64,000 bases of DNA, from the NCBI GenBank assembly GCA_017646665.1, contig JAGCMB010000029.1, positions 1-64,000 of the forward strand. Reading direction: 5' to 3'. Below are positions 1 to 64,000 of the stretch, in pieces (position 1 is the stretch's first letter; every line of letters begins with the position of its first letter). Both the position numbers and the translations under genes were made by a program. This DNA comes from Bacteroidaceae bacterium. GTDB lineage: Bacteria; Bacteroidota; Bacteroidia; Bacteroidales; Bacteroidaceae. The notes beneath the pieces were generated by a model, which did not search any database, had not been told where the DNA came from, and saw nothing but the letters and a program-made list of their open reading frames with translations.

Positions 1-27
1 ATATCACAAGGTATCTATCCCTTATTA

Positions 28-137
28 AGGCGATTGATAGCGTTGGGGATCCACCTCTTCCCATCCCGAACAGAGAAGTTAAGCCCAACAGCGCCGATGG
101 TACTGCAAAGATTTGTGGGAGAGTAGGTCATCGCCAC
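28..137 (+). rRNA. rrf: 5S ribosomal RNA
   Basis: The segment contains the standard 5S core (CCGAACAGAGAAGTTAAG, then GATGGTACTGC and GGGAGAGTAGGTC). The ends pair through GGCGAT near 29-34 and ATCGCC near 130-135, giving a length of about 110 nt, normal for Bacteroidota. The exact ends are inferred from the closing helix. It is probably the last gene of an rRNA operon whose 23S lies to the left of the window, because a terminator follows within 10 nt. Confidence 0.95.
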
Positions 138-146
138 TTTTTTCGA

Positions 147-182
147 GAGAACTTCAGTTAACGCTGAGGTTCTCTTTTTTTG
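147..182 (+). terminator. Intrinsic terminator after 5S rRNA
   Basis: An 11-bp stem (147-157 with 164-174, one wobble pair) with a 6-nt loop is followed by a run of eight T. It lies directly behind the 5S gene and should end the rRNA transcript. Confidence 0.9.
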
Positions 183-220
183 TTGTAGTTCGTGCCGTTA
201 CGCCCCCTCATCAGGCTTGG

Positions 221-264
221 GCCGATGGTACTGCAAGATTGTGTGGGAGAGTAGGTCATCGCCA
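221..264 (+). pseudogene. Duplicated 3' part of 5S rRNA
   Basis: About 44 nt repeat the 3' end of the upstream 5S gene almost exactly (GCCGATGGTACTGCAA, then TGTGGGAGAGTAGGTCATCG), with a small indel in the middle. The 5' two thirds of 5S are absent, so no functional 5S can be made. The copy has its own terminator. It could be the relic of a second 5S gene, or the trace of recombination at the 5S 3' end. Confidence 0.85.
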
Positions 265-273
265 CTTTTATAG

Positions 274-303
274 AAAAGGACATCTTCGGATGTCCTTTTT
301 TTG
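274..303 (+). terminator. Intrinsic terminator after the 5S fragment
   Basis: AAAGGACATC, a TTCG tetraloop and GATGTCCTTT form a perfect stem followed by T residues. Confidence 0.9.
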
Positions 304-615
304 TCATATAAGGCCCAAAAGGGCGGAAAGGGTATGTGAGAGGTGAAAGCGGAAAGGTGAAAGCTGAAAACGGAAAACTGGGCTCACCTGCAAACTATAG
401 GGGGAACAGTCTATTAATGTGTTAAATTTACAGCCGTTTTAACTTTGTTGATATGGCTTTCGCTCGCTTTGTGTGTAAACAACTCCACACATACTTGCTT
501 ACTTGCAGTTTTCAACCTTGTTCAATAGTCTTGTATTCTTTCTGTAGTTTTTGCTATATGTACTTTCTGTGTGACAGAAAGTACCAAAGAACTCGGCACA
601 CGGGAAAAATCTTCA

Positions 616-793
616 CAAGCGCCCTTTGCTCACGTCGCATATTGCGTGCCCTCGGTCGGGCGCTTGCTCGTCACTTCAGGCTTCCGCTTGTTTTCAGGGT
701 GCTGCGGAACTTGATTTGCACGGCTATACAAGAAAAGTTATACCCGCGCAAATCTTCAAACACTCCTCGCACAATGGCCTGAAAACAAGCGGC
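616..793. repeat. Nested inverted repeats within the island
   Basis: Three inverted repeats are visible. CAAGCGCCC (616-624) pairs with GGGCGCTTG (658-666). CCGCTTGTTTTCAGG (684-698) pairs perfectly with 778-792. GATTTGC (713-719) pairs with GCAAATC (748-754) inside the second pair. The arrangement implies an extended cruciform or RNA fold. Just upstream, GTGACAGAAAGTACCAAAG (about 572-590) looks like repeat-type intergenic sequence. No gene is supported here. Confidence 0.6.
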
Positions 794-925
794 CTTGCGT
801 TGGATTTTTCAACGGTGCCTTTCCGCCCTTGGCGGGGAATTACTTTTGTGATGAAGGTTTATCGGCATGCATCACGGACTTTCGCGCGATGAAAGTAGAG
901 AGAGAATCTTGTTTACAAAATCGAT

Positions 926-997
926 AACATGTGCAGTGATAGGTCGCACGCAGCACAGACATTGTTTGTGCCGTGCAGGTCGCGATTAGCACATGTT
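926..997 (+). repeat. 72-nt structured hairpin element, copy 1
   Basis: The element has a 9-bp outer stem (926-934 with 989-997), an 11-nt 5' junction AGTGATAGGTC, a 5-bp middle stem (GCACG 946-950 with CGTGC 972-976), a 2-nt CA bulge, a 7-bp inner stem (953-959 with 965-971, one G-T) and a 12-nt 3' junction AGGTCGCGATTA. Two copies near 49.6 kb have the same lengths and similar junctions but different, still complementary stems. The strand is arbitrary; the junction motifs are read on +. Confidence 0.75.
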
Positions 998-1196
998 GTC
1001 AAAGACTTGAAGAAAATACAAATGAACGATTAAGGTTGAGAACTGTTGCAGAATAAAATACAAATGGGAAATGATTATACGCTACTCCCCGGAGTTTGCA
1101 GGTGAGCCGCTTTCACCTTTGACCTTTCAGTTTTCACCTTGTTTGCCCTCCCGACTGGTGGTGTCGTCTTGGTCGTATCTAGCGTTTTAAATTAAA

Positions 1197-1238
1197 AATG
1201 TATCAATATAACCTTAAATTTGGTCGTATTGATACATT
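1197..1238 (-). terminator. Hairpin downstream of the leftward gene pair
   Basis: AATGTATCAATA (1197-1208) and TATTGATACATT (1227-1238) are perfect inverted repeats with an 18-nt loop in AT-rich sequence, just past the stop of the leftward gene ending at 1267. The long loop makes it a weaker terminator model. Confidence 0.5.
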
Positions 1239-1266
1239 CTTTAGTGTTATTTTAATCTAAAAGATA

Positions 1267-1596
1267 TTACTGCTTACTTATAAGTTTTATTTCATCTTTC
1301 TTAAAAGTATAAATAACACAGCCGTATCTTTCTATACATTCAAATTTATCTCCACCAATAATTTGTTTTACCTTGAACTCTTTTTGAGTTTTAATCTCCA
1401 TTACAAAATCATTGACTTCAATATTGTCGCATTCTTCTACAACTTCTTTTGAGGATTTGTTTGTATTGCTTTGAGAAGAATTTTCCATTAATTCTCTAAT
1501 TTTACAAACGTTATTTGTCATACCCCAAATTTTGAAAAATAAGATTACTTGCAAAATTCCAAATACAAGCAATACAATAGATAATAAAACGTCCAT
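1267..1596 (-). CDS. Small membrane-anchored protein, unknown function
   Basis: A protein of 109 residues. The N-terminus (about residues 3-24) is one hydrophobic helix without charges, so it should be an inner-membrane anchor. A polar, Ser/Asn/Lys-rich linker and a C-terminal segment of about 45 residues with alternating hydrophobic positions (possibly a small beta domain) follow. I do not recognise the family. It lies 48 nt downstream of the Mrr-N gene on the same strand and shares its strong AT bias, unlike the genes that follow, so the pair probably came in together. A hairpin follows its stop. Confidence 0.7.
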   Translation of the reverse strand: MDVLLSIVLLVFGILQVILFFKIWGMTNNVCKIRELMENSSQSNTNKSSKEVVEECDNIEVNDFVMEIKTQKEFKVKQIIGGDKFECIERYGCVIYTFKKDEIKLISKQ

Positions 1597-1644
1597 AACT
1601 TAAATTTTAATGTTGTTTATAAATGATTTAATTTACTTTGATAA

Positions 1645-1962
1645 TCAATATCCATACTCCTTAAAAGGTCTTTTCTTTGTAGGTGGTGTTGTTTGCAAGA
1701 ACTTCAAACCATCTTCTGTAATTCTATAGTTGCCACGAGATACAGTTTTAAGCATTCCTATCTGCTCTAAATTCCATTTTGCCCAACCTGTTCTATGATG
1801 TATAACAGTAGTTTTACCACTAGGTAGCAATTGTATCTGTTCCTCATTTGATAAACAAAATTCTTTTGACATTATTTCTACACATTCTTTTAGAGAATGA
1901 ATTTCTTTATCACTCATAAATTGCAAGAGAGGGAGCATACACTCTGTGATTTTTGGTATCAT
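1645..1962 (-). CDS. Stand-alone Mrr N-terminal (winged-helix) domain protein
   Basis: A protein of 105 residues that resembles the Mrr_N domain of Mrr-type restriction enzymes along its whole length. It has an N-terminal helix (ITECMLPLLQFMSDK), then LSNEEQIQLLPSG, then TVIHHRTGWAKWNLEQIGML, then a wing with SRGNYRITEDGLKFL. In Mrr this domain binds DNA and is followed by a PD-(D/E)xK nuclease domain; here the protein stops after the wing and no nuclease is encoded nearby. It may act as a DNA-binding regulator or be the relic of a restriction gene. Both it and the next gene are AT-rich, a sign of transfer. Family by recognition; role unknown. Confidence 0.75.
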   Translation of the reverse strand: MIPKITECMLPLLQFMSDKEIHSLKECVEIMSKEFCLSNEEQIQLLPSGKTTVIHHRTGWAKWNLEQIGMLKTVSRGNYRITEDGLKFLQTTPPTKKRPFKEYGY

Positions 1963-2036
1963 ATTATACTATTTTATATAATTATTCCTAATTTGTAGGT
2001 GAATTTACTTGTTTTGATAAATGAATTATCAATTTA

Positions 2037-2044
2037 CAAAAATA
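2037..2044 (-). promoter_or_regulatory. Promoter (-7 element) of the leftward AT-rich pair
   Basis: Read leftward this is TATTTTTG, a full match to the Bacteroidota -7 element TAnnTTTG, about 75 nt before the start at 1962. The rest of 1963-2183 is AT-rich and holds no other feature I can support. Confidence 0.5.
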
Positions 2045-2183
2045 CTTATCGCTTGCAATTTAGTAAATTTTCCAATTCACTACTACAGTTAAATTGATAT
2101 ATCTTTCCTCTAATTTTAATAAACCCCTCTACAGCCTCATAGCCCATAGGTTCAAAAAGGGTTTTACACTAACTAAAGCTTTA

Positions 2184-4190
2184 CTATATACTTGCTTCGC
2201 TTATTATACGGGTACGTTTCTTGGACGTTGGAACGACTGTTTGTCGTTGGGGTAGTGGGTGGTTGTAGCACACCCAGACGAGTATGGCTGTTGCCATCAC
2301 TCGGTCGTCGTGATTCCCCTCTATTGCTCCCATCTCCTTGCCGTTCTCCTTGAATTCATATAGGTCCAGTTCGTATGTCGTTTGTAAACATCTTTCAATG
2401 TATAGACCGTCGCGCAGTGCCTTGATTAGGAAGTTTATTACCATTGGCTTTGTGGAGCTGTTGGTGTGGAATCCCCAACGGCGCGGGCGGCCTTGCTTTA
2501 TCTCTATCTGCGACGTGCGGCAGTATAGGTTACTGTATATGTCGGCAATTTCGTTGAGTATGTACTCAAAATTGTTGCCCTCTGTTCCTTCGGTCTCAAG
2601 GGTGTTGGCTTCTATTACCAGCAGGGCATTGTTGTAGGCTCGGGCTATCTCCACTGCTTTCCACGCGAGTTGGTCGTGCTCTATATGTCCGTGCCAACAG
2701 GCCGCAATTTCCGGCACCCCGCCTTCAATCATTGCAATGCGGTCGGCAACTGCGATACAGGAGTAGTCGGCCTTGTCGCTTGTGCCGCCAACGTCCACCG
2801 AAACTATGTATCTGTCGCGCAGGGTATCCTCTTTTTCGGGCATAAGCCATACGCTTAGGGCGTTTTCGTCACTTCTTTCACCAGGTGCGAGTGGCTCAAA
2901 AATAGTTATGGGTTTGCCATTCTCCATACCTTCCTTTATGTCACCGATAAATGTCGGCGGTAGGCAGTCACGCCGTGCGTTGTTCACATAAGGTATGCGG
3001 AATACTCGTCGGCCACTGCTTTGAAATGCTTCGGCTGCAGTTGAGGGAAACTCGGAAAAGAGTCGCCACTCGTCGGGCATTTCGCGGCGTTTGTCGCGGT
3101 ACCAGGCAATGGCTTCAAGGGTTGCGCCAAGTTCAAAAAGATGTTGCTCATATTCGTCGAGACTATCAATGAATGGTGCGTATTCTTCTTCGTTGAGTGG
3201 TTTGCTGTATAGGTCTATGGTGAACCAGGGAATGAATACTGGTGTAAAATTATTTCTATGTTCTGTGGCGTCAATCCAAGTGCGGTGGAAGTAGTTGCCA
3301 ACTCCTTTGGCGGTGGATTCAATGACTTTCATCGTATAGGGCCCGGCTGCTATTGAGCCGAAGATGGATTGTACAAGGTCTTCGGGCTTGCGGCCTTGAG
3401 TGGCTTTCCATAGTCCAACCTCGGTGAGGTGTGCCATGCTGATGTCTTCACTACGTAGCGAATCGGGCTTTTGTGCCGAGCCTAACGAGTAGCGGCTGTT
3501 ACAGTGGCTGATGACGCGTGTCTTCTGTGCCCCCTGATAGGGGGTGGTGGTGAGTTTTTTACCACCGCTTGCCCACTGTGGGTAGCGGCTTATGACTTTT
3601 GATAACATTCCGGCAACGATTGACGATTGTTTTTCAATGTCGCCGCAGATGACACTGTTCCAATTATGCTTGTGTACCAATTGAATCCATAGCATATATA
3701 GCTGTGTAAGTGTGCTGCCACCCCATTGACGTGCCTTACATAATATGATGTCTATTGGTTTCTGTTGTAGGCGCAGTGCCTCCATCGCCTTAAGATATAT
3801 GCGTTGTGGGCGATTGAGAATGAAGGCTGTGTCGCGTCCTTTGCCTTTGTCTGAAATGGTTGTCATTGTCCGCGCCCAATATTCAAAGTCGTGTTTGATG
3901 CGCAGCAGACAGAATTGTAGCCATAGTTTTATTATGCTACGGTTGCTGGGTTCTATATTCTTTATCCTGCGCAGATAGCCCTCGGCACCATACTCTTGTA
4001 ACTGTTGTACAAAATACTCCTCGGCCATAGTTGTGGGCAGATAGAGCTTTTCGATAGGGAAGCCGCTGATGTTTATTTCGCTACGTTGAATAGATGTGGA
4101 GCCTTCGCCTGTTATGGGATTATAAACGGCTGAAATTTCTTTCAGCCGTTTTTTGTTTTCTTTTATTATTTCTTCCTTTTTCATAATCAT
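2184..4190 (-). CDS. Phage terminase large subunit
   Basis: A protein of 668 residues, the usual size for TerL. It packages DNA into proheads, with an N-terminal ATPase and a C-terminal RNase-H-like nuclease. Visible motifs are a deviant Walker A, KARQWGGST, near residues 152-160 (the usual Lys replaced by Gly); a Walker B-like AHLTEVGLW near 253-261; SVDVGGTSDKADYS near 460, carrying the first nuclease Asp; VIEANTLETEG, with the acidic second site; and GNHDDRVMA near the end, with the third. All nuclease acids are present, so it looks intact. Its start overlaps the stop of the upstream 158-residue gene by 4 nt (ATGA type). It is read leftward, away from the capsid genes, and is the last gene of a four-gene block. 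Confidence 0.93.
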   Translation of the reverse strand: MIMKKEEIIKENKKRLKEISAVYNPITGEGSTSIQRSEINISGFPIEKLYLPTTMAEEYFVQQLQEYGAEGYLRRIKNIEPSNRSIIKLWLQFCLLRIKHDFEYWARTMTTISDKGKGRDTAFILNRPQRIYLKAMEALRLQQKPIDIILCKARQWGGSTLTQLYMLWIQLVHKHNWNSVICGDIEKQSSIVAGMLSKVISRYPQWASGGKKLTTTPYQGAQKTRVISHCNSRYSLGSAQKPDSLRSEDISMAHLTEVGLWKATQGRKPEDLVQSIFGSIAAGPYTMKVIESTAKGVGNYFHRTWIDATEHRNNFTPVFIPWFTIDLYSKPLNEEEYAPFIDSLDEYEQHLFELGATLEAIAWYRDKRREMPDEWRLFSEFPSTAAEAFQSSGRRVFRIPYVNNARRDCLPPTFIGDIKEGMENGKPITIFEPLAPGERSDENALSVWLMPEKEDTLRDRYIVSVDVGGTSDKADYSCIAVADRIAMIEGGVPEIAACWHGHIEHDQLAWKAVEIARAYNNALLVIEANTLETEGTEGNNFEYILNEIADIYSNLYCRTSQIEIKQGRPRRWGFHTNSSTKPMVINFLIKALRDGLYIERCLQTTYELDLYEFKENGKEMGAIEGNHDDRVMATAILVWVCYNHPLPQRQTVVPTSKKRTRIISEASI

Positions 4191-4663
4191 ATTCCGGCAA
4201 GGTCGGTTGCACGCCGTCGTATCTTTTTAGTGTTGTACAGTTTTGCGAACATGAACATTACATTGCTGTGAAGAGTAGTGCGTAACGAGATGTAGGTCTG
4301 CGCCATATTTGGACGTCGCAGTAACAGCCAATGCATTATCGCTTCGTTCACAAGGTAGTCCTGTATTGCTCTTTCAAGCATTGGCAATAAGTGGCTACGG
4401 CTGTTGTCGGGTGTCTCGAAATTGAATACAATATCTTGCTCTTCGATTGTGAAGCTGATATAAGGAAAGCGTAGCGCAACAGCAGTAACCAGCTCGTTAC
4501 AGGCTGTCTGTATGAACGTAAGGAGCAGTTCTTCGTCTTCTTTGCAACTTTGTATGGTATCGGCGTCTTTGTCTGTTCTTTTGGCCGATTCGCCCATATA
4601 GAAATTCTTTAAATCAATCTGCTGTTGCAGCTCGCTTTTCTTAATTGTTATTGTGTTTTCCAT
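4187..4663 (-). CDS. Phage protein, paralogue A beside terminase
   Basis: A protein of 158 residues of unknown function. It shares a pattern with the next upstream gene product: an ITIKKSEL-like start, then F-x-F-x-TPDN near two thirds, then Y-x-VN and a Trp about 12 residues later. The two are therefore tandem paralogues. It contains no membrane segment or known motif; the middle is predicted helical. It sits between the paralogue and terl with tight spacing. A head-completion, neck or packaging role would fit the context, but this is inference. Confidence 0.75.
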   Translation of the reverse strand: MENTITIKKSELQQQIDLKNFYMGESAKRTDKDADTIQSCKEDEELLLTFIQTACNELVTAVALRFPYISFTIEEQDIVFNFETPDNSRSHLLPMLERAIQDYLVNEAIMHWLLLRRPNMAQTYISLRTTLHSNVMFMFAKLYNTKKIRRRATDLAGI

Positions 4664-4673
4664 AGTGTGTTAT

Positions 4674-5144
4674 TTACAGTTTTGAAGGTTTTCTTCGTTG
4701 GATGAGCAACATTCTTATGTTTGCGGCATCGTTCTGTGTCTTTGCTGCTATGATGGCTGCTTCATCGGGTTTGATGTCGGTGTACCAGTTTTGCAGCGTG
4801 CGGTTGACGATGTAGCTTTCTACGCTCTGTCTTAACTTTTCTCCGTTCTCTGATGGGTAGTTGTCTGGAGTATTGATGTTGAACAGATAACGTTCTGTAT
4901 CTTCGGCATTTGTAAATGTTACGGAACTCTCCTGATGGTAACGCGAAATATCAGTGAAGATTTCGTTTACACTGTTTTCTATCATCGGAACGATTATCTC
5001 TTTATCATCGGGTGTAAGCAGCATACGTTCAACAATGCTTTGAGGTACTCCCATTGCTTCTCGGGCACGGGCTGTGTATGCGCTTGATGCAAATATCCGT
5101 TTGTATATATCTTCTCTCGTTATGATAAAACTGATTTCATTCAT
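4674..5144 (-). CDS. Phage protein, paralogue B beside terminase
   Basis: A protein of 156 residues. It starts with SFIITREDIYKRI and has the same INTPDN / SYIVN / NW pattern (about residues 95-125) as the 158-residue neighbour, so an ancient tandem duplication is likely. The function is unknown. Its own promoter (box at 5189-5203, -7 TACATTTG at 5165-5172, both read leftward) lies just upstream, so this gene and the two after it, including the terminase, can be transcribed apart from the 135-residue gene. Confidence 0.75.
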   Translation of the reverse strand: MNEISFIITREDIYKRIFASSAYTARAREAMGVPQSIVERMLLTPDDKEIIVPMIENSVNEIFTDISRYHQESSVTFTNAEDTERYLFNINTPDNYPSENGEKLRQSVESYIVNRTLQNWYTDIKPDEAAIIAAKTQNDAANIRMLLIQRRKPSKL

Positions 5145-5164
5145 ATCTTTTTCCTTTTCTGTTG

Positions 5165-5203
5165 CAAATGTATTGTCACCTCTCTTTTCTTAGGTTGCTA
5201 TTT
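5165..5203 (-). promoter_or_regulatory. Phage-module promoter P1 (leftward)
   Basis: Read leftward: box AAATAGCAACCTAAG, 16 nt, then TACATTTG (perfect TAnnTTTG). The core AGCAACCT matches the boxes of promoters P3-P5 and the spacing is identical. It drives the 156-residue gene, its paralogue and terl. Confidence 0.7.
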
Positions 5204-5216
5204 TGACATTTTGTTT

Positions 5217-5624
5217 TCATTGTGCACGGAGTGTCTTGTAGAGTATGCCCCGGAAGGTTTGTTCGTCGAGATAGAAGGACGGTGCCGGTTCCTCAATTAT
5301 TTGTTCAAGGATTATGTATTTGTAGCGTTTGCTGCTGTCCTTTACTTTTTTGATGTACCGGTGATAGATTTCTTTGTACATCTCCAGTTTGTTGCTGTTT
5401 ATGAGTGGCAGTTTCTTCTTGCGTGATAGCAGTGACACAAAACGGCGTGCATTTTCGAATGTCACATAGAAACGTGGTGCCTTGCTTTTTACCGCGTGCC
5501 TGATTATCTCCTCTTGTGTGGCATAGGGCTTTGTTTTTCTAACTTCTTTAAGTGATTCAAAAAAACTCTTTACGACATCCTGTTTGCGTATGTCGCGAAC
5601 ATTTTCACTAATAAATTTTTCCAT
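5217..5624 (-). CDS. Phage protein, possible packaging or DNA-binding role
   Basis: A protein of 135 residues, basic and mostly helical, with a central APRFYVTFENARRFVSLLSRKK segment and a Lys/Arg-rich second half. It is the first gene of the leftward block that ends in the terminase large subunit. A small-terminase role fits its position and charge, but I cannot identify a helix-turn-helix with certainty. It has its own promoter (P2). No membrane or signal sequence. Confidence 0.7.
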   Translation of the reverse strand: MEKFISENVRDIRKQDVVKSFFESLKEVRKTKPYATQEEIIRHAVKSKAPRFYVTFENARRFVSLLSRKKKLPLINSNKLEMYKEIYHRYIKKVKDSSKRYKYIILEQIIEEPAPSFYLDEQTFRGILYKTLRAQ

Positions 5625-5640
5625 TCTGCTTTTTTGAACA

Positions 5641-5679
5641 CAAAAATATAGTCAAAAATGTCTAAAAAGTATGCTGTTT
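5641..5679 (-). promoter_or_regulatory. Phage-module promoter P2 (leftward)
   Basis: Read leftward: box AAACAGCATACTTTT, 16 nt, then TATTTTTG (perfect TAnnTTTG). It matches CAGCA..CTT.T of the consensus box at exactly the same distance, so it is a weaker member of the set. It lies 16 nt before the start of the 135-residue gene. Confidence 0.6.
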
Positions 5680-5823
5680 TGACACTTTATTTATCAACAG
5701 CCTTCATATACCTGCAGAAACGTGTTTCGAGGGTTCTTCGCAAGCCGGATTCTCTATTTTTATTTTATAAGGTGTGGCGGATGCGTTACCTCTCCTTTTG
5801 ATGATTTTTAGCAATAAGTGTCA

Positions 5824-5862
5824 TTTCAGCAACCTTGTCCGTGGCTTTCCGTTGTTCCTTTG
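5824..5862 (+). promoter_or_regulatory. Phage-module promoter P3 (rightward, capsid operon)
   Basis: Box TTTCAGCAACCTTGT (5824-5838), 16 nt, then TTCCTTTG (5855-5862; 7 of 8 to TAnnTTTG). The box is identical to that at 22555-22569 in the right module. The scaffold gene starts 22 nt after the -7 element. The box overlaps the expected -33 position, as for a site of an activator or competing repressor. Confidence 0.75.
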
Positions 5863-5884
5863 CCGATGAAAAACAAATTAATTT

Positions 5885-6685
5885 ATGGAACAGGTTTTAA
5901 GAAACAGAATGGGGGCTCAACAGCCTCTGGAGCCCGCTGTGCAGAGTAAAGCCCAAGACACTCTGTCCGACACAAACGCTGCTGCCTTGCACGGCGAACA
6001 GGCTACATTAGAGAATTTCAATGAAAAACTAAAAGCATTTTTCGGTGGTAATTTCGACATCTATGACACGCTGTCTCAGGATTTGCTTTTGAGGCATCTT
6101 GAGATGAACCGTGAACAGAATGAACGTCTTGCAACAATGCTTGAACGTGACCCACGCCTGGCGCAGATGCTTGTGGACGTAATTGACGGAAAACGTAACG
6201 CCCATAGTGCGGTAGCACGTTACTTCGGTCGCGGATTTATGAACATTGACGAGGAAAGCCCTGAATATGAAGAGATGATGCTTGCCGATGAAGAGCGCAA
6301 GAATGAGGTTATGCGTTTGGCAAACGACCGTCGTGAATATGAGGCTAACCTTGAAGCGAGCATGCCGATTATAGAATCCTTCTGCCAGGAAAGAGGCTAC
6401 GACCCTTCAGATTTTATGGACAACATTTGGGAAAAGCTAATCTTCCCCATTATGGCCGGAAAGTACACCGGTGAAGTGTGTACAGCTCTTGACCACGCCA
6501 TTACATACGAGAAGGATATTGAGGATGCTTTTGCTGCCGGTGACGTGAAGGGACGTAACTCAAACATCAGACGTATGAAGGAGGATTTTGGCGATGGTCT
6601 GCCAAAGGGAATGAACAGCGTCGCTCCCGATATTGAGCGTAAACGACCACGCAACTCGTTGATTGAAAAGGCTCTTAATGCCTGA
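5885..6685 (+). CDS. Putative capsid scaffolding protein
   Basis: A protein of 266 residues, acidic, almost all helical, with no catalytic motif, directly upstream of the major capsid gene. The first 35 residues are polar and Ala/Gln-rich, the middle (about 45-180) is a charged helical region and the tail is basic (RKRPRNSLIEKALNA). A basic C-terminal helix after an acidic helical body is typical of podoviral scaffolds, where it binds coat protein. No protease domain is visible. It opens the rightward operon under promoter P3. Function by context and composition. Confidence 0.7.
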   Translation: MEQVLRNRMGAQQPLEPAVQSKAQDTLSDTNAAALHGEQATLENFNEKLKAFFGGNFDIYDTLSQDLLLRHLEMNREQNERLATMLERDPRLAQMLVDVIDGKRNAHSAVARYFGRGFMNIDEESPEYEEMMLADEERKNEVMRLANDRREYEANLEASMPIIESFCQERGYDPSDFMDNIWEKLIFPIMAGKYTGEVCTALDHAITYEKDIEDAFAAGDVKGRNSNIRRMKEDFGDGLPKGMNSVAPDIERKRPRNSLIEKALNA

Positions 6686-6744
6686 TTGCGGAATTTTTTA
6701 TTAACGACATTTTTATCTTTTTATTAACAATAAACTATTTATCT

Positions 6745-8364
6745 ATGAAGAAAATCTTGAATTTCTTGAGAGAGAATCCTCTCTTTGTAGTTGTTTCTTT
6801 GGTATCGTTGCTGCTCTATGCAGTAGACAATGCTGAGGCAGGAATGATGCTTGCCGTAGTGTCGGTTGTTCCGGCCGGGACGCCAAAAGCGTCAAAGGGT
6901 ATCGCCGGTCTTGATACTCAGGGTGCCGGTGAGGCGACAACAGTGTCTAATGCAAGCGAGTTGGTAGGTGACCTTATCGACGCCGATGTTGATACTCAGA
7001 TTATCGGCATTGCCAGCGATGAGAGTGTCATTGATACTATCAAACGCAAAATTCGCCGACAGGTGCGTGTGAACTCCTTTGAGGTTGACCACTATCTCAT
7101 TGATGACAAGCGTTCAAAGGCCTATACCAACGAGGTATATACCGGTATCAAGGCTACCCGTGCCGAAATCCCTTTCTCAACAACAGGCGAAAGAAAAATC
7201 TTCCAGGAGTATTACACTGCCATCTGTAAGGGTGTGAACGGTTACGACCCGACAGGCCAGATTGAGTTGCCTGGTGTTGACCTTATGCTCTTCTTTGTGG
7301 GTAAGAACAGCACAACCGAAGCTCCGATTGCAATGGCGGTCAATGGTCCAAAGGTGAATGCAAGTGACGACTATTGCGTGGTGCCTACAATCCCTGCCGG
7401 AACTGAGATTATCCTCTTGTCATCGGCTGCATACGAAACGCAGAAGTTCATTGCTCCATCAACCATTGTTCCTGTCCCCGAGCGTATGTTCCTGCAGAAA
7501 CAGCTCTGCAACAGTATCGTGAGTGATTATTTTGCTGCACAGAAGAAACGTCTTCAGTTCAGCGAGTCACAAATTGCCGAGGCTGTGCTCCGCCAGTTCC
7601 GTCTTGAGAGTTGCCGTACGGCTTGGGTCGGTCAGCCTGGCAAGTTCAAGGTTCAGGCTATGGATAATGCTATGGGTTATCAGTGGGATTACTTCTCAAA
7701 GGGTATCCGTTGGCAATTCAAGCGTCAGTATGACCTTTCATCAAAGATTACCTTTGCTGACTTGATAAACCTTTCAATGGTGAAGTTCACTGGTTTCAAT
7801 TGCACAAAGCGTGCTATTTGGTTGTTGGGCAAGCAGTTGCTTAATGATATCCAGAAGATTGACCTCACATTGCACAAGAATATAAGCGTGACCGGTGACA
7901 AAATCTTTGGTATTGAGTGTACAAAAATCCACACCGTATTTGGTGACATTGACCTCATTCACGACCCGACACTCGATGCTCTCGGCTATGCACATTGCGG
8001 TGGTCTGATTGACGAGAACGGTCTTGTGCGCTACTACATGAAGAACGAGGATGCCAAGACCGAGAATGTCGACGGCGAGGAGGCAAAACGCGAGGTTGTG
8101 ATGACGATAGACTGTCTGTGTCTTAAAGGATATTCACATATCTGGGTGAACGGTTCTGCTGCCGAGAGCGACATCCCAGGTGCTTCGCGCGTGACAAGTG
8201 CTGCGTCATTGCCCGAGGAGCCTAACCTCAATGATGTGGTAATCCTTACAGCCGATATCAACCGTACAGTGAATGGTGAGAGCAAACTATGGTTTACAGC
8301 CGGAACTGTTGTGACCTACAACGGTACAACCTGGGTTGAATATACAGGTGAAATTATTGTCTAA
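6745..8364 (+). CDS. Putative major capsid protein with hydrophobic N-terminus
   Basis: A protein of 539 residues, the largest product between scaffold and connector, so the best candidate for coat protein. The body from about residue 50 is a mixed alpha/beta protein with no enzyme motif. The C-terminus (about 480-539) resembles a small Ig/beta add-on (VILTADINRTVNGESKLWF, then GTVVTYNGTTWVEY). The first 45 residues are odd: MKKILNFLRENPLFVVVSL and a second hydrophobic run form a signal-anchor-like segment ending near NAEAG, which suggests removal during head maturation or a membrane stage of assembly. Alternatives: a downstream start, although none is well placed, or another virion protein. 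Confidence 0.72.
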   Translation: MKKILNFLRENPLFVVVSLVSLLLYAVDNAEAGMMLAVVSVVPAGTPKASKGIAGLDTQGAGEATTVSNASELVGDLIDADVDTQIIGIASDESVIDTIKRKIRRQVRVNSFEVDHYLIDDKRSKAYTNEVYTGIKATRAEIPFSTTGERKIFQEYYTAICKGVNGYDPTGQIELPGVDLMLFFVGKNSTTEAPIAMAVNGPKVNASDDYCVVPTIPAGTEIILLSSAAYETQKFIAPSTIVPVPERMFLQKQLCNSIVSDYFAAQKKRLQFSESQIAEAVLRQFRLESCRTAWVGQPGKFKVQAMDNAMGYQWDYFSKGIRWQFKRQYDLSSKITFADLINLSMVKFTGFNCTKRAIWLLGKQLLNDIQKIDLTLHKNISVTGDKIFGIECTKIHTVFGDIDLIHDPTLDALGYAHCGGLIDENGLVRYYMKNEDAKTENVDGEEAKREVVMTIDCLCLKGYSHIWVNGSAAESDIPGASRVTSAASLPEEPNLNDVVILTADINRTVNGESKLWFTAGTVVTYNGTTWVEYTGEIIV

Positions 8365-8380
8365 TTGTCTATTTGCCTAC

Positions 8381-8397
8381 GGCGGTAACAACCGCCG
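8381..8397 (+). other. Short hairpin after the capsid gene
   Basis: GGCGGT and ACCGCC enclose a short AACA-type loop; a few nucleotides later come A- and T-runs. It could attenuate transcription or protect the capsid mRNA end, which would help make more coat protein than downstream products. It is too short to call a terminator. Confidence 0.35.
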
Positions 8398-8426
8398 CGG
8401 GCTTTGACCAAAAATTTTTTTAAAAA

Positions 8427-8852
8427 ATGAGAAAACGTATTACTTATGAGATTCACGGCCAGATAGAGCGTAACAGCTATTTCAGAATTGGTAAGGCCTT
8501 GGTGAGAATAGATTTTACGGGTGGAGCAATTAATTCTACAGGGGTCTATCCCGCCCAGTATTCAACGGACAATCCTCTGTTCCAGCGTGCAATAGAAAGT
8601 AGCGATGCTTTCCGTTGCGGTGAGATAAAACGTGGTAGAGTAGAGGTCTACGACGATGACAAAAAGGCCGAAGCTTCTGTGGCCGAGGCTGCAAACAAAT
8701 GTGATGTAGTCACCGAAGTTACAAATATGCAACAGGCACGTGCCTACCTGATGGCCGAACCTTACAATTGCCCATTGTCGCAGTTGCAGAACAAAAATGC
8801 CATAAAGAGTGTGGCAATGGCTAATTCTGTTTCATTTCCTAACTGGTTGTAA
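8427..8852 (+). CDS. Phage protein of unknown function after capsid
   Basis: A protein of 141 residues with no known motif. The N-terminal half (about 1-75) is predicted beta-rich (YEIHGQIERNSYFRIGKALVRIDF); the second half is helical and ends with LSQLQNKNAIKSVAMANSVSFPNWL. Its stop overlaps the start of the next gene (TAATG), so the two are translationally coupled. By position it could be a head decoration or head-completion protein. Function not established. Confidence 0.7.
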   Translation: MRKRITYEIHGQIERNSYFRIGKALVRIDFTGGAINSTGVYPAQYSTDNPLFQRAIESSDAFRCGEIKRGRVEVYDDDKKAEASVAEAANKCDVVTEVTNMQQARAYLMAEPYNCPLSQLQNKNAIKSVAMANSVSFPNWL

Positions 8853-9505
8853 TGGGTTGCGATGAACTTTTGAGAAAAGTCAGACTTGTACTCAATGAGG
8901 CCGAAAACGACAATGATGTATCACTCTTGTCTGTCGATACGCGCCAGCTCGACGATAGCATAATGGAACTCTTGCCACGTGCTGTTTCATATATTCAAAA
9001 GTCTAAGGGTGCCGGTGCAGGAAGAGTGAATACAAAAAGTGTCGCTCCATCTGGAATGAATGTCACAGCCAATGAAACAGGAGGCGGTGAACTTATCCTG
9101 CCCGACGATTTTGTAGGCCTGGTGTCGTTGCAGCTTGATGGGTGGTTGTCGCCTGTACACCAGATGTTCCCACATGACTCGAACGAGGCTGCGTGGCAAC
9201 GCAATGAGTATACGCGTGCCGGAATATGCAAGCCTGTATGTGTCGAGGCGTTTACAACCGATGGTAACAGGTGTGTTATGCTTTTCCCTTTTTCCGGCAC
9301 CGATGTCGCGAATGTCAGGCATTTTGTCTACGAGGCCGCTTTTGATGTGGCAGAGGGGCTTAATGGATATGACGATGGAATGGTTGATGCCGTTGTGTAT
9401 GAGTGTGCTTCGTTGCTTTATACAATGTTCGAACGCTATGATGCAGCCAATGCAATGCTGTCGCTTGCATTGGCTGCCTGTGGCGGACAAATAGGTAAAA
9501 AATAG
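8852..9505 (+). CDS. Putative head-tail connector (adaptor)
   Basis: A protein of 217 residues. A helical N-terminus (residues 1-50) precedes a segment rich in phage-adaptor-like features: ELILPDDFVGLVSLQLDGWLSPV near 90-110, an insertion with YTRAG and CKPVCVEAF, a beta stretch CVMLFPF, and a helical end (DGMVDAVVYECASLLYTMF). This order of helix bundle, LPDDF loop, beta strands and helix is seen in ring-forming podoviral connector proteins. The coupled start and its place between capsid and lysis genes agree. Identification is by pattern and position only. Confidence 0.55.
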   Translation: MGCDELLRKVRLVLNEAENDNDVSLLSVDTRQLDDSIMELLPRAVSYIQKSKGAGAGRVNTKSVAPSGMNVTANETGGGELILPDDFVGLVSLQLDGWLSPVHQMFPHDSNEAAWQRNEYTRAGICKPVCVEAFTTDGNRCVMLFPFSGTDVANVRHFVYEAAFDVAEGLNGYDDGMVDAVVYECASLLYTMFERYDAANAMLSLALAACGGQIGKK

Positions 9506-9520
9506 TGAAGTTATTGGATT

Positions 9521-9988
9521 ATGGATGGCTTGAGGTTTGTGATGGCATCATTACTTGCCAATATGGTGGGGTTGCTGTTTCCTATCTGGAATGACATTTT
9601 CGGGCTTGTCCTTCTTTTTACAGCCAATTTTGTTGTTGGTCTGCTTGCCGATGTGTGCAACCATTGCGATTGGAGCTTCAGAAAGGCTTTCAGCTTTTTT
9701 AGGGATGCTGCTATATATTTTGCAATGGTTGCCTGCATCTACCTCTTGGGTTACTTCAAGGGTGAAGAGAAGGCTGCCGTGCATTGCGTGTCGTTTACCA
9801 TTTATGTTGCTATATATTTCTATGGCACAAACATTTTGCGAAATGCACGCTTGATAACCAATGAAAAGAGTACTCTTTATAGTGTGTTGAACTTCTTGTA
9901 TTATGTCTTTAGCCTAAAAGTGCTTGAGCGCAGCAGCTACCTTAAGGATTATATCAATTATGAAAAACAGAATAAGAATAGTTGTTAG
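9521..9988 (+). CDS. Putative holin
   Basis: A protein of 155 residues with three or four hydrophobic segments (about 6-45, which can hold two helices, then 63-80 and 85-102) and a charged C-terminal tail ending KQNKNSC. It should lie in the inner membrane. The topology, size and position directly before a spanin-type gene fit a phage holin, which forms the lesion that starts lysis. Its 3' end overlaps the start of the next gene by 29 nt. No endolysin is seen beside it. Confidence 0.68.
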   Translation: MDGLRFVMASLLANMVGLLFPIWNDIFGLVLLFTANFVVGLLADVCNHCDWSFRKAFSFFRDAAIYFAMVACIYLLGYFKGEEKAAVHCVSFTIYVAIYFYGTNILRNARLITNEKSTLYSVLNFLYYVFSLKVLERSSYLKDYINYEKQNKNSC

Positions 9989-10400
9989 TGTCCTGCTCTT
10001 CTCCCTGATGGGGTGCGGCACGGTAGAGAAAGTCCGTGATGTGGAGTTTGTCACGCATAACAATTTTAAGGAGCGTTTCAAGAGTGACAGTGTCTTGGTG
10101 CGCGACAGTGTGCTTATCCGAGAAAAAAGTGACACGGTATTTTATACCAAATATCGGACTGTATATAAGGAACGGCTCAGGGTGGACACTGTTGTGCGTT
10201 GTGACACAATTTACTGTGACAGAGAGGTTGTGGTGGAGAGGGAGAGCGATGCTACAAGCAAGATGAGCCTTTTTTGGAAGTTGCCCCTTGCTGTTCTGCT
10301 CATTTTCTTGTTGTGGCGCACAGGCTTGTGGCGTGTATTGTGGAATTTGATTTTGAAAGGAGTGCGTTTATGTATAAAAATTTTTCATTTAAAGGAATAA
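9960..10400 (+). CDS. Putative unimolecular spanin (lipoprotein with C-terminal membrane segment)
   Basis: A protein of 146 residues from the start at 9960, chosen because it gives a clean lipoprotein signal: MKNR, a hydrophobic stretch, then the lipobox LMGC with Cys19. The middle (about 25-100) is polar and rich in D-T/D-S-V pairs (SDSVLVRDSVLIREKSDTV), probably an extended beta rod. Residues about 105-128 form a transmembrane helix, followed by a basic end. An outer-membrane lipid anchor plus an inner-membrane C-terminal anchor is the plan of u-spanins such as phage T1 gp11, which fuse the two membranes in the last step of lysis. It overlaps both neighbours. No sequence match is claimed. 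Confidence 0.68.
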   Translation: MKNRIRIVVSVLLFSLMGCGTVEKVRDVEFVTHNNFKERFKSDSVLVRDSVLIREKSDTVFYTKYRTVYKERLRVDTVVRCDTIYCDREVVVERESDATSKMSLFWKLPLAVLLIFLLWRTGLWRVLWNLILKGVRLCIKIFHLKE

Positions 10401-13201
10401 ATAGAAGTACAGACGTTATTTTGGCTCAAGATGGAGAGTGTCTTGATGTCGTAAATCTAAGAATGTCGAACGGTAGCCTGCACCCAATACCTCAGCCATT
10501 GCCGGTGGCTGAGGTTCAGGGGAGATATTCTGCATTTTACTGGCACGAAACGGCAGACAGTTACATTGCTGTAACCGACGACGCTGTAAGGACTTTGCAT
10601 TTCTTTAAAAAAGATTTCACTCCAATTCTATCGGGAGAGTCCATTCTGACCATTGACGGCTTGCGTCTTGTGAACGGCGTGGAATGTATTGGCAATATTG
10701 TGTGCTGTATGACAGAGTTGGGACTCTTTTACATTATGTTTGAGAATGGAACATATAATGGACTTGGAGAAAGGCCGCAAATTCCACCCGTTAATATTTC
10801 AGTATCGTCGAAGTTGGAAACTTTGAAGACCGAAGAGTCTTATTATACAATGGCAACGACAAGTGATTTGGAGGCTACTTGGAACTACAACGAAAAGGGG
10901 TACATAGAGGAGTGTGTCTCTGTGCTCAATAAAGCCGGTTATTACATTGACAGGGCTTTGTTCAGGATTGCACTCCGTCTTTATGACGGTAGTTACATAG
11001 ATGTCTCGAATGTGATTTATCTCAGCGATGAAACTTTCGAAAATGGAGTTGGGCGAGATGCTGAAAATATGAAATCGGAAGCTTTGAGTACCAACGTCCC
11101 CTCGCAATACTATGTTTACGTGCGCGGATTCAAAGTTGAGTTTTCTTTTGACACAACGACTTTGTCTAACTGGAGGAGCATTGTCGTGGGAATAGACCTT
11201 TTCTCAACAGCGTCAATACCGGGAAAGAAATGTGCGCTCAGTGGTAGAACACAGAAGTTTGAAATGTTTACCGCAAAACCACTTGATGAACTCTGGGACG
11301 AAACAGCGTCGTCATCATTGTATTATAAAGTGGCAGAGTATGATATTGACGGTAATCTGTTATCCCGTTTGGATGATGTTTCACCGGTTAATCTTGCATT
11401 GCAACAGGGATTGGAAACGATGAATGTACCATCGTCATACTCCAGTGTCGACGTGAAAAAAAGCTATGTTTATAATGGAAGGCTACATATTGCAGCGTTC
11501 AGGGAAATACCTTTCAATGGGTATGGTGCAGCTGCCTATCTTCCTATGTCGAGTGCTGTGAGCGAAGTCGATTCAATGTCCGTTCTGGTGAAGATGAGAA
11601 CTACACAAGGCGAATATACAGTAGGCCGGATGTTTGAGAAGCCTGTTTTGGGTGATGATGGCCACACATTGGTGTTGCCGCCTATGCTTTCCTACCCTGA
11701 TGCCCGTGCCTATGAAATGCAAATTTACATCAAGAAAGAGAATGTAGTGTACAGCAAAATATTTCCACTCACAGCGCATAAATATTTGAATATCTCCTAT
11801 TATCTGCATAAGTGGTATTCTCCTTACTCGACTTCTGTAACAGCTGAGTTTGCCAATGGCGGCAAGCCTGGCTCAACTATTTCCGATGAGGATATGTTGC
11901 GTCTGTTCAACAACGAACCGGGAATTCACGAGGTCATATACAGTGCTTCGCGTAATTGCTGGACATACAGAGGAGAGCAATTCCCACCCGAAGAGTTCAG
12001 TGCGTCGAGGCTTTTTGCCATACATCGCAATGCTGTTGATGGTGACAAATTGATATTCACAATCAACAGAGATGGCACGGGCAACCTCTCGTTCAAGGAT
12101 ATATACAATATACCTGTCGATACCACTTGGGATATACTTGATTCAATGCCTGATGGGGAGCTGCAACATTATGAAAAGAGGCGCAATGTGATGAAGGTAT
12201 CTATGGTGGAAAATCCTTTTGTTTTTCCTGCCAAGTGTACGTATGCACCATCGCAGAGCGCTATCGTTGGAATGTCAAGCAATACCATTGCCCTGTCGCA
12301 GGGGCAATTCGGACAGTTTCCGCTGTATGTCTTTTGCGCCGATGGTATATGGGCTATGTCGGTCGATTCATCGGGTACAGTCGCATACTTGGCAAGTCAT
12401 CAGGTTTCGCGCGATGTTTGTATCAATGCCAACACTATATGTGGTATAAGCGGTGGAGTTGTTTTTGCGGGTAAGCAGGGTATGATGCTTATTACCGGTA
12501 ACAGTATAAAGAAAATATCTTTGGCAATGGAAGGCAACGGCATATCACTTACGGGTGTTCCCGGCGATATCTTTGCAAGGATTTCGTCATTGGTGTCGCT
12601 CGAGGAGTGTGTAGGGAGTGATGATTTCCAAACTTTCATAAGCGATGCCAACGTTGCTTATTTGCCGGCACACAATGAAATCCTTGTCTATAATCAGGCA
12701 TATAAATACTCCTTTATATATTCATTTGTTTCGGCAATGTGGACAAGATTTCAAGGGCAGTTCTATGGTAGAATAAATGGTTGTGTCACTCCTCATCTTT
12801 TTACGTTTACCGATAGAGGAACAAGTATTTCCCTGATTACAGATGAAATCTCGGGCAGTAACAGGATTATGCTTTTTTCGCGCCCACAGCTATGGGGTAC
12901 AAAATTGCCTAAACGTGTCCTGCAACTATTGCTGTATGCCTATCTGGAGCCTCCAGAAGAGCGTACGCCTGGTGTCCCTCTGCTGGGATGCTATATGCTT
13001 GCAAGTAATGACGGGGTACATTTTAAAATAATTGCCGGTAGTGAAAAGAACGACAGGACTCAGGATGTCATCTTCCCATATTTTCCCACCCAATCATACA
13101 AATATTATCTTTTCGCGCTTGTCGGTGAGCTTGGCAAGGCAAGTGTAATGACAGGGATGGAGATTGATGTGAATGTACCGTGGAGAAACAGGTTAAGATA
13201 G
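10370..13201 (+). CDS. Large phage tail protein, nozzle/stabilisation type
   Basis: A protein of 943 residues from the start at 10370 (MYKNFSFKGINRSTDVI), preferred over an upstream in-frame ATG because AAAGGAG precedes it and the upstream part reads as a shadow of the spanin gene. The protein opens with a short FKGINRSTDVILAQDGECLDVVNLRM motif like the N-termini of P22 gp10-like tail proteins and continues as a beta-rich chain with repeated aromatic blades (YSAFYWHETADSYIAVTDDAVRTL), suggesting a propeller. The end is a jelly-roll-like stretch. A tail nozzle or DNA-stabilisation role is inferred. It is the last gene of the capsid operon, followed by a strong terminator. Confidence 0.65.
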   Translation: MYKNFSFKGINRSTDVILAQDGECLDVVNLRMSNGSLHPIPQPLPVAEVQGRYSAFYWHETADSYIAVTDDAVRTLHFFKKDFTPILSGESILTIDGLRLVNGVECIGNIVCCMTELGLFYIMFENGTYNGLGERPQIPPVNISVSSKLETLKTEESYYTMATTSDLEATWNYNEKGYIEECVSVLNKAGYYIDRALFRIALRLYDGSYIDVSNVIYLSDETFENGVGRDAENMKSEALSTNVPSQYYVYVRGFKVEFSFDTTTLSNWRSIVVGIDLFSTASIPGKKCALSGRTQKFEMFTAKPLDELWDETASSSLYYKVAEYDIDGNLLSRLDDVSPVNLALQQGLETMNVPSSYSSVDVKKSYVYNGRLHIAAFREIPFNGYGAAAYLPMSSAVSEVDSMSVLVKMRTTQGEYTVGRMFEKPVLGDDGHTLVLPPMLSYPDARAYEMQIYIKKENVVYSKIFPLTAHKYLNISYYLHKWYSPYSTSVTAEFANGGKPGSTISDEDMLRLFNNEPGIHEVIYSASRNCWTYRGEQFPPEEFSASRLFAIHRNAVDGDKLIFTINRDGTGNLSFKDIYNIPVDTTWDILDSMPDGELQHYEKRRNVMKVSMVENPFVFPAKCTYAPSQSAIVGMSSNTIALSQGQFGQFPLYVFCADGIWAMSVDSSGTVAYLASHQVSRDVCINANTICGISGGVVFAGKQGMMLITGNSIKKISLAMEGNGISLTGVPGDIFARISSLVSLEECVGSDDFQTFISDANVAYLPAHNEILVYNQAYKYSFIYSFVSAMWTRFQGQFYGRINGCVTPHLFTFTDRGTSISLITDEISGSNRIMLFSRPQLWGTKLPKRVLQLLLYAYLEPPEERTPGVPLLGCYMLASNDGVHFKIIAGSEKNDRTQDVIFPYFPTQSYKYYLFALVGELGKASVMTGMEIDVNVPWRNRLR

Positions 13202-13221
13202 TATAGTCCTGCTATATAATT

Positions 13222-13254
13222 AAAGGTCGTGTAATCTAGGATTACACGACCTTT
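13222..13254 (+). terminator. Terminator of the left phage module
   Basis: AAAGGTCGTGTAAT (13222-13235) pairs perfectly over 14 bp with 13241-13254 across a 5-nt loop. It ends the rightward phage operon 21 nt after its last stop. Confidence 0.9.
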
Positions 13255-13283
13255 GTTCTGCATCTGTCTTCTGTTGTCGATAA

Positions 13284-13442
13284 ATAGCTGAAAATATCTT
13301 TACACCATTCTTTACCACCAAGCGTGAAGGAACCGGAATTGGCCTTGCTGTGTCCAAACGGATTATCCGTTTGCAAGGAGGCTATTTGCGCCTTTCTCAT
13401 AATAGCGACGAAAAGGTGACTTTCCTTGTTGTTCTGGAATAG
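13284..13442 (+). pseudogene. 3' remnant of a sensor histidine kinase gene
   Basis: The frame that opens after a TAA at 13281 encodes 52 residues with no start codon. They match the end of a histidine-kinase ATPase domain: ENIFTPFFTTKREGTGIGL (the F box and G2 box), AVSKRIIRLQGG, then a final beta strand TFLVVLE. The rest of the kinase is missing here and elsewhere in the window. It lies 30 nt after the phage terminator, so a chromosomal kinase gene was probably cut when the phage module arrived or when this region was rearranged. Confidence 0.85.
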
Positions 13443-13470
13443 TCACCTTCTTGCTGTGTAATACTTTCTG

Positions 13471-13680
13471 CTATTTTGCTTTATATATTCCTTCTTCGTT
13501 TTCAAGCTCACGCAGTAGCCGTGTGCCGTGCTTGCTTATATATATGCTGCAACGGGCAAAAATAAAGAATGATGCGGCAAATATTGTTGTGGCAATAATG
13601 TTTTCGAATAGTGATTCGGCAGTAACGAGCATTGTTATCAGGCTTGTTATCTGCAGTGCCAATAGCTGCTTTGCGTTCAT
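13471..13680 (-). CDS. Small membrane protein, unknown
   Basis: A protein of 69 residues with two hydrophobic segments (about 5-25 and 28-48), an internal Ser/Arg turn and a charged end (LLRELENEEGIYKAK). A two-helix membrane protein is likely. It follows the 129-residue gene by 12 nt on the same strand, so they form an operon. I do not recognise either. A holin-like topology is possible, but its place outside the phage operons argues against a firm call. Confidence 0.55.
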   Translation of the reverse strand: MNAKQLLALQITSLITMLVTAESLFENIIATTIFAASFFIFARCSIYISKHGTRLLRELENEEGIYKAK

Positions 13681-13692
13681 AGTGCTTTGTAT

Positions 13693-14082
13693 TTATTTGT
13701 TGAATTTCCAATATATGAGATTGCTGTTGTCATTTTTTATTATCAATGTGGCTTCATCTATGAGGCTTTTTTTGCGTAATAACATAACTCTCCCAATCTC
13801 TTCATAGTTCTCCCTGTTTTGGTTGGCGGTATCTTTTTGTTGTTCTGTTTTTATCTTTATGCAATATCTGTTCATTATGGCTTTGTCGGTGCGTTCTTTG
13901 AGAAATTCCTTTACATAGGGCTCTCCGGCATAGCGTTCGTGTATGATATATTCTTCAATCAGGTTGTTCCTTGTACGCTTTGCTGGAATTGCTCTGTATC
14001 TGATAGTGTGTAGCCATTCCATAATCTTCTCACCAAAATAGCCGAACCATTTCCGGCATTTGACAATAACTCTACTTCTCAT
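13693..14082 (-). CDS. Basic protein of unknown function
   Basis: A protein of 129 residues, strongly basic (MRSRVIVKCRKWFGYFGEK) and mostly helical, with no membrane segment or known motif. It is transcribed divergently from the S24 repressor gene, with 245 nt between the two starts. That arrangement is common for accessory genes under repressor control, but the link is inferred. Confidence 0.55.
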   Translation of the reverse strand: MRSRVIVKCRKWFGYFGEKIMEWLHTIRYRAIPAKRTRNNLIEEYIIHERYAGEPYVKEFLKERTDKAIMNRYCIKIKTEQQKDTANQNRENYEEIGRVMLLRKKSLIDEATLIIKNDNSNLIYWKFNK

Positions 14083-14254
14083 AGTAAATTTGGATTTATT
14101 TGTTTTGTATTTAATTATATTTGTATTATGTTTGTGGGGTAACGTGTTTTTCTGCTTTATTTCCCCCGGTGTTTTGTGAAATAATACAAATAGCCGATTG
14201 TGGCTACAAATATAAACTGTAAAGTTGAGAAACGAGTTGTTGAATTAGTAAAAA

Positions 14255-14287
14255 GTTGCTATTTTGGAAGCTGTCTAAATAAGACTG
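14255..14287 (+). promoter_or_regulatory. Possible promoter and operator of the S24 repressor gene
   Basis: GTTGCTATTTTGG contains TATTTTG, one base short of the -7 consensus, about 60 nt before the start. CTGTCT (14271-14276) and AGACTG (14282-14287) form an imperfect dyad just downstream, where a self-repressor could bind. A related dyad, CTGTCTTGACAG, lies at 14968-14979. The remaining spacer 14083-14254 shows nothing further. Confidence 0.35.
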
Positions 14288-14327
14288 TTTTTTAAATGAT
14301 TGAACGGTAATAAATTAGAATTTATAT

Positions 14328-16552
<2,225 letters not shown>

Positions 16553-16556
16553 TGCG

Positions 16557-16814
16557 ATGGAGAGGGATTTGCTTGAACTGGAGATTGTCTCGCCCGAAAA
16601 ACAGATTTTTAAAGGGCGTGTAGCGTGGGTGCAGGTCCCTGGCGCAAAGGCACCGTTCCGTGTGTTGGGTAATCACGCTCCGTTGGCTTCTTCGCTGTGT
16701 CCCGGGAAACTTAAATGGATGATGGGTGGCGAAGAACAGCAGATGCCGGTGAAGAGCGGCTTTGTCGAGGTGAAGAACAATAAAGTAATAGCCTTGATTG
16801 AGGTGAACACCTGA
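16557..16814 (+). CDS. atpC: F-type ATP synthase subunit epsilon (short form)
   Basis: A protein of 85 residues comprising only the N-terminal beta sandwich (LELEIVSPEKQIFKGRV, then GAKAPFRVLGNHAPLASSL, then KSGFVEVKNNKVIAL). The C-terminal two-helix domain, which inhibits ATP hydrolysis in other bacteria, is absent; this short form is common in Bacteroidota. It follows atpD by 4 nt. Confidence 0.93.
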   Translation: MERDLLELEIVSPEKQIFKGRVAWVQVPGAKAPFRVLGNHAPLASSLCPGKLKWMMGGEEQQMPVKSGFVEVKNNKVIALIEVNT

Positions 16815-16886
16815 ATGACATCAACACCGATAATCGCGTGAAGCAAGTCACAACCGATGCTTACGCAACTAAATACAAAATAGAAA

Positions 16887-17270
16887 ATGAACAAAAGAAA
16901 GACTATACTTGTTATTTTGGGGCTGATGCTGCTGATGACGGTAGCGGGTGAATTGCTCCTGTCGATTCTGTTTGACGGATATGCCGGAAAGGCGCATCTG
17001 CTTGTTCCTGTATTCTTCTTTGCTCTTTATGCCCTGCCTGTGGCTATTGCTGCACAGCCGCTCGATTCAAAACATTTTCTTAGACAATATATGGTATTCA
17101 AGGGCTTGAAATTGTTTGTTTCATTGGGAGCGCTGGTTGCATTTGGATTTGCTTTCAAGGAGCAGGTCTTCGGTGTATTTGTGAATTTCCTGATATACAG
17201 CCTTGTGATGATTGTTGTTGAAAATATATACGTGTTGAATCTAAAGAAAAAAATGGTAAAAGGCACGTGA
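16887..17270 (+). CDS. Small membrane protein in the atp operon (AtpI position)
   Basis: A protein of 127 residues with four hydrophobic segments (about 5-25, 34-52, 70-90, 96-115) and a basic C-terminus. It sits between atpC and atpB and overlaps atpB by 4 nt. The place and topology recall AtpI, which helps assemble the c-ring, but no sequence link is visible. It is a standard member of the Bacteroidota operon. Confidence 0.8.
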   Translation: MNKRKTILVILGLMLLMTVAGELLLSILFDGYAGKAHLLVPVFFFALYALPVAIAAQPLDSKHFLRQYMVFKGLKLFVSLGALVAFGFAFKEQVFGVFVNFLIYSLVMIVVENIYVLNLKKKMVKGT

Positions 17271-18343
17271 TGAGATTGTTGAGGTACATAATGTTCTTGT
17301 TGCTTTTGTTACCTTGTTGCGGAGCTTTGGCGGCCGGTTCCTCCCATCAGGAGGAAAAAACTGTTGATGTCAAGAAAATAATCTTTGACCACGTTAAGGA
17401 TTCATATGAATGGCACATAACGACAGTGAATGACAAGCATATTACTTTACCATTGCCTGTTATCATTTATTCGTCACGCACGGGATGGGAGGTCTTTCTC
17501 TCCTCGGTGTTCCACGATGTTGACGAGTATAGAGGGTTCAGGATATCAAGAGAGGGAAATTACGAGGGCAAGATTGTGGAACTTGATGCCGAAGGGAACG
17601 AACAACGGCCTTTGCTCGACCTTTCACTGACAAAGACCGTCGTGTCGGTATTTATAATATCATTCCTATTGATGTTGATAGTTGTTGGAACTGCGCGCTG
17701 GTACAGAAACCGCAAGCCCTCTGATAAGGCTCCGCGTGGCTTTGTCGGGGTAATGGAGATGGTTATAGATATGGTTGTGGAAAGTGTTATAAAGCCCAAT
17801 GTGGGTAGCCGTTACAAGAGATATGTATCGTTTCTGCTTACAGTCTTTTTTATGATATTCTTGACCAACCTTATGGGACTTCTTCCAATATTTCCCGGTG
17901 GAGCAAATGTTACAGGAAACATATCGGTTGCTATGGCACTTGCCTTATGTACCTTTGTGGCTGTGAACATATTTGGAAATAAAGAGTATTATAAGGAAGT
18001 CTTTTGGCCCGACGTTCCGGTGTGGCTGAAGGCTCCACTTCCTCTGATGCCGATAATTGAACTTGTGGGGGTGGTGGTGAAGCCATTTGCACTTACCATA
18101 CGACTCTTTGCAAACATTCTTGCAGGACACACAGCCTTGCTTGCCTTTGTTTCAATAATTTTTGTCACAATGGCTGTAAACAAGTATATTGGTAGTGCAA
18201 TGACGGTGGTGTCGGTCTTCTTCACCATATTTATGAATGTATTGGAATTGCTTGTTGCTTTTATCCAGGCATTTGTGTTTACGATGCTTTCGTCGGTGTT
18301 CATTGGACTTTCCCAACCCGAGCATCGGAAAACAAAACATTGA
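17267..18343 (+). CDS. atpB: F-type ATP synthase subunit a
   Basis: A protein of 358 residues, the proton-channel subunit of Fo. An N-terminal signal-like segment (to about 25) and a periplasmic region of about 90 residues precede the membrane part, a long form known in Bacteroidota. The key helix contains KPFALTIRLFANILAGHTALLAF with the essential Arg; the last helices include FIQAFVFTMLSSVFIGLS. The start overlaps the previous gene. Confidence 0.96.
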   Translation: MMRLLRYIMFLLLLLPCCGALAAGSSHQEEKTVDVKKIIFDHVKDSYEWHITTVNDKHITLPLPVIIYSSRTGWEVFLSSVFHDVDEYRGFRISREGNYEGKIVELDAEGNEQRPLLDLSLTKTVVSVFIISFLLMLIVVGTARWYRNRKPSDKAPRGFVGVMEMVIDMVVESVIKPNVGSRYKRYVSFLLTVFFMIFLTNLMGLLPIFPGGANVTGNISVAMALALCTFVAVNIFGNKEYYKEVFWPDVPVWLKAPLPLMPIIELVGVVVKPFALTIRLFANILAGHTALLAFVSIIFVTMAVNKYIGSAMTVVSVFFTIFMNVLELLVAFIQAFVFTMLSSVFIGLSQPEHRKTKH

Positions 18344-18365
18344 AAAAGAATTTATTAACCTTTAA

Positions 18366-18632
18366 ATGTTGAATACTATGTTTATGACAATTCTTCTTGA
18401 AGCTATCAGCGGTGCTTCGTTGGCAAATTTAGGCGCGGCTTTTGCAGCTGCAGCAGCTGTGTTTGCAGCAGCGTTGGGAATCAGCCGCATCGGATGTACT
18501 GCGCTTGAGTCGATAGCACGTCAACCCGAGGCTGCCGGTGATATAAGATCAAGTATGATTCTTGCGGCGGCTCTTATTGAGGGTGTTGCAATGTTTGCCA
18601 TTGTGGTCTGTTTCCTTGTACTTTTCGTGTAA
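18366..18632 (+). CDS. atpE: F-type ATP synthase subunit c
   Basis: A protein of 88 residues, two-helix hairpin of the rotor ring. The polar loop is RQPEAAGDIR and the ion-carrying Glu is in AALIEGVAMF. Helix 1 is Ala-rich without the Gln, and the Glu is followed by Gly rather than Ser/Thr, so the Na+ signature is absent and proton coupling is likely. An alternative start at 18378 or 18384 would shorten it slightly. Confidence 0.95.
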   Translation: MLNTMFMTILLEAISGASLANLGAAFAAAAAVFAAALGISRIGCTALESIARQPEAAGDIRSSMILAAALIEGVAMFAIVVCFLVLFV

Positions 18633-18650
18633 CGGTAACTTTAGTCAAGG

Positions 18651-19166
18651 ATGTCGTTGTTATTACCCGATGCAGGTCTGCTGTTCTGGATGCTTCTGGC
18701 ATTCGGGGTAGTGTTTGTCGTGTTGTATAAATACGGCTTTCCAATCATTGTTTCAATGATTGATGCCCGCAAAAAATATATCGACGATGCATTGAATGGT
18801 GCTAAAGAGGCCAATGCAAGAATTGCCAATGTTGAAGAAGAGTGCAATGCGCTGGTTGAGGATGCCCGTAAGAAACAGGTTGAGATATTGCGTGAGGCTA
18901 CTGCTGCAAAGGAACAGATGATGGACGAGGCGCGTGGGAAGGCCGATGCTGAAACGCAACGGATTATTGCCGATGCCAAAAAAGAGATTGAGCGACAACG
19001 CGAAGATGCCTTGAGCTTTGTTCGCGAGGAGGCTGCCAAGGTGGCTATAGCCGTGGCCGAGAAAATTCTACGTGATGAGCTTGCCGACGAATCGAGTCAA
19101 CAGGATTATATAGAGAAGCTTGTTGACAGGATAAATGGTGACAAAAAGGTAACAGAAGGTAAATGA
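18651..19166 (+). CDS. atpF: F-type ATP synthase subunit b
   Basis: A protein of 171 residues, the peripheral stalk. One N-terminal membrane helix (about 8-27) is followed by a long charged coiled coil (IANVEEECNALVEDARKK and on to EKILRDEL). Normal length. It overlaps atpH by 4 nt. Confidence 0.95.
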   Translation: MSLLLPDAGLLFWMLLAFGVVFVVLYKYGFPIIVSMIDARKKYIDDALNGAKEANARIANVEEECNALVEDARKKQVEILREATAAKEQMMDEARGKADAETQRIIADAKKEIERQREDALSFVREEAAKVAIAVAEKILRDELADESSQQDYIEKLVDRINGDKKVTEGK

Positions 19167-19708
19167 ACACGGGAGTTATATCAATGCGCTATGCTAAAGC
19201 TCTTTTTGCTTACGCAAAGGAGCAAGGTGCCGAAGATGCAATATACATGAATATGTTGCAGCTGATGGCTACTTTGCAACGGGTGAAAGAACTTGGCGAG
19301 GTGCTGAACATGCCTTCATTGTCAAAGGAGGAACGTGTTGGATTGCTCTGTTCGGCAGTGGACAGTTCTCCTGTATACAAGGATTTCATTCGCCTAATTG
19401 TTGATGCTGAACGCGAACAATTGCTTATATTTATCTCACATTGCTATGTGTCGCTTTATCGCAAGGCAAAGAATATTGTTGCAGCAAGGCTCACCACAGC
19501 CGTTCCTGTAAATGAGGCTCTATGTAACAAGATTTCTGCAGCCATTTTACCGAATTCAGTTACTGTAGAGATGCAGAACGTTGTTGACGATGGAATTATT
19601 GGAGGTTTTATTTATGAAACCGAGACGTACCGTTTTGATGCAAGTGTGAAAAGGCAGTTGCGTGATATTGAAAATAAGTTTATTAAACAAAATAAACAAC
19701 TTCTCTAA
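19163..19708 (+). CDS. atpH: F-type ATP synthase subunit delta
   Basis: A protein of 181 residues connecting the stalk to F1. It starts with [19 protein letters not shown], the usual RYAKALF motif, and ends with [20 protein letters not shown], the conserved DGIIGGF-type C-terminal element. Its stop overlaps the atpA start by one base. Confidence 0.94.
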
Positions 19709-21285
19709 TGAATATTAAACCAAGTGAGGTGTCGAGTGTGTTACTCGAACAGCTGAGAGGTCTCAAGAGTAAGATGGAATATGAAGAGGTGGGAACAGTT
19801 CTTCAAGTGAGCGACGGTGTCGTACGCATATATGGCCTATACAATGCCGAGGCCGAGGAACTGCTTGAGTTTGACAATGGAGTGAAAGCTATTGTCATGA
19901 ACCTCGAAGAGGACAATGTGGGCGCCGTGCTGTTGGGGCCTACCGACAAAATCAAGGAGGGTATGACCGTCAAACGTACCGGTCGCATCGCTTCAATAGA
20001 TGTGTGCGATGGAATGCTTGGCCGTGTGATTACTCCGCTTGGAGAGCCCCTCGATGGCAAGGGTGATATTGTTGGCGAGATGTGCGAGATGCCACTCGAC
20101 CGCAAGGCACCGGGTGTAATATTCCGCCAGCCGGTGACAGAACCTTTGCAGACCGGACTCAAATCAATAGACTCAATGATTCCAATAGGGCGTGGTCAGC
20201 GTGAACTCATTATCGGTGACCGTCAGACGGGAAAGACGGCTGTTGCGATAGATACAATATTGAACCAGCGTGCTGCATACGAGTCCGGGAAACCTGTCTA
20301 TTGCATATATGTGGCTATTGGCCAAAAAGGCTCAACGGTGGCTTCTATCGTGAATACCCTGCGTAATTACGGTGCAATGGACTATACTATCGTGGTTGCT
20401 GCAACAGCTGCCGACACTGCTGCAATGCAGTACTATGCACCAATGGCCGGTGCTGCGATTGGTGAGTATTTCCGTGACACCGGACGTCACGCACTTGTGG
20501 TATATGACGACCTCTCCAAACAGGCTGTAGCCTACCGCGAGGTATCGCTTATCCTGCGTCGTCCATCGGGACGCGAGGCCTATCCGGGTGATGTGTTCTA
20601 TCTGCACTCCCGTCTGCTCGAACGTGCAGCAAGAATAATCAATCAACAGCAGGTGGCTGAAAAGATGAACGACCTGCCACCAAGCCTTGTGGGCAAAGTA
20701 AAAGGTGGCGGCTCATTGACTGCATTGCCAATAATAGAAACGCAGGCCGGTGACGTTTCGGCATATATCCCGACAAATGTAATATCCATTACCGATGGCC
20801 AGATATATCTTGAGAGCGACCTCTTTAACCGTGGTTTCCGTCCGGCTGTGAATGTGGGAATATCTGTGTCGCGTGTAGGTGGTAATGCGCAGATAAAATC
20901 AATGAAGGGTGTTGCAGGAACCTTGAAGATTGATCAGGCACAGTATCGTGAGCTCGAAGCATTTGCAAAGTTCGGTACAGATGTCGATGCCGTTACTATG
21001 ATGGTAATTGAGCGTGGCCGTCGTACCAATGCTCTGCTAATACAACCGCAATATGCCCCAATGCCTGTTGGCGAACAGGTTGCCTTGTTGTATTGCGGAA
21101 CAAAGAACCTTTTACAGGATATTTCGGTTGACAAGGTGCCCGATTTTGAGAAACTTTTTCTTGATGTGCTGCGTTCAAGATATAAAGACACAGTGTTGGA
21201 TGTGCTTTCGTCAGGCGTGTTGAATACCGATGTTGAAAGAGTGATGACCGATGTCGCAGCCGATGTGGTTGCATCATTAAAGTGA
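19708..21285 (+). CDS. atpA: F-type ATP synthase subunit alpha
   Basis: A protein of 525 residues, the non-catalytic nucleotide-binding subunit. Motifs are the P-loop GDRQTGKTA, the preceding [36 protein letters not shown] and the alpha signature [16 protein letters not shown]. Length and order are normal. Confidence 0.98.
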
Positions 21286-21291
21286 TGAAGA

Positions 21292-22155
21292 ATGAATCTG
21301 AGAGAAGTTAGGGACAGGATTGCATCGGTGAAGAGCACGCAGAAGATTACTTCGGCTATGAAGTTGGTTTCTGCGGCAAAGCTCCGTCGCGCACAGGCCG
21401 CAATTGAGGGTATGTCGCATTATAGCAACAAACTGAATGAATTGCTTGCCTCTCTCCTTAACACAACAGATGGCTTTACAACAGAACTTGCTGTAAAACG
21501 TGAATGTAAAAGAGCTGTTGTTGTAGCGGTATCGTCCGACACCGGCTTGTGTGGTACATTCAATGTGAATATAATAAATAAACTCCGTGAAGTGCTTGAT
21601 GGCTACAAGTCGTCCAATACACAAGTGGAGGTATACACTGTTGGAAAAAAGGTTTCTGATGCAGTGAAGAAAATGGGTCGTATCCCTGTTGAGGCATTAA
21701 TGGCACAGTCGTCTGCACCGCAGTATGATGAAATTGCCAACGTCGTGCGCGACTTCATACGTCGTTTCCGTGCAGGAGAGATTGACAGGGTCGAGGTCGT
21801 GTATTCACATTTCAGGTCGGCGTCTAAGCAAGAGCCGACAACAGAGGCAATTCTGCCTGTCGAACTGAATGATTATTCCGAAAACTCTGTTTCGACCATT
21901 GACTATATTGTTGAGCCGGGGCGCGAGGAGTTGCTCTCGGAACTTGTCCCCAAAGTTATTGAGGTACATCTGTTCACCGCGTTACTTGATGCTGTTACGG
22001 CCGAGCACGCAGCGCGTGTGCTTGCTATGCAGATTGCAACAGACAATGCCACTGATTTGATTTCAGAACTCACTCTTGAATATAACAAAGGCCGTCAGCA
22101 GGCAATTACAAATGAACTGCTTGATATTATGTCGGGTAGCGGAGCAAACGTATAG
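21292..22155 (+). CDS. atpG: F-type ATP synthase subunit gamma
   Basis: A protein of 287 residues, the central rotor shaft. It opens with REVRDRIASVKSTQKITSAM, holds SSDTGLCGTFNVNI near residue 85 and ends with LTLEYNKGRQQAITNELLDI, all typical. It is the last gene of the operon, followed by a 20-bp terminator. Confidence 0.97.
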   Translation: MNLREVRDRIASVKSTQKITSAMKLVSAAKLRRAQAAIEGMSHYSNKLNELLASLLNTTDGFTTELAVKRECKRAVVVAVSSDTGLCGTFNVNIINKLREVLDGYKSSNTQVEVYTVGKKVSDAVKKMGRIPVEALMAQSSAPQYDEIANVVRDFIRRFRAGEIDRVEVVYSHFRSASKQEPTTEAILPVELNDYSENSVSTIDYIVEPGREELLSELVPKVIEVHLFTALLDAVTAEHAARVLAMQIATDNATDLISELTLEYNKGRQQAITNELLDIMSGSGANV

Positions 22156-22170
22156 ACAACTATAAAGTTA

Positions 22171-22214
22171 AAAATGTAGTGCCCCCAAAGTTGACTTTGG
22201 GGGCACTACATTTT
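22171..22214. terminator. Bidirectional terminator after atpG
   Basis: A perfect 20-bp stem (22171-22190 with 22195-22214) with loop TTGA, with A-run and T-run on its sides. It separates the rightward atp operon from the leftward 77-residue gene. Confidence 0.95.
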
Positions 22215-22232
22215 GCCATTACAGCGTTTCTC

Positions 22233-22466
22233 TTAGATTCCCCGCAGGGTTTGTTGCAGTAGCGCGCCAATCTCCTCGTCACCGTTCTCCCGTTCCTTGT
22301 TCAATTTGACAAGGAAGTCGGCTGTTGTCTTCAAGGCTTGGTTTATTGTGCCAGGGTCTTCGCAATTTACCGTGAGCTTCTCCAACCGTCCTATGAGGCG
22401 ATGAAAAAGGGAGAGCGTCTCGTTGTGTACATCATCAAGGCTTACGCTTTTACTTTTCTTTGTCAT
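22233..22466 (-). CDS. Small helical protein of the right phage module
   Basis: A protein of 77 residues, helical and charged (VHNETLSLFHRLIGRLEKL, then TINQALKTTADFLVKLNKERENGDEEI), without a known motif. It is transcribed leftward from promoter P4, which carries the same box as the capsid promoter, so it belongs to the phage system although it lies alone between atpG and the rightward genes. A role in packaging or regulation is conceivable; no evidence decides. Confidence 0.65.
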   Translation of the reverse strand: MTKKSKSVSLDDVHNETLSLFHRLIGRLEKLTVNCEDPGTINQALKTTADFLVKLNKERENGDEEIGALLQQTLRGI

Positions 22467-22482
22467 AATATGTTTTTATGGA

Positions 22483-22520
22483 CAAATATAATATCCTCTT
22501 TAGCAAACAAGGTTGCTGAT
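22483..22520 (-). promoter_or_regulatory. Phage-module promoter P4 (leftward)
   Basis: Read leftward: ATCAGCAACCTTGT, 16 nt, then TATATTTG (perfect TAnnTTTG). The start codon follows 17 nt after the -7 element. The box is the mirror image of the P5 box, giving a 14-bp inverted repeat, AACAAGGTTGCTGA at 22506-22519 and its complement at 22557-22570. Confidence 0.78.
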
Positions 22521-22554
22521 TTGCCAATAAATACAAACTGTTGATTTTGTGGCA

Positions 22555-22593
22555 TTTCAGCAACCTTGTTCTTCTGTTCCCATATTTCTTTTG
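22555..22593 (+). promoter_or_regulatory. Phage-module promoter P5 (rightward)
   Basis: Box TTTCAGCAACCTTGT (22555-22569), 16 nt, then TTCTTTTG (22586-22593; 7 of 8 to consensus). The 15-base box, its spacing and the TT variant of the -7 element all match the capsid promoter P3. The start codon lies 16 nt downstream. Confidence 0.78.
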
Positions 22594-22608
22594 CACACAA
22601 AAAAGATT

Positions 22609-23127
22609 ATGGGTTTATCAATGGTTTTAACAGGATTGAATGGAGCGATAGGGCTCTATTCGGGAGTGAAGGGGATGCTCGACAGAAACGAGGCCTCAAA
22701 GAGTGCAAAAGCTTTGCGTGACAAGGCTAAGGCCGAGGAGGCCGGCTGGTACAGACATAATTATTACGAGAATTATCTTGACAGCACTGCTGCCAAGGCT
22801 GCAATGAAAAGGGTTGAAAACAGTTTGCGCCGTAACAACGAGCAGAGTAGGGCACACTCAATTGTCACTGGAACTACTCCCGAATATTCCATTGCGCGTA
22901 ACGAACAGGGTTTGCGTTCAATGGAGAATGTAGTAACCAATTTGGCTGCGCAGGATTCCAACAGGAAAAGTCAGATTGATGTAATTCACCGTCAGAACAA
23001 GAATGCCTTCTTGAGTAATGAATTGAATGATTTGGCTATGGAAGAGAAAATGGCAACTTCGGCTGCGTCCAATGGTTTTAATTTGTTTCAGAACGCGCTC
23101 TTGGGAGCAAAATGGGGAAAGGAGTGA
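22609..23127 (+). CDS. Phage virion protein candidate (helical)
   Basis: A protein of 172 residues from the ATG at 22609 (MGLSMVLTGLNGAIGLYSG); a longer frame from a GTG at 22549 would run through promoter P5 and is rejected. A short hydrophobic N-terminal segment (about 3-20) is followed by an Ala/Asn/Arg-rich, helical body with no known motif. Small helical proteins with a hydrophobic start that precede a giant internal protein are often ejection proteins of podoviruses; this is inferred. Confidence 0.65.
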   Translation: MGLSMVLTGLNGAIGLYSGVKGMLDRNEASKSAKALRDKAKAEEAGWYRHNYYENYLDSTAAKAAMKRVENSLRRNNEQSRAHSIVTGTTPEYSIARNEQGLRSMENVVTNLAAQDSNRKSQIDVIHRQNKNAFLSNELNDLAMEEKMATSAASNGFNLFQNALLGAKWGKE

Positions 23128-23138
23128 TATGACAAAGT

Positions 23139-23420
23139 ATGAGCAATCTGTATATGAATGATGAATTGAGGAGAATATACGATAGTGTATTGCTGCGAGA
23201 GAAAAGGCGTAAAGAGCTTTCCAATCATCGGCGTAACGTCGCGGCGATTGTGGATTTTGCATCCTCTATTTTAAGGCGTGAAGAGCCAAAAGACCAAAAT
23301 ACAGGCGTAAAAGGGCAGAACAGGACATTGCAACAGATCAATAATTCAATGAAGGATTATAGGGGTACCATTGCCGGTGAAATGTTCCGTCAAAGATTTG
23401 CGTCGGACAAGAAAATGTAA
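23139..23420 (+). CDS. Small phage protein, unknown
   Basis: A protein of 93 residues, basic and helical (LRRIYDSVLLREKRRKELSN), with no known motif. It is 11 nt after the 172-residue gene and 21 nt before the 1555-residue gene, so it is part of the operon under P5. Possibly an internal head or ejection component. Confidence 0.6.
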   Translation: MSNLYMNDELRRIYDSVLLREKRRKELSNHRRNVAAIVDFASSILRREEPKDQNTGVKGQNRTLQQINNSMKDYRGTIAGEMFRQRFASDKKM

Positions 23421-23441
23421 ACAATTAAAAGATATAAGGTT

Positions 23442-26400
23442 ATGTATTCAGTGAATTTTAATGAGGAAGAGAATAACAAGAAGAAAAAGGCCCATAAATC
23501 ATTGTTTCCCGAAAATGTGAACGATTTGGGTGTGAAGGAGAATGAAACGTTTAAGCAGAATTTGGCTGGAAATGGTGTGCTACTGCAGAATACATCCGGT
23601 GCAGATACTTATGCAAAGGATGATGTTATCAACAATACCGTTTTTGCTTCGTCAATGTTGAAGAAGGATAAAGAAAAACCTGTTTCTACATTGTCTGTTG
23701 CTGATAGTGTTGATACAAAGAAAACGATAAATTCTCAGTTGTCGTCGAAAGAAGTTTTGGGCGCGAATTACAACAAGCCTGGTTCTTGGGGAAAATATTT
23801 GAAGAGCGTGGCTCCCGAACCCACACCACAAAGAACAGCAGCGTTGTATTCAGTGTCGAAGAAGGCTGTTGAAGACATTGCCTCTGATTATTTGAAGAAT
23901 GAACTGAAGGCTGTGTATGACAAGAAACTTGAAGCTGCCAGAATCCATTCGAATAATGCTTACGCAGAATATGGTACGGACGCTATTGCTGCAATGCGTA
24001 TTGCTCAGGAGAGAAGTGACCCAATGGCGGTGATAGACGAAACGATGAAAGAGGTTGATGCGGGCAAGTTGCGTAAAATGGTTGAGCCTCTTGCTCTTCG
24101 TGGAGGATTTGATGCCGATGAATATATTGAGGATTACGTGAAACCGACGTTGCACGATATGATGCTGAATGATTATATCGACAAGAACAAACCAAAAAAT
24201 AGTGCTGAGTATATGCTTAGGGCGGCTTATGATGGCTCGCTCATTGGAAAGGCTGCAAATATCGGCCTGGGAAGGAGTTCATTTGCACAGATTGAAAACG
24301 AAAGTCTTGCGCGGTATGGCGCCAGCAGATTGGAGAACTTTGCAGCAGGTATTGGCTCCCTTTTGATTGATGCACCGGCCTTTGCCAGTTTTGGTGCGTT
24401 GTCGGGGCGCATTGTAGGTAAGGCTACGAGTTATGCAACAAATAAGTTGGCCGAGCGTCTGTTGTCATATAGCGCCGCAGATGGAATGACAAAACTACGT
24501 GCCTCACAAATTGCCCAGCGTGCAATTGTGGGTAACCTGAGTAATCGTATTATGCAAAGTGCAACGACTCAGGGCTTGACATTAGGCACTTATGATTTAG
24601 CCAACAGTGTAGCCGAGGATGTGCTTTACAACGACTGCGTTGATACCGGTAAGGCCTTTAAGTCGTTTGCAAAGGGCTTTGGGACTGGCGCTACAGCAGG
24701 TGCTGTGGGTACAAGGCTTAAAAAGATGATGGGAGGATTGACCGGCGGTAAAAAAATGCTTGCTTCAACCGGAGTGCTGAGCGCAGAATCCGCAGTGTTT
24801 ACATTATCTACTGAAATGGATAAGGTTCTCAATGACGTTGAAGTCAAACCAATAGACCTGTTCAATGATTATGCTGAAAGCTTGGCAACGCTCGGTGTTA
24901 TGAAGATGACACACTGGCGTCCAAAAGGTGCTGAAAACAAGCTCAAGGCCGATGGAACATTGAAGGATGAATTGAAATTGTCGAAATCGGAGCAAGAGGA
25001 ACTGCGCGAGATGAATATAGACCCTGTTGAATTTATGGGTTATGTCGAGAAATCTCTGAATTTGCCATCCTATGGTGTCGGCGCTACCAGAAATCACATC
25101 ACCGAGAAGTATCTTGAGATGATGCAGAGCAAGGATGTGTCGGCAACCACAAAGGCAAAATTGATGTATCTGATAGACAACAAACTTACATCAACACCTC
25201 CTGTGCCTTTCGACTATGATGTTGAGCAGAACAGGAAGGGAGAATGGGTTTATACAACCTATGATTTTGAGGGAAACAAGGTTGAACGCCGCCTGTTTGA
25301 ACACGCCGGCAAAGTAAAGAATCATCTGCTTGTCGAGAAAAGTAAATTGCGAAACAACAGAATTGCGGCCTATGAACGCGAACTTCTTCAAGGCATCGAT
25401 TCCCAGAATCTTCTGCGTCAGGCAGGGTTATATGCCAAGGAAAAGAGTGTTAGTATAGATGACATATCACAGGCCTTGTACAAGCGTGCACAAAACACTC
25501 CGCTATCGGGTTGGGAGGATATGCTTGTGCGTGAAATTGTTGACCGTGCTTCGTATGACCAGAGTGGTATGGTGCAGTTCCTGACTGATATGCGTCGTAA
25601 CATAGAGAAAAAGCACGGACTTGATGATGGCAGTATGCTGACCAAGATTAATACTCCTTTCTACAAATGTACCAATGCCGAAAACAAGGCTCTTGATGAG
25701 TATGAGGCTTTGGTGCGCAATGAGGTTAATGCCCTGAAACAAGGAACGGATAAAGAACGTGCTGCACAGCTTAGAGAAATTGGAGAAAACAGTAGCCTTA
25801 AAGGTATGGCAAATGATGAGGTCAAGAGAAAGGAGGTTGAAGATTTCTATACCCGTAATCCTGATAAAATAGATGCTGTGGGCAGTGGCTTCAAGGAGAA
25901 GCCCATTGAGATTGACGACAATGAACCGTCGGAATTTGTATGGAGCTACAACGGCACAGAAAACACTGTTGAGGATATCGAATACTTTAAGGACGTTGCG
26001 CAAGATGTCGCAGGACGATTTAATTTTGATATTGGATTTATAAAGAACGAGCGCGAAATACCTTTGCCTGACACGAATGACAAATATGATGTCATGAACT
26101 ACAACAACAAACTTCGTGCAATGGGTTGGCTCGATAAAAAAGGCGGTATAACCATCAATCTTCCAAATATCCCATCGGTCGAGGAGATTGAGAAAACCGT
26201 TGTTCACGAGTGTGTTGCACATGGAGGCTTGCAGAAACTGTTCGGCAATCATCTTAATACATTCCTCGAAGAGGTCTATCGCAAGGCTTCGGGTGACGTG
26301 CGTGTGGCGATAAATAATATACAGTCGAGATATCCTTTTGCCGACAACTATACCGTTATTGAGGAGTATCTGGCGCATCTTACTGAAAAATCGGTCTTGT

Positions 26401-28109
26401 CATCGGGTGAGCGTGCAATGTTTGCAGATTTCAAGGATTTTGTAAAAAATGCTCTCGTGAGAATGAATATTTACACAGGACGTAACAGAAGAGTCACCGA
26501 GAACGATTTGAAAAGTCTTCTTCGTCAGCACGCCAAGTATATTGAGAAGCGCACTGCGCCATCCAATTATCGCAGATGGGTGTTCGGGCGTTTTGATGCC
26601 GCCAAGCAGAATGAAAAGACCTATTACGACCGCGAGGCTTATGAGAATGACATAAGAGAGAAAATGGCCGGAGGCAAGTTTTTTATCAATACACCTAGTG
26701 CTTTGTATAACACAAAGGCCTTGCAGAATTATGAATTCTTGCCCGAAGAGAAAAAGAAGCAATTCCTTAAACGTTGGAACACAACCGACGAAGAGGTTAT
26801 GGAACTCAAATCCCAAAACAAACATCGTTTCATCGGGAAGAAAGGTGCCGATAACAAAGCTTATTACGAAGGGCTTGAAGATGGCGACCCGGAGCTTGCC
26901 GAGGCTATTGAGCTGGAGAAGAAAGGCTATGATTCCAATAGTATAAGGTTTGCAACCGGCTGGGAACGTGGGGTTGACAATGAATGGCGAAAAGAGATGT
27001 CCGATGGCAGAATGACTATTCACGACCAACTGTATAAATCGCTCGCCCGCAAGAACAAGGATTTGGCAAATGACTATCTTGAATTGAAGAGCATACCGCT
27101 TGAGGCTTGGGGTTATGACGAAAATGCCGTATGGGAGCGTGCGCGCCGAGAGAGTGGCAATTTCTTGGAAAACTCTACTCTCAAGGATATTCTGCACGAT
27201 CCGTCGTTTTACGCCACATATCCCGAACTAGCCAATCTTCCGGTGGAGATTGTCGAGAATGCTAAAGTACCGTTCAGATACGATAGCAAAGGCAAGAAAA
27301 TTCTTCTTGACAAGAGCTTTTTCGTTCATCCCGAAAATTCTGTATATATGTCAGGAGTCCTGCAGAATGTGATACAGGATTATGAAGGATTCAGCAAGGC
27401 TGTGTCGATGAACCTTCTTGGTATAAATTCAAAGCTAAAACGCAGATATAACGAGGCGCAAAAGATTATAGATGCTGTTGCCAATGCAAGAAGAGCCGTT
27501 CCCGATTTTGATAAGGAGAGGAATATTGACAAGGCTTTTGAAAAAGAGTATAAACTCACACCCGAGGAGTTCAAGAAGAGATTTCCTTCGCTCGATGAGT
27601 ATCTGATATACAAATTGACTGGTAAGGATTTTGCATTTAGCGGTGATGTCGAGATGCGTAATGTTATGAACCGTTTCGATGCCGGCGATTATGATGGTCG
27701 TGTAATTCCACCCGAAACAACCGAGGATGTTCCTCGCTCAAAACAGGTGGTGATTAAAAAACTGAACGATTTGAAGCCGTATTTCAATGGTCCGCTTGAC
27801 ATAATTTATCAAAAGCTCAATCAACTCCATTCCGACGAGCCTCTGTTGCTCGAGAATGTTAAGGAACGTGTCCGTCGTGCCGACCTCTCCCCCGTTGAGC
27901 GTGGACGCTTTGAGTGGGAGATGGACGAGTATGCCAAGGAGGTGCTTGACAGGATGCTCAATATGGGTAAGTGGAAAAATGATTATGGTTACGGAGAGTT
28001 TAAGAAAAAACAGGATGACAAGAAACGCAGATTGAGGGATGCTGTTGATTTTCAGAAGTGGCGCGATATCTTCAGACATCTTGACGATGAACTTGACGAC
28101 CTTAACTAA
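23442..28109 (+). CDS. Giant polyvalent/ejection-type protein with zincin-like domain
   Basis: A protein of 1555 residues, the largest in the window. Residues 1-140 are polar and disordered. Residues about 250-470 contain Ala/Gly-rich, weakly hydrophobic helices (IGSLLIDAPAFASFGALSG, then FGTGATAGAVGTRL), as in membrane-crossing ejection proteins. Near 920-980 lies a metallopeptidase-like site: VVHECVAHGGLQKLFG (H922, E923, H927) and about 50 residues on VIEEYLAHLTE. This HExxxHxG plus distal E(E)xxAH pattern is what I know from the zincin-like domain of phage polyvalent proteins. The last 500 residues are charged and helical. Such proteins are packed in the head and injected with DNA. It sits directly before the portal gene. 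Family by recognition; cleavage not shown. Confidence 0.72.
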   Translation: MYSVNFNEEENNKKKKAHKSLFPENVNDLGVKENETFKQNLAGNGVLLQNTSGADTYAKDDVINNTVFASSMLKKDKEKPVSTLSVADSVDTKKTINSQLSSKEVLGANYNKPGSWGKYLKSVAPEPTPQRTAALYSVSKKAVEDIASDYLKNELKAVYDKKLEAARIHSNNAYAEYGTDAIAAMRIAQERSDPMAVIDETMKEVDAGKLRKMVEPLALRGGFDADEYIEDYVKPTLHDMMLNDYIDKNKPKNSAEYMLRAAYDGSLIGKAANIGLGRSSFAQIENESLARYGASRLENFAAGIGSLLIDAPAFASFGALSGRIVGKATSYATNKLAERLLSYSAADGMTKLRASQIAQRAIVGNLSNRIMQSATTQGLTLGTYDLANSVAEDVLYNDCVDTGKAFKSFAKGFGTGATAGAVGTRLKKMMGGLTGGKKMLASTGVLSAESAVFTLSTEMDKVLNDVEVKPIDLFNDYAESLATLGVMKMTHWRPKGAENKLKADGTLKDELKLSKSEQEELREMNIDPVEFMGYVEKSLNLPSYGVGATRNHITEKYLEMMQSKDVSATTKAKLMYLIDNKLTSTPPVPFDYDVEQNRKGEWVYTTYDFEGNKVERRLFEHAGKVKNHLLVEKSKLRNNRIAAYERELLQGIDSQNLLRQAGLYAKEKSVSIDDISQALYKRAQNTPLSGWEDMLVREIVDRASYDQSGMVQFLTDMRRNIEKKHGLDDGSMLTKINTPFYKCTNAENKALDEYEALVRNEVNALKQGTDKERAAQLREIGENSSLKGMANDEVKRKEVEDFYTRNPDKIDAVGSGFKEKPIEIDDNEPSEFVWSYNGTENTVEDIEYFKDVAQDVAGRFNFDIGFIKNEREIPLPDTNDKYDVMNYNNKLRAMGWLDKKGGITINLPNIPSVEEIEKTVVHECVAHGGLQKLFGNHLNTFLEEVYRKASGDVRVAINNIQSRYPFADNYTVIEEYLAHLTEKSVLSSGERAMFADFKDFVKNALVRMNIYTGRNRRVTENDLKSLLRQHAKYIEKRTAPSNYRRWVFGRFDAAKQNEKTYYDREAYENDIREKMAGGKFFINTPSALYNTKALQNYEFLPEEKKKQFLKRWNTTDEEVMELKSQNKHRFIGKKGADNKAYYEGLEDGDPELAEAIELEKKGYDSNSIRFATGWERGVDNEWRKEMSDGRMTIHDQLYKSLARKNKDLANDYLELKSIPLEAWGYDENAVWERARRESGNFLENSTLKDILHDPSFYATYPELANLPVEIVENAKVPFRYDSKGKKILLDKSFFVHPENSVYMSGVLQNVIQDYEGFSKAVSMNLLGINSKLKRRYNEAQKIIDAVANARRAVPDFDKERNIDKAFEKEYKLTPEEFKKRFPSLDEYLIYKLTGKDFAFSGDVEMRNVMNRFDAGDYDGRVIPPETTEDVPRSKQVVIKKLNDLKPYFNGPLDIIYQKLNQLHSDEPLLLENVKERVRRADLSPVERGRFEWEMDEYAKEVLDRMLNMGKWKNDYGYGEFKKKQDDKKRRLRDAVDFQKWRDIFRHLDDELDDLN

Positions 28110-28123
28110 AAACAGATTGAGTG

Positions 28124-30055
28124 ATGAATAAATTTCTTGATAAACGTGTTAGAGCATCCTCTCGTGAGGAGTGCAGGCTCGATGAGCAACCTGGAGTAGC
28201 CATCGGTTTTTTGAATGAATGTGCCGCTTGTTGGAATGCTCTTGATGAGGCTCGCCGCAAATTGCGGCGCAGCCTTATGTACAGCTATGGTGACCAATGG
28301 GGCGACCTGGTCACCGACCCTGATACTCTTGCTCAGATTACCGAGGGCGATTTGATAAAGAAAAACGGAAAAGTGCCTTTGAAGAACAATATGATTGCCC
28401 CCATATTAAGCAATATTGAAGGACAGTTGCGGCAGAATCTTATGCGCCCGATATGTGTGGCACGCGACCAGAGCGAGGGACGCGTGGGCGAGATGATGTC
28501 TGTGGCCATAGAGTATGTCCACGATATTAACGAAATGGAGGAGGTGGATGCAGACTCTATGCGTATGCTGTTGAATGGCGGAATGGCTGCACAAAGGGTG
28601 GAGTATGGCTTGAACAGTGCGAAGGAGAAACGGGATGTTTGGGTTTATCCGGTAAATCCATCGCGACTCTTCTTTAATACAAATCTTGAGGATGTCCGTA
28701 TGTGGGATTTGACTTGCATCGGTGAACTCTTTGACCTGCCACTTGATGATGTGTTGGCTCACTTCGGCAATACACCCGAAAAGAAGGAGCGTATCCGTAA
28801 TATATATTCCAATGTAGAGTCGCAGGTGTTCGGTAGCCGTGCCATGCAGGGCGACGAGTCGCGTTCACTCTCCTTCTACACTGCATCGCGCAGCAACTTG
28901 TGCCGTGTTGTTCTTGGGTGGAAACTCGAAACACGCGATGCCTATCTATGGAACGATACCCAACGCGGAACGTGGGGCTATCTGCCCTATGACAATGAAA
29001 GTCGCAAGAAACTTGATGCTGAAAATGCCCGTCGACGTAAGGAGGCCACCGAGAATGGAAAGGCCGAAAACGATGTCTTGCTCATTGAGTATGAGTTTGC
29101 AACGGAACGTTTCTGGTATTATCGCTATATGTCCCCTTATGGTGATATACTCCAGGAGGGACGCAGCCCCTATTGGCACGGTGAACACAACTATGTACTG
29201 CACCTTTATCCATTGATTCAAGGGCGGCTTGGTAATTTTGTGGAGCAATTCATAGACCAGCAACGTGCTATAAACCGCACTGCTACACTCATCGATTTTA
29301 TTCGCGGAACATCATCAAAAGGTGTCCTTGTCGTTGATGACGATGCTTTCGAGAGCATGTCGCGCGAGGAGGTTATTGATGAATATGTGCGTTACAACGG
29401 TGTCCTTTTTGTGAAACTAAAGCCTGGGCAGAGCATAGATGGAGTAGTGCGTCAATATAATAGTGGTGCAGCCGTGGCGGGTGACTTTGAACTGTTGAAT
29501 TTGCAGTTGAGGCTTATCAATGAAATCTCCGGTGTGAATTCTGCCATGCAAGGACAGACTCCCCGTTCCGGAACACCTGCCTCACTATATGCCCAACAGG
29601 TGCAGAATTCCTCCTTGAATTTAAAGGGGTTGTTCGATGGCTTCAGGACATTCCGTCGTCGTCGCGACGCAAAAGTGATGAAGACGCTGCAACAGTTCTA
29701 TACCGATATGCGCTATATAGACCTCGCCGGCTCGCAATACAGCGAAGAGGCCAAATGGTACGACCCGCAAAAAGTCCAGGACAGCGAGCTCGACATAACC
29801 ATTTCCGAGGGCTATAATACTCCGGCATATCAGATGCTTGCCAATGACTTCCTTCTTGAATTGTTCCGTGCCAAGGCCTTGGATGTAAAGACGATGCTTG
29901 AGAATTCGTCATATCCTTTTGCCACGAAGATTCTGGAAGCCATTAAACGCAACGAGGAGGCTGTTGCGAAAGGTGACTCACTTCAAGGAATACCACAGGA
30001 GTTGATGGCGCAGTTGCAAGCGTCTGATAAAAGTGGACTGACACTCAAGGATTGA
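28124..30055 (+). CDS. Phage portal protein
   Basis: A protein of 643 residues (ATG at 28124; a GTG just before is unlikely). It forms the dodecameric ring at one head vertex. P22/podoviral-type features are an N-terminal helix with ARRKLRRSLMYSYGDQWGDL, then KNNMIAPILSNIEGQLRQN, the wing and stem region with LIDFIRGTSSKGVLVVDDDAF, and PRSGTPASLYAQQVQNSSLNLKGLFDGF before the crown. The reading frame closes with TGA at 30053-30055, but the same frame continues for 28 further sense codons with a plausible charged tail to a TGA at 30140-30142. It is the last gene of the right module, whereas phages usually place it next to the terminase, here 24 kb away across the atp operon. Confidence 0.88.
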   Translation: MNKFLDKRVRASSREECRLDEQPGVAIGFLNECAACWNALDEARRKLRRSLMYSYGDQWGDLVTDPDTLAQITEGDLIKKNGKVPLKNNMIAPILSNIEGQLRQNLMRPICVARDQSEGRVGEMMSVAIEYVHDINEMEEVDADSMRMLLNGGMAAQRVEYGLNSAKEKRDVWVYPVNPSRLFFNTNLEDVRMWDLTCIGELFDLPLDDVLAHFGNTPEKKERIRNIYSNVESQVFGSRAMQGDESRSLSFYTASRSNLCRVVLGWKLETRDAYLWNDTQRGTWGYLPYDNESRKKLDAENARRRKEATENGKAENDVLLIEYEFATERFWYYRYMSPYGDILQEGRSPYWHGEHNYVLHLYPLIQGRLGNFVEQFIDQQRAINRTATLIDFIRGTSSKGVLVVDDDAFESMSREEVIDEYVRYNGVLFVKLKPGQSIDGVVRQYNSGAAVAGDFELLNLQLRLINEISGVNSAMQGQTPRSGTPASLYAQQVQNSSLNLKGLFDGFRTFRRRRDAKVMKTLQQFYTDMRYIDLAGSQYSEEAKWYDPQKVQDSELDITISEGYNTPAYQMLANDFLLELFRAKALDVKTMLENSSYPFATKILEAIKRNEEAVAKGDSLQGIPQELMAQLQASDKSGLTLKD

Positions 30056-30142
30056 ACATCCGATGAGCAACAGAAGACCACAGAGCATGCTGCTCCTGAA
30101 AAAACAGATGCGGCAAAGAGTATGTTGTCGCAGATGCGTTGA
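30056..30142 (+). pseudogene. In-frame extension of the portal gene after TGA
   Basis: 28 sense codons in the portal frame follow its TGA: TSDEQQKTTEHAAPEK, then TDAAKSMLSQMR, then a TGA. The composition (acidic/polar then basic amphipathic end) suits a portal C-terminus. It is either the remains of a longer gene cut by a nonsense mutation or a readthrough product. A separate small gene here is unlikely because no start codon with a ribosome site fits. Confidence 0.6.
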
Positions 30143-30182
30143 TTTCTTGTGCTGCGATTGTTGTTATTGTCTTAAAAAGATG

Positions 30183-30190
30183 TATTTTTG
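30183..30190 (+). promoter_or_regulatory. Promoter (-7 element) of the lipoprotein gene
   Basis: TATTTTTG matches TAnnTTTG fully, about 75 nt before the start at 30265, after the end of the phage module. No phage-type box lies upstream. Confidence 0.55.
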
Positions 30191-30264
30191 CATTGAGTTG
30201 GCCGATGTGTACCGGATGTGGATATGTAGGCTTGTGAAAAGTATAATAATCAATAAAAATAGTT

Positions 30265-30684
30265 ATGAAAAAGATTTTGATTCTATCTGTGATGTTGATG
30301 GTGTCTGTTGTAGTGACAACATCTTGTAGTTCTGAGAAATCGGCTACCAAGGCTTTTGCAAATACCGGTTACGAGATGGGTAAACTTAAGCCGGCCCAGC
30401 AGGTAGCCTTGTCGCCAATGATGGCAGCCTACCCAACGTATGTTCAGACTGCTTTGGGCTATCTTGCAACAGAAAACTCAATAACTTTTGTGTATGAGCT
30501 GGATGATGCAGCTTGGAACCTCTATACACAGGCACTGCGTAAGGATGGGTTTTCAAATGTGGCAAGTGGCTATGTCAAGGCCGATAAAGCTTTGGGAATT
30601 ACATATAATGTAGGGACAAGCACAGTGACAATATACAAGAAAACATATCGATTGGTAACATTTGCGTGTGCGGATTTTTTCTAA
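30265..30684 (+). CDS. Small lipoprotein, unknown
   Basis: A protein of 139 residues with a lipoprotein signal (MKKILILSVMLMVSVVVTT, lipobox TSC near Cys21). The mature part is about 115 residues of mixed helix and strand (SPMMAAYPTYVQTALGYLA, YELDDAAWNLYTQAL) with no known catalytic motif. It is a single gene with its own promoter and terminator between the portal gene and ligA. Function unknown. Confidence 0.8.
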   Translation: MKKILILSVMLMVSVVVTTSCSSEKSATKAFANTGYEMGKLKPAQQVALSPMMAAYPTYVQTALGYLATENSITFVYELDDAAWNLYTQALRKDGFSNVASGYVKADKALGITYNVGTSTVTIYKKTYRLVTFACADFF

Positions 30685-30700
30685 TCTACGTGAAGATTTG

Positions 30701-30741
30701 AAAAACAGGAGCCATTTCAATTGAAAAAGCTCCTGTTTTTT
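30701..30741 (+). terminator. Terminator after the lipoprotein gene
   Basis: AAAAACAGGAGC (30701-30712) pairs with GCTCCTGTTTTT (30729-30740), followed by a T-run. Confidence 0.85.
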
Positions 30742-30746
30742 CGTTA

Positions 30747-32783
<2,037 letters not shown>

Positions 32784-32855
32784 GGTTCTAAACCAAGACC
32801 AAATTTTTAGTTTAGATTTATATAATATATATTATAAAAATAGCAAAATTTGATG

Positions 32856-32863
32856 TAATTTTG
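32856..32863 (+). promoter_or_regulatory. dapA promoter (-7 element)
   Basis: TAATTTTG is a full match to TAnnTTTG, 36 nt before the dapA start, in an AT-rich gap after ligA. Confidence 0.65.
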
Positions 32864-32899
32864 CACTCCGAAATAATTTTGAGATTTTTATAGAAACTT

Positions 32900-33781
32900 A
32901 TGATGCGAAAAACACTGAAAGGTATGGGTGTTGCAATAGTGACTCCCTTTACAAATGACGGCGAGGTAGATTATGCAGCGTTGGAGAATTTGGTGCAGAT
33001 GCATATTGACTGCGGCACTGATTTCCTTTGCGTGCTTGGCACTACAGGAGAGACTCCTACATTGACAACCGACGAGAAACGTGAAATACGAAAGCGCATC
33101 ATTAAGCAGGTTGATGGTCGTATGCCCATTATGCTTGGCATTGGTGGCAACTGTACACGCAATGTGATAGAGGAGATTAAAAACGAGGACTTGACAGGTG
33201 TTGATGCAATCCTGTCTGTCGCACCATACTACAACAAGCCTACACAAGAGGGCATTTACCGTCACTACAAGGCTATCGCCGATTCTACAGATATGCCAAT
33301 TTATATGTACAATGTTCCGGGACGTACCGGTATAAACATTCTTCCTTCAACAGTTGTGCGCTTGGCAAAAGAATGTCCTAATATCGTGGGCTACAAGGCT
33401 GCATCGGGCAATTTGGCGCAGATAAAGGAGCTTGTTGCAATGAAACCACCTCACTTCGACCTCTTCTCGGGTGACGACGCCTTGACAGTAGATATAATGG
33501 AAGCAGGTGGCGTTGGTGTCATATCTGTCTTTGGAAACGCTTATCCAAAAGAGATGATTGCGCTTGTACGTGCAATGCAAGAGGGACGCATTGGTGATGC
33601 CCGTAATCGTCACGATAGATTGAATGAACTGTTCCAGCTGATTTTTGTCGATGGAAACCCATCGGGTATCAAGGCTTTGTTGAATATACACGGCCGTATA
33701 AACAATGTGTTGCGTTTGCCACTTGTTCCTGCTTGCGACGACACATACAGCGAACTCCAACAAGCAATAACAACATTCTGA
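32900..33781 (+). CDS. dapA: 4-hydroxy-tetrahydrodipicolinate synthase
   Basis: A protein of 293 residues that condenses pyruvate with aspartate semialdehyde, the first step of the lysine/diaminopimelate branch. A TIM barrel with the signature GTTGETPTL, the YYNKPTQEGIYRHY stretch, the conserved Tyr in MYNVPGRTG and the Schiff-base Lys in VGYKAASGNL. Length normal. The next gene starts one nucleotide after its stop. Confidence 0.97.
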   Translation: MMRKTLKGMGVAIVTPFTNDGEVDYAALENLVQMHIDCGTDFLCVLGTTGETPTLTTDEKREIRKRIIKQVDGRMPIMLGIGGNCTRNVIEEIKNEDLTGVDAILSVAPYYNKPTQEGIYRHYKAIADSTDMPIYMYNVPGRTGINILPSTVVRLAKECPNIVGYKAASGNLAQIKELVAMKPPHFDLFSGDDALTVDIMEAGGVGVISVFGNAYPKEMIALVRAMQEGRIGDARNRHDRLNELFQLIFVDGNPSGIKALLNIHGRINNVLRLPLVPACDDTYSELQQAITTF

Positions 33782-33782
33782 T

Positions 33783-34568
33783 ATGGAACATCTGAGAGCG
33801 GCTCTTGACGATAAACTTGTGCGCTACAATTGCAAGGAGTTTATTGGTAATGATCCAATCTCCTTTCCCCATTCGTTCACTCGTCGCGAAGATATTGAAA
33901 TAGCTGCTCTTCTGGCTTCGGTAATCGCTTGGGGAAATAGAAAGATGATTCTTGCTTCGGGCAAGAAGATGTTTTACGATATTATGCACTCTGCACCATA
34001 CGACTATGTTATGAGTGGCGAGTGGGAACAGCTTGACGATTCTCTGAATATCCATCGCACTTTCTTTGCAAGCGATTTTAAATATATATGTCGTGGACTG
34101 AAGAGCATATATTCCAAGTACTCTACAATGGAGGCCTTGTTTTTGGGATGTTCTGTTTGGGATGGTATTGGAAATCTGCGTCGCGAAATGGCTGATGCAA
34201 ACGGTGGCGCAACAACAAAACACATCAGTAATCCTGTCCCACAGAAAGGAAAGCCGGCCTCGGCTTGTAAAAGAATGAATATGATGCTTCGTTGGCTTTG
34301 CCGCAAGGACGGTATTGTCGACTTGGGAATTTGGGATGGAGTGTCTGCGGCGGAACTGATGATACCGCTCGATGTGCACGTGGCACGTACAGCACGTCTT
34401 TTGGGAATAGTGAACCGTAAACAGAATGACCGTAAGACCGTTGAGCTGTTGACAGCCCAGTTGCGCAAGCTTTCGCCCGACGACCCGGTGAAGTACGATT
34501 TTGCACTGTTTGGGGTAGGTGAGGCCGGCGACAGTTTTATAAATGAAATGATACACAATACAAAATAA
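33783..34568 (+). CDS. TIGR02757 family protein
   Basis: A protein of 261 residues. I recognise the family by DPISFPHSFTRREDIEIAALLASVIAWGNRKMI near the start, a central RMNMMLRWLCRKDGIVDLGIW and the end KYDFALFGVGEAG. The general look (helical, with LDVHVARTARLLG) recalls helix-hairpin-helix DNA glycosylases, but the function is not known to me. It is probably cotranscribed with dapA. Confidence 0.85.
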   Translation: MEHLRAALDDKLVRYNCKEFIGNDPISFPHSFTRREDIEIAALLASVIAWGNRKMILASGKKMFYDIMHSAPYDYVMSGEWEQLDDSLNIHRTFFASDFKYICRGLKSIYSKYSTMEALFLGCSVWDGIGNLRREMADANGGATTKHISNPVPQKGKPASACKRMNMMLRWLCRKDGIVDLGIWDGVSAAELMIPLDVHVARTARLLGIVNRKQNDRKTVELLTAQLRKLSPDDPVKYDFALFGVGEAGDSFINEMIHNTK

Positions 34569-34599
34569 CGTAAAACCTTTAGGGGAAAATATTAGAACA

Positions 34600-36879
34600 A
34601 TGGCAAAGATAACCAAAGAAGATGCATTGAACTATCACTCCGGCAAACGTCCCGGAAAAATTGAGGTAGTACCTACGAAACCATATTTCACACAGACCGA
34701 CCTTTCGTTGGCCTACTCTCCAGGTGTTGCAGAACCCTGTCTTGAGATAAAGGATAATCCTAACGATGCCTATAAATATACCGACAAAGGAAACCTTGTT
34801 GCTGTAATTTCAAACGGTACAGCTGTGCTTGGTCTTGGCAATATCGGTCCTCTTGCCGGTAAACCGGTAATGGAGGGTAAAGGATTGCTTTTCAAGATTT
34901 ATGCAGGTATCGACGTTTTCGATATCGAGGTTGATGAGCAAGACCCTGAGAAGTTTATTCAGGCTGTAAAGGCTATTGCCCCCACTTTCGGTGGTATCAA
35001 TCTCGAGGATATCAAAGCGCCTGAGTGCTTTGAGATAGAGCGTCGTCTGAAAGAGGAACTTGATATTCCTGTTATGCACGACGACCAGCACGGTACAGCC
35101 ATCATTTCAGCAGCCGGTTTGCTTAACGCACTCGAGGTCAACGGCAAGAATATTGGCGAGGTGAAGGTTGTTGTCAATGGCGCCGGTGCTGCGGCAATTT
35201 CCTGTACAAAACTGTATGTCGCACTTGGTGTGAAACGCGAGAACATCGTGATGCTTGATAGCCGTGGCGTCATCAGTACTTCACGTACCAACCTCACCCC
35301 CGAGAAGGAGGAGTTTGCAACTACCCGTACAGATATTTCCACCCTTGCCGATGCAATTGTCGGTGCCGATGTCTTTCTTGGTCTTTCAAAGGGAAATGTC
35401 CTCTCAAAGGATATGGTAAGGTCAATGGCTAAAGATCCTATTGTCTTTGCTTTGGCAAATCCTGAGCCCGAGATTACCTATGAGGATGCAATGGAGTGTC
35501 GCCCAGATGTACTTATGAGTACCGGCCGCAGCGACTATCCTAATCAGATAAACAACGTCATCGGATTCCCATATATATTCCGTGGAGCGCTTGACGTGGC
35601 TGCAACAGCCATAAACGAGGAGATGAAACTTGCTGCCGTACACGCAATCGCAAGTCTGGCAAAACAGCCTGTTCCCGAAATCGTGAACAAAGTGTACAAG
35701 GTCGGTAAACTATCTTTTGGCCGTGACTACTTTATTCCAAAGCCTGTCGATCCACGCCTTTTGGTCGAGGTGTCTACAGCTGTTGCTAAAGCCGCAATCG
35801 CAAGTGGTGTTGCCCGCAAAGAGCTCAACGATTGGGAAAAGTACAAGGAGCATCTGCTCGAATTTATGGGACGCGAATCAAAACTCACACAGCAGTTGTA
35901 TGATATGGCCCGTACCGATGTTCAGCGCGTGGTGTTTGCCGAGGGTGCTCACCCATCGATGATGAAGGCAGCCGTGAAGGCAAAAGAAGAGGGCATCTGT
36001 CAGCCTGTTCTTCTTGGCAACGACGAGATAATTACAAAACTTGCAGCAGAGCTAAGTCTTAGTCTTGAGGGTATTGAAGTGGTGAATTTGCGTCACCCCA
36101 ATGAGAGCGAGCGTCGCGAGCGTTATGCCGAAATCCTCGCCAGCAAACGTCAGCGCGAGGGCTATACTATCGAAGAGGCTAACGACAAGATGTTTGAACG
36201 CAACTACTTTGGTATGATGATGGTTGAGACAGGTGATGCCGATGCTTTCGTAACAGGTCTTTACACCAAATTCTCCAATACCATCAAGGTTGCAAAAGAG
36301 GTTGTCGGTGTGCAGGATGGGTATAGCACATTTGCTACAATGCACATAATCAATTCAAAGAAAGGAACATTCTTTGTTGCCGATACATTGATTAACCGTG
36401 CTCCCGATCTGGAAACAATTATAGACATAGCCCGTCTTACAGAAAAATCGGTACGTTTCTTCAATCACGAACCGGTCATTGCAATGGCGTCATATTCAAA
36501 CTTCGGAACCGACCAGGGCGGTAGTGCTGAACGTGTGCGAAAGGCTGTTGCTCATATTCATGAAAACTATCCCGATTGGTTGCTCGACGGTGAAATGCAG
36601 GTGAATATTGCAATGAATAGCGAGTTACGTGACAAGAAGTATCCTTTCAACAAACTCAAAGGTCGTGAGGTGAATGCACTGGTATTCCCTAACTTGAACT
36701 CGGCGTCATCGTCATACAAGATGATGCAGGCTTTGGGCTCTGATACGGAAATTATCGGACCAATCCAAATGGGATTGAATAAGCCTATCCATTTTATTGA
36801 CTTTGAGAGCTCTGTGCAGGAGATTCTTAATATTACCGCAGTTGCAGCTATTGATGCAATGGTAAACAAAAGAAAGTAA
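34600..36879 (+). CDS. maeB: NADP-dependent malic enzyme (MaeB type)
   Basis: A protein of 759 residues that converts malate to pyruvate and CO2. The N-terminal part (about 1-420) is malic enzyme: [15 protein letters not shown], the [19 protein letters not shown] nucleotide-binding segment, LANPEPEI. The C-terminal part (about 430-759) is a phosphate-acetyltransferase-like domain ([14 protein letters not shown], ending [17 protein letters not shown]), which in MaeB has a regulatory rather than catalytic role. Length normal for MaeB. Confidence 0.95.
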
Positions 36880-36891
36880 ATAAAATGCTTT

Positions 36892-36937
36892 TATACAGAA
36901 ACAGACCTCGGCAATTGCCGAGGTCTGTTTCTGTATA
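36892..36937. terminator. 46-bp perfect palindrome, bidirectional terminator
   Basis: The sequence from 36892 to 36937 is its own reverse complement without a single mismatch, centred on GCAATTGC. It lies between the convergent maeB and outer-membrane protein genes and can end transcription from both sides. Confidence 0.85.
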
Positions 36938-36949
36938 TATGATTTCTCC

Positions 36950-37645
36950 TTATAATATAACACCGACTGAAAAACTCAGGATATTGTCGCGACGGCTTGA
37001 TTTGAAGATGTGTCCGTCTTTGTGTGATATTATATGGCTTGAAACTTCGTTTAGCCCTGCATCGAAAGTGATGTCAAGGAATACTCTGCTGATTTTTATT
37101 CCCAAGCCAATCTCCCAATAATAGTTCTTGTCATTGAGTATCTCTTCGAGGTCGCCATACTTGAAATGCTTGAAATTCTGTTCACTCAGCGAAGTGAGAA
37201 TGAATTTGGTTCGTGGCCCGGTGAAAATACTCAAACCGTATCGTCCCCGTTCAACTATGTTGTAGCCAAAAAGTATTGGAACTTGAATACAATATGTCCT
37301 TAAATCGTAAACCGTGTTGTTGGGGATGAAATTCTCGTTTGTATTTTCTTTCTCATCTTGAAAATCAAAGCTGTGGTTGGTTATGCCGAACGTCGCTTCG
37401 GTCTGCAGGTAGAATTTATTCTTTGTCACTCTTGCAAATGCCGAAAATGCATAACCTATTTTATTGCTCTGAATGTTGTTCGTGTTGAACTTGTAGCCTC
37501 CTATGTCAAATTTGGGGTCGCTGTATGTCACCGCCTGAAAGCCGGCTTTTATGCCGGCGTTGAACTTAACCTTGTCCTTTACCTGTGCTGTTGACAAGAA
37601 AGGAAAGGCTGCTATTATTGCAATTGTCAAGCAGCGCAACCTCAT
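36950..37645 (-). CDS. Outer-membrane beta-barrel protein (PorT-like family)
   Basis: A protein of 231 residues with a signal peptide (MRLRCLTIAIIAAFPFLSTAQ) and then alternating beta strands with aromatic girdles (NAGIKAGFQAVTY, IGYAFSAFARVTKNKFYLQTEATFG) ending in VGVIL. This pattern fits the small Bacteroidota outer-membrane beta-barrel family that includes PorT. It lies 4 nt after the flavin-reductase gene and may be in the pyrBI operon. Exact function unknown. Confidence 0.82.
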   Translation of the reverse strand: MRLRCLTIAIIAAFPFLSTAQVKDKVKFNAGIKAGFQAVTYSDPKFDIGGYKFNTNNIQSNKIGYAFSAFARVTKNKFYLQTEATFGITNHSFDFQDEKENTNENFIPNNTVYDLRTYCIQVPILFGYNIVERGRYGLSIFTGPRTKFILTSLSEQNFKHFKYGDLEEILNDKNYYWEIGLGIKISRVFLDITFDAGLNEVSSHIISHKDGHIFKSSRRDNILSFSVGVIL

Positions 37646-37649
37646 TTAT

Positions 37650-38213
37650 CTACTTTTTCTTTACGCTCCAACCGAATTTGCCGATAAAATCGCCCAAATG
37701 GAAATATTTGCCGTGGGTATATACAAGAGGGTCTGCTGCAGCAAGGTTCCATTCTCCTGTTACGGGGTCGAGATAGCGGTCGTCTGCCTGTACGTTTACA
37801 ACCTCGGCAAGGAACATATCGTGTGAACCGAGTGGAATAATCTGCTTTACCTTGCACTCAATGCTGAGTGGCGATTCTGCTATAATGGGGGCTTTTACAT
37901 TTACCGATGGAGCGTATGTCAGCCCCGTTTCTTTTGCCTTGTCGTAGTCTTTGCCCGAACGCACGCCACACCAATCTGTTGCGCGTGCCATGTCGGCAGT
38001 AGTCAGGTTTATGACGAACTCGCCGGTCTCTTTGATGATGGGGTAGGAGTGCCTTTCGGGGCGTACCGAAATATAACACATTGCCGGGTTGGTACAGGTT
38101 GTTCCAACCCACGACACTGTGAGCATATTATAATTCTCGGGCTTGTCGCCACAAGTTATGAGCACTGCCGGCAACGGATATATCATTGTGCCGGGTTTCC
38201 AACTTATTTTCAT
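37650..38213 (-). CDS. Flavin reductase-like domain protein
   Basis: A protein of 187 residues with the FMN-binding split-barrel fold: PLPAVLITCGDKPENYNMLTVSWVGTTC near the start, YISVRPERHSYPIIKETGEFVINL in the middle, and SPLSIECKV with HDMFLAEV later. Family members reduce free flavin with NAD(P)H or bind FMN; the substrate cannot be read from sequence. It follows pyrI by 2 nt. Confidence 0.9.
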   Translation of the reverse strand: MKISWKPGTMIYPLPAVLITCGDKPENYNMLTVSWVGTTCTNPAMCYISVRPERHSYPIIKETGEFVINLTTADMARATDWCGVRSGKDYDKAKETGLTYAPSVNVKAPIIAESPLSIECKVKQIIPLGSHDMFLAEVVNVQADDRYLDPVTGEWNLAAADPLVYTHGKYFHLGDFIGKFGWSVKKK

Positions 38214-38215
38214 TA

Positions 38216-38680
38216 TTACAATAGTTTAATATCGTCAAGGCTCACCTCTTTTTCGCAGTAACGGCACTTCAATGTATGGGTGTCGCGGTTTGCTACGTAG
38301 AAGTGTGTCGACATAGGCTCGTTGTTGGTGATGCAGTTGAGATTGTTGCACTTGATTATGTTGTGTATCTCGTCGGGCATCTTGACTTCACGCTTCTCTA
38401 CAACGTTGTAGTTGCGTATTGTGTTCAGTACTACGTTGGGCGCAACAACTGAAATCTTGTTTACTTCATCGTCTGTGAAAAATCTGTCCGAAATCTTGAT
38501 GAGTCCCTTTTTTCCAAGTTTCTTGCTCTCAAGATTGTAACCTATTGTCACGTTGTTTCCCATTGTCGGGATGTCTAGCAGGTTTACTACTGCAAACAGT
38601 TTGTCGGCTGGAATGTGGTCTATAACGGTACCATTGCATAGTGCCGATACCTGCAATGCCGGTTTATTGTTCTCGCTCAT
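38216..38680 (-). CDS. pyrI: Aspartate carbamoyltransferase regulatory subunit
   Basis: A protein of 154 residues. The N-terminal allosteric domain ([19 protein letters not shown]) binds nucleotides; the C-terminal zinc domain has CNNLNCITN and CRYCEKEV, supplying the four Cys. It makes PyrB responsive to pyrimidine levels. It follows pyrB by 10 nt. Confidence 0.97.
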
Positions 38681-38690
38681 AGCCTTTGGA

Positions 38691-39605
38691 TTAAATGTTA
38701 ATGCCTAAAACATCACAGATTATTGCCTCGCGTACATACAGACCATTCTGTGCTTGCTGGAAATAGTATGCCTTTGGGTTGTCGTCAACGTCCTGTGCAA
38801 TCTCGTTGACGCGTGGCAGTGGGTGGAGGATACGTAGGTTGTCCTTTGTGTTTGCAAGCATTGCGTTTGTAAGACGGTAGCAGTTCTTCACCCTTTCATA
38901 TTCCATAATGTCGCTAAAGCGCTCACGTTGCACTCGTGTCATATAAATTATATCGGCATCGGCAATGACCTCCTCGTTGAACTCGGTTGTTTCGGTGTAA
39001 GGGATGTTGTTTTTGTCGCAGAAGAGTCTGTACTCCTCGGGCATACGGAGCTCGTCGGGCGAAATGAAACAGAAAGTAGGGTTGAAGTGACGCATTGCGT
39101 GGAGTAACGAGTGAACCGTGCGACCATACTTCAAGTCACCGACAAGGTGTATTTTCAATCCCTCAAGAGTGCCTTGTGTCTTTTTGATGGAGTAGAGGTC
39201 CAACATAGTCTGTGATGGATGTTGGTTTGCTCCGTCGCCGGCGTTTATGATTGGCACTTGTGAAACCTCGCTTGCATAGCGTGCTGCGCCTTCAAGCTTG
39301 TGTCGCATTGCGATGACATCGGCATAACTGGAAACCATCATAATGGTGTCCTTCAGTGTTTCTCCTTTTGTTGCCGAACTTGTTGCTGCGTCGCTGAAAC
39401 CGATGACACTGGCACCCAGCCTGTTTGCTGCGGTTTCAAAACTAAGGCGTGTTCTTGTCGATGGCTCAAAAAAGAGTGAGCCGACAATTTTACCTTTCAG
39501 AATGTCCCTGTTGGGATTCTCCTCAAACTTCTCTGCCGTGTCAAGCAATGCGAGAATCTTCTCGCGTGAGAGGTCGTTAATAGAAACAAAGCTCTTGCTT
39601 TTCAT
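38691..39605 (-). CDS. pyrB: Aspartate carbamoyltransferase catalytic subunit
   Basis: A protein of 304 residues that carries out the committed step of pyrimidine synthesis. Motifs are [13 protein letters not shown] (carbamoyl-phosphate site), [28 protein letters not shown] and HPLPRVNEI. Length normal. It is the first gene of a leftward operon with pyrI, the flavin reductase and the barrel gene. Confidence 0.98.
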
Positions 39606-39620
39606 TTTTGGTACGGATTA

Positions 39621-39628
39621 CAAAAATA
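39621..39628 (-). promoter_or_regulatory. pyrB promoter (-7 element)
   Basis: Read leftward TATTTTTG, a perfect TAnnTTTG, 15 nt before the pyrB start, which leaves a very short leader. Confidence 0.65.
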
Positions 39629-39739
39629 AATTTCTTGTAAAGATATATTAATAATCTCTTTCAAACAATAACTGAATATGAATTTATTTCAAAAAATCAA
39701 ACGAATCGAAAAGGTTGCGTGTTATTGGATTTTTTGTAT

Positions 39740-39747
39740 TAAATTTG
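39740..39747 (+). promoter_or_regulatory. Promoter (-7 element) of the PBP gene
   Basis: TAAATTTG matches TAnnTTTG fully, about 60 nt before the start at 39809. Confidence 0.65.
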
Positions 39748-39808
39748 CAAACCTATGGTTTATTGTTAATGAAGCCATAGAACCTATCTTAATAACACAT
39801 ACACGGAT

Positions 39809-42214
39809 ATGAAAAAGACAAAAAGGGTTTTGGTAGTTTTGTGGAGCCTTCTTGCAACAGCTGTTTGTGCGATAGTGTTCCTGTTCTTCGCAATATCTCG
39901 CGGTTGGGTTGGCTATTTACCCGATACCAGTGAGCTTGAAAACCCTCAATCCAATTTTGCGACTCAAGTCATTTCTGCCGACGGAAAGGTGATGGGTGCC
40001 TGGTATAGTGCTTCAGGGCTTATAACCAATCGTGTGCGCGTGGAGTTTGAAGATATTCCCAAACATCTTATCGATGCCTTGGTGGCAACCGAGGATGTCC
40101 GATTCTATGAACATTCCGGTATTGACGGAAAGTCTTTGTTGCGTGTAATTATAAAGAGCGTAATACTTCAGCAGGAAAATTCAGGTGGTGGCAGTACAAT
40201 AACCCAACAGCTTGCCAAACTTATCTATTCCGGAACTTCGGGCAGTATTCTCGACCGTATCTATCAGAAACCCAACGAATGGGTGATTGCTGTCAATCTT
40301 GAGCAGCGTTATACCAAAAACGAGATATTGACAATGTATCTCAACGAGTACGATTTTGGTTATAATGCCATAGGTCTTGTCAGCGCGGCGAAAATCTATT
40401 TCGGCAAACATCCAAGCCAGTTGTCTATTGAAGAATCGGCAATGCTGGTGGGTATGTGTAAGAACTCTTCGCTTTTCAATCCAAGACGTCGTCCCGATAT
40501 GACCCGTGACCGTCGTAATGTGGTCTTTTCACAGATGGTCAAGGCCGGGTTCCTGACAAAAGAAGAGTGTGACTCTCTGTCTGCATTGCCATTGACTTTG
40601 AACTATCACGCTGCAAGCCATAACGAAGGTATTGCAACATACTTCCGTGAATATCTGCGTCTGTATATGACTGCCAAGAAACCCGACCGCAAGAACTATC
40701 GTGGTTGGCAGATGCAGCAATTCTATGACGATTCGTTGCGCTGGGAAACCGATTCGCTTTTCGGCTGGTGTAACAGGAATGTCAAGCCCAATGGCGAAAA
40801 ATACAATATTTATACCGATGGTCTGAAAATCTATACCACTGTCGATTCCCGTATGCAGACCTATCTCGAAGAGGCTGTGAACGAGCACGTTGCGAAGAAA
40901 CTGCAGACCGATTTCTTCAAGGCGAAGAAGGGAAAGAAAACAGGTCCTTTCAGTGACGACCTCACCACAAAGGAGATTGACCAGATAATGGCCCGTAATA
41001 TGAAACAGAGTGAACGCTATCGTCTTATGAATAAATGCGGTTACTCTCAAAAAGAGATTGAAGAGGCGTTTAATACCAAGCAGAAAATGACGGTCTTTAC
41101 CTATCAAGGCTTGAAAGATACGGTAATGACCCCAATGGATTCTATTAAGTATTATAAGTACTTCCTCCGCACAGGAGCAATGTCTATGGATCCTCTCTCG
41201 GGCGAGGTAAAGGCCTATGTCGGTGGAACGAATTATCGCTATTTCAAGTACGATATGGTAAGTAGCGGACGTCGTCAAGTGGGTTCTACAATTAAACCAT
41301 TCCTCTATTCATTGGCTATGGAGCGTGGCTTTACTCCTTGTGACGAGGCACGCAATGTAGAGCAGACACTTTTTGATGATCTTGGACGTGTGTGGAAACC
41401 AAGGAACTCGTCACGTGACAGATATGGCGAAATGGTAACCTTGCGTTGGGGATTGGCGAAGTCGAACAACTGGATTTCGGCCTATTTGATGAACCAGTTG
41501 AGTCCCTATTCATTGAAAAAGCTTATACACGAGTTTGGTTTGACCAATCAAAGCATTGAGGCTACCCAATCTCTCTGTTTGGGTTCTTGTGATGCCTCTG
41601 TTTCAGAGATGGTAAGTGCATATACCGCCTTTGTCGGTAAAGGTATGCGCGTTGCTCCTTTGATGGTGACACGCATCGAAGACAATGCCGGAAATGTGAT
41701 TGCAACCTTCTCGGCTCACCGCAACGAGGTTATAAGCAAGGAGAGCTCATACAAGATGATTGATATGATGCGCGGTGTCATCAATGAGGGTACAGGTTAC
41801 CGCATCAGAGGCGTATATAACATAACAGCCGATATGTGCGGAAAGACGGGTACGACACAGAATATGTCCGACGGATGGTTCGTCGGTTATACCCCGTCGT
41901 TGGTTACCGGTTGCTGGGTAGGTGGTGAAGAACGAAATATCCATTTTGACAGAATGAGCGAAGGACAAGGTGCTGCAATGGCGTTGCCTATATTTGGATT
42001 GTATATGCAAAAAATATATAAGGACGCAGGACTGCCATATAGCGAGGATGAAGTTTTTGATATTCCCGAAGGCTTTGACCCCTGCCGCAGTAAATTCTTG
42101 CCACTCGAAGAGGTGTTGAGCGACTCTTTGACTGTTGAGGAAGAACCTGTCGTTGCTCCTCTGTTCGTGCCCGAAGAGACAGAACAAGAGGGCTTTGATG
42201 ATATTTTTGAATAA
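39809..42214 (+). CDS. Class A penicillin-binding protein (PBP1a type)
   Basis: A protein of 801 residues that polymerises and cross-links peptidoglycan. One N-terminal membrane helix (about 8-30) is followed by a GT51 glycosyltransferase domain (VATEDVRFYEHSGIDGKSLL with the catalytic Glu; GGGSTITQQLAKLIYSG), then a transpeptidase domain (GRRQVGSTIKPFLY with the SxxK Ser; LAKSNNWISAY with SxN; KTGTTQNMSDGWFVGY with KTG). All sites are intact. Length is normal. Confidence 0.95.
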   Translation: MKKTKRVLVVLWSLLATAVCAIVFLFFAISRGWVGYLPDTSELENPQSNFATQVISADGKVMGAWYSASGLITNRVRVEFEDIPKHLIDALVATEDVRFYEHSGIDGKSLLRVIIKSVILQQENSGGGSTITQQLAKLIYSGTSGSILDRIYQKPNEWVIAVNLEQRYTKNEILTMYLNEYDFGYNAIGLVSAAKIYFGKHPSQLSIEESAMLVGMCKNSSLFNPRRRPDMTRDRRNVVFSQMVKAGFLTKEECDSLSALPLTLNYHAASHNEGIATYFREYLRLYMTAKKPDRKNYRGWQMQQFYDDSLRWETDSLFGWCNRNVKPNGEKYNIYTDGLKIYTTVDSRMQTYLEEAVNEHVAKKLQTDFFKAKKGKKTGPFSDDLTTKEIDQIMARNMKQSERYRLMNKCGYSQKEIEEAFNTKQKMTVFTYQGLKDTVMTPMDSIKYYKYFLRTGAMSMDPLSGEVKAYVGGTNYRYFKYDMVSSGRRQVGSTIKPFLYSLAMERGFTPCDEARNVEQTLFDDLGRVWKPRNSSRDRYGEMVTLRWGLAKSNNWISAYLMNQLSPYSLKKLIHEFGLTNQSIEATQSLCLGSCDASVSEMVSAYTAFVGKGMRVAPLMVTRIEDNAGNVIATFSAHRNEVISKESSYKMIDMMRGVINEGTGYRIRGVYNITADMCGKTGTTQNMSDGWFVGYTPSLVTGCWVGGEERNIHFDRMSEGQGAAMALPIFGLYMQKIYKDAGLPYSEDEVFDIPEGFDPCRSKFLPLEEVLSDSLTVEEEPVVAPLFVPEETEQEGFDDIFE

Positions 42215-42253
42215 TTAGTGTTGATTAAGATATAACGGACAAATTATATAACA

Positions 42254-43021
42254 ATGAAGTTTGTAGGTATTATACCGGCGCGATATGCTTCAACCCGTTT
42301 CCCGGGTAAACCGCTGGCAATGTTGGGTGGTAAGCCTGTTATACAGCGTGTGTATGAACAGGTAAAGGATTGTTTCGACGACCTATATGTCGCAACAGAT
42401 GACGACCGCATAAAAGAGGCAGTTCTCGCCTTTGGCGGTAATGTCGTAATGACATCGGCCGATTGCTGCAACGGTACAGAACGCTGTCTTGACGCATATA
42501 AGCGTCTTGCGTTGGATTGCGATGTTATTGTAAATATTCAAGGCGATGAACCGTTTATTCAACGTAAGCAGGTCGAGGCTCTGATTGCCTGTTTCGATTC
42601 TGAAGAAACAGACATTGCAACACTCGTGAAGCCTTTTGAGGCTGCCGATGGCCTGGAGCGTCTTGAATGTCCGAATTCTCCCAAGGTGGTGCTGAACGAA
42701 AAGGGCTATGCACTCTATTTTAGCCGCTCGGTAGTGCCATATCTTCGTGGAGTGGAAAAGGCTGAATGGCTTGATAAACATACATTCTATAAGCATCTTG
42801 GCATATATGCATACCGTGCCAATTTGCTCGAAACACTGACAACATTGCCACAGTCACCTATGGAAAAGGCTGAATCACTTGAACAGTTGCGTTGGCTTGA
42901 GAATGGTTTTAAGATTAAGGTCGGTGTAACAGATATTGAAACTATCGGTATCGATACTCCCGAGGATCTTGAACGTGCAAAGGCTTTTGCCGCTTCGATA
43001 GGTTTTGCTTGGAACGACTGA
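42254..43021 (+). CDS. kdsB: CMP-KDO synthetase
   Basis: A protein of 255 residues that activates KDO with CTP for lipopolysaccharide synthesis. It starts GIIPARYASTRFPGKPLAMLGGKPVI, followed by YVATDDDRI, VNIQGDEPFI and SRSVVPYLR. Its TGA overlaps the start of the next gene (ATGA). Confidence 0.97.
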   Translation: MKFVGIIPARYASTRFPGKPLAMLGGKPVIQRVYEQVKDCFDDLYVATDDDRIKEAVLAFGGNVVMTSADCCNGTERCLDAYKRLALDCDVIVNIQGDEPFIQRKQVEALIACFDSEETDIATLVKPFEAADGLERLECPNSPKVVLNEKGYALYFSRSVVPYLRGVEKAEWLDKHTFYKHLGIYAYRANLLETLTTLPQSPMEKAESLEQLRWLENGFKIKVGVTDIETIGIDTPEDLERAKAFAASIGFAWND

Positions 43022-44292
43022 TGATACCTATTCCTCCGACAATAAAACCAATGATATTAGACCATTTGGTATTGCCACAAAATGTGACAATGCCAAATGG
43101 GATACCTATGTATCGCCTTGATGGTGGTGATAAGGGCATTGTACGTTTTGATATCCTTTTCAAGGGTGGATATGCAGTGCAGAACAAGCCTCTTCTGGCG
43201 ATGTTCACCAACAGGATGTTGCGTGAAGGAACTGAAAACCTCACCGCGGCTGAAATATCGCAAAAGCTCGATTATTATGGTGCTTGGATTGATATGTACT
43301 CCTCGCAGAATTGCAATCATATCACTCTCTACACAATGTCCAAGCATTTTATACCGTTGCTGCAAGTGCTTGAGGAGATGCTCAAACACCCTCTGTTCCC
43401 GCAAGAAAACCTAAATACGGTTAAAAACAATAACAAATCCTATTTCTCCATTAATTCGCGTAAAGTGGATATTGTGTCGCAGCGTTACTTCGAGAACTCT
43501 CTCTGGGGCGAAGGACATCCATTAGGACACGTTGTCAATGCAGATGATTACGATGCGATAACCCGTGACGATATTGTAGAGTACTATAATGACTACTACG
43601 GCAGTTGCAACTGTACGATGTTCATTTCGGGCACGGTCGACAGCGTGATGCTTGATGCTCTGGCCAAAAGTTTCGGAAATGAATCCTGGGGCTGTGAAAA
43701 GGAGTGTTCGCCTGTTGAAGTGGTGCAGCCATCCCCCTTGTCCGGACGCCGCATGATTCCCGTGTCCGATACAATGCAAAGCGCAGTCAAGATAGGCTTT
43801 ATGGCAATGGATGCCACACATCCCGATTTCTACAAATTCCGTTTCCTTTGTGTGTTGTTGGGAGGTTATTTCGGTAGCCGTTTGATGAGTAACATACGCG
43901 AGGATAATGGCTACACTTATCACATTGCGGCAGAACTTGATGCCTACGGATGCCGTAACGCTTTTATGATAAGTTCAGAAACGGCAACCGAGTATGTAGA
44001 GCCTTTGATAAACGAGGTTTACAAAGAACTTGACCGTCTTGTTGCCGAACCGGTGGAGATAGCAGAGATAGAACTTGTCAGAAACTATATAATGGGCGAA
44101 CTGTGCCGTGAGTATGAAGGGCAATCGGCAAAGTCCGAGGTCTTTATAAATGCATGGCTTTCAGGTGTCGGTTTTGAGTCGGTGAACAACTACCTTGACG
44201 AAATAAAGACTGTCACTCCTGCCGATTTGAATCGTCTGGCGCGCGAATATTTCAAGAAAGAGAATATCATAGAAATTATAGCCGGCAAATGA
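43021..44292 (+). CDS. M16 (insulinase-like) family protein without the zinc motif
   Basis: A protein of 423 residues from the ATG at 43021, which overlaps the kdsB stop. It follows the M16 pattern: an N-terminal domain with FKGGYAVQNKPLLAMFTNRMLREGTENLTAAEISQKLDYYGAW, an LNTVKNNNKSYF segment, and a second domain with VLLGGYFGSRLMSNIREDNGYTYHI. The HxxEH zinc site is absent: the corresponding stretch reads MFTNRMLREGT. It is therefore probably a non-catalytic M16 homologue, as known for partner subunits; no active partner is in the window. Confidence 0.87.
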   Translation: MIPIPPTIKPMILDHLVLPQNVTMPNGIPMYRLDGGDKGIVRFDILFKGGYAVQNKPLLAMFTNRMLREGTENLTAAEISQKLDYYGAWIDMYSSQNCNHITLYTMSKHFIPLLQVLEEMLKHPLFPQENLNTVKNNNKSYFSINSRKVDIVSQRYFENSLWGEGHPLGHVVNADDYDAITRDDIVEYYNDYYGSCNCTMFISGTVDSVMLDALAKSFGNESWGCEKECSPVEVVQPSPLSGRRMIPVSDTMQSAVKIGFMAMDATHPDFYKFRFLCVLLGGYFGSRLMSNIREDNGYTYHIAAELDAYGCRNAFMISSETATEYVEPLINEVYKELDRLVAEPVEIAEIELVRNYIMGELCREYEGQSAKSEVFINAWLSGVGFESVNNYLDEIKTVTPADLNRLAREYFKKENIIEIIAGK

Positions 44293-44327
44293 CGCTCGCT
44301 TGATGTTTTGGATGTGAAATTTCTGTT

Positions 44328-44362
44328 CGATGAGCAATTTTCTTAAAATAAATTGCTCATCG
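44328..44362 (+). terminator. Terminator after the M16-like gene
   Basis: CGATGAGCAATTT (44328-44340) pairs perfectly with 44350-44362 across a 9-nt loop; TTCTTTTTT follows. Confidence 0.85.
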
Positions 44363-44385
44363 TTCTTTTTTCTCAACTTTGTTAT

Positions 44386-44393
44386 TATCTTTG
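44386..44393 (+). promoter_or_regulatory. Promoter (-7 element) of the MORN gene
   Basis: TATCTTTG matches TAnnTTTG, about 85 nt before the start at 44478. Confidence 0.55.
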
Positions 44394-44477
44394 TGATTGC
44401 AGCCTTCTATTCGCTGTGAATGGTGTCGCTGTCAGGCCTGCCTGTGCGGCCGATATGTTTTGAAAAAGATATAATAA

Positions 44478-45650
44478 ATGAAACACATTCTTGCCATAAT
44501 ATTTCTTGCTTCGTTTGTTTCTGCTACTCTTCAAGCACAGACCGAGGTTGTTGCAGGTGTTGAGGCATCGTCTACATCAACATCAAAATCATCCAAAAAC
44601 AAGAAGAGTAATGTCGTTACCACAACATTACGCGATGGCTCTGTGTATATAGGCGAAGTGAAGAAAAAGCGTCCTCACGGTTCAGGACGAGTGCATTACT
44701 CCAATGGCGACAAGTTTGAGGGAAATTTTGTGAACGGTTTGCGTGAAGGTGCCGGTGTCTACGACTACAAGAATGGCGATAGCTACGAAGGTAATTACAA
44801 AGAGGGCAAGAAATACGGTGCCGGTGTATATAAATATGCAGATGGACGCAAATACGACGGCAGTTGGGTTGATGACCAGATGCACGGTTATGGCCGTTTG
44901 GACTATCCCAATGGCGACTATTATGTGGGAGCGTGGTTGATGGGAGAACGCACAGGAACAGGTACTTATATCTATTCCACAGGAGCTTCATATTCAGGCG
45001 AGTGGAAAGATGATAAATACAATGGCATAGGAACATATATTTGGGACGACAACAGCAAGTATATTGGCCGTTGGAAGAATGGCCGCCGTAATGGTGAAGG
45101 TGTTTTTATCTCTCCCAATGGTGAAATGTATGACGGTATGTGGTCGTACAATATGTGTGAAGGTAAAGGACGCTATACCTATTCCGATGGAGCCGTTTAC
45201 GAGGGCGATTTCAAGAACAACCTTTGGCACGGATGTGGAAAATATATTTCGGCCGACAGTACTATATACGAGGGCTATTTCAAGGATGGAAAGCGCGATG
45301 GTACCGGCAAAATGTATTTCTCCAACGGTGCAGTATATGATGGCGAGTGGAAAGACGATGAACGTTCGGGTAGCGGAGTCTATACTTGGGCCAATGGAGA
45401 TGTCTATGAAGGCTCTTGGGAAAATGATGTCATGAATGGTGCCGGTGTGCTCCGCTTGAAGGATGGCCGTAAATACAACGGGGGTTTTCTCGATGGCCTT
45501 GAGCACGGTGCCGGAGTGGCAACCGATGTTGACGGTCTGCGTTATGAAGGAGTCTTTGTAGAGGGGCAACGGAATGGAAAGTTCGTTGTGAAGGATGCCG
45601 ATGGCAAAGTGCTTCGTGAGTGTGTGTATAGCTTAGGAATAATTGATTAA
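44478..45650 (+). CDS. Exported MORN-repeat protein
   Basis: A protein of 390 residues. A signal peptide (MKHILAIIFLASFVSATLQAQ) is followed by a Ser/Thr/Lys-rich linker to about residue 45. Then come about 14 MORN repeats of about 23 residues with the pattern Y-x-G-x-(W/F/Y)-x-x-(G/D)-x-x-x-G-x-G (for example YEGNYKEGKKYGAGVY, YDGEWKDDERSGSGVY). The repeats form an extended beta sheet. No enzyme domain is attached, so it may be a periplasmic scaffold. It probably shares a transcript with the next gene. Confidence 0.9.
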   Translation: MKHILAIIFLASFVSATLQAQTEVVAGVEASSTSTSKSSKNKKSNVVTTTLRDGSVYIGEVKKKRPHGSGRVHYSNGDKFEGNFVNGLREGAGVYDYKNGDSYEGNYKEGKKYGAGVYKYADGRKYDGSWVDDQMHGYGRLDYPNGDYYVGAWLMGERTGTGTYIYSTGASYSGEWKDDKYNGIGTYIWDDNSKYIGRWKNGRRNGEGVFISPNGEMYDGMWSYNMCEGKGRYTYSDGAVYEGDFKNNLWHGCGKYISADSTIYEGYFKDGKRDGTGKMYFSNGAVYDGEWKDDERSGSGVYTWANGDVYEGSWENDVMNGAGVLRLKDGRKYNGGFLDGLEHGAGVATDVDGLRYEGVFVEGQRNGKFVVKDADGKVLRECVYSLGIID

Positions 45651-45660
45651 ACATACGACT

Positions 45661-46110
45661 ATGGTTTTGGATTTGTTGGAAAACTTAAAGTCTTATGAGG
45701 CTTTGAACCCTCATTTTTCAAAAGTGATTGATTTTGTCGAGAATACCGATTTGGCCAATCTCCCGTTGGGTAGGAACGAAATCTGTGGCGACACTGTGTA
45801 TGCAAACGTCATGGAGGTCAAGCCCAAGACAAAAGAAGAGGCATTCGTTGAAATTCATCGCAGATATATTGATATACAAATTCCTGTGTCGGCAAATGAA
45901 ACTATGGGCTACACGCCTATAAATGAACTGCCCGAAGCTAATTATAATAGTGCCGACGATGCCGCAATATACCCTGTCGGTATGCCGGCAAGGGACTATT
46001 TGAATGTTCATAAAGGGGAGTTCGTCATCTTTTTCCCACAGGATGGTCACGCACCGGCGATAACCCCATCACCACTAAAAAAAGTGGTAATCAAGGTGGC
46101 CGTAGAATAA
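45661..46110 (+). CDS. YhcH/YjgK/YiaL family protein
   Basis: A protein of 149 residues from the ATG at 45661, 10 nt after the MORN stop; an in-frame ATG at 45643 would overlap that gene. A cupin-like beta protein with the family pattern EAFVEIHRRYIDIQIPVSANETMGY near the middle, then FVIFFPQDGHAPAI and the final KKVVIKVAVE. The His, Glu and Asp residues of these motifs bind a metal in the family. Members are linked to sugar metabolism; the substrate is unknown. It precedes glgB by 29 nt. Confidence 0.92.
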   Translation: MVLDLLENLKSYEALNPHFSKVIDFVENTDLANLPLGRNEICGDTVYANVMEVKPKTKEEAFVEIHRRYIDIQIPVSANETMGYTPINELPEANYNSADDAAIYPVGMPARDYLNVHKGEFVIFFPQDGHAPAITPSPLKKVVIKVAVE

Positions 46111-46139
46111 AAACAGTAATAACCATAATATAACAGAGT

Positions 46140-48146
46140 ATGCTGAAACTTGTAGAACGCGACAGCTATTTGGCTCCGTACAGCTTGAGTATTGAAGGAC
46201 GTTATCAATATTTTGTAAATAGGGTAAAACAATTTACAAAGAACGGCCGTCAGACATTGTCCGATTTTGCATCGGGTTATCTTTACTTCGGTTTGCATCG
46301 CACCTCGACGGGGTGGGTGTTCCGCGAGTGGGCTCCTAATGCCAAGAAGATAGTTCTCATAGGCGACTTCTCTAATTGGGAAGAACTCCCGGAGTATGAA
46401 CTTAAACCACTTGCCGGTGGAGTGTGGGAAAGAAAAATGCCTAAGAAAGCACTCTCTCACGGACAACATTACAAAATGAAGGTCTATTGGGATGGTGGCT
46501 GTGGCGAGCGCATTCCTGCTTGGGTGCGTAGAGTAGTACAGGATGAGGCTACAAAAATATTCAGCGCACAGGTGTGGGCTCCCGAACAGGAGTATGAATT
46601 CAAAAATAAGAAATTCCAGCCAAAGAACACTCCTCTTTTAATTTATGAGTGCCACATTGGTATGGCACAGGAAGAGGAAAAGGTGGGTACATATCGCGAG
46701 TTCCGCGAAAAGGTACTTCCCCGTGTCGCTGCCGACGGCTACAACTGTATTCAGATAATGGCAATTCAGGAGCATCCCTATTACGGCAGCTTTGGCTATC
46801 ACGTGTCAAACTTCTTTGCGGCATCATCACGTTTTGGTACCCCTGAAGAACTTAAGGAACTTATCGATGCGGCTCACGGAATGGGTATTGCGGTGATTAT
46901 GGACCTTGTACACTCTCATGCTGTAAAGAACGAGAACGAAGGTCTTGGTTTGCTCGATGGTGACCCTGCACAGTACTTCTATGGCGATGACAAGCGTGTC
47001 CATAGCGCGTGGGATTCTTTATGCTTCGACTATGGCAAGAATGAGGTTGTCCACTTCCTGCTCTCCAACTGCAAATATTGGCTCGAAGAGTTCAAGTTCG
47101 ATGGTTTCCGTTTCGATGGAGTTACCTCTATGATATATTATAGCCACGGCTTGGGCGAATCATTCTGCAGCTATGCCGACTATTACAATGCAGGCCAGAA
47201 TGGTGATGCAATATGTTATCTTACCCTTGCAAACAAACTTATACACGAACTTAATCCAAAGGCAATAACTATTGCCGAAGAGGTTTCCGGAATGCCAGGC
47301 CTTGCTGCGCCCATCGAAGATGGTGGATATGGCTTCAACTACCGTATGGCAATGAATATCCCCGATTTCTGGATAAAGATAATCAAGGAACGTAAGGACG
47401 AGGACTGGAAACCATCAGAAATCTTCTGGGAACTCACAAACCGTCGTAAGGACGAAAAGACAATATCGTATGCCGAGAGCCACGACCAGGCACTTGTGGG
47501 TGACAAGACAATAATATTCCGCCTTGTTGACTCAGATATGTACTGGCACTTCAATCGTGGCGACGAGACATATATGGTGTCGCGCGGTATTGCTCTTCAC
47601 AAGATGATACGCCTTATGACACTCTCTACCATCAATGGTGGCTACCTTAACTTTATGGGCAACGAGTTCGGTCATCCCGAATGGATTGACTTCCCACGCG
47701 AAGGTAACGGATGGAGTCACAAATATGCCCGCCGTCAGTGGAGTCTGGTCGATAACCCAGCCTATAATTACACGTTGCTGGGTGAATTTGACAAGGCAAT
47801 GGTTGAAATGATTGGCAGTGTGCGCAACTTCCAGAATCGTCCTGTACAGGAAGTATGGCACAATGATGGCGACCAAATTCTGGCGTTCTCTCGTAAGGAT
47901 TTGATATTTGTGTTTAATTTCAGTCCCAACCGCTCGTTTACCGATTATGGCTTGCTCGTTCCCGAGGGCTCATATTCAATAGTCTTGAATACCGATGCCG
48001 AGCGTTTTGGCGGTAATGCGCTTGTTGATGAAACACAGACCCACTTTACACAGTATGACAAACTTCACGCACGACGCAAGAAGGGGTGGTTGATGTTGTA
48101 TCTGCCTGCACGCACTGCGTTAGTGTTGAAAAAGAATAAAGAATGA
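46140..48146 (+). CDS. glgB: 1,4-alpha-glucan branching enzyme, eukaryote-like type
   Basis: A protein of 668 residues that introduces alpha-1,6 branches into glycogen. An N-terminal CBM48 domain (GLHRTSTGWVFREWAPNAKKIVLIGDFSNW) precedes a GH13 barrel with MDLVHSHAVKNE, GFRFDGVTSMIYYSHG (nucleophile Asp), ITIAEEVSGMPGLA (acid Glu) and YAESHDQALVG; a C-terminal beta domain ends in ARTALVLKK. The motif spellings resemble eukaryotic branching enzymes more than E. coli GlgB. The next gene starts within its last codons. Confidence 0.96.
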   Translation: MLKLVERDSYLAPYSLSIEGRYQYFVNRVKQFTKNGRQTLSDFASGYLYFGLHRTSTGWVFREWAPNAKKIVLIGDFSNWEELPEYELKPLAGGVWERKMPKKALSHGQHYKMKVYWDGGCGERIPAWVRRVVQDEATKIFSAQVWAPEQEYEFKNKKFQPKNTPLLIYECHIGMAQEEEKVGTYREFREKVLPRVAADGYNCIQIMAIQEHPYYGSFGYHVSNFFAASSRFGTPEELKELIDAAHGMGIAVIMDLVHSHAVKNENEGLGLLDGDPAQYFYGDDKRVHSAWDSLCFDYGKNEVVHFLLSNCKYWLEEFKFDGFRFDGVTSMIYYSHGLGESFCSYADYYNAGQNGDAICYLTLANKLIHELNPKAITIAEEVSGMPGLAAPIEDGGYGFNYRMAMNIPDFWIKIIKERKDEDWKPSEIFWELTNRRKDEKTISYAESHDQALVGDKTIIFRLVDSDMYWHFNRGDETYMVSRGIALHKMIRLMTLSTINGGYLNFMGNEFGHPEWIDFPREGNGWSHKYARRQWSLVDNPAYNYTLLGEFDKAMVEMIGSVRNFQNRPVQEVWHNDGDQILAFSRKDLIFVFNFSPNRSFTDYGLLVPEGSYSIVLNTDAERFGGNALVDETQTHFTQYDKLHARRKKGWLMLYLPARTALVLKKNKE

Positions 48147-49297
48147 GAAATAGTGGAGAAAAACGCTTGCAAAGAGTCGTGGCAATAACTTGTGCCACGC
48201 TCTTTGCTGTTTTTGCTTTTTTGTTTGTTGCGGAGTATCAAGCCCCATTGCTCGAGGCTTTTTATAACGAGGTAGCGACTGGAAAACTCGATTACAATGC
48301 GTATTTAGTCGGAGGAGTAGTGTCGCTGCTGCTCACATCGCTTGCTCTATGGCTTAACCGTTTGGCAAAATTCCGTCGTGAGTGGACTGCGTTTGCTTAT
48401 CTGCCGTCAGCCCTAATTTTGGCTTTTATCACAGATATTGATCGCGGACTCTACACCGGATGTACAACATCCTATTCGTGGATATTTATCTTTGTATCAG
48501 GTTTTGCAGTATATGGCTTTATGGCATTTATACTCCGCAAAATACTGTTCGAGAAGATAAAGGACGTTACAATGGTTACCAATAGGGTGCTTTGGCGTAA
48601 TATGATACTATTGGTGATGCTGATGTTGCTTGTGGGAACGCTATCCAACAGTGAAGAGAATTTCAAACGCGAAACTCTTGTTATGTCGCATTACAATAAA
48701 GGTGACACAGACAAGGCCTTGCGTGTGGGCTTGACATCGCTCGATGCATCACACGAACTCACAGCAATGCGTGCCTATATACTTTCTTCCTGTGATAAAC
48801 TGGGTGAACATATCTTTGAATATCCGCAATATTATGCGTCGGAGGGTTTGTTGCCACCTGCTGAACGTACCTCTCCGCTTGTTCCCGACAGTGTTTACTC
48901 ACTGCTTGGAACAATGCCGGTGAACGATGAAACAGCACTCGACTTTTTTTCTCGTCTGGCACACACCGATTCGGCAACCCAGCTACATAAGAATTATTAT
49001 CTGACATCGTTGCTCTTGGAGAAACAACTGATTGAGTTTAAGAGTGAGGTCTTGCAACTCTATGGTCCAGCGGCTGTAGATTCATTGCCTAAGCACTACC
49101 GCGAAGCATTAATGCTCTATGCCGATATTGCCGACCCGGCCGATGTTACTTTTGAGCTGAACGACACGGTTATGCGTGGTAAACTCAATGACCTCCGCTC
49201 GCTGGAGGCAAAATATGATGAGTTTTTTGTACGTGGTAATTATGTCCGTTTGCTTTATGGAAATACATATTGGTGGTATTTCATATATTCAAATTGA
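48143..49297 (+). CDS. Multi-pass membrane protein, unknown (possibly DUF6057)
   Basis: A protein of 384 residues. Five hydrophobic segments lie in the first 180 residues (about 13-31, 50-68, 80-96, 108-130, 150-165); the rest is a soluble helical domain (KGDTDKALRVGLTSLDASHEL, FFSRLAHTDSATQLHKNYYL) that looks like helical repeats. A relation to the DUF6057 family is possible but uncertain. It overlaps glgB by 4 nt, so it is translationally coupled. Confidence 0.75.
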   Translation: MRNSGEKRLQRVVAITCATLFAVFAFLFVAEYQAPLLEAFYNEVATGKLDYNAYLVGGVVSLLLTSLALWLNRLAKFRREWTAFAYLPSALILAFITDIDRGLYTGCTTSYSWIFIFVSGFAVYGFMAFILRKILFEKIKDVTMVTNRVLWRNMILLVMLMLLVGTLSNSEENFKRETLVMSHYNKGDTDKALRVGLTSLDASHELTAMRAYILSSCDKLGEHIFEYPQYYASEGLLPPAERTSPLVPDSVYSLLGTMPVNDETALDFFSRLAHTDSATQLHKNYYLTSLLLEKQLIEFKSEVLQLYGPAAVDSLPKHYREALMLYADIADPADVTFELNDTVMRGKLNDLRSLEAKYDEFFVRGNYVRLLYGNTYWWYFIYSN

Positions 49298-49380
49298 ACT
49301 ATGATTAAATTAGGGAGTTTTGTAGTGTGAAAACCCGTGAACGTTGAAAAGTTTTCGTTTTGCCCCGTTTATTCCTGAAA

Positions 49381-49440
49381 TAATTTTGCATACATTAAAA
49401 ATGTAATTTATATTTGCATTACTCTCGAATGGAGAGTAAT
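49381..49440 (+). promoter_or_regulatory. Orphan promoter elements followed by a hairpin
   Basis: TAATTTTG (49381-49388) and TATATTTG (49409-49416) are both full TAnnTTTG matches, but no gene follows on this strand. ATTACTCTC and GAGAGTAAT form a hairpin at 49419-49440, with a T-run near 49450. They may be the start of a very short RNA, or the leftover control region of a gene lost when the repeats to the right arrived. Confidence 0.4.
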
Positions 49441-49483
49441 GATAGTATAGTTTTTTCTTAGTTGTTTAGTAAATGTTGGAAGT

Positions 49484-49538
49484 ATCTCTTTGTGAAAAGG
49501 GGTACTTCTTTTTTTGTGAAAAGAAGTACCCCTTTCGC
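49484..49538. repeat. GAAGTACCCC-type repeat units
   Basis: GGGGTACTTCT (49499-49509 region) and AGAAGTACCCC (49522-49532) face each other, forming an inverted repeat. The unit GTGAAAAGAAGTACCCCTTT recurs as a direct repeat near 49747-49765 and in variant form (AAGCACCCCTTT) near 49632-49646, each time directly before a hairpin element or its relic. Confidence 0.7.
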
Positions 49539-49539
49539 T

Positions 49540-49611
49540 AACACAGCCAGCAGTTGGTCGCGAGCAGCGCAGACAAAGTTTGCGCCTCGCGGGGTGCGAT
49601 TAGGCTGTGTT
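49540..49611 (+). repeat. 72-nt structured hairpin element, copy 2
   Basis: Outer stem AACACAGCC (49540-49548) with GGCTGTGTT (49603-49611); 11-nt junction AGCAGTTGGTC; middle stem GCGAG (49560-49564) with CTCGC (49586-49590); CA bulge; inner stem GCGCAGA (49567-49573) with TTTGCGC (49579-49585); 12-nt junction GGGGTGCGATTA. Same architecture as at 926-997 with different stem sequences. GGCAAAA follows. Confidence 0.8.
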
Positions 49612-49650
49612 GGCAAAATGGAGAAAAAGAAAAGAAGCACCCCTTTCGCT

Positions 49651-49722
49651 AAAGCACGCAGCAAATTGTCAAGCGTGGCATAGCCGCAGGTTATGCCGCT
49701 TGGGTTGCGATAAGCGTGCTTT
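49651..49722 (+). repeat. 72-nt structured hairpin element, copy 3
   Basis: Outer stem AAAGCACGC (49651-49659) with GCGTGCTTT (49714-49722); 11-nt junction AGCAAATTGTC; middle stem AAGCG (49671-49675) with CGCTT (49697-49701); TG bulge; inner stem GCATA (49678-49682) with TATGC (49692-49696) plus a G-T pair; 12-nt junction GGGTTGCGATAA. GGCAAAA follows, as in copy 2. Confidence 0.8.
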
Positions 49723-49765
49723 GGCAAAAGCACCTTATCTTTTTTGTGAAAAGAAGTACCCCTTT

Positions 49766-49815
49766 AGACGACGCTTGTCGCGATAGGTCGCACGTAGGTC
49801 GCGGCCAGCGAGCTG
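49766..49815 (+). repeat. Degenerate copy of the hairpin element
   Basis: After another GAAGTACCCCTTT unit, GCGATAGGTCGCACG (matching the 5' junction and middle stem of copy 1) runs directly into TAGGTCGCG (matching the 3' junction), as if the inner stem had been deleted. The outer stem no longer pairs clearly. Confidence 0.4.
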
Positions 49816-49832
49816 AAGATAACTTGATATAT

Positions 49833-51275
49833 CTACTTTTTCAGCGAAAACTCAAATCTTAAACCTCCATTGAGACGATTTGTAACACTGATGTTACCAC
49901 CGTGAAATTGAACTGCGTGTTTTACGATGGCAAGGCCAAGTCCCGTTCCACCCATTCGGCGTGAACGTCCTTTGTCAACTCGGTAGAACCTTTCAAATAG
50001 ACGAGGAAGCTGTTTTTCGTCAACACCACAACCGTCATCCTCAAAACAAATCCTGCATAGCTCCTCGTTGTTCTCAAGCAAAGATATATATATGTTTCTG
50101 CCACCAGAATATGCTATGGCATTTTCTGTGAGGTTACGGAAAATAGAACCAATCAATGATGGATTACCGTCAACAACAACCTGCTCATTGAAATTGCTGT
50201 GCAATGTAAAACGTTCCTCTTCGGGTACAATAGCCAAATCATCTGCAATCTCATTGATTATATTATTGATATCAACCGCCTCTTTGCTTATTAGTTGACT
50301 TCCATCTTCCATACGGGTTATTAGTGAAACATCGCCCAACAGTCTGCGCAGACGCTCGTTGTTTGTATAACATCTCTCTATGAGTTCTTGACGTTTCTCC
50401 TCACTTATGTTAATGCCCGAAAGAAGCGTTTCCAAACACACCTGTATGGAAGCAACCGGAGTTTTCAGCTCGTGATTGATGTTGTTGGTAAGTTGTCGCT
50501 TAATGCGTATTTTATCCTGTTCTTCGCGCATAGCCGCTTCGTGGGCTATATCCCTGTCCTTTATAGTCTGTTTCCATTGTGCATATAACTGTACAATATG
50601 GCTTGATATGGAACCCAACTCATCGTTGGGGAAAGGCTCATCCTCATCGAATGGCTCTCCCTTTTCGGCCTTTGCTGCAAAACGGTTGAGTCGCTCAATA
50701 TTCTTGCCCAGTCGACGTGTGGCAAAATATGCAAGAATACTCATTGCAAGGCTCACGGCAATCATCACCCCAAGGAATGTCCAATCGGCACGCAAGACCT
50801 CGCGCAAGGAGTCGGAGTAGGGGATTGCCGTACGTATAATAAGCTCTTTCCCTTTTGTCGCCGAATAGAAATATTCTCGTCCGTCACTTGCCGATTGTCG
50901 TCCAATGTGATATGCCGAACCTTTTTTTAGTGAACCTGCAATTTCGGGACGTAAAAGGTGATTGTTGAGTGAGTCGAGTGGTAGCATATTGTCATACACC
51001 ACATCGCCTGAATGGGTGATGACAGAAATTCGCAACTCTTCAAAAGGATGTTCGATGGATTTGATATGCATCTCGTATGCCCCGCCATTTTCTATCGTTT
51101 TCAACAGATAGCTGTTATACAGTTGCAATTGGGCATTCAAGAAATCCGATTTGTATTGTTTCTCTCTGAAATATTGAAAGCCTATAAAGCATAATATTAT
51201 TGTCCACGAGAAGGCTATCAGCATCAAGAACAGCCGCCTGTGGTATGATAATCTAATCACGGAAGCCATAACCAA
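49833..51275 (-). CDS. PhoR-like sensor histidine kinase
   Basis: A protein of 480 residues (a start two codons later at 51269 is equally good). Two membrane helices (about 13-32 and 167-185) enclose a periplasmic sensor of about 130 residues. A HAMP-like linker (RFAAKAEKGEPF) precedes the H-box NINHELKTPVASIQVCLETLL with the phospho-His, then the N-box RNLTENAIAYSGG, and the G boxes DDGCGV and MGGTGLGLAIVKHAV. It overlaps the regulator gene by 23 nt. Its place beside a porin-pst locus with Pho boxes suggests the phosphate sensor PhoR. Confidence 0.88.
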   Translation of the reverse strand: MVMASVIRLSYHRRLFLMLIAFSWTIILCFIGFQYFREKQYKSDFLNAQLQLYNSYLLKTIENGGAYEMHIKSIEHPFEELRISVITHSGDVVYDNMLPLDSLNNHLLRPEIAGSLKKGSAYHIGRQSASDGREYFYSATKGKELIIRTAIPYSDSLREVLRADWTFLGVMIAVSLAMSILAYFATRRLGKNIERLNRFAAKAEKGEPFDEDEPFPNDELGSISSHIVQLYAQWKQTIKDRDIAHEAAMREEQDKIRIKRQLTNNINHELKTPVASIQVCLETLLSGINISEEKRQELIERCYTNNERLRRLLGDVSLITRMEDGSQLISKEAVDINNIINEIADDLAIVPEEERFTLHSNFNEQVVVDGNPSLIGSIFRNLTENAIAYSGGRNIYISLLENNEELCRICFEDDGCGVDEKQLPRLFERFYRVDKGRSRRMGGTGLGLAIVKHAVQFHGGNISVTNRLNGGLRFEFSLKK

Positions 51276-51951
51276 AACCTGAACGTGTTACAATATATGA
51301 ACCATATGCACCAATCTTGGAGCGCAAACGGGTGATGTTTACATCTATGGTACGGTCGAGCACCACAACCTCATCGCTCCATACACGGCTGAGAATCTGT
51401 TCACGGGAGAGTATCTTCCCACGGTGCGAAATAAGATAGGCCAGTAACTCGAACTCCTTGCGGGCAAGCTTTATCTCTTCGCCATCCACAATGCAACGTT
51501 TGAATTCCAAGTCAAGTTGCAAGCCTTCGACTTGCAGGATATTCGTCTTTTCTGTTTGTGTACCCTTTCCTTTGTGTCCGGATGTACGTCGCAGCACGCT
51601 CTTGACTCTTGCAATGACGTTGCGCACTGTATAGGGCTTCATAATGTAGTCATCGGCACCAATGTTTAGCCCCATAATCATATCGTCCTCGCTGTCGCGC
51701 GCTGTGCAGAAGATGATTGGTATGTCGGCTGTCGTTATATCGGCCTTCATCATTTTCGCCATCTTTATGCCACTTATTTCTCCCATCATAATATCAAGGA
51801 GAATGAGTGAATAGCTCTTGAGGTCAAGTGTCAGGGCTTCTTCGGCGCTGAATGCAATGTCCACATCGTATCCCTCGTTTTCGAGGTTCAGTTTGAGCAC
51901 CTCGCATAGAGTCTCCTCATCGTCCACAATCAATATACGTTCTGTTGCCAT
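51253..51951 (-). CDS. PhoB-like response regulator (OmpR family)
   Basis: A protein of 232 residues. The receiver domain has the acidic pair DDEE near residue 10, the phospho-acceptor Asp in SLILLDIMMGE, a Thr in IIFCTARD and the Lys in DDYIMKPYT. The C-terminal winged helix contains KEFELLAYLISHRGKILSREQIL and VDVNITRLRSKIG. It is divergently transcribed from the porin gene; the array of PhoB-like half-sites in between makes PhoB the best assignment. Confidence 0.9.
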   Translation of the reverse strand: MATERILIVDDEETLCEVLKLNLENEGYDVDIAFSAEEALTLDLKSYSLILLDIMMGEISGIKMAKMMKADITTADIPIIFCTARDSEDDMIMGLNIGADDYIMKPYTVRNVIARVKSVLRRTSGHKGKGTQTEKTNILQVEGLQLDLEFKRCIVDGEEIKLARKEFELLAYLISHRGKILSREQILSRVWSDEVVVLDRTIDVNITRLRSKIGAYGSYIVTRSGFGYGFRD

Positions 51952-51973
51952 ATACTCATATATTATACTGTTG

Positions 51974-51981
51974 CAAAAATA
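51974..51981 (-). promoter_or_regulatory. Promoter (-7 element) of the regulator-kinase operon
   Basis: Read leftward TATTTTTG, a full match to TAnnTTTG, 22 nt before the start of the regulator gene. Confidence 0.65.
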
Positions 51982-52029
51982 GGGAGAAAAACCGAACTTG
52001 TGATTACATCAACTGATATTTAATAAAAA

Positions 52030-52112
52030 TGTAACATTTATCACTGTAACAACCTTTCAACCGCTTCTTAACCTTTATGTAACATTTATGAAACCTCTTC
52101 CCCATACCTTTG
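52030..52112 (+). promoter_or_regulatory. Pho-box array and promoter of the porin-pst operon
   Basis: Five 7-bp half-sites repeat at exactly 11 bp: TGTAACA (52045), TTCAACC (52056), CTTAACC (52067), TGTAACA (52078), TGAAACC (52089). Another TGTAACA lies at 52030, out of phase. The last half-site ends 9 nt before the -7 element TACCTTTG (52105-52112). Seven-bp direct repeats with 4-bp gaps next to the -10 region are the known layout of PhoB sites in E. coli; the base sequence differs. All half-sites point towards the porin gene. Confidence 0.85.
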
Positions 52113-52214
52113 CCATCGAAAAGTTAAAGGGCAACAAATGTTATTGCGGGAGAAGGCTAGCATCTCAAGTAGCGGTATATGTTCTCTGTAAATAAGAAAA
52201 CAATTTAAAAGACT

Positions 52215-53195
52215 ATGAAAACAAAATTTATTTTAGCAGGCATTTTGGCCTGCATCGGTATCGCTGTACAGGCACAGGATGCTAAAGTCGAAGACCCCAA
52301 AGGTAAAGCAATTGTACAGGTGTTCGGAAATTTAAATGCCGGCTTCAGCAGTGGCGATGTGAATGTCGGGTTTGATTTGGAACGTAGTTACATCGGTTAC
52401 GAGTACAAGCTCGCTCAAGGCTTTTCTGTAAAAGGCGTAATGGATATTGGTAAGTCCGGCGATGTCAGCGACTACCAACGTATTGCTTACATTAAGAATG
52501 CAATGCTTTCGTGGAAAACGGGAAATCTGACATTGAACGCAGGTTTAATCTCAACCACTCAATTCAATTTTCAAGAGAAATTCTGGGGATACCGTTACAT
52601 AATGAAATCCTTCCAGGACATGTATAAGTTCGGTAGCAGTGCCGACCTTGGTATATCAGCCTCATACAAATTTGCCGACTGGATATCTGCCGATGCAATA
52701 ATCGTTAATGGCGAAGGATATAAAAAGATACAGAAAGGCAACGGCTTCAACTATGGTCTGGGTGCAACATTGACACCTGTCAAAGGGCTTCAGATACGTT
52801 TGTACGGTGGCTTGAATGATAGTGGCGAGAGTGGTAAGTCCGGTGTTGTGAATATGGCTGCTTTCATTGGCTACAAGAACGAAAATTTTAGTTTCGGCGC
52901 AGAGTATAACCATATGCTCAATGCTTCGGGCAAGGAGGGTAATGACCAATTCGGCTATTCGGTATTCGGCTCGGTGAATTTGCCAAAGAATGTATCATTG
53001 TATGCACGTTTCGATGATTTGTACTCAAAGGATAATTGGAATATATCAAAAGATGAGCAGGCCGCTATTGTAGGTGCGCAGTTCAAACTAGGAAAGTATG
53101 TCAAGATTGCTCCTAACTTCAGAATGAACTTGCCAAAGGTCGAGGGTGCTGAAAACAAGTATTCTGCATACGTCAGCTGTTACTTTGGGTTGTAG
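52215..53195 (+). CDS. Porin of the phosphate locus
   Basis: A protein of 326 residues with a signal peptide (MKTKFILAGILACIGIAVQAQ) followed by a beta-barrel pattern (GNLNAGFSSGDVNVGFDLERSYIGYEY, ... YSAYVSCYFGL, ending in aromatic residues). Probably an outer-membrane channel. The Pho-box array upstream and pstS 30 nt downstream point to phosphate uptake, as for OprP/OprO-type porins; specificity is inferred. Confidence 0.85.
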   Translation: MKTKFILAGILACIGIAVQAQDAKVEDPKGKAIVQVFGNLNAGFSSGDVNVGFDLERSYIGYEYKLAQGFSVKGVMDIGKSGDVSDYQRIAYIKNAMLSWKTGNLTLNAGLISTTQFNFQEKFWGYRYIMKSFQDMYKFGSSADLGISASYKFADWISADAIIVNGEGYKKIQKGNGFNYGLGATLTPVKGLQIRLYGGLNDSGESGKSGVVNMAAFIGYKNENFSFGAEYNHMLNASGKEGNDQFGYSVFGSVNLPKNVSLYARFDDLYSKDNWNISKDEQAAIVGAQFKLGKYVKIAPNFRMNLPKVEGAENKYSAYVSCYFGL

Positions 53196-53225
53196 AATAA
53201 ATAATGTTTAAAATTCAGGATTATT

Positions 53226-54287
53226 ATGAAAAAGATTTTTTCGTCAATTATGACATTGGCAGTTGCCCTCGCTATTATAGCTTGTGGCGGTAATTCAAAC
53301 GATGGTGGCCGTAATGCTCAGGAACTCTCAGGAGCAGGTGCAACATTCCCTCTTCCGTTCTATAATGTAGTGTTTGAGAACTTTTCTCAGGTAAACGGTG
53401 ATGCCGTTGCGTATGGTGGTATAGGTTCTGGTGGTGGTGTGCGTAACTTACGCGACAAAATTGTTGATTTTGCAGGTAGTGACGCTTTCCTTTCCGATAA
53501 GGAGATGGCAGAAATGAATCCGTTAATTCATGTTCCTACCTGTATGGGAGCTGTGGTTCTGGCATATAACCTTGACGGTGTAAGCGAACTCAAACTCTCG
53601 GGCGAGGTTATTGCCGACATTTTTGCAGGCAATATAAAGAAATGGAACGATGAGCGTTTGGTCGCTCTTAACCCCGATGCGACTCTTCCGGCTGAAGCTA
53701 TCATCCCTGTTTATCGTTCAGACGGCTCTGGTACAACATTTGTGTTCACTGACTATCTGACAAAGGTAAGCCCGATGTGGGCATCCAATTTCGGTGCCGG
53801 CAAGTCTGTCAACTTCCCTTCGGGTCAGGCAGCAAAGGGTAATCCCGGTGTGGCCGGTGTCATCAAGCAGACCAAGAACTCCATTGGTTATGTAGGCTCG
53901 GAGTATGCATTTGCTCAGAAGATTCCATACGCAAGAATCCGTAATTTGCGTGGTGAATTTGTTGAACCTAATGCTAATTCAATCTCTGCTGCCGCTTCGG
54001 GTGAAATCCCGGCTGATACTCGTTGTTCTATCACTAATTCTGATGTGGCAGGTGCTTATCCAATCTCAACCTTCACCTGGATGATTATCTACAAGGAACA
54101 AAACTACTCTGACCGCTCAATGGAGCAGGCTGTGGCGACGCTTGATCTTTTGCGGTATATCCTCTCTGACGAGGCACAGAACATTACCTCTGAGGTACAC
54201 TATGCACCGCTTCCTGCCAAGGCTAAAGAACTCAGCATAACAAATTTGAAGACCGTTACCTTTGATGGTGTGGCTATATTGCAATAA
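53226..54287 (+). CDS. pstS: Phosphate ABC transporter substrate-binding lipoprotein
   Basis: A protein of 353 residues with a lipoprotein signal (lipobox IIAC near Cys20). The mature protein has ELSGAGATFPLPFYNVVF, GSGGGVRNLRDKIVDFAGSD and YRSDGSGTTFVFTDYL, all PstS phosphate-binding motifs. First of the pstSCAB cluster. Confidence 0.96.
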   Translation: MKKIFSSIMTLAVALAIIACGGNSNDGGRNAQELSGAGATFPLPFYNVVFENFSQVNGDAVAYGGIGSGGGVRNLRDKIVDFAGSDAFLSDKEMAEMNPLIHVPTCMGAVVLAYNLDGVSELKLSGEVIADIFAGNIKKWNDERLVALNPDATLPAEAIIPVYRSDGSGTTFVFTDYLTKVSPMWASNFGAGKSVNFPSGQAAKGNPGVAGVIKQTKNSIGYVGSEYAFAQKIPYARIRNLRGEFVEPNANSISAAASGEIPADTRCSITNSDVAGAYPISTFTWMIIYKEQNYSDRSMEQAVATLDLLRYILSDEAQNITSEVHYAPLPAKAKELSITNLKTVTFDGVAILQ

Positions 54288-54296
54288 TAGAGGTCT

Positions 54297-55154
54297 ATGA
54301 ACGACAAGATATATAAAGTTATATTATTCATAGCTGCACTGATAATGCCGATAGTGTGCGGGGGCGTTGTTTACGCCCTCGTCACTGACGCCTATGAAGC
54401 GTTTGAGCATTTCGGGTTCTTTAAGTTTCTCACCTCTTCGGAGTGGAGCTATACCGAAGGTGCAGAACAATACGGTGCGTTGCCATTCATTACGGGTACA
54501 CTGATGACTACCTTGCTGGCGCTTATCTTCTGTATTCCTTTCTCTCTGCCCGTTGCACTATTCGTGGGCGAATATTTCAAAGGAACAAAGATTGCAGCTG
54601 TGCTTAGTACCGTAACAGACTTATTGGCGGGTATTCCTTCAATCATTTATGGTCTATGGGGGTTCTACACACTTCGTCCAATTATTATGACTCTCAATGT
54701 CTCGCCACAAGGCTCTGGTGTACTCACTGCTTCATTGGTACTGGCGATTATGATTGTGCCATACGCAGCTTCACTGAGTGCCGAGTTTATCAAGATGGTG
54801 CCGAACGACTTGAAAGAGGGGGCGTATAGTCTTGGTGCAACCCGTGCCGAGGTGGTACGTAAGGTGATTTTCCCCGTTGCAGGTTCGGGAATCTTTTCAT
54901 CCTATATTTTGGCGATTGGTCGTGCATTGGGTGAGACAATGACCGTTACGATGCTTATCGGAAATACCAACAACATTCCCGACTCAATAACCTCTACAGG
55001 AAACTCAATGGCATCCATTATTGCCAACCAGTTCGGTGAAGCGGATGGATTGAGACTCTCTTCTCTGATAGCGATAGGTTTTATCCTGTTCCTGATAACA
55101 GCCCTTATCAATATGGTAGGTAAGATTATGATTAGACGTGCAAGAATTGCTTAA
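54297..55154 (+). CDS. pstC: Phosphate ABC transporter permease PstC
   Basis: A protein of 285 residues with six predicted membrane helices. The coupling segment EFIKMVPNDLKEGAYSLGATRAEVVRKVIFPVA is the usual EAA loop; GRALGETMTVTMLIGN follows. It starts 9 nt after pstS. Confidence 0.95.
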   Translation: MNDKIYKVILFIAALIMPIVCGGVVYALVTDAYEAFEHFGFFKFLTSSEWSYTEGAEQYGALPFITGTLMTTLLALIFCIPFSLPVALFVGEYFKGTKIAAVLSTVTDLLAGIPSIIYGLWGFYTLRPIIMTLNVSPQGSGVLTASLVLAIMIVPYAASLSAEFIKMVPNDLKEGAYSLGATRAEVVRKVIFPVAGSGIFSSYILAIGRALGETMTVTMLIGNTNNIPDSITSTGNSMASIIANQFGEADGLRLSSLIAIGFILFLITALINMVGKIMIRRARIA

Positions 55155-55157
55155 CTT

Positions 55158-56024
55158 ATGACGAAATTGAAAATAAAAAACAGATTGGCACAAGACCGCC
55201 TGATGCTGTGGGGTGTATGTCTGTTCGCAGCTCTCACAGCAGTGCCGTTGCTTGCCATCTTGGGCGAAGTGCTGTTGCGTGGTTATGACCAACTCTCGTG
55301 GTCGTTCTTTACAGAACCTACCCCAACGGCATATAAAGCAATGAAGGCCATCGAAGCGGGAGAACCTATACCGGGTGGCATAGCCAACGGTATCATCGGT
55401 ACGATGATTATGCTGGGGATGGCTGTCGTTGTTGCAGTCCCTTCGGGTATTTTATGCGGTGCATATCTGGCAGAGAATCCAAAGAACCGTTTTGCCCAAG
55501 TTGTAAGTTACCTTACCGACTTGCTGCAAGGTACACCATCGGTCATTATCGGTATTATAACCTACATTTGGGTAGTCGTTCCTATGAAGGGATACTCGGC
55601 AATTGCCGGTAGTGTGGCGCTTTGTATAATGATGCTTCCGCTTATTATCCGTTCTACCGAGGAGACGCTTAAAATCCTCCCCGCATCGTTCAAAGAAGCT
55701 GGATTGGCGTTGGGTGGCAACAAGGCAAGAGTAATGATGAAAGTGCAACTTCCTGCTGCTTTTGGCGGAATCTTTACAGGTGTCTTGCTTGCTATTTCGC
55801 GAGTGATTGGTGAGACTGCACCACTCATGTTTACTGCGCTAGGTTGCTCGTTTATCCGCTTCGCGGTCGATAAACCCATCTCTGCTGTGCCTCTGCTTAT
55901 ATGGGAATTCTTTAACGACCCCAACCTGCAAGAGCTAATTTGGGGTGCATCGCTCTTCCTCTTATTGTTTGTACTTACTTTGAACTTATTATCAAAATAT
56001 CTTGCTAAAAAATGGAATCAGTAA
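55158..56024 (+). CDS. pstA: Phosphate ABC transporter permease PstA
   Basis: A protein of 288 residues with six membrane helices. It has DLLQGTPSVIIGIITY, an EAA loop PASFKEAGLALGGNKARVMMKVQLPAA and RVIGETAPLMFTALG. Its 3' end overlaps pstB by 13 nt. Confidence 0.95.
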   Translation: MTKLKIKNRLAQDRLMLWGVCLFAALTAVPLLAILGEVLLRGYDQLSWSFFTEPTPTAYKAMKAIEAGEPIPGGIANGIIGTMIMLGMAVVVAVPSGILCGAYLAENPKNRFAQVVSYLTDLLQGTPSVIIGIITYIWVVVPMKGYSAIAGSVALCIMMLPLIIRSTEETLKILPASFKEAGLALGGNKARVMMKVQLPAAFGGIFTGVLLAISRVIGETAPLMFTALGCSFIRFAVDKPISAVPLLIWEFFNDPNLQELIWGASLFLLLFVLTLNLLSKYLAKKWNQ

Positions 56025-56779
56025 CACCTATTCTTGAGTTTAAGAAAACTTGTGTATCATATACAAAACAGACGATGGCGGTAAAATATGTATCGGCAGC
56101 CATTGAACGAAATACCATTACGGCTATAATGGGGCCTTCGGGATGCGGTAAATCAACACTTTTGCGTGCTGTAAACCTTATGCATAATCTCTATCCGAAC
56201 ATCCGCGTCGATGGTGAAATATTGCTTAATGGCGAAAATATCCTTGCGATGGAGCCTATCAATGTGCGTCGCCGTGTGGGTATGGTCTTCCAGCGTCCTG
56301 CACCGTTCCCCACAATGAGCATCTACGACAATGTACTGTCCGGATTTGCATTGAACGGTATCAAACTTTCAAAGGTTGAGAAAGATGCTACGGTTGAACG
56401 CTGTTTACGAAGTGTAGCACTTTGGGATGAGGTAAAGGACGTACTCAATAAGAAAGGTACATTCCTCTCGGGCGGTCAGCAGCAGCGATTGTGCATTGCC
56501 AGGGCTTTGGCAATGAAGCCCGATGTGTTGTTAATGGATGAGCCAACATCGGCTCTCGATCCCATAGCAACGCAACATATTGAACAATTGCTTCTGGAGT
56601 TACAGAGAGAGGTTACAATCCTTGTTGTCACTCACAATATGGGACAGGCAAAACGTATATCGTCAAAATCAATGTTTATGTACTTGGGTGAGTTGGTTGA
56701 GTACGGCGACACCGAAACGATGTTTTCTAAACCATCAGACGAACGAACCAAAGCATATTTGACCGGTAAGATGGGGTAA
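56012..56779 (+). CDS. pstB: Phosphate ABC transporter ATP-binding protein
   Basis: A protein of 255 residues. Walker A GPSGCGKST, Q-loop region VGMVFQRPAPFPTMSIYDNV, signature LSGGQQQRLCIARALAMKP, Walker B VLLMDEPTSALDP and the switch His in VVTHNMGQA. No phoU follows; instead a Na/Pi cotransporter gene with its own Pho boxes comes next. Confidence 0.97.
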   Translation: MESVTPILEFKKTCVSYTKQTMAVKYVSAAIERNTITAIMGPSGCGKSTLLRAVNLMHNLYPNIRVDGEILLNGENILAMEPINVRRRVGMVFQRPAPFPTMSIYDNVLSGFALNGIKLSKVEKDATVERCLRSVALWDEVKDVLNKKGTFLSGGQQQRLCIARALAMKPDVLLMDEPTSALDPIATQHIEQLLLELQREVTILVVTHNMGQAKRISSKSMFMYLGELVEYGDTETMFSKPSDERTKAYLTGKMG

Positions 56780-56790
56780 CCATAATCATC

Positions 56791-56847
56791 TTTAACCGAT
56801 AGATAACATACTTGTAATATTTTTGAAACATATTCGATGCTATTTTG
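56791..56847 (+). promoter_or_regulatory. Pho-box array and promoter of the Na/Pi cotransporter
   Basis: Four half-sites at exact 11-bp spacing: TTTAACC (56791), GATAACA (56802), TGTAATA (56813), TGAAACA (56824). The last ends 10 nt before TATTTTG (56841-56847), a -7 element shorter by one base. Same motif and geometry as upstream of the porin gene. Confidence 0.8.
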
Positions 56848-56869
56848 TAGCAGATATTTATAATGACTT

Positions 56870-58606
56870 ATGGAAATATTACAACTCTTTACACTGTTGG
56901 GAGCATTGGGAATGTTCCTTTATGGTATGAATCTTATGAGTTCCGGTTTGCAGAAGGCTGCCGGTGACAGGTTGCGTGCTTTTCTTTCGGCTATGACATC
57001 AAATCCTTTCAAGGGAGTTATGACCGGCGTGGGCGTGACATCCATCATACAATCATCATCGGCAACAACGGTGATGGTGGTGAGTTTTGTCAATGCCGGT
57101 CTACTCACATTGGTGCAGGCAATAAGCGTCATAATGGGCGCAAATATAGGTACGACGGTCACAGCTTGGATGGTGTCGTGGTTAGGTTTTAAAGCTGATA
57201 TATCCATTCTTGCAGTGCCATTGATGCTCTTTGGCTTCCTATTCTCAAATTCAAAGAAAGATAACCGGAAGAATATCGGTGAGCTGATTGTCGGATTCAG
57301 TCTTCTGTTTCTTGGCCTCTCCTTTATGAAGGATTCTGTCCCCGACCTTAGAGAAACCCCCGAAGTGTTGGAGTTTGTGACATCTTGGGCTGCACACGGC
57401 TTTGGCTCGGTATTACTGTTCCTTGTTTTTGGTACAGTGCTGACACTTGTGCTGCAATCCTCTTCGGCGACAATGGCCATCACTCTCATTATGCTCAGTA
57501 TGGGATGGATACCGTTCGATATGGCTTGTGCAATGGTGCTTGGCGAGAATATCGGTACTACAATTACAGCTAATATCGCAGCATCTGTCGGAAATACCCA
57601 GGCGAAACGTGCCGCAATGTCGCATACAATATTCAATGTCTTTGGTGTGCTGTGGGCGCTGATTCTTTTCAAACCGTTCCTACGTTTGGTGGGTTATATT
57701 ACAGAGGCTCTTTTCGGCTTGCCTAACCCTGCCGGCGAAGGCTTTACGGTTACCGACTCTGTGTCGCCCGAAGGAACAGCTGCACTTTATGGCTTGTCAA
57801 TGCTGCATACATTGTTCAATACAATAAATACCCTGCTACTCATTTGGTTTACAAAATGGATTGCCAAGGCTGTAAGTTGGATTGTCCGCGCTCCTGAAAA
57901 CCAAGAGAAAGAGGTCTTCAAACTCAAATATATTTCAGCAGGTCCTCTTGCCACCCCAGAATTGTCTGTTGAACAGGCTTTTGATGAAATAATTCATTTT
58001 GCCCAAATATCAAAAACCGGAGCGTTATATGCCAAAGAGGCTGTTTGTGAAACCAATGCAGACAAATTTGAAGTATTGAGAGGCAAACTTGTGAAATACG
58101 AGGAAATTTCGGATCGTGTTGAGTATGAAATTGCCACATTCCTCAATAGTGTTTCAGCCGAAGAGATAAGTGAAAGCACATCCATCAAAATAAAGGCAAT
58201 GTATAAAATCGTTGGTGAATTGGAGTCGTTGGGAGATTCTGGTGAAACTATAAGCCGCATATTGTCCAGAAAGAATATACACAAGAAGGATTTTGATTCC
58301 GATGCAATCAAGAATCTTAACACTATGGCCGATGCTGTTCTTGTAGCGTACGATGTGATGATTGCCAACCTGACTGCTGCCCACAGCGGGGAACTTACAG
58401 ATATAACAAATGCGTATAATGCCGAAGAGCACCTGAATACTCTGCGTAATAATTTCAGAGATGCGGTGATAGAGGACATGGAACGTGATGGAGGAAATTA
58501 CCAGACAATGGTTTACTATATGGACATAATGAATACCTATGAACGTATGGGCGACTTTATAATAAATATTTCACAAGACCTTGAAAGGGCTTTTGTCCAT
58601 AAATAA
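56870..58606 (+). CDS. Na/Pi cotransporter with PhoU-like C-terminal domain
   Basis: A protein of 578 residues. The N-terminal 350 residues hold two inverted Na/Pi-cotransporter repeats with the QSSSATTVM and QSSSATMAI signatures (GVTSIIQSSSATTVMVVSF; VLQSSSATMAITLIM) and GANIGTTVTAW / GENIGTTITAN. Residues about 370-578 are helical and resemble PhoU bundles. As no phoU gene follows pstB, this domain might take over signalling to PhoR; that is an inference. Confidence 0.93.
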   Translation: MEILQLFTLLGALGMFLYGMNLMSSGLQKAAGDRLRAFLSAMTSNPFKGVMTGVGVTSIIQSSSATTVMVVSFVNAGLLTLVQAISVIMGANIGTTVTAWMVSWLGFKADISILAVPLMLFGFLFSNSKKDNRKNIGELIVGFSLLFLGLSFMKDSVPDLRETPEVLEFVTSWAAHGFGSVLLFLVFGTVLTLVLQSSSATMAITLIMLSMGWIPFDMACAMVLGENIGTTITANIAASVGNTQAKRAAMSHTIFNVFGVLWALILFKPFLRLVGYITEALFGLPNPAGEGFTVTDSVSPEGTAALYGLSMLHTLFNTINTLLLIWFTKWIAKAVSWIVRAPENQEKEVFKLKYISAGPLATPELSVEQAFDEIIHFAQISKTGALYAKEAVCETNADKFEVLRGKLVKYEEISDRVEYEIATFLNSVSAEEISESTSIKIKAMYKIVGELESLGDSGETISRILSRKNIHKKDFDSDAIKNLNTMADAVLVAYDVMIANLTAAHSGELTDITNAYNAEEHLNTLRNNFRDAVIEDMERDGGNYQTMVYYMDIMNTYERMGDFIINISQDLERAFVHK

Positions 58607-58628
58607 CAACTCAACATTCATATCCGCT

Positions 58629-58670
58629 ATATCGTGTTGTTCCTGCAAGAACGGCACGATATCTTTTTTT
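58629..58670 (+). terminator. Terminator of the phosphate locus
   Basis: ATATCGTG (58629-58636) and CACGATAT (58655-58662), with inner GTTC/GAAC pairs, followed by a run of seven T. Confidence 0.85.
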
Positions 58671-58818
58671 GTCATGCCAACAAAAATCTCGATGTGTCTG
58701 TGCAGTTTCGTGTAATTAATGAACCCTGTACCGGGGCTTTGGTTGCAAATGTTTCTTTTACACCCCTGTTTTATTAAAATCTTTTAAAGTTTTAATATGA
58801 ATATTAAATATAAAATCT

Positions 58819-58826
58819 TAACTTTG
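58819..58826 (+). promoter_or_regulatory. Promoter (-7 element) of the V-ATPase operon
   Basis: TAACTTTG is a full TAnnTTTG match, about 115 nt before the first gene. The rest of 58671-58939 has no other feature I can support. Confidence 0.6.
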
Positions 58827-58939
58827 TAAATTGTTATAGTATGCGGTGAAAATGGAAAATCCGTTTTGCATTGCTGTTTGTATTTTTGCACAGTCACAGC
58901 GTGGCTTTGTTGAAATGACTAAATAAAACTTTATATAAT

Positions 58940-59527
58940 ATGGAAAATAAGATTCAGGAATTGACCGAGAAAATCTATGCCGAGGGCGTTGAAAAAGGAA
59001 AAGTTGAGGCTGAGCGCCTTGTTGCCGAGGCAAAGGAGAATGCTGCCGAAATCGTGAAGAAGGCTCAAGCCGAGGCCGAGGCTGTTGTGGCTGCTGCAAA
59101 GAAAAAGGCTGAGGAACTTGATGCCAATACACGTTCCGAGATAAAACTCTATGGTGCGCAGGCTGTTGGTGCGTTGAAGTCCGAGATTGCTACAATGGTT
59201 ACAGATACCATTGTTAAGGTTGCAGTCAAGGAGGCTCTTGCTGGCGATTCAGTAAAGGCAATGCTTGTAAAGATTGCTGAACGTTGGAGTGCCGATGAGG
59301 CTTTGGTCATATCTACAGCCGAGGCAGATGCTTTGAAGGCTTATTTTGCGAAAAACGCAAAAGCGTTGCTCGACAAGGGTGTTGAGATCAAGCAGGTCAA
59401 TGGCTTGAAGACATTGTTCTCCATCGCTCCCGCCGATGGCTCATACAAGGTGAATTTCGGTGAAGGTGAGTTTGAGGCTTTCTTCAAGTCTTTCCTTCGT
59501 CCTCAAATGGTGGAACTCTTATTTTAA
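58940..59527 (+). CDS. V-type ATPase subunit E
   Basis: A protein of 195 residues, peripheral stalk of the V/A-type ATPase. A long N-terminal charged coiled coil (KIYAEGVEKGKVEAERLVAEAKENAAEIVKK) is followed by a globular C-terminal domain with Asp/Glu-rich segments. It opens the V-ATPase operon and precedes DUF2764 by 15 nt. Confidence 0.88.
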   Translation: MENKIQELTEKIYAEGVEKGKVEAERLVAEAKENAAEIVKKAQAEAEAVVAAAKKKAEELDANTRSEIKLYGAQAVGALKSEIATMVTDTIVKVAVKEALAGDSVKAMLVKIAERWSADEALVISTAEADALKAYFAKNAKALLDKGVEIKQVNGLKTLFSIAPADGSYKVNFGEGEFEAFFKSFLRPQMVELLF

Positions 59528-59542
59528 CAACTACTTCTAATA

Positions 59543-60382
59543 ATGGCTAACTACTATTGTCAGGTGGCGGGCTTGCCCGATGTTGCTTTTGATGGCAGCA
59601 AGGTGGCGTTTACGGTGGAGCGTTTTAGGGATGAATTGTATCCTGCGCTTTCGGCCGGCGATGCAAAATGCATCGACCTGCTTTTCCTCTCTATCGACAA
59701 TGCGAATATCCTGAATATTCTAAAGAATGGTGAAGAGGCTAAGATTGAGCAAACCGGCTGCTATAGCAAGGAGGAGCTTGTTGATATAATCTCCTCGGTA
59801 AAGGATGGCGACAGCCCAAAGAGCGGTGTCCCATCATACCTGTATCGCTTTTTCGACTACTATATAGCTAACGAAAGTAATGAAAACATTGTTTGGAACG
59901 ATGTGTTGAGCGCATACTACTATGATTATGCAACAAGTTCACCTAACCGTTTCGTAGCTCAGTGGTTCGCTTTTAACCGCAATGTAAACAATATACTTGT
60001 TGCCTTTACAGCCCGCAAGTACAGGATGAATGTTTCCGATGTTGTCATTGGTGACGACGAAGTTGCCAATATGCTGCGTACATCGGCCGCACGTGACTTT
60101 GAACTGTCCGGCACTCTTGATTACTTTGAAGCAGTACAACGCTTGAGCGAGAATGACAGATTGCAGGAGCGCGAACATCAACTCGACGAACTGCGCTGGC
60201 GTTGGCTCGACGACAATTCGGTATTCAACTATTTCACGGTTGAACCTCTTTTTGTCTTCTTGCAGAAACTTGTTATTGTTGAACGTTGGGAGGCACTTGA
60301 TGCCGACAAAGGTATGAAACGTTACAATGAGATGATTGCAGAACTGAAGTCGGGAATGGAGAGTCACTCTCTTGAGATTTAA
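59543..60382 (+). CDS. DUF2764 family protein of the V-ATPase operon
   Basis: A protein of 279 residues that I recognise as DUF2764 by YYCQVAGLPDVAF at the start and its helical, Asp/Glu-rich body (FDYYIANESNENIVWNDVLSAYYYDYA, RFVAQWFAFNRNVNNIL). The layout resembles V-type subunit C/d, and the gene holds that subunit's usual place, so it may be a distant subunit C; this is inference. Found between subunits E and A in Bacteroidota. Confidence 0.82.
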   Translation: MANYYCQVAGLPDVAFDGSKVAFTVERFRDELYPALSAGDAKCIDLLFLSIDNANILNILKNGEEAKIEQTGCYSKEELVDIISSVKDGDSPKSGVPSYLYRFFDYYIANESNENIVWNDVLSAYYYDYATSSPNRFVAQWFAFNRNVNNILVAFTARKYRMNVSDVVIGDDEVANMLRTSAARDFELSGTLDYFEAVQRLSENDRLQEREHQLDELRWRWLDDNSVFNYFTVEPLFVFLQKLVIVERWEALDADKGMKRYNEMIAELKSGMESHSLEI

Positions 60383-60410
60383 GATAAAGGAAAATAAATA
60401 ATATATAGAT

Positions 60411-62165
60411 ATGGCTACAAAAGGAAAAGTGACCGGTGTTATAGCAAATATGGTGCTCTTGGCTGTTGACGGCCCGGTAGCGCAGAACGAGATTTGCTAT
60501 ATTAAGACCGGTGGTGATAGTTTGATGGCAGAGGTCATCAAAATCAATGGCGCCAAAGTGTATGTTCAGGTTTTTGAGAGTACACGTCGTCTGAAAATTG
60601 GTGAAGAGGCTGAATTTACCGGGCATATGCTCGAGGTTTCTCTCGCGCCGGGTATGTTGTCAAAGAACTACGATGGTCTGCAGAATGACCTCGACAAGAT
60701 GGAAGGCGTTTTCTTGAAACGTGGTGACTATACCAATCCTCTCGACGAGGACAAGATCTGGCATTTCGAGCCCATTGTAAAAGTAGGTGATGTTGTTGAA
60801 GCTGCCGGTTGGCTTGGTAAGGTGGTCGAGAACCATCAGAACCTCAAGATTATGGTGCCTTTCGGCATCGAAGGCAAGTGGACAGTCAAGTCTATTGCTT
60901 CCGAGGGCGATTATAAGATTACCGACACAATTGCTGTCATAGCAAATGCCGATGGCGAGGAGAAGCAGTTGAATATGATTCAAAAATGGCCGGTGCGTGT
61001 TGCAATGAGCGACTATAAGGAAAAACCACGTCCATTCAAATTGCTCGAAACAGGTGTCCGTACAATCGACACCCTTAACCCAATTGTAGAAGGTGGTACA
61101 GGCTTCATCCCTGGTCCTTTCGGTACCGGAAAGACTGTGCTCCAGCACGCTATCTCAAAGCAGGCCGAGGCTGATATTGTTATCATTGCTGCCTGTGGTG
61201 AACGTGCCAACGAGGTGGTAGAAATCTTCACCGAATTCCCCGAACTCGTAGACCCACATACCGGCCGTAAGTTGATGGAACGTACAATCATCATTGCCAA
61301 TACATCAAATATGCCAGTTGCGGCCCGTGAGGCTTCGGTGTATACCGCTATGACCATTGCCGAGTACTACCGTGCAATGGGTTTGCGTGTTCTGTTGATG
61401 GCCGACTCTACATCACGTTGGGCACAGGCATTGCGTGAGATGTCCAATCGTATGGAGGAACTTCCCGGCCCCGATGCCTTCCCGATGGATATATCATCAA
61501 TCATCGCCAACTTCTACAGCCGTGCAGGTTATGTATATCTCAATAACGGCGAGGCCGGTTCAATTACCTTCATCGGTACAGTGTCGCCTGCGGGTGGTAA
61601 CCTCAAGGAACCTGTGACCGAGAATACCAAGAAGGTTGCCCGTTGTTTCTATGCCCTTGAACAGGAACGTGCCGATAAAAAACGCTATCCGGCTGTGAAT
61701 CCTATCGACTCATATTCAAAATATATTGAATACCCCGAGTTCGAGAACTATATCACAGGTCGCATCGGCGACGGCTGGTTGCCAATGGTTAACGAGGCCA
61801 AGACACGCTTGCAACGCGGTAAGGAGATTGCCGAGCAGATAAATATTCTTGGTGACGACGGCGTACCCGTAGACTACCACGTTACATTCTGGAAGTCGGA
61901 GCTCATCGATTTCGTCGTTCTACAGCAGGACGCATTCGATGAGATAGATGCCGTTACTCCACTTGAGCGTCAGCAGGAACTTCTGAGCATCGTGACCGAT
62001 ATCTGTCGTGCCGAGTACGATTTCGACAACTTCCAGCAAGTGACAGATTTCTTCAAGAAGATAATCAACATCTGCAAACAGATGAACTACTCAGAGTTCA
62101 AGAGCGACAAGTATAGCTCGTATTATGCCGAGCTTATGCAGCTCCTTGAAACAAAGCAGGCTTAA
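60411..62165 (+). CDS. atpA: V-type ATPase subunit A
   Basis: A protein of 584 residues, the catalytic subunit. P-loop GPFGTGKTVLQ near 237, the bulge region WLGKVVENHQNLKIMVP, GERANEVVEIFTEFPEL, LLMADSTSRWAQALREMS and the conserved PVRVAMSDYKEKPRPFKLLETGVRTID-type segment (read as separate short motifs). The V-type A subunit's non-homologous insertion is present. The symbol is shared with F-type alpha; this is the V-type protein. Confidence 0.96.
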   Translation: MATKGKVTGVIANMVLLAVDGPVAQNEICYIKTGGDSLMAEVIKINGAKVYVQVFESTRRLKIGEEAEFTGHMLEVSLAPGMLSKNYDGLQNDLDKMEGVFLKRGDYTNPLDEDKIWHFEPIVKVGDVVEAAGWLGKVVENHQNLKIMVPFGIEGKWTVKSIASEGDYKITDTIAVIANADGEEKQLNMIQKWPVRVAMSDYKEKPRPFKLLETGVRTIDTLNPIVEGGTGFIPGPFGTGKTVLQHAISKQAEADIVIIAACGERANEVVEIFTEFPELVDPHTGRKLMERTIIIANTSNMPVAAREASVYTAMTIAEYYRAMGLRVLLMADSTSRWAQALREMSNRMEELPGPDAFPMDISSIIANFYSRAGYVYLNNGEAGSITFIGTVSPAGGNLKEPVTENTKKVARCFYALEQERADKKRYPAVNPIDSYSKYIEYPEFENYITGRIGDGWLPMVNEAKTRLQRGKEIAEQINILGDDGVPVDYHVTFWKSELIDFVVLQQDAFDEIDAVTPLERQQELLSIVTDICRAEYDFDNFQQVTDFFKKIINICKQMNYSEFKSDKYSSYYAELMQLLETKQA

Positions 62166-62183
62166 CCATTAACACTTAGAACT

Positions 62184-63503
62184 ATGGCTACAGAAGCATT
62201 CAAAAAGATATATACAAAAATTAATTCTATAACCAAGGCTACCTGTTCACTCAACGCGACAGGTGTCGGTTATGATGAACTTGCCACTGTTGACGGTAAG
62301 TTGGCTCAGGTGGTAAAGATTATGGGTGACGAGGTTACCCTGCAGGTGTTCGAAGGTACAGGCGGTATTCCCACCAATGCCGAGGTGGTTTTTATGGGCA
62401 AGGCTCCATCGCTCAAGGTAAGTGAGGAGTTGACAGGCCGTTTCTTCAACGCGTATGGTGACCCAATCGACGGAGGTCCGGCTGTTGAAGGTAGGGAGGT
62501 TGAGATTGGTGGCCCATCGGTAAACCCGGTACGCCGCAAGCAGCCATCAGAACTCATTGCAACAGGTATTGCGGGTATCGACCTTAACAATACACTTGTG
62601 ACAGGTCAGAAGATTCCGTTCTTCGCCGACCCCGACCAACCATACAACCAGGTTATGGCAAACGTGGCGATGCGTGCTGAGACAGACAAGATTATTCTTG
62701 GTGGTATGGGTATGACAAACGACGACTACCTTTACTTCAAGAACCTCTTTACCAACGCAGGTGCTCTCGACCGCATTATCTCGTTTATGAACACAACCGA
62801 AGACCCTGCTGTGGAGCGTCTGCTCATCCCCGATATGGCATTGACAGCAGCCGAGTATTTTGCAGTCGAGAAGAACCAGAAGGTGTTGGTGCTGCTTACC
62901 GACATGACAATGTACGCCGATGCGCTCTCAATAGTGTCGAACCGTATGGACCAGATTCCTTCAAAGGACTCGATGCCCGGTTCGCTATATTCAGACCTTG
63001 CCAAGATTTACGAGAAGGCAGTGCAGTTCCCCGCCGGTGGTTCAATTACCATCATCGCGGTGACAACTCTTTCAGGCGGCGATATTACTCACGCAGTGCC
63101 CGATAATACCGGATACATTACCGAAGGACAGCTGTTCCTTCGTCGTGATAGCGATATTGGTAAGGTTGTCGTTGACCCATTCCGCTCGCTCTCACGTTTG
63201 AAACAGCTCGTTGCCGGTAAAAAGACACGTAAGGATCATCCACAGGTGATGAACGCTGCTGTCCGTCTTTATGCCGATGCTGCAAATGCAAAGACAAAGA
63301 TGGAGAATGGTTTCGACCTTACTGACTACGACAAGCGTACGCTGTCGTTTGCCAAGGAGTATTCCGACAAACTTCTGGCTATTGATGTCAATCTTAACAC
63401 AACCGAGATGCTCGATGTTACTTGGGGCTTGTTCTCACGCTACTTCAAGCCCGAGGAGGTAAACATCCGTCAGGAATTTGTCGATACGTACTGGAAAAAA
63501 TAA
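62184..63503 (+). CDS. atpB: V-type ATPase subunit B
   Basis: A protein of 439 residues, the regulatory nucleotide-binding subunit. It lacks a classical Walker A, as is usual in B subunits, and has LVTGQKIPFFADPDQPYNQVM, LLTDMTMYADALSIVSNRMDQIP and GSLYSDLAKIYEKA. It follows A by 18 nt. Confidence 0.95.
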   Translation: MATEAFKKIYTKINSITKATCSLNATGVGYDELATVDGKLAQVVKIMGDEVTLQVFEGTGGIPTNAEVVFMGKAPSLKVSEELTGRFFNAYGDPIDGGPAVEGREVEIGGPSVNPVRRKQPSELIATGIAGIDLNNTLVTGQKIPFFADPDQPYNQVMANVAMRAETDKIILGGMGMTNDDYLYFKNLFTNAGALDRIISFMNTTEDPAVERLLIPDMALTAAEYFAVEKNQKVLVLLTDMTMYADALSIVSNRMDQIPSKDSMPGSLYSDLAKIYEKAVQFPAGGSITIIAVTTLSGGDITHAVPDNTGYITEGQLFLRRDSDIGKVVVDPFRSLSRLKQLVAGKKTRKDHPQVMNAAVRLYADAANAKTKMENGFDLTDYDKRTLSFAKEYSDKLLAIDVNLNTTEMLDVTWGLFSRYFKPEEVNIRQEFVDTYWKK

Positions 63504-63513
63504 GAAATAGGAA

Positions 63514-64000
63514 ATGATAGCATTTCAATATAATAAAACATCGCTTCAGCAACTCGAAAAGCAACTGAAGATGCGTGTCAGAACTCTGCCTATCATCAAG
63601 AGTAAGGAGAGTGCTCTGCGCATCGAGGTGAAGAAGTGCAAGGCAGAAATGCAGTTGCACGACGAGGAGTATGCAGCCCAGCTCGAACAGTATCGCGCGC
63701 TCTTTGCGCTGTGGAACGAGTTCGACTCTTCGCTCGTACGTACAGGCGAACTGTTGATTGGGCAGCAGAAGGTTGCAGGTGTCAAAGTACCGGTGTTGGA
63801 AAACGCCAGCTTTGTCATCGGACGTTATAGCCTCTTCAACTCACCTAAATGGTTCGCCGACGGTATTGAACTGCTGAAGGAGATGGCAATGACGGCAATA
63901 CGTCGTGAATTGCTTAACCGCAAATTGGTATTGCTCGAAACAGCGCGAAAGAAGACTACCCAAAAGGTAAATCTTTTTGAAAAGGTGCAGATTCCGGGCT
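63514..64000 (+). CDS. V-type ATPase subunit D (partial, cut by window end)
   Basis: The first 162 residues are visible (MIAFQYNKTSLQQLEKQLKM, then PIIKSKESALRIEVKKCKAE), an antiparallel coiled-coil protein of the central rotor. LLNRKLVLLETARKKTTQKVNLFEK near the end is the conserved C-terminal helix of the family. The start is 10 nt after the subunit B stop. The gene runs out of the window; genes for I and K would be expected further right. Confidence 0.93.
   Translation, partial: MIAFQYNKTSLQQLEKQLKMRVRTLPIIKSKESALRIEVKKCKAEMQLHDEEYAAQLEQYRALFALWNEFDSSLVRTGELLIGQQKVAGVKVPVLENASFVIGRYSLFNSPKWFADGIELLKEMAMTAIRRELLNRKLVLLETARKKTTQKVNLFEKVQIPG

Follow-up and report, generated by a model that had tools for sequence, protein, structure and literature searches.

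A promoter box shared by two phage-derived modules and dispersed tagged genes in a genus of Bacteroidaceae

Two modules of phage-type genes lie in the window (the whole stretch of 64,000 nucleotides that was analysed), and five promoters in them carry one box upstream of a -7 element. The questions raised are whether this box marks a dedicated set of genes, what recognises it, and what kind of element it serves. The reading we favour, and hold to be probable, is a dedicated late-promoter box with a specific factor, which together would govern a regulon spread over several loci and belonging to a podovirus-like element, domesticated by the genus and akin to a gene transfer agent (GTA), with an S24 repressor above it. 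The box would be the upstream element of this promoter class, recognised by a specific factor that sets RNA polymerase on TnnnTTTG 16 nt downstream. This factor would be an activator at -33 or, less likely, a sigma factor with the box as its -35. Besides the head and packaging genes of the two modules, the promoters would drive genes for tail-fibre-like and for tagged toxin-like proteins and, in one species, an endolysin gene.

Five promoters with one box

The promoters are listed by coordinates and strand.

5165..5208, minus: P1, weaker, degenerate box (8 of 12 letters) with TGTCA, 16-nt spacer, TACATTTG; 5' of the 4674-5144 gene
5641..5684, minus: P2, also weaker, box with 9 of 12 letters, TATTTTTG, palindrome in the spacer; 5' of the 5217-5624 gene
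5819..5862, plus: P3, full box, N16, TTCCTTTG; 5' of the scaffold-like gene
22483..22526, minus: P4, full box, N16, TATATTTG; drives B22233
22550..22593, plus: P5, full box, N16, TTCTTTTG; first gene B22609

The 15-mer that the first-pass annotation reported as identical in P3 and P5, TTTCAGCAACCTTGT, is found exactly at 5824-5838 and 22555-22569 (both plus strand), and the P4 box, ATCAGCAACCTTGT, at 22507-22520 on the minus strand. When the box is taken as the 12-mer CAGCAACCTTGT, which occurs exactly three times within the window, its distance from the 8-nt -7 element is 16 nt in all five promoters, as had been claimed, and the -7 elements of P3 and P5 do begin with TT, not TA. What had been overlooked is that the motif extends further 5', to TGkCA-N3-CAGCAACCTTGT-N16-TnnnTTTG, the extension being TGTCA in P1, P2 and P3 and TGGCA in P4 and P5.

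With nine spacings allowed, spacing 16 was found upstream of the scaffold gene (P3) at 37 of 40 orthologous loci, there being no good box site in genomes G017, G038 and G008. Upstream of B22609 (P5, the first gene of module B) it was found at 30 of 37 loci, a count in which one genome is entered twice (L078/L124), one locus belongs to another genus (L107) and two were left out as unusable (L093, L123). The figures were 21 of 38 for B22233 (P4), with two genomes entered twice (L078/L124 and L094/L123), and 17 of 35 for A4674 (P1). The P2 box stands at the least constant distance in the genus, either 15 or 16 nt.

A dedicated regulator had been proposed at -33; the box does overlap that region, and for the binding protein itself there is a candidate only (see below). 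It is possible, but unlikely, that this protein is a dedicated sigma factor with the box as its -35 and TnnnTTTG as the -10/-7 partner, a separate activator then being unneeded. The asymmetry of the box and its nearly fixed distance from the -7 element would suit a sigma factor, as would its AAC core, which is common in ECF -35 boxes; however, the -7 part is near the usual Bacteroidota element, the motif reaches TGkCA and at about 20 nt exceeds a usual -35, and no sigma family was matched among the module proteins scanned.

The two modules and their descent

Module A consists of the following genes.

2184..4190, minus: large terminase (TerL), phrog_2, 2.6e-20
4187..5144, minus: two genes, phrog_19255 (function unassigned in the family), 1.2e-6 and 2.2e-8
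5217..5624, minus: A5217, 135 aa, first gene of the terL operon, phrog_27246
5885..6685, plus: scaffold-like protein, by position before the capsid gene; phrog_22323 (family without assigned function)
6745..8364, plus: major capsid-like protein, phrog_26635 (family without assigned function), 1.8e-21; SU10_MCP 0.041, below cut-off
8852..9505, plus: head-tail adaptor-like protein, SU10_adaptor 2.5e-5, just under the curated cut-off
9521..10400, plus: holin-like protein (Phage_holin_4_1 0.0029, below cut-off), then a lipoprotein with a C-terminal membrane segment, spanin-like by eye
10370..13201, plus: tail-type protein, by position; phrog_32516 (family without assigned function), 3.4e-50, scanned as 10274-13201

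Module B consists of four.

22233..22466, minus: B22233, 77 aa, from P4; possible small terminase without HTH
22609..23127, plus: B22609, the gene next to P5; without a PHROG match
23442..28109, plus: 1555-aa protein with LPD23 (7.4e-10)
28121..30055, plus: portal protein, P22_portal 3.7e-34; phrog_156

The LPD23 protein is likely an ejected virion protein. TerL shares approximately 40% identity with the genes at the TerL position in three temperate phages of Bacteroides (BF1-TP2, BKO1-TP3 and BS-TP4), which also have a homologous portal (about 35%), capsid and A5217-like gene and the same divergent layout of scaffold position and terL. These three are phage genomes, BF1-TP2 having an integrase and replication genes, and their box differs from that of the element: BF1-TP2 has its own, TTTAT(C/T)GTTATG, which three of its promoters carry at 17 nt from the -7 element; one of these is at the scaffold position, and none precedes the A5217 homologue.

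The capsid gene is present in 43 and the portal gene in 41 of the 44 genomes of the genus, with no stops listed in either. Among the five genes for which dN/dS was computed, the medians over unsaturated pairs were about 0.06 for capsid, 0.09 for TerL and 0.08 for portal, which points to purifying selection on the head and packaging genes. On vertical descent, which would be a further GTA trait, the two genes differ: portal distances track those of ligA (r = 0.81), dapA (0.72) and atpG (0.76), but those of capsid show no correlation with AtpD (r about 0, n = 13). The modules are separate in many species: in G019 and G030 they are neighbours, elsewhere they flank the atp operon, and in G002 approximately 105 kb of a single contig lies between them. 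Their host neighbours differ in part of the genus.

These data bear on whether the modules are simply a remnant or active prophage, split recently or by misassembly, which we consider improbable. An apparently complete related prophage with an integrase does exist (G009:C6), and the divergent layout is common to temperate phages; against this, the split recurs across species, the reading frames are intact by the listing and dN/dS is low, tagged and tail-fibre-like genes elsewhere share the box, and no integration or replication family was found among the listed module ORFs scanned. Phage-derived genes for packaging (TerL, portal), head (capsid-like, adaptor-like) and tail, with no integration or replication family among those scanned and spread over several loci (two modules plus dispersed genes preceded by the box), are traits of a GTA. 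The whole is most likely GTA-like, and host-made particles would then carry DNA, and perhaps proteins.

A small terminase lacking the N-terminal HTH is a further trait proposed for GTAs in the available part of PMC6854486. In the G009 prophage the corresponding position is taken by an HTH protein of 172 aa. It was considered as the parent of B22233, and is unsupported by hhalign (probability 1.6), leaving it as a lead only; searches for it gave no match in phages, and among viral contigs no relative was confirmed.

The alphaproteobacterial RcGTA and CcGTA are similar by description in having domesticated head and packaging genes at several loci; they belong to another phylum, and here there are a separate putative S24 layer and tagged toxin-like genes. 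VSH-1 of Brachyspira, from an unrelated host and likened by description only, is a divided-genome GTA according to a title cited in PMC11841831. That paper sees an obstacle in GTAs whose genes are spread over multiple loci, some of which hold one or two genes. The well-studied GTAs are few and mostly alphaproteobacterial, according to the accessible portion of PMC12946183. FpGTA of Faecalibacterium (Bacillota) has no such box regulon in the accessible part of its description, where lateral transduction, not a GTA, is reported for Bacteroides. As far as the accessible text of open PMC literature goes, preprints excluded, we found no GTA described for Bacteroidota. Scanning with the box would uncover the dispersed pieces of an element like this.

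Candidate regulators

Four features bear on the repressor.

5649..5664, no strand: palindrome-like TAGTCAAAAATGTCTA inside P2, candidate S24 operator
13693..14082, minus: A13693, 129 aa, facing away from the S24 gene; no Pfam match
14191..14206, no strand: palindrome TAGCCGATTGTGGCTA, in the gap that separates A13693 from S24
14328..14954, plus: S24 peptidase-type repressor, Peptidase_S24 3.6e-13; N-terminal HTH by eye

The P2 palindrome recurs at 21 loci including the window, mostly as TAGCCA-N4-TGGCTA or near it, and 35 of 54 matches to the pattern fall within the P2 and S24 regions. The S24 repressor probably acts at this palindrome, which stands within P2 and again ahead of the repressor's own gene, and not at the box, where it had been suggested to bind. 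The palindrome lies in the P2 spacer and P2 would therefore be under a second control, with S24 acting above the regulon.

The first gene from P2, A5217, is our leading candidate for the activator at the box, and could alternatively be a small terminase. Its family is represented at 28 IMG/VR loci and in the three Bacteroides phages; Pfam/PHROG and solved-structure searches gave no family showing DNA binding, and no solved structure was useful for A5217 or B22233. That the box is instead a repressor operator silencing these promoters has a slim chance: it does overlap the -33 region, but the TT start of the P3 and P5 -7 elements suits promoters needing help, and a plausible repressor with a palindrome of its own is already present.

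Distribution of the box and the dispersed genes

In the 2.13-Mb genome, CAGCAACCTTGT-N14..18-TnnnTTTG has six sites, all at spacing 16, and the reversed pattern none; the extended motif with up to 3 mismatches has ten, with none in the reversed control. Four of the ten lie in the two modules, one precedes a tail-fibre-like gene, four precede tagged genes and one has no visible ORF. The genome-wide scan that had been proposed as a check thus places nine of ten sites before such genes, and not at many unrelated host promoters; the box is specific. Across genomes, which for the genus are fragmented metagenome-assembled ones, the extended motif was matched in 41 of 44 (all except G013, G017 and G038) as against 3 of 76 others, below the 6 reversed-control matches there, and GCAACCT-N19-TnnnTTTG gave 197 matches to 14 reversed in the 44. 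That the box is a general host promoter feature which phage genes happen to use is very improbable and already largely refuted, for although its TAnnTTTG part is the ordinary -7 element of Bacteroidota, the counts above speak against it and no conserved spacing-16 box was found upstream of mcp, portal, atpD, ligA, dapA, terL or S24 at orthologous loci.

The shared box and the specificity of its sites support the earlier proposal of one regulon for the two modules, and from the box we infer common control of the dispersed genes as well. The box thereby connects genes of toxin-like type with a putative particle of phage origin in one of the major bacterial families of the gut. A common box, a fixed distance to the -7 element, functionally linked genes and conservation across species are what a late-promoter regulon has, and all are found here. 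In viral contigs the exact box occurred in 13 stretches; no module protein was encoded in the DNA examined around them, and they were taken as background.

By reading, 44 dispersed sites (40 stretches, hand-picked among the matches listed, so that their make-up is not an unbiased rate) comprise 10 before phage-part genes, 12 before tagged toxin-like genes, 1 before a GIY-YIG gene, 7 before small families without assigned function, 5 without a clear ORF, 4 before host-like genes and 5 inside coding sequences. Three of the phage-part calls were made by eye on proteins with no family match (L166 and L189, tail-fibre-like, and L154), and a fourth, L177, by eye outside the family scan. The regulon includes an endolysin gene in one species.

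Four genes of the genome itself that follow the box share N-terminal tags and are toxin-like by domain or tag, two of them (tag II) being without a known domain or unscanned. The tags are common to proteins with differing C-terminal domains (DUF6973, DUF5675). Effector-immunity pairs of T6SS and polymorphic toxins likewise have N-terminal tags on varied C-terminal domains, with lipoprotein or secreted-looking neighbours; unlike T6SS effectors, the genes here have a promoter box in common with phage structural genes. The T6SS sheath family PF05943 was matched in none of the 44 genus genomes, its positive control being matched in E. coli; PF17541 was also matched in none, though no positive control was matched either.

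It is conceivable, if doubtful, that the podovirus was turned into a protein-delivery particle, the tagged toxins being co-expressed through the box with head, tail-fibre and lysis genes, loaded by their tags and injected into competitors, while their neighbours protect kin. If true, the capsid would serve as a weapon that works without contraction, whether or not DNA is also transferred. Tags I and II were also considered as a shared packaging signal, and gave no convincing match in virion proteins among 5890 ORFs of the examined loci. As a separate observation, made by eye, the neighbours of tagged genes look like lipoproteins or secreted proteins, and some resemble immunity proteins.

The box and its spacing at the five promoters

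Re-reading of the window sequence bore out the positions of the five phage-type promoters, P1 to P5, and the fixed 16 nt which the first-pass annotation had claimed between the box and the -7 element. With the box taken as CAGCAACCTTGT, 16 nt separate it from the 8-nt -7 element (TnnnTTTG) in 5/5 promoters. P3, P4 and P5 match the box at 12/12 letters, P2 at 9/12 and P1 at 8/12. All five also have TGkCA three bases 5' of the box, a feature absent from that annotation. The open reading frame list starts B22609 (a module B gene, named by its window start) at a GTG, 22549, inside P5 (window 22549-22608); ATG 22609 is likelier, by conservation.

The genome-wide scan that had been proposed, using the exact pattern at spacings of 14-18, gave 6 sites in the 2.13-Mb genome of the same assembly, all at 16, and the reversed pattern gave 0. 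Allowing up to 3 mismatches, the extended motif gave 10 sites, P2, P3, P4 and P5 among them, and 0 when reversed; P1, with 4 box mismatches, lies outside these 10. Across 44 genomes of one Bacteroidaceae genus, GCAACCT-N19-TnnnTTTG had 197 matches compared to 14 for its reverse. The extended motif occurs in 41/44 genomes of the genus compared to 3/76 outside, its reverse matching once within the genus and 6 times in the 76 other genomes.

Conservation of the promoters and modules

The region upstream of each gene was scanned, with spacings of 12-20 allowed, in 40 capsid-centred stretches, 40 portal loci and the window.

Upstream boxes scoring at least 13 of 17. Shuffled control, one per row except for B22609.
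Gene; spacing 16; other spacings; shuffled
Scaffold; 37/40; -; 2/40
B22609 (P5); 30/37; -; 13/185
B22233; 21/38; 4 more at 15, 3 at 12; 2/38
A4674; 17/35; -; 0/35
A5217; 12/36; 10 more at 15; 0/36

At mixed spacings, the real upstreams of other genes reached this threshold in 0/41 (mcp), 0/40 (portal), 2/25 (S24), 1/15 (atpD), 2/24 (ligA), 3/22 (dapA), 1/31 (terL) and 5/35 (tail) cases. A13693 reached it in 6/23, four at spacing 16, and one site recurs among the dispersed sites (L158); judged from these upstream scores, A13693 may therefore belong to the regulon in some species. In two genomes of the genus that have capsid and portal genes, G017 (L141) and G038 (L140), the scaffold gene lacks a recognisable box, which may have drifted there. 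A degenerate box at spacing 16 precedes a toxin-like gene in G017 (L265, tag I, see below).

Gene content of the two modules.
Module A; TerL, small genes, scaffold-like, capsid-like, adaptor-like, holin-like and tail-type genes
Module B; B22233, B22609, a small gene, a 1555-aa LPD23 protein, portal

In the window, A13693, the S24 repressor gene (14328..14954, +) and the ATP synthase operon lie between the modules, and ligA and dapA follow module B. Among the 40 portal loci, many of which end at contig edges, B22233 is present in 35, ligA in 23 and atpG in 12; atpD is reached in 14 of the 40 capsid stretches. Not every locus shares this layout. There is no ligA despite 10 kb behind the portal gene in, for example, L080, L096 and L099, module B directly follows S24 in G019 and G030 (L123, L124), and about 105 kb of one contig separate the capsid and portal genes in G002. 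G024 and G041 (L163, L191) have a lone tail-type gene homologue under its own box, that of L163 matching phrog_32516 (6.9e-37). A small Mrr_N-domain protein (window 1645-1962, Pfam 2.9e-24) adjoins the terL operon, and a TerL-homologous gene is annotated 'tail spike protein' in three phage records (PQ571263, PQ571269 and PQ571277).

The capsid gene was found in 43/44 genomes of the genus, the exception having a completeness of 63%, and the portal gene in 41/44; no stops are listed in these 43 capsid and 41 portal genes. By record annotation, 39/40 portal loci come from Bacteroidaceae or Bacteroidales bacterium MAGs, a ruminant gut sample being named for 34 of the 39, and the remaining one is Mediterranea. 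Median dN/dS, with synonymous sites near saturation, was 0.061 for capsid, 0.087 for TerL, 0.080 for portal, 0.150 for A5217 and 0.149 for scaffold. Portal distances correlate with those of ligA (r 0.81, n=24), dapA (0.72, n=22), atpG (0.76, n=13) and atpA (0.61, n=12); capsid and AtpD distances showed no correlation (r -0.03, n=13).

The element is classed as GTA-like (gene transfer agent-like) by its anatomy, and is not a proven GTA. GafA of RcGTA binds promoters close to -10/-35 (PMC9638019), so that such logic is already known for GTAs.

Boxes beyond the window

The other six of the ten extended-motif sites in the same genome (contig:position). Tags I and II are shared N-terminal stretches of toxin-like proteins.
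C54:33289; upstream of the gene for a tail-fibre-like protein of 797 aa that contains a GDPD domain (Pfam 2.6e-29)
C60:97564; before a gene with tag I and DUF6973 (Pfam 5.2e-19), followed by a lipoprotein-like gene
C2:1185; before a gene with tag I (also by homology match) and, by eye, a stretch resembling DUF5675; a secreted-looking protein follows
C52:8621; before a tag II gene, no Pfam family
C5:25765; before a tag II gene, tag by eye
C54:38982-39025, minus (L005); perfect extended box, spacing 16, no ORF of note

The phrog tail-fibre match of the C54:33289 protein falls on the same GDPD part. At C54:38982 the single downstream ORF of at least 35 aa encodes 39 aa and is more than 400 nt away; perhaps the box drives a small RNA, or the cargo gene behind it has been lost. 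Across the genus tag I is found on both DUF6973 and DUF5675 proteins. Tag II is carried by a DUF6973 protein of G036 (L155, Pfam 7.6e-10) and by C52-type proteins without DUF6973. The C60 protein has matches in 23/44 genomes, some to the tag or a fragment only. In other species the genes behind hand-picked box sites include a GH108 endolysin (L193, Pfam 2e-19), tail-fibre-like proteins (by eye) and small unknown families.

Two IMG/VR contigs (L195, L196; capsid 63% identical) have CAGCAACCGTTA with a 16-nt spacing upstream of the scaffold gene, and L214 has a similar box, read by eye, so the box probably extends beyond this genus. Mismatch-free matches to the full box in viral contigs, on the other hand, look like background. 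A related prophage in G009:C6 (L201-L203; capsid 74% identical to that of the element), apparently complete and with an integrase, gave no good CAGCAACC box.

Candidate control proteins

A5217 is the first gene of the P2 operon, under its own control, and the P1 box lies behind it, from where P1 could restart transcription. In the temperate Bacteroides phage BF1-TP2, TTTAT(C/T)GTTATG stands 17 nt from the -7 8-mer (one of which reads CATATTTG; spacing counted manually) at three promoters:
39178 (-), L197 39178
61001 (+), L198 11001
61052 (-), L198 11052

That box was not found at the promoter of the BF1-TP2 homologue of A5217. Both the operon arrangement and this omission fit A5217 as an activator, and it is tentatively put forward as one; the box is equally likely to be read by an activator or a sigma factor from an unlinked gene. 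No DNA-binding fold for A5217 appeared among family matches or solved structures, and a small terminase is another possible identity for it.

S24 may be a self-cleaving, SOS-type repressor, from its family membership. We infer from the distribution of one palindromic motif that it would repress the P2 region and its own upstream. TAGnC-N6-GnCTA has 54 matches in 1.45 Mb of loci that overlap in part. The P2 region accounts for 21 of them and the sequence upstream of S24 for 14 (one genome counted twice), together 35; the remaining 19 fall at other places, several within ligA.
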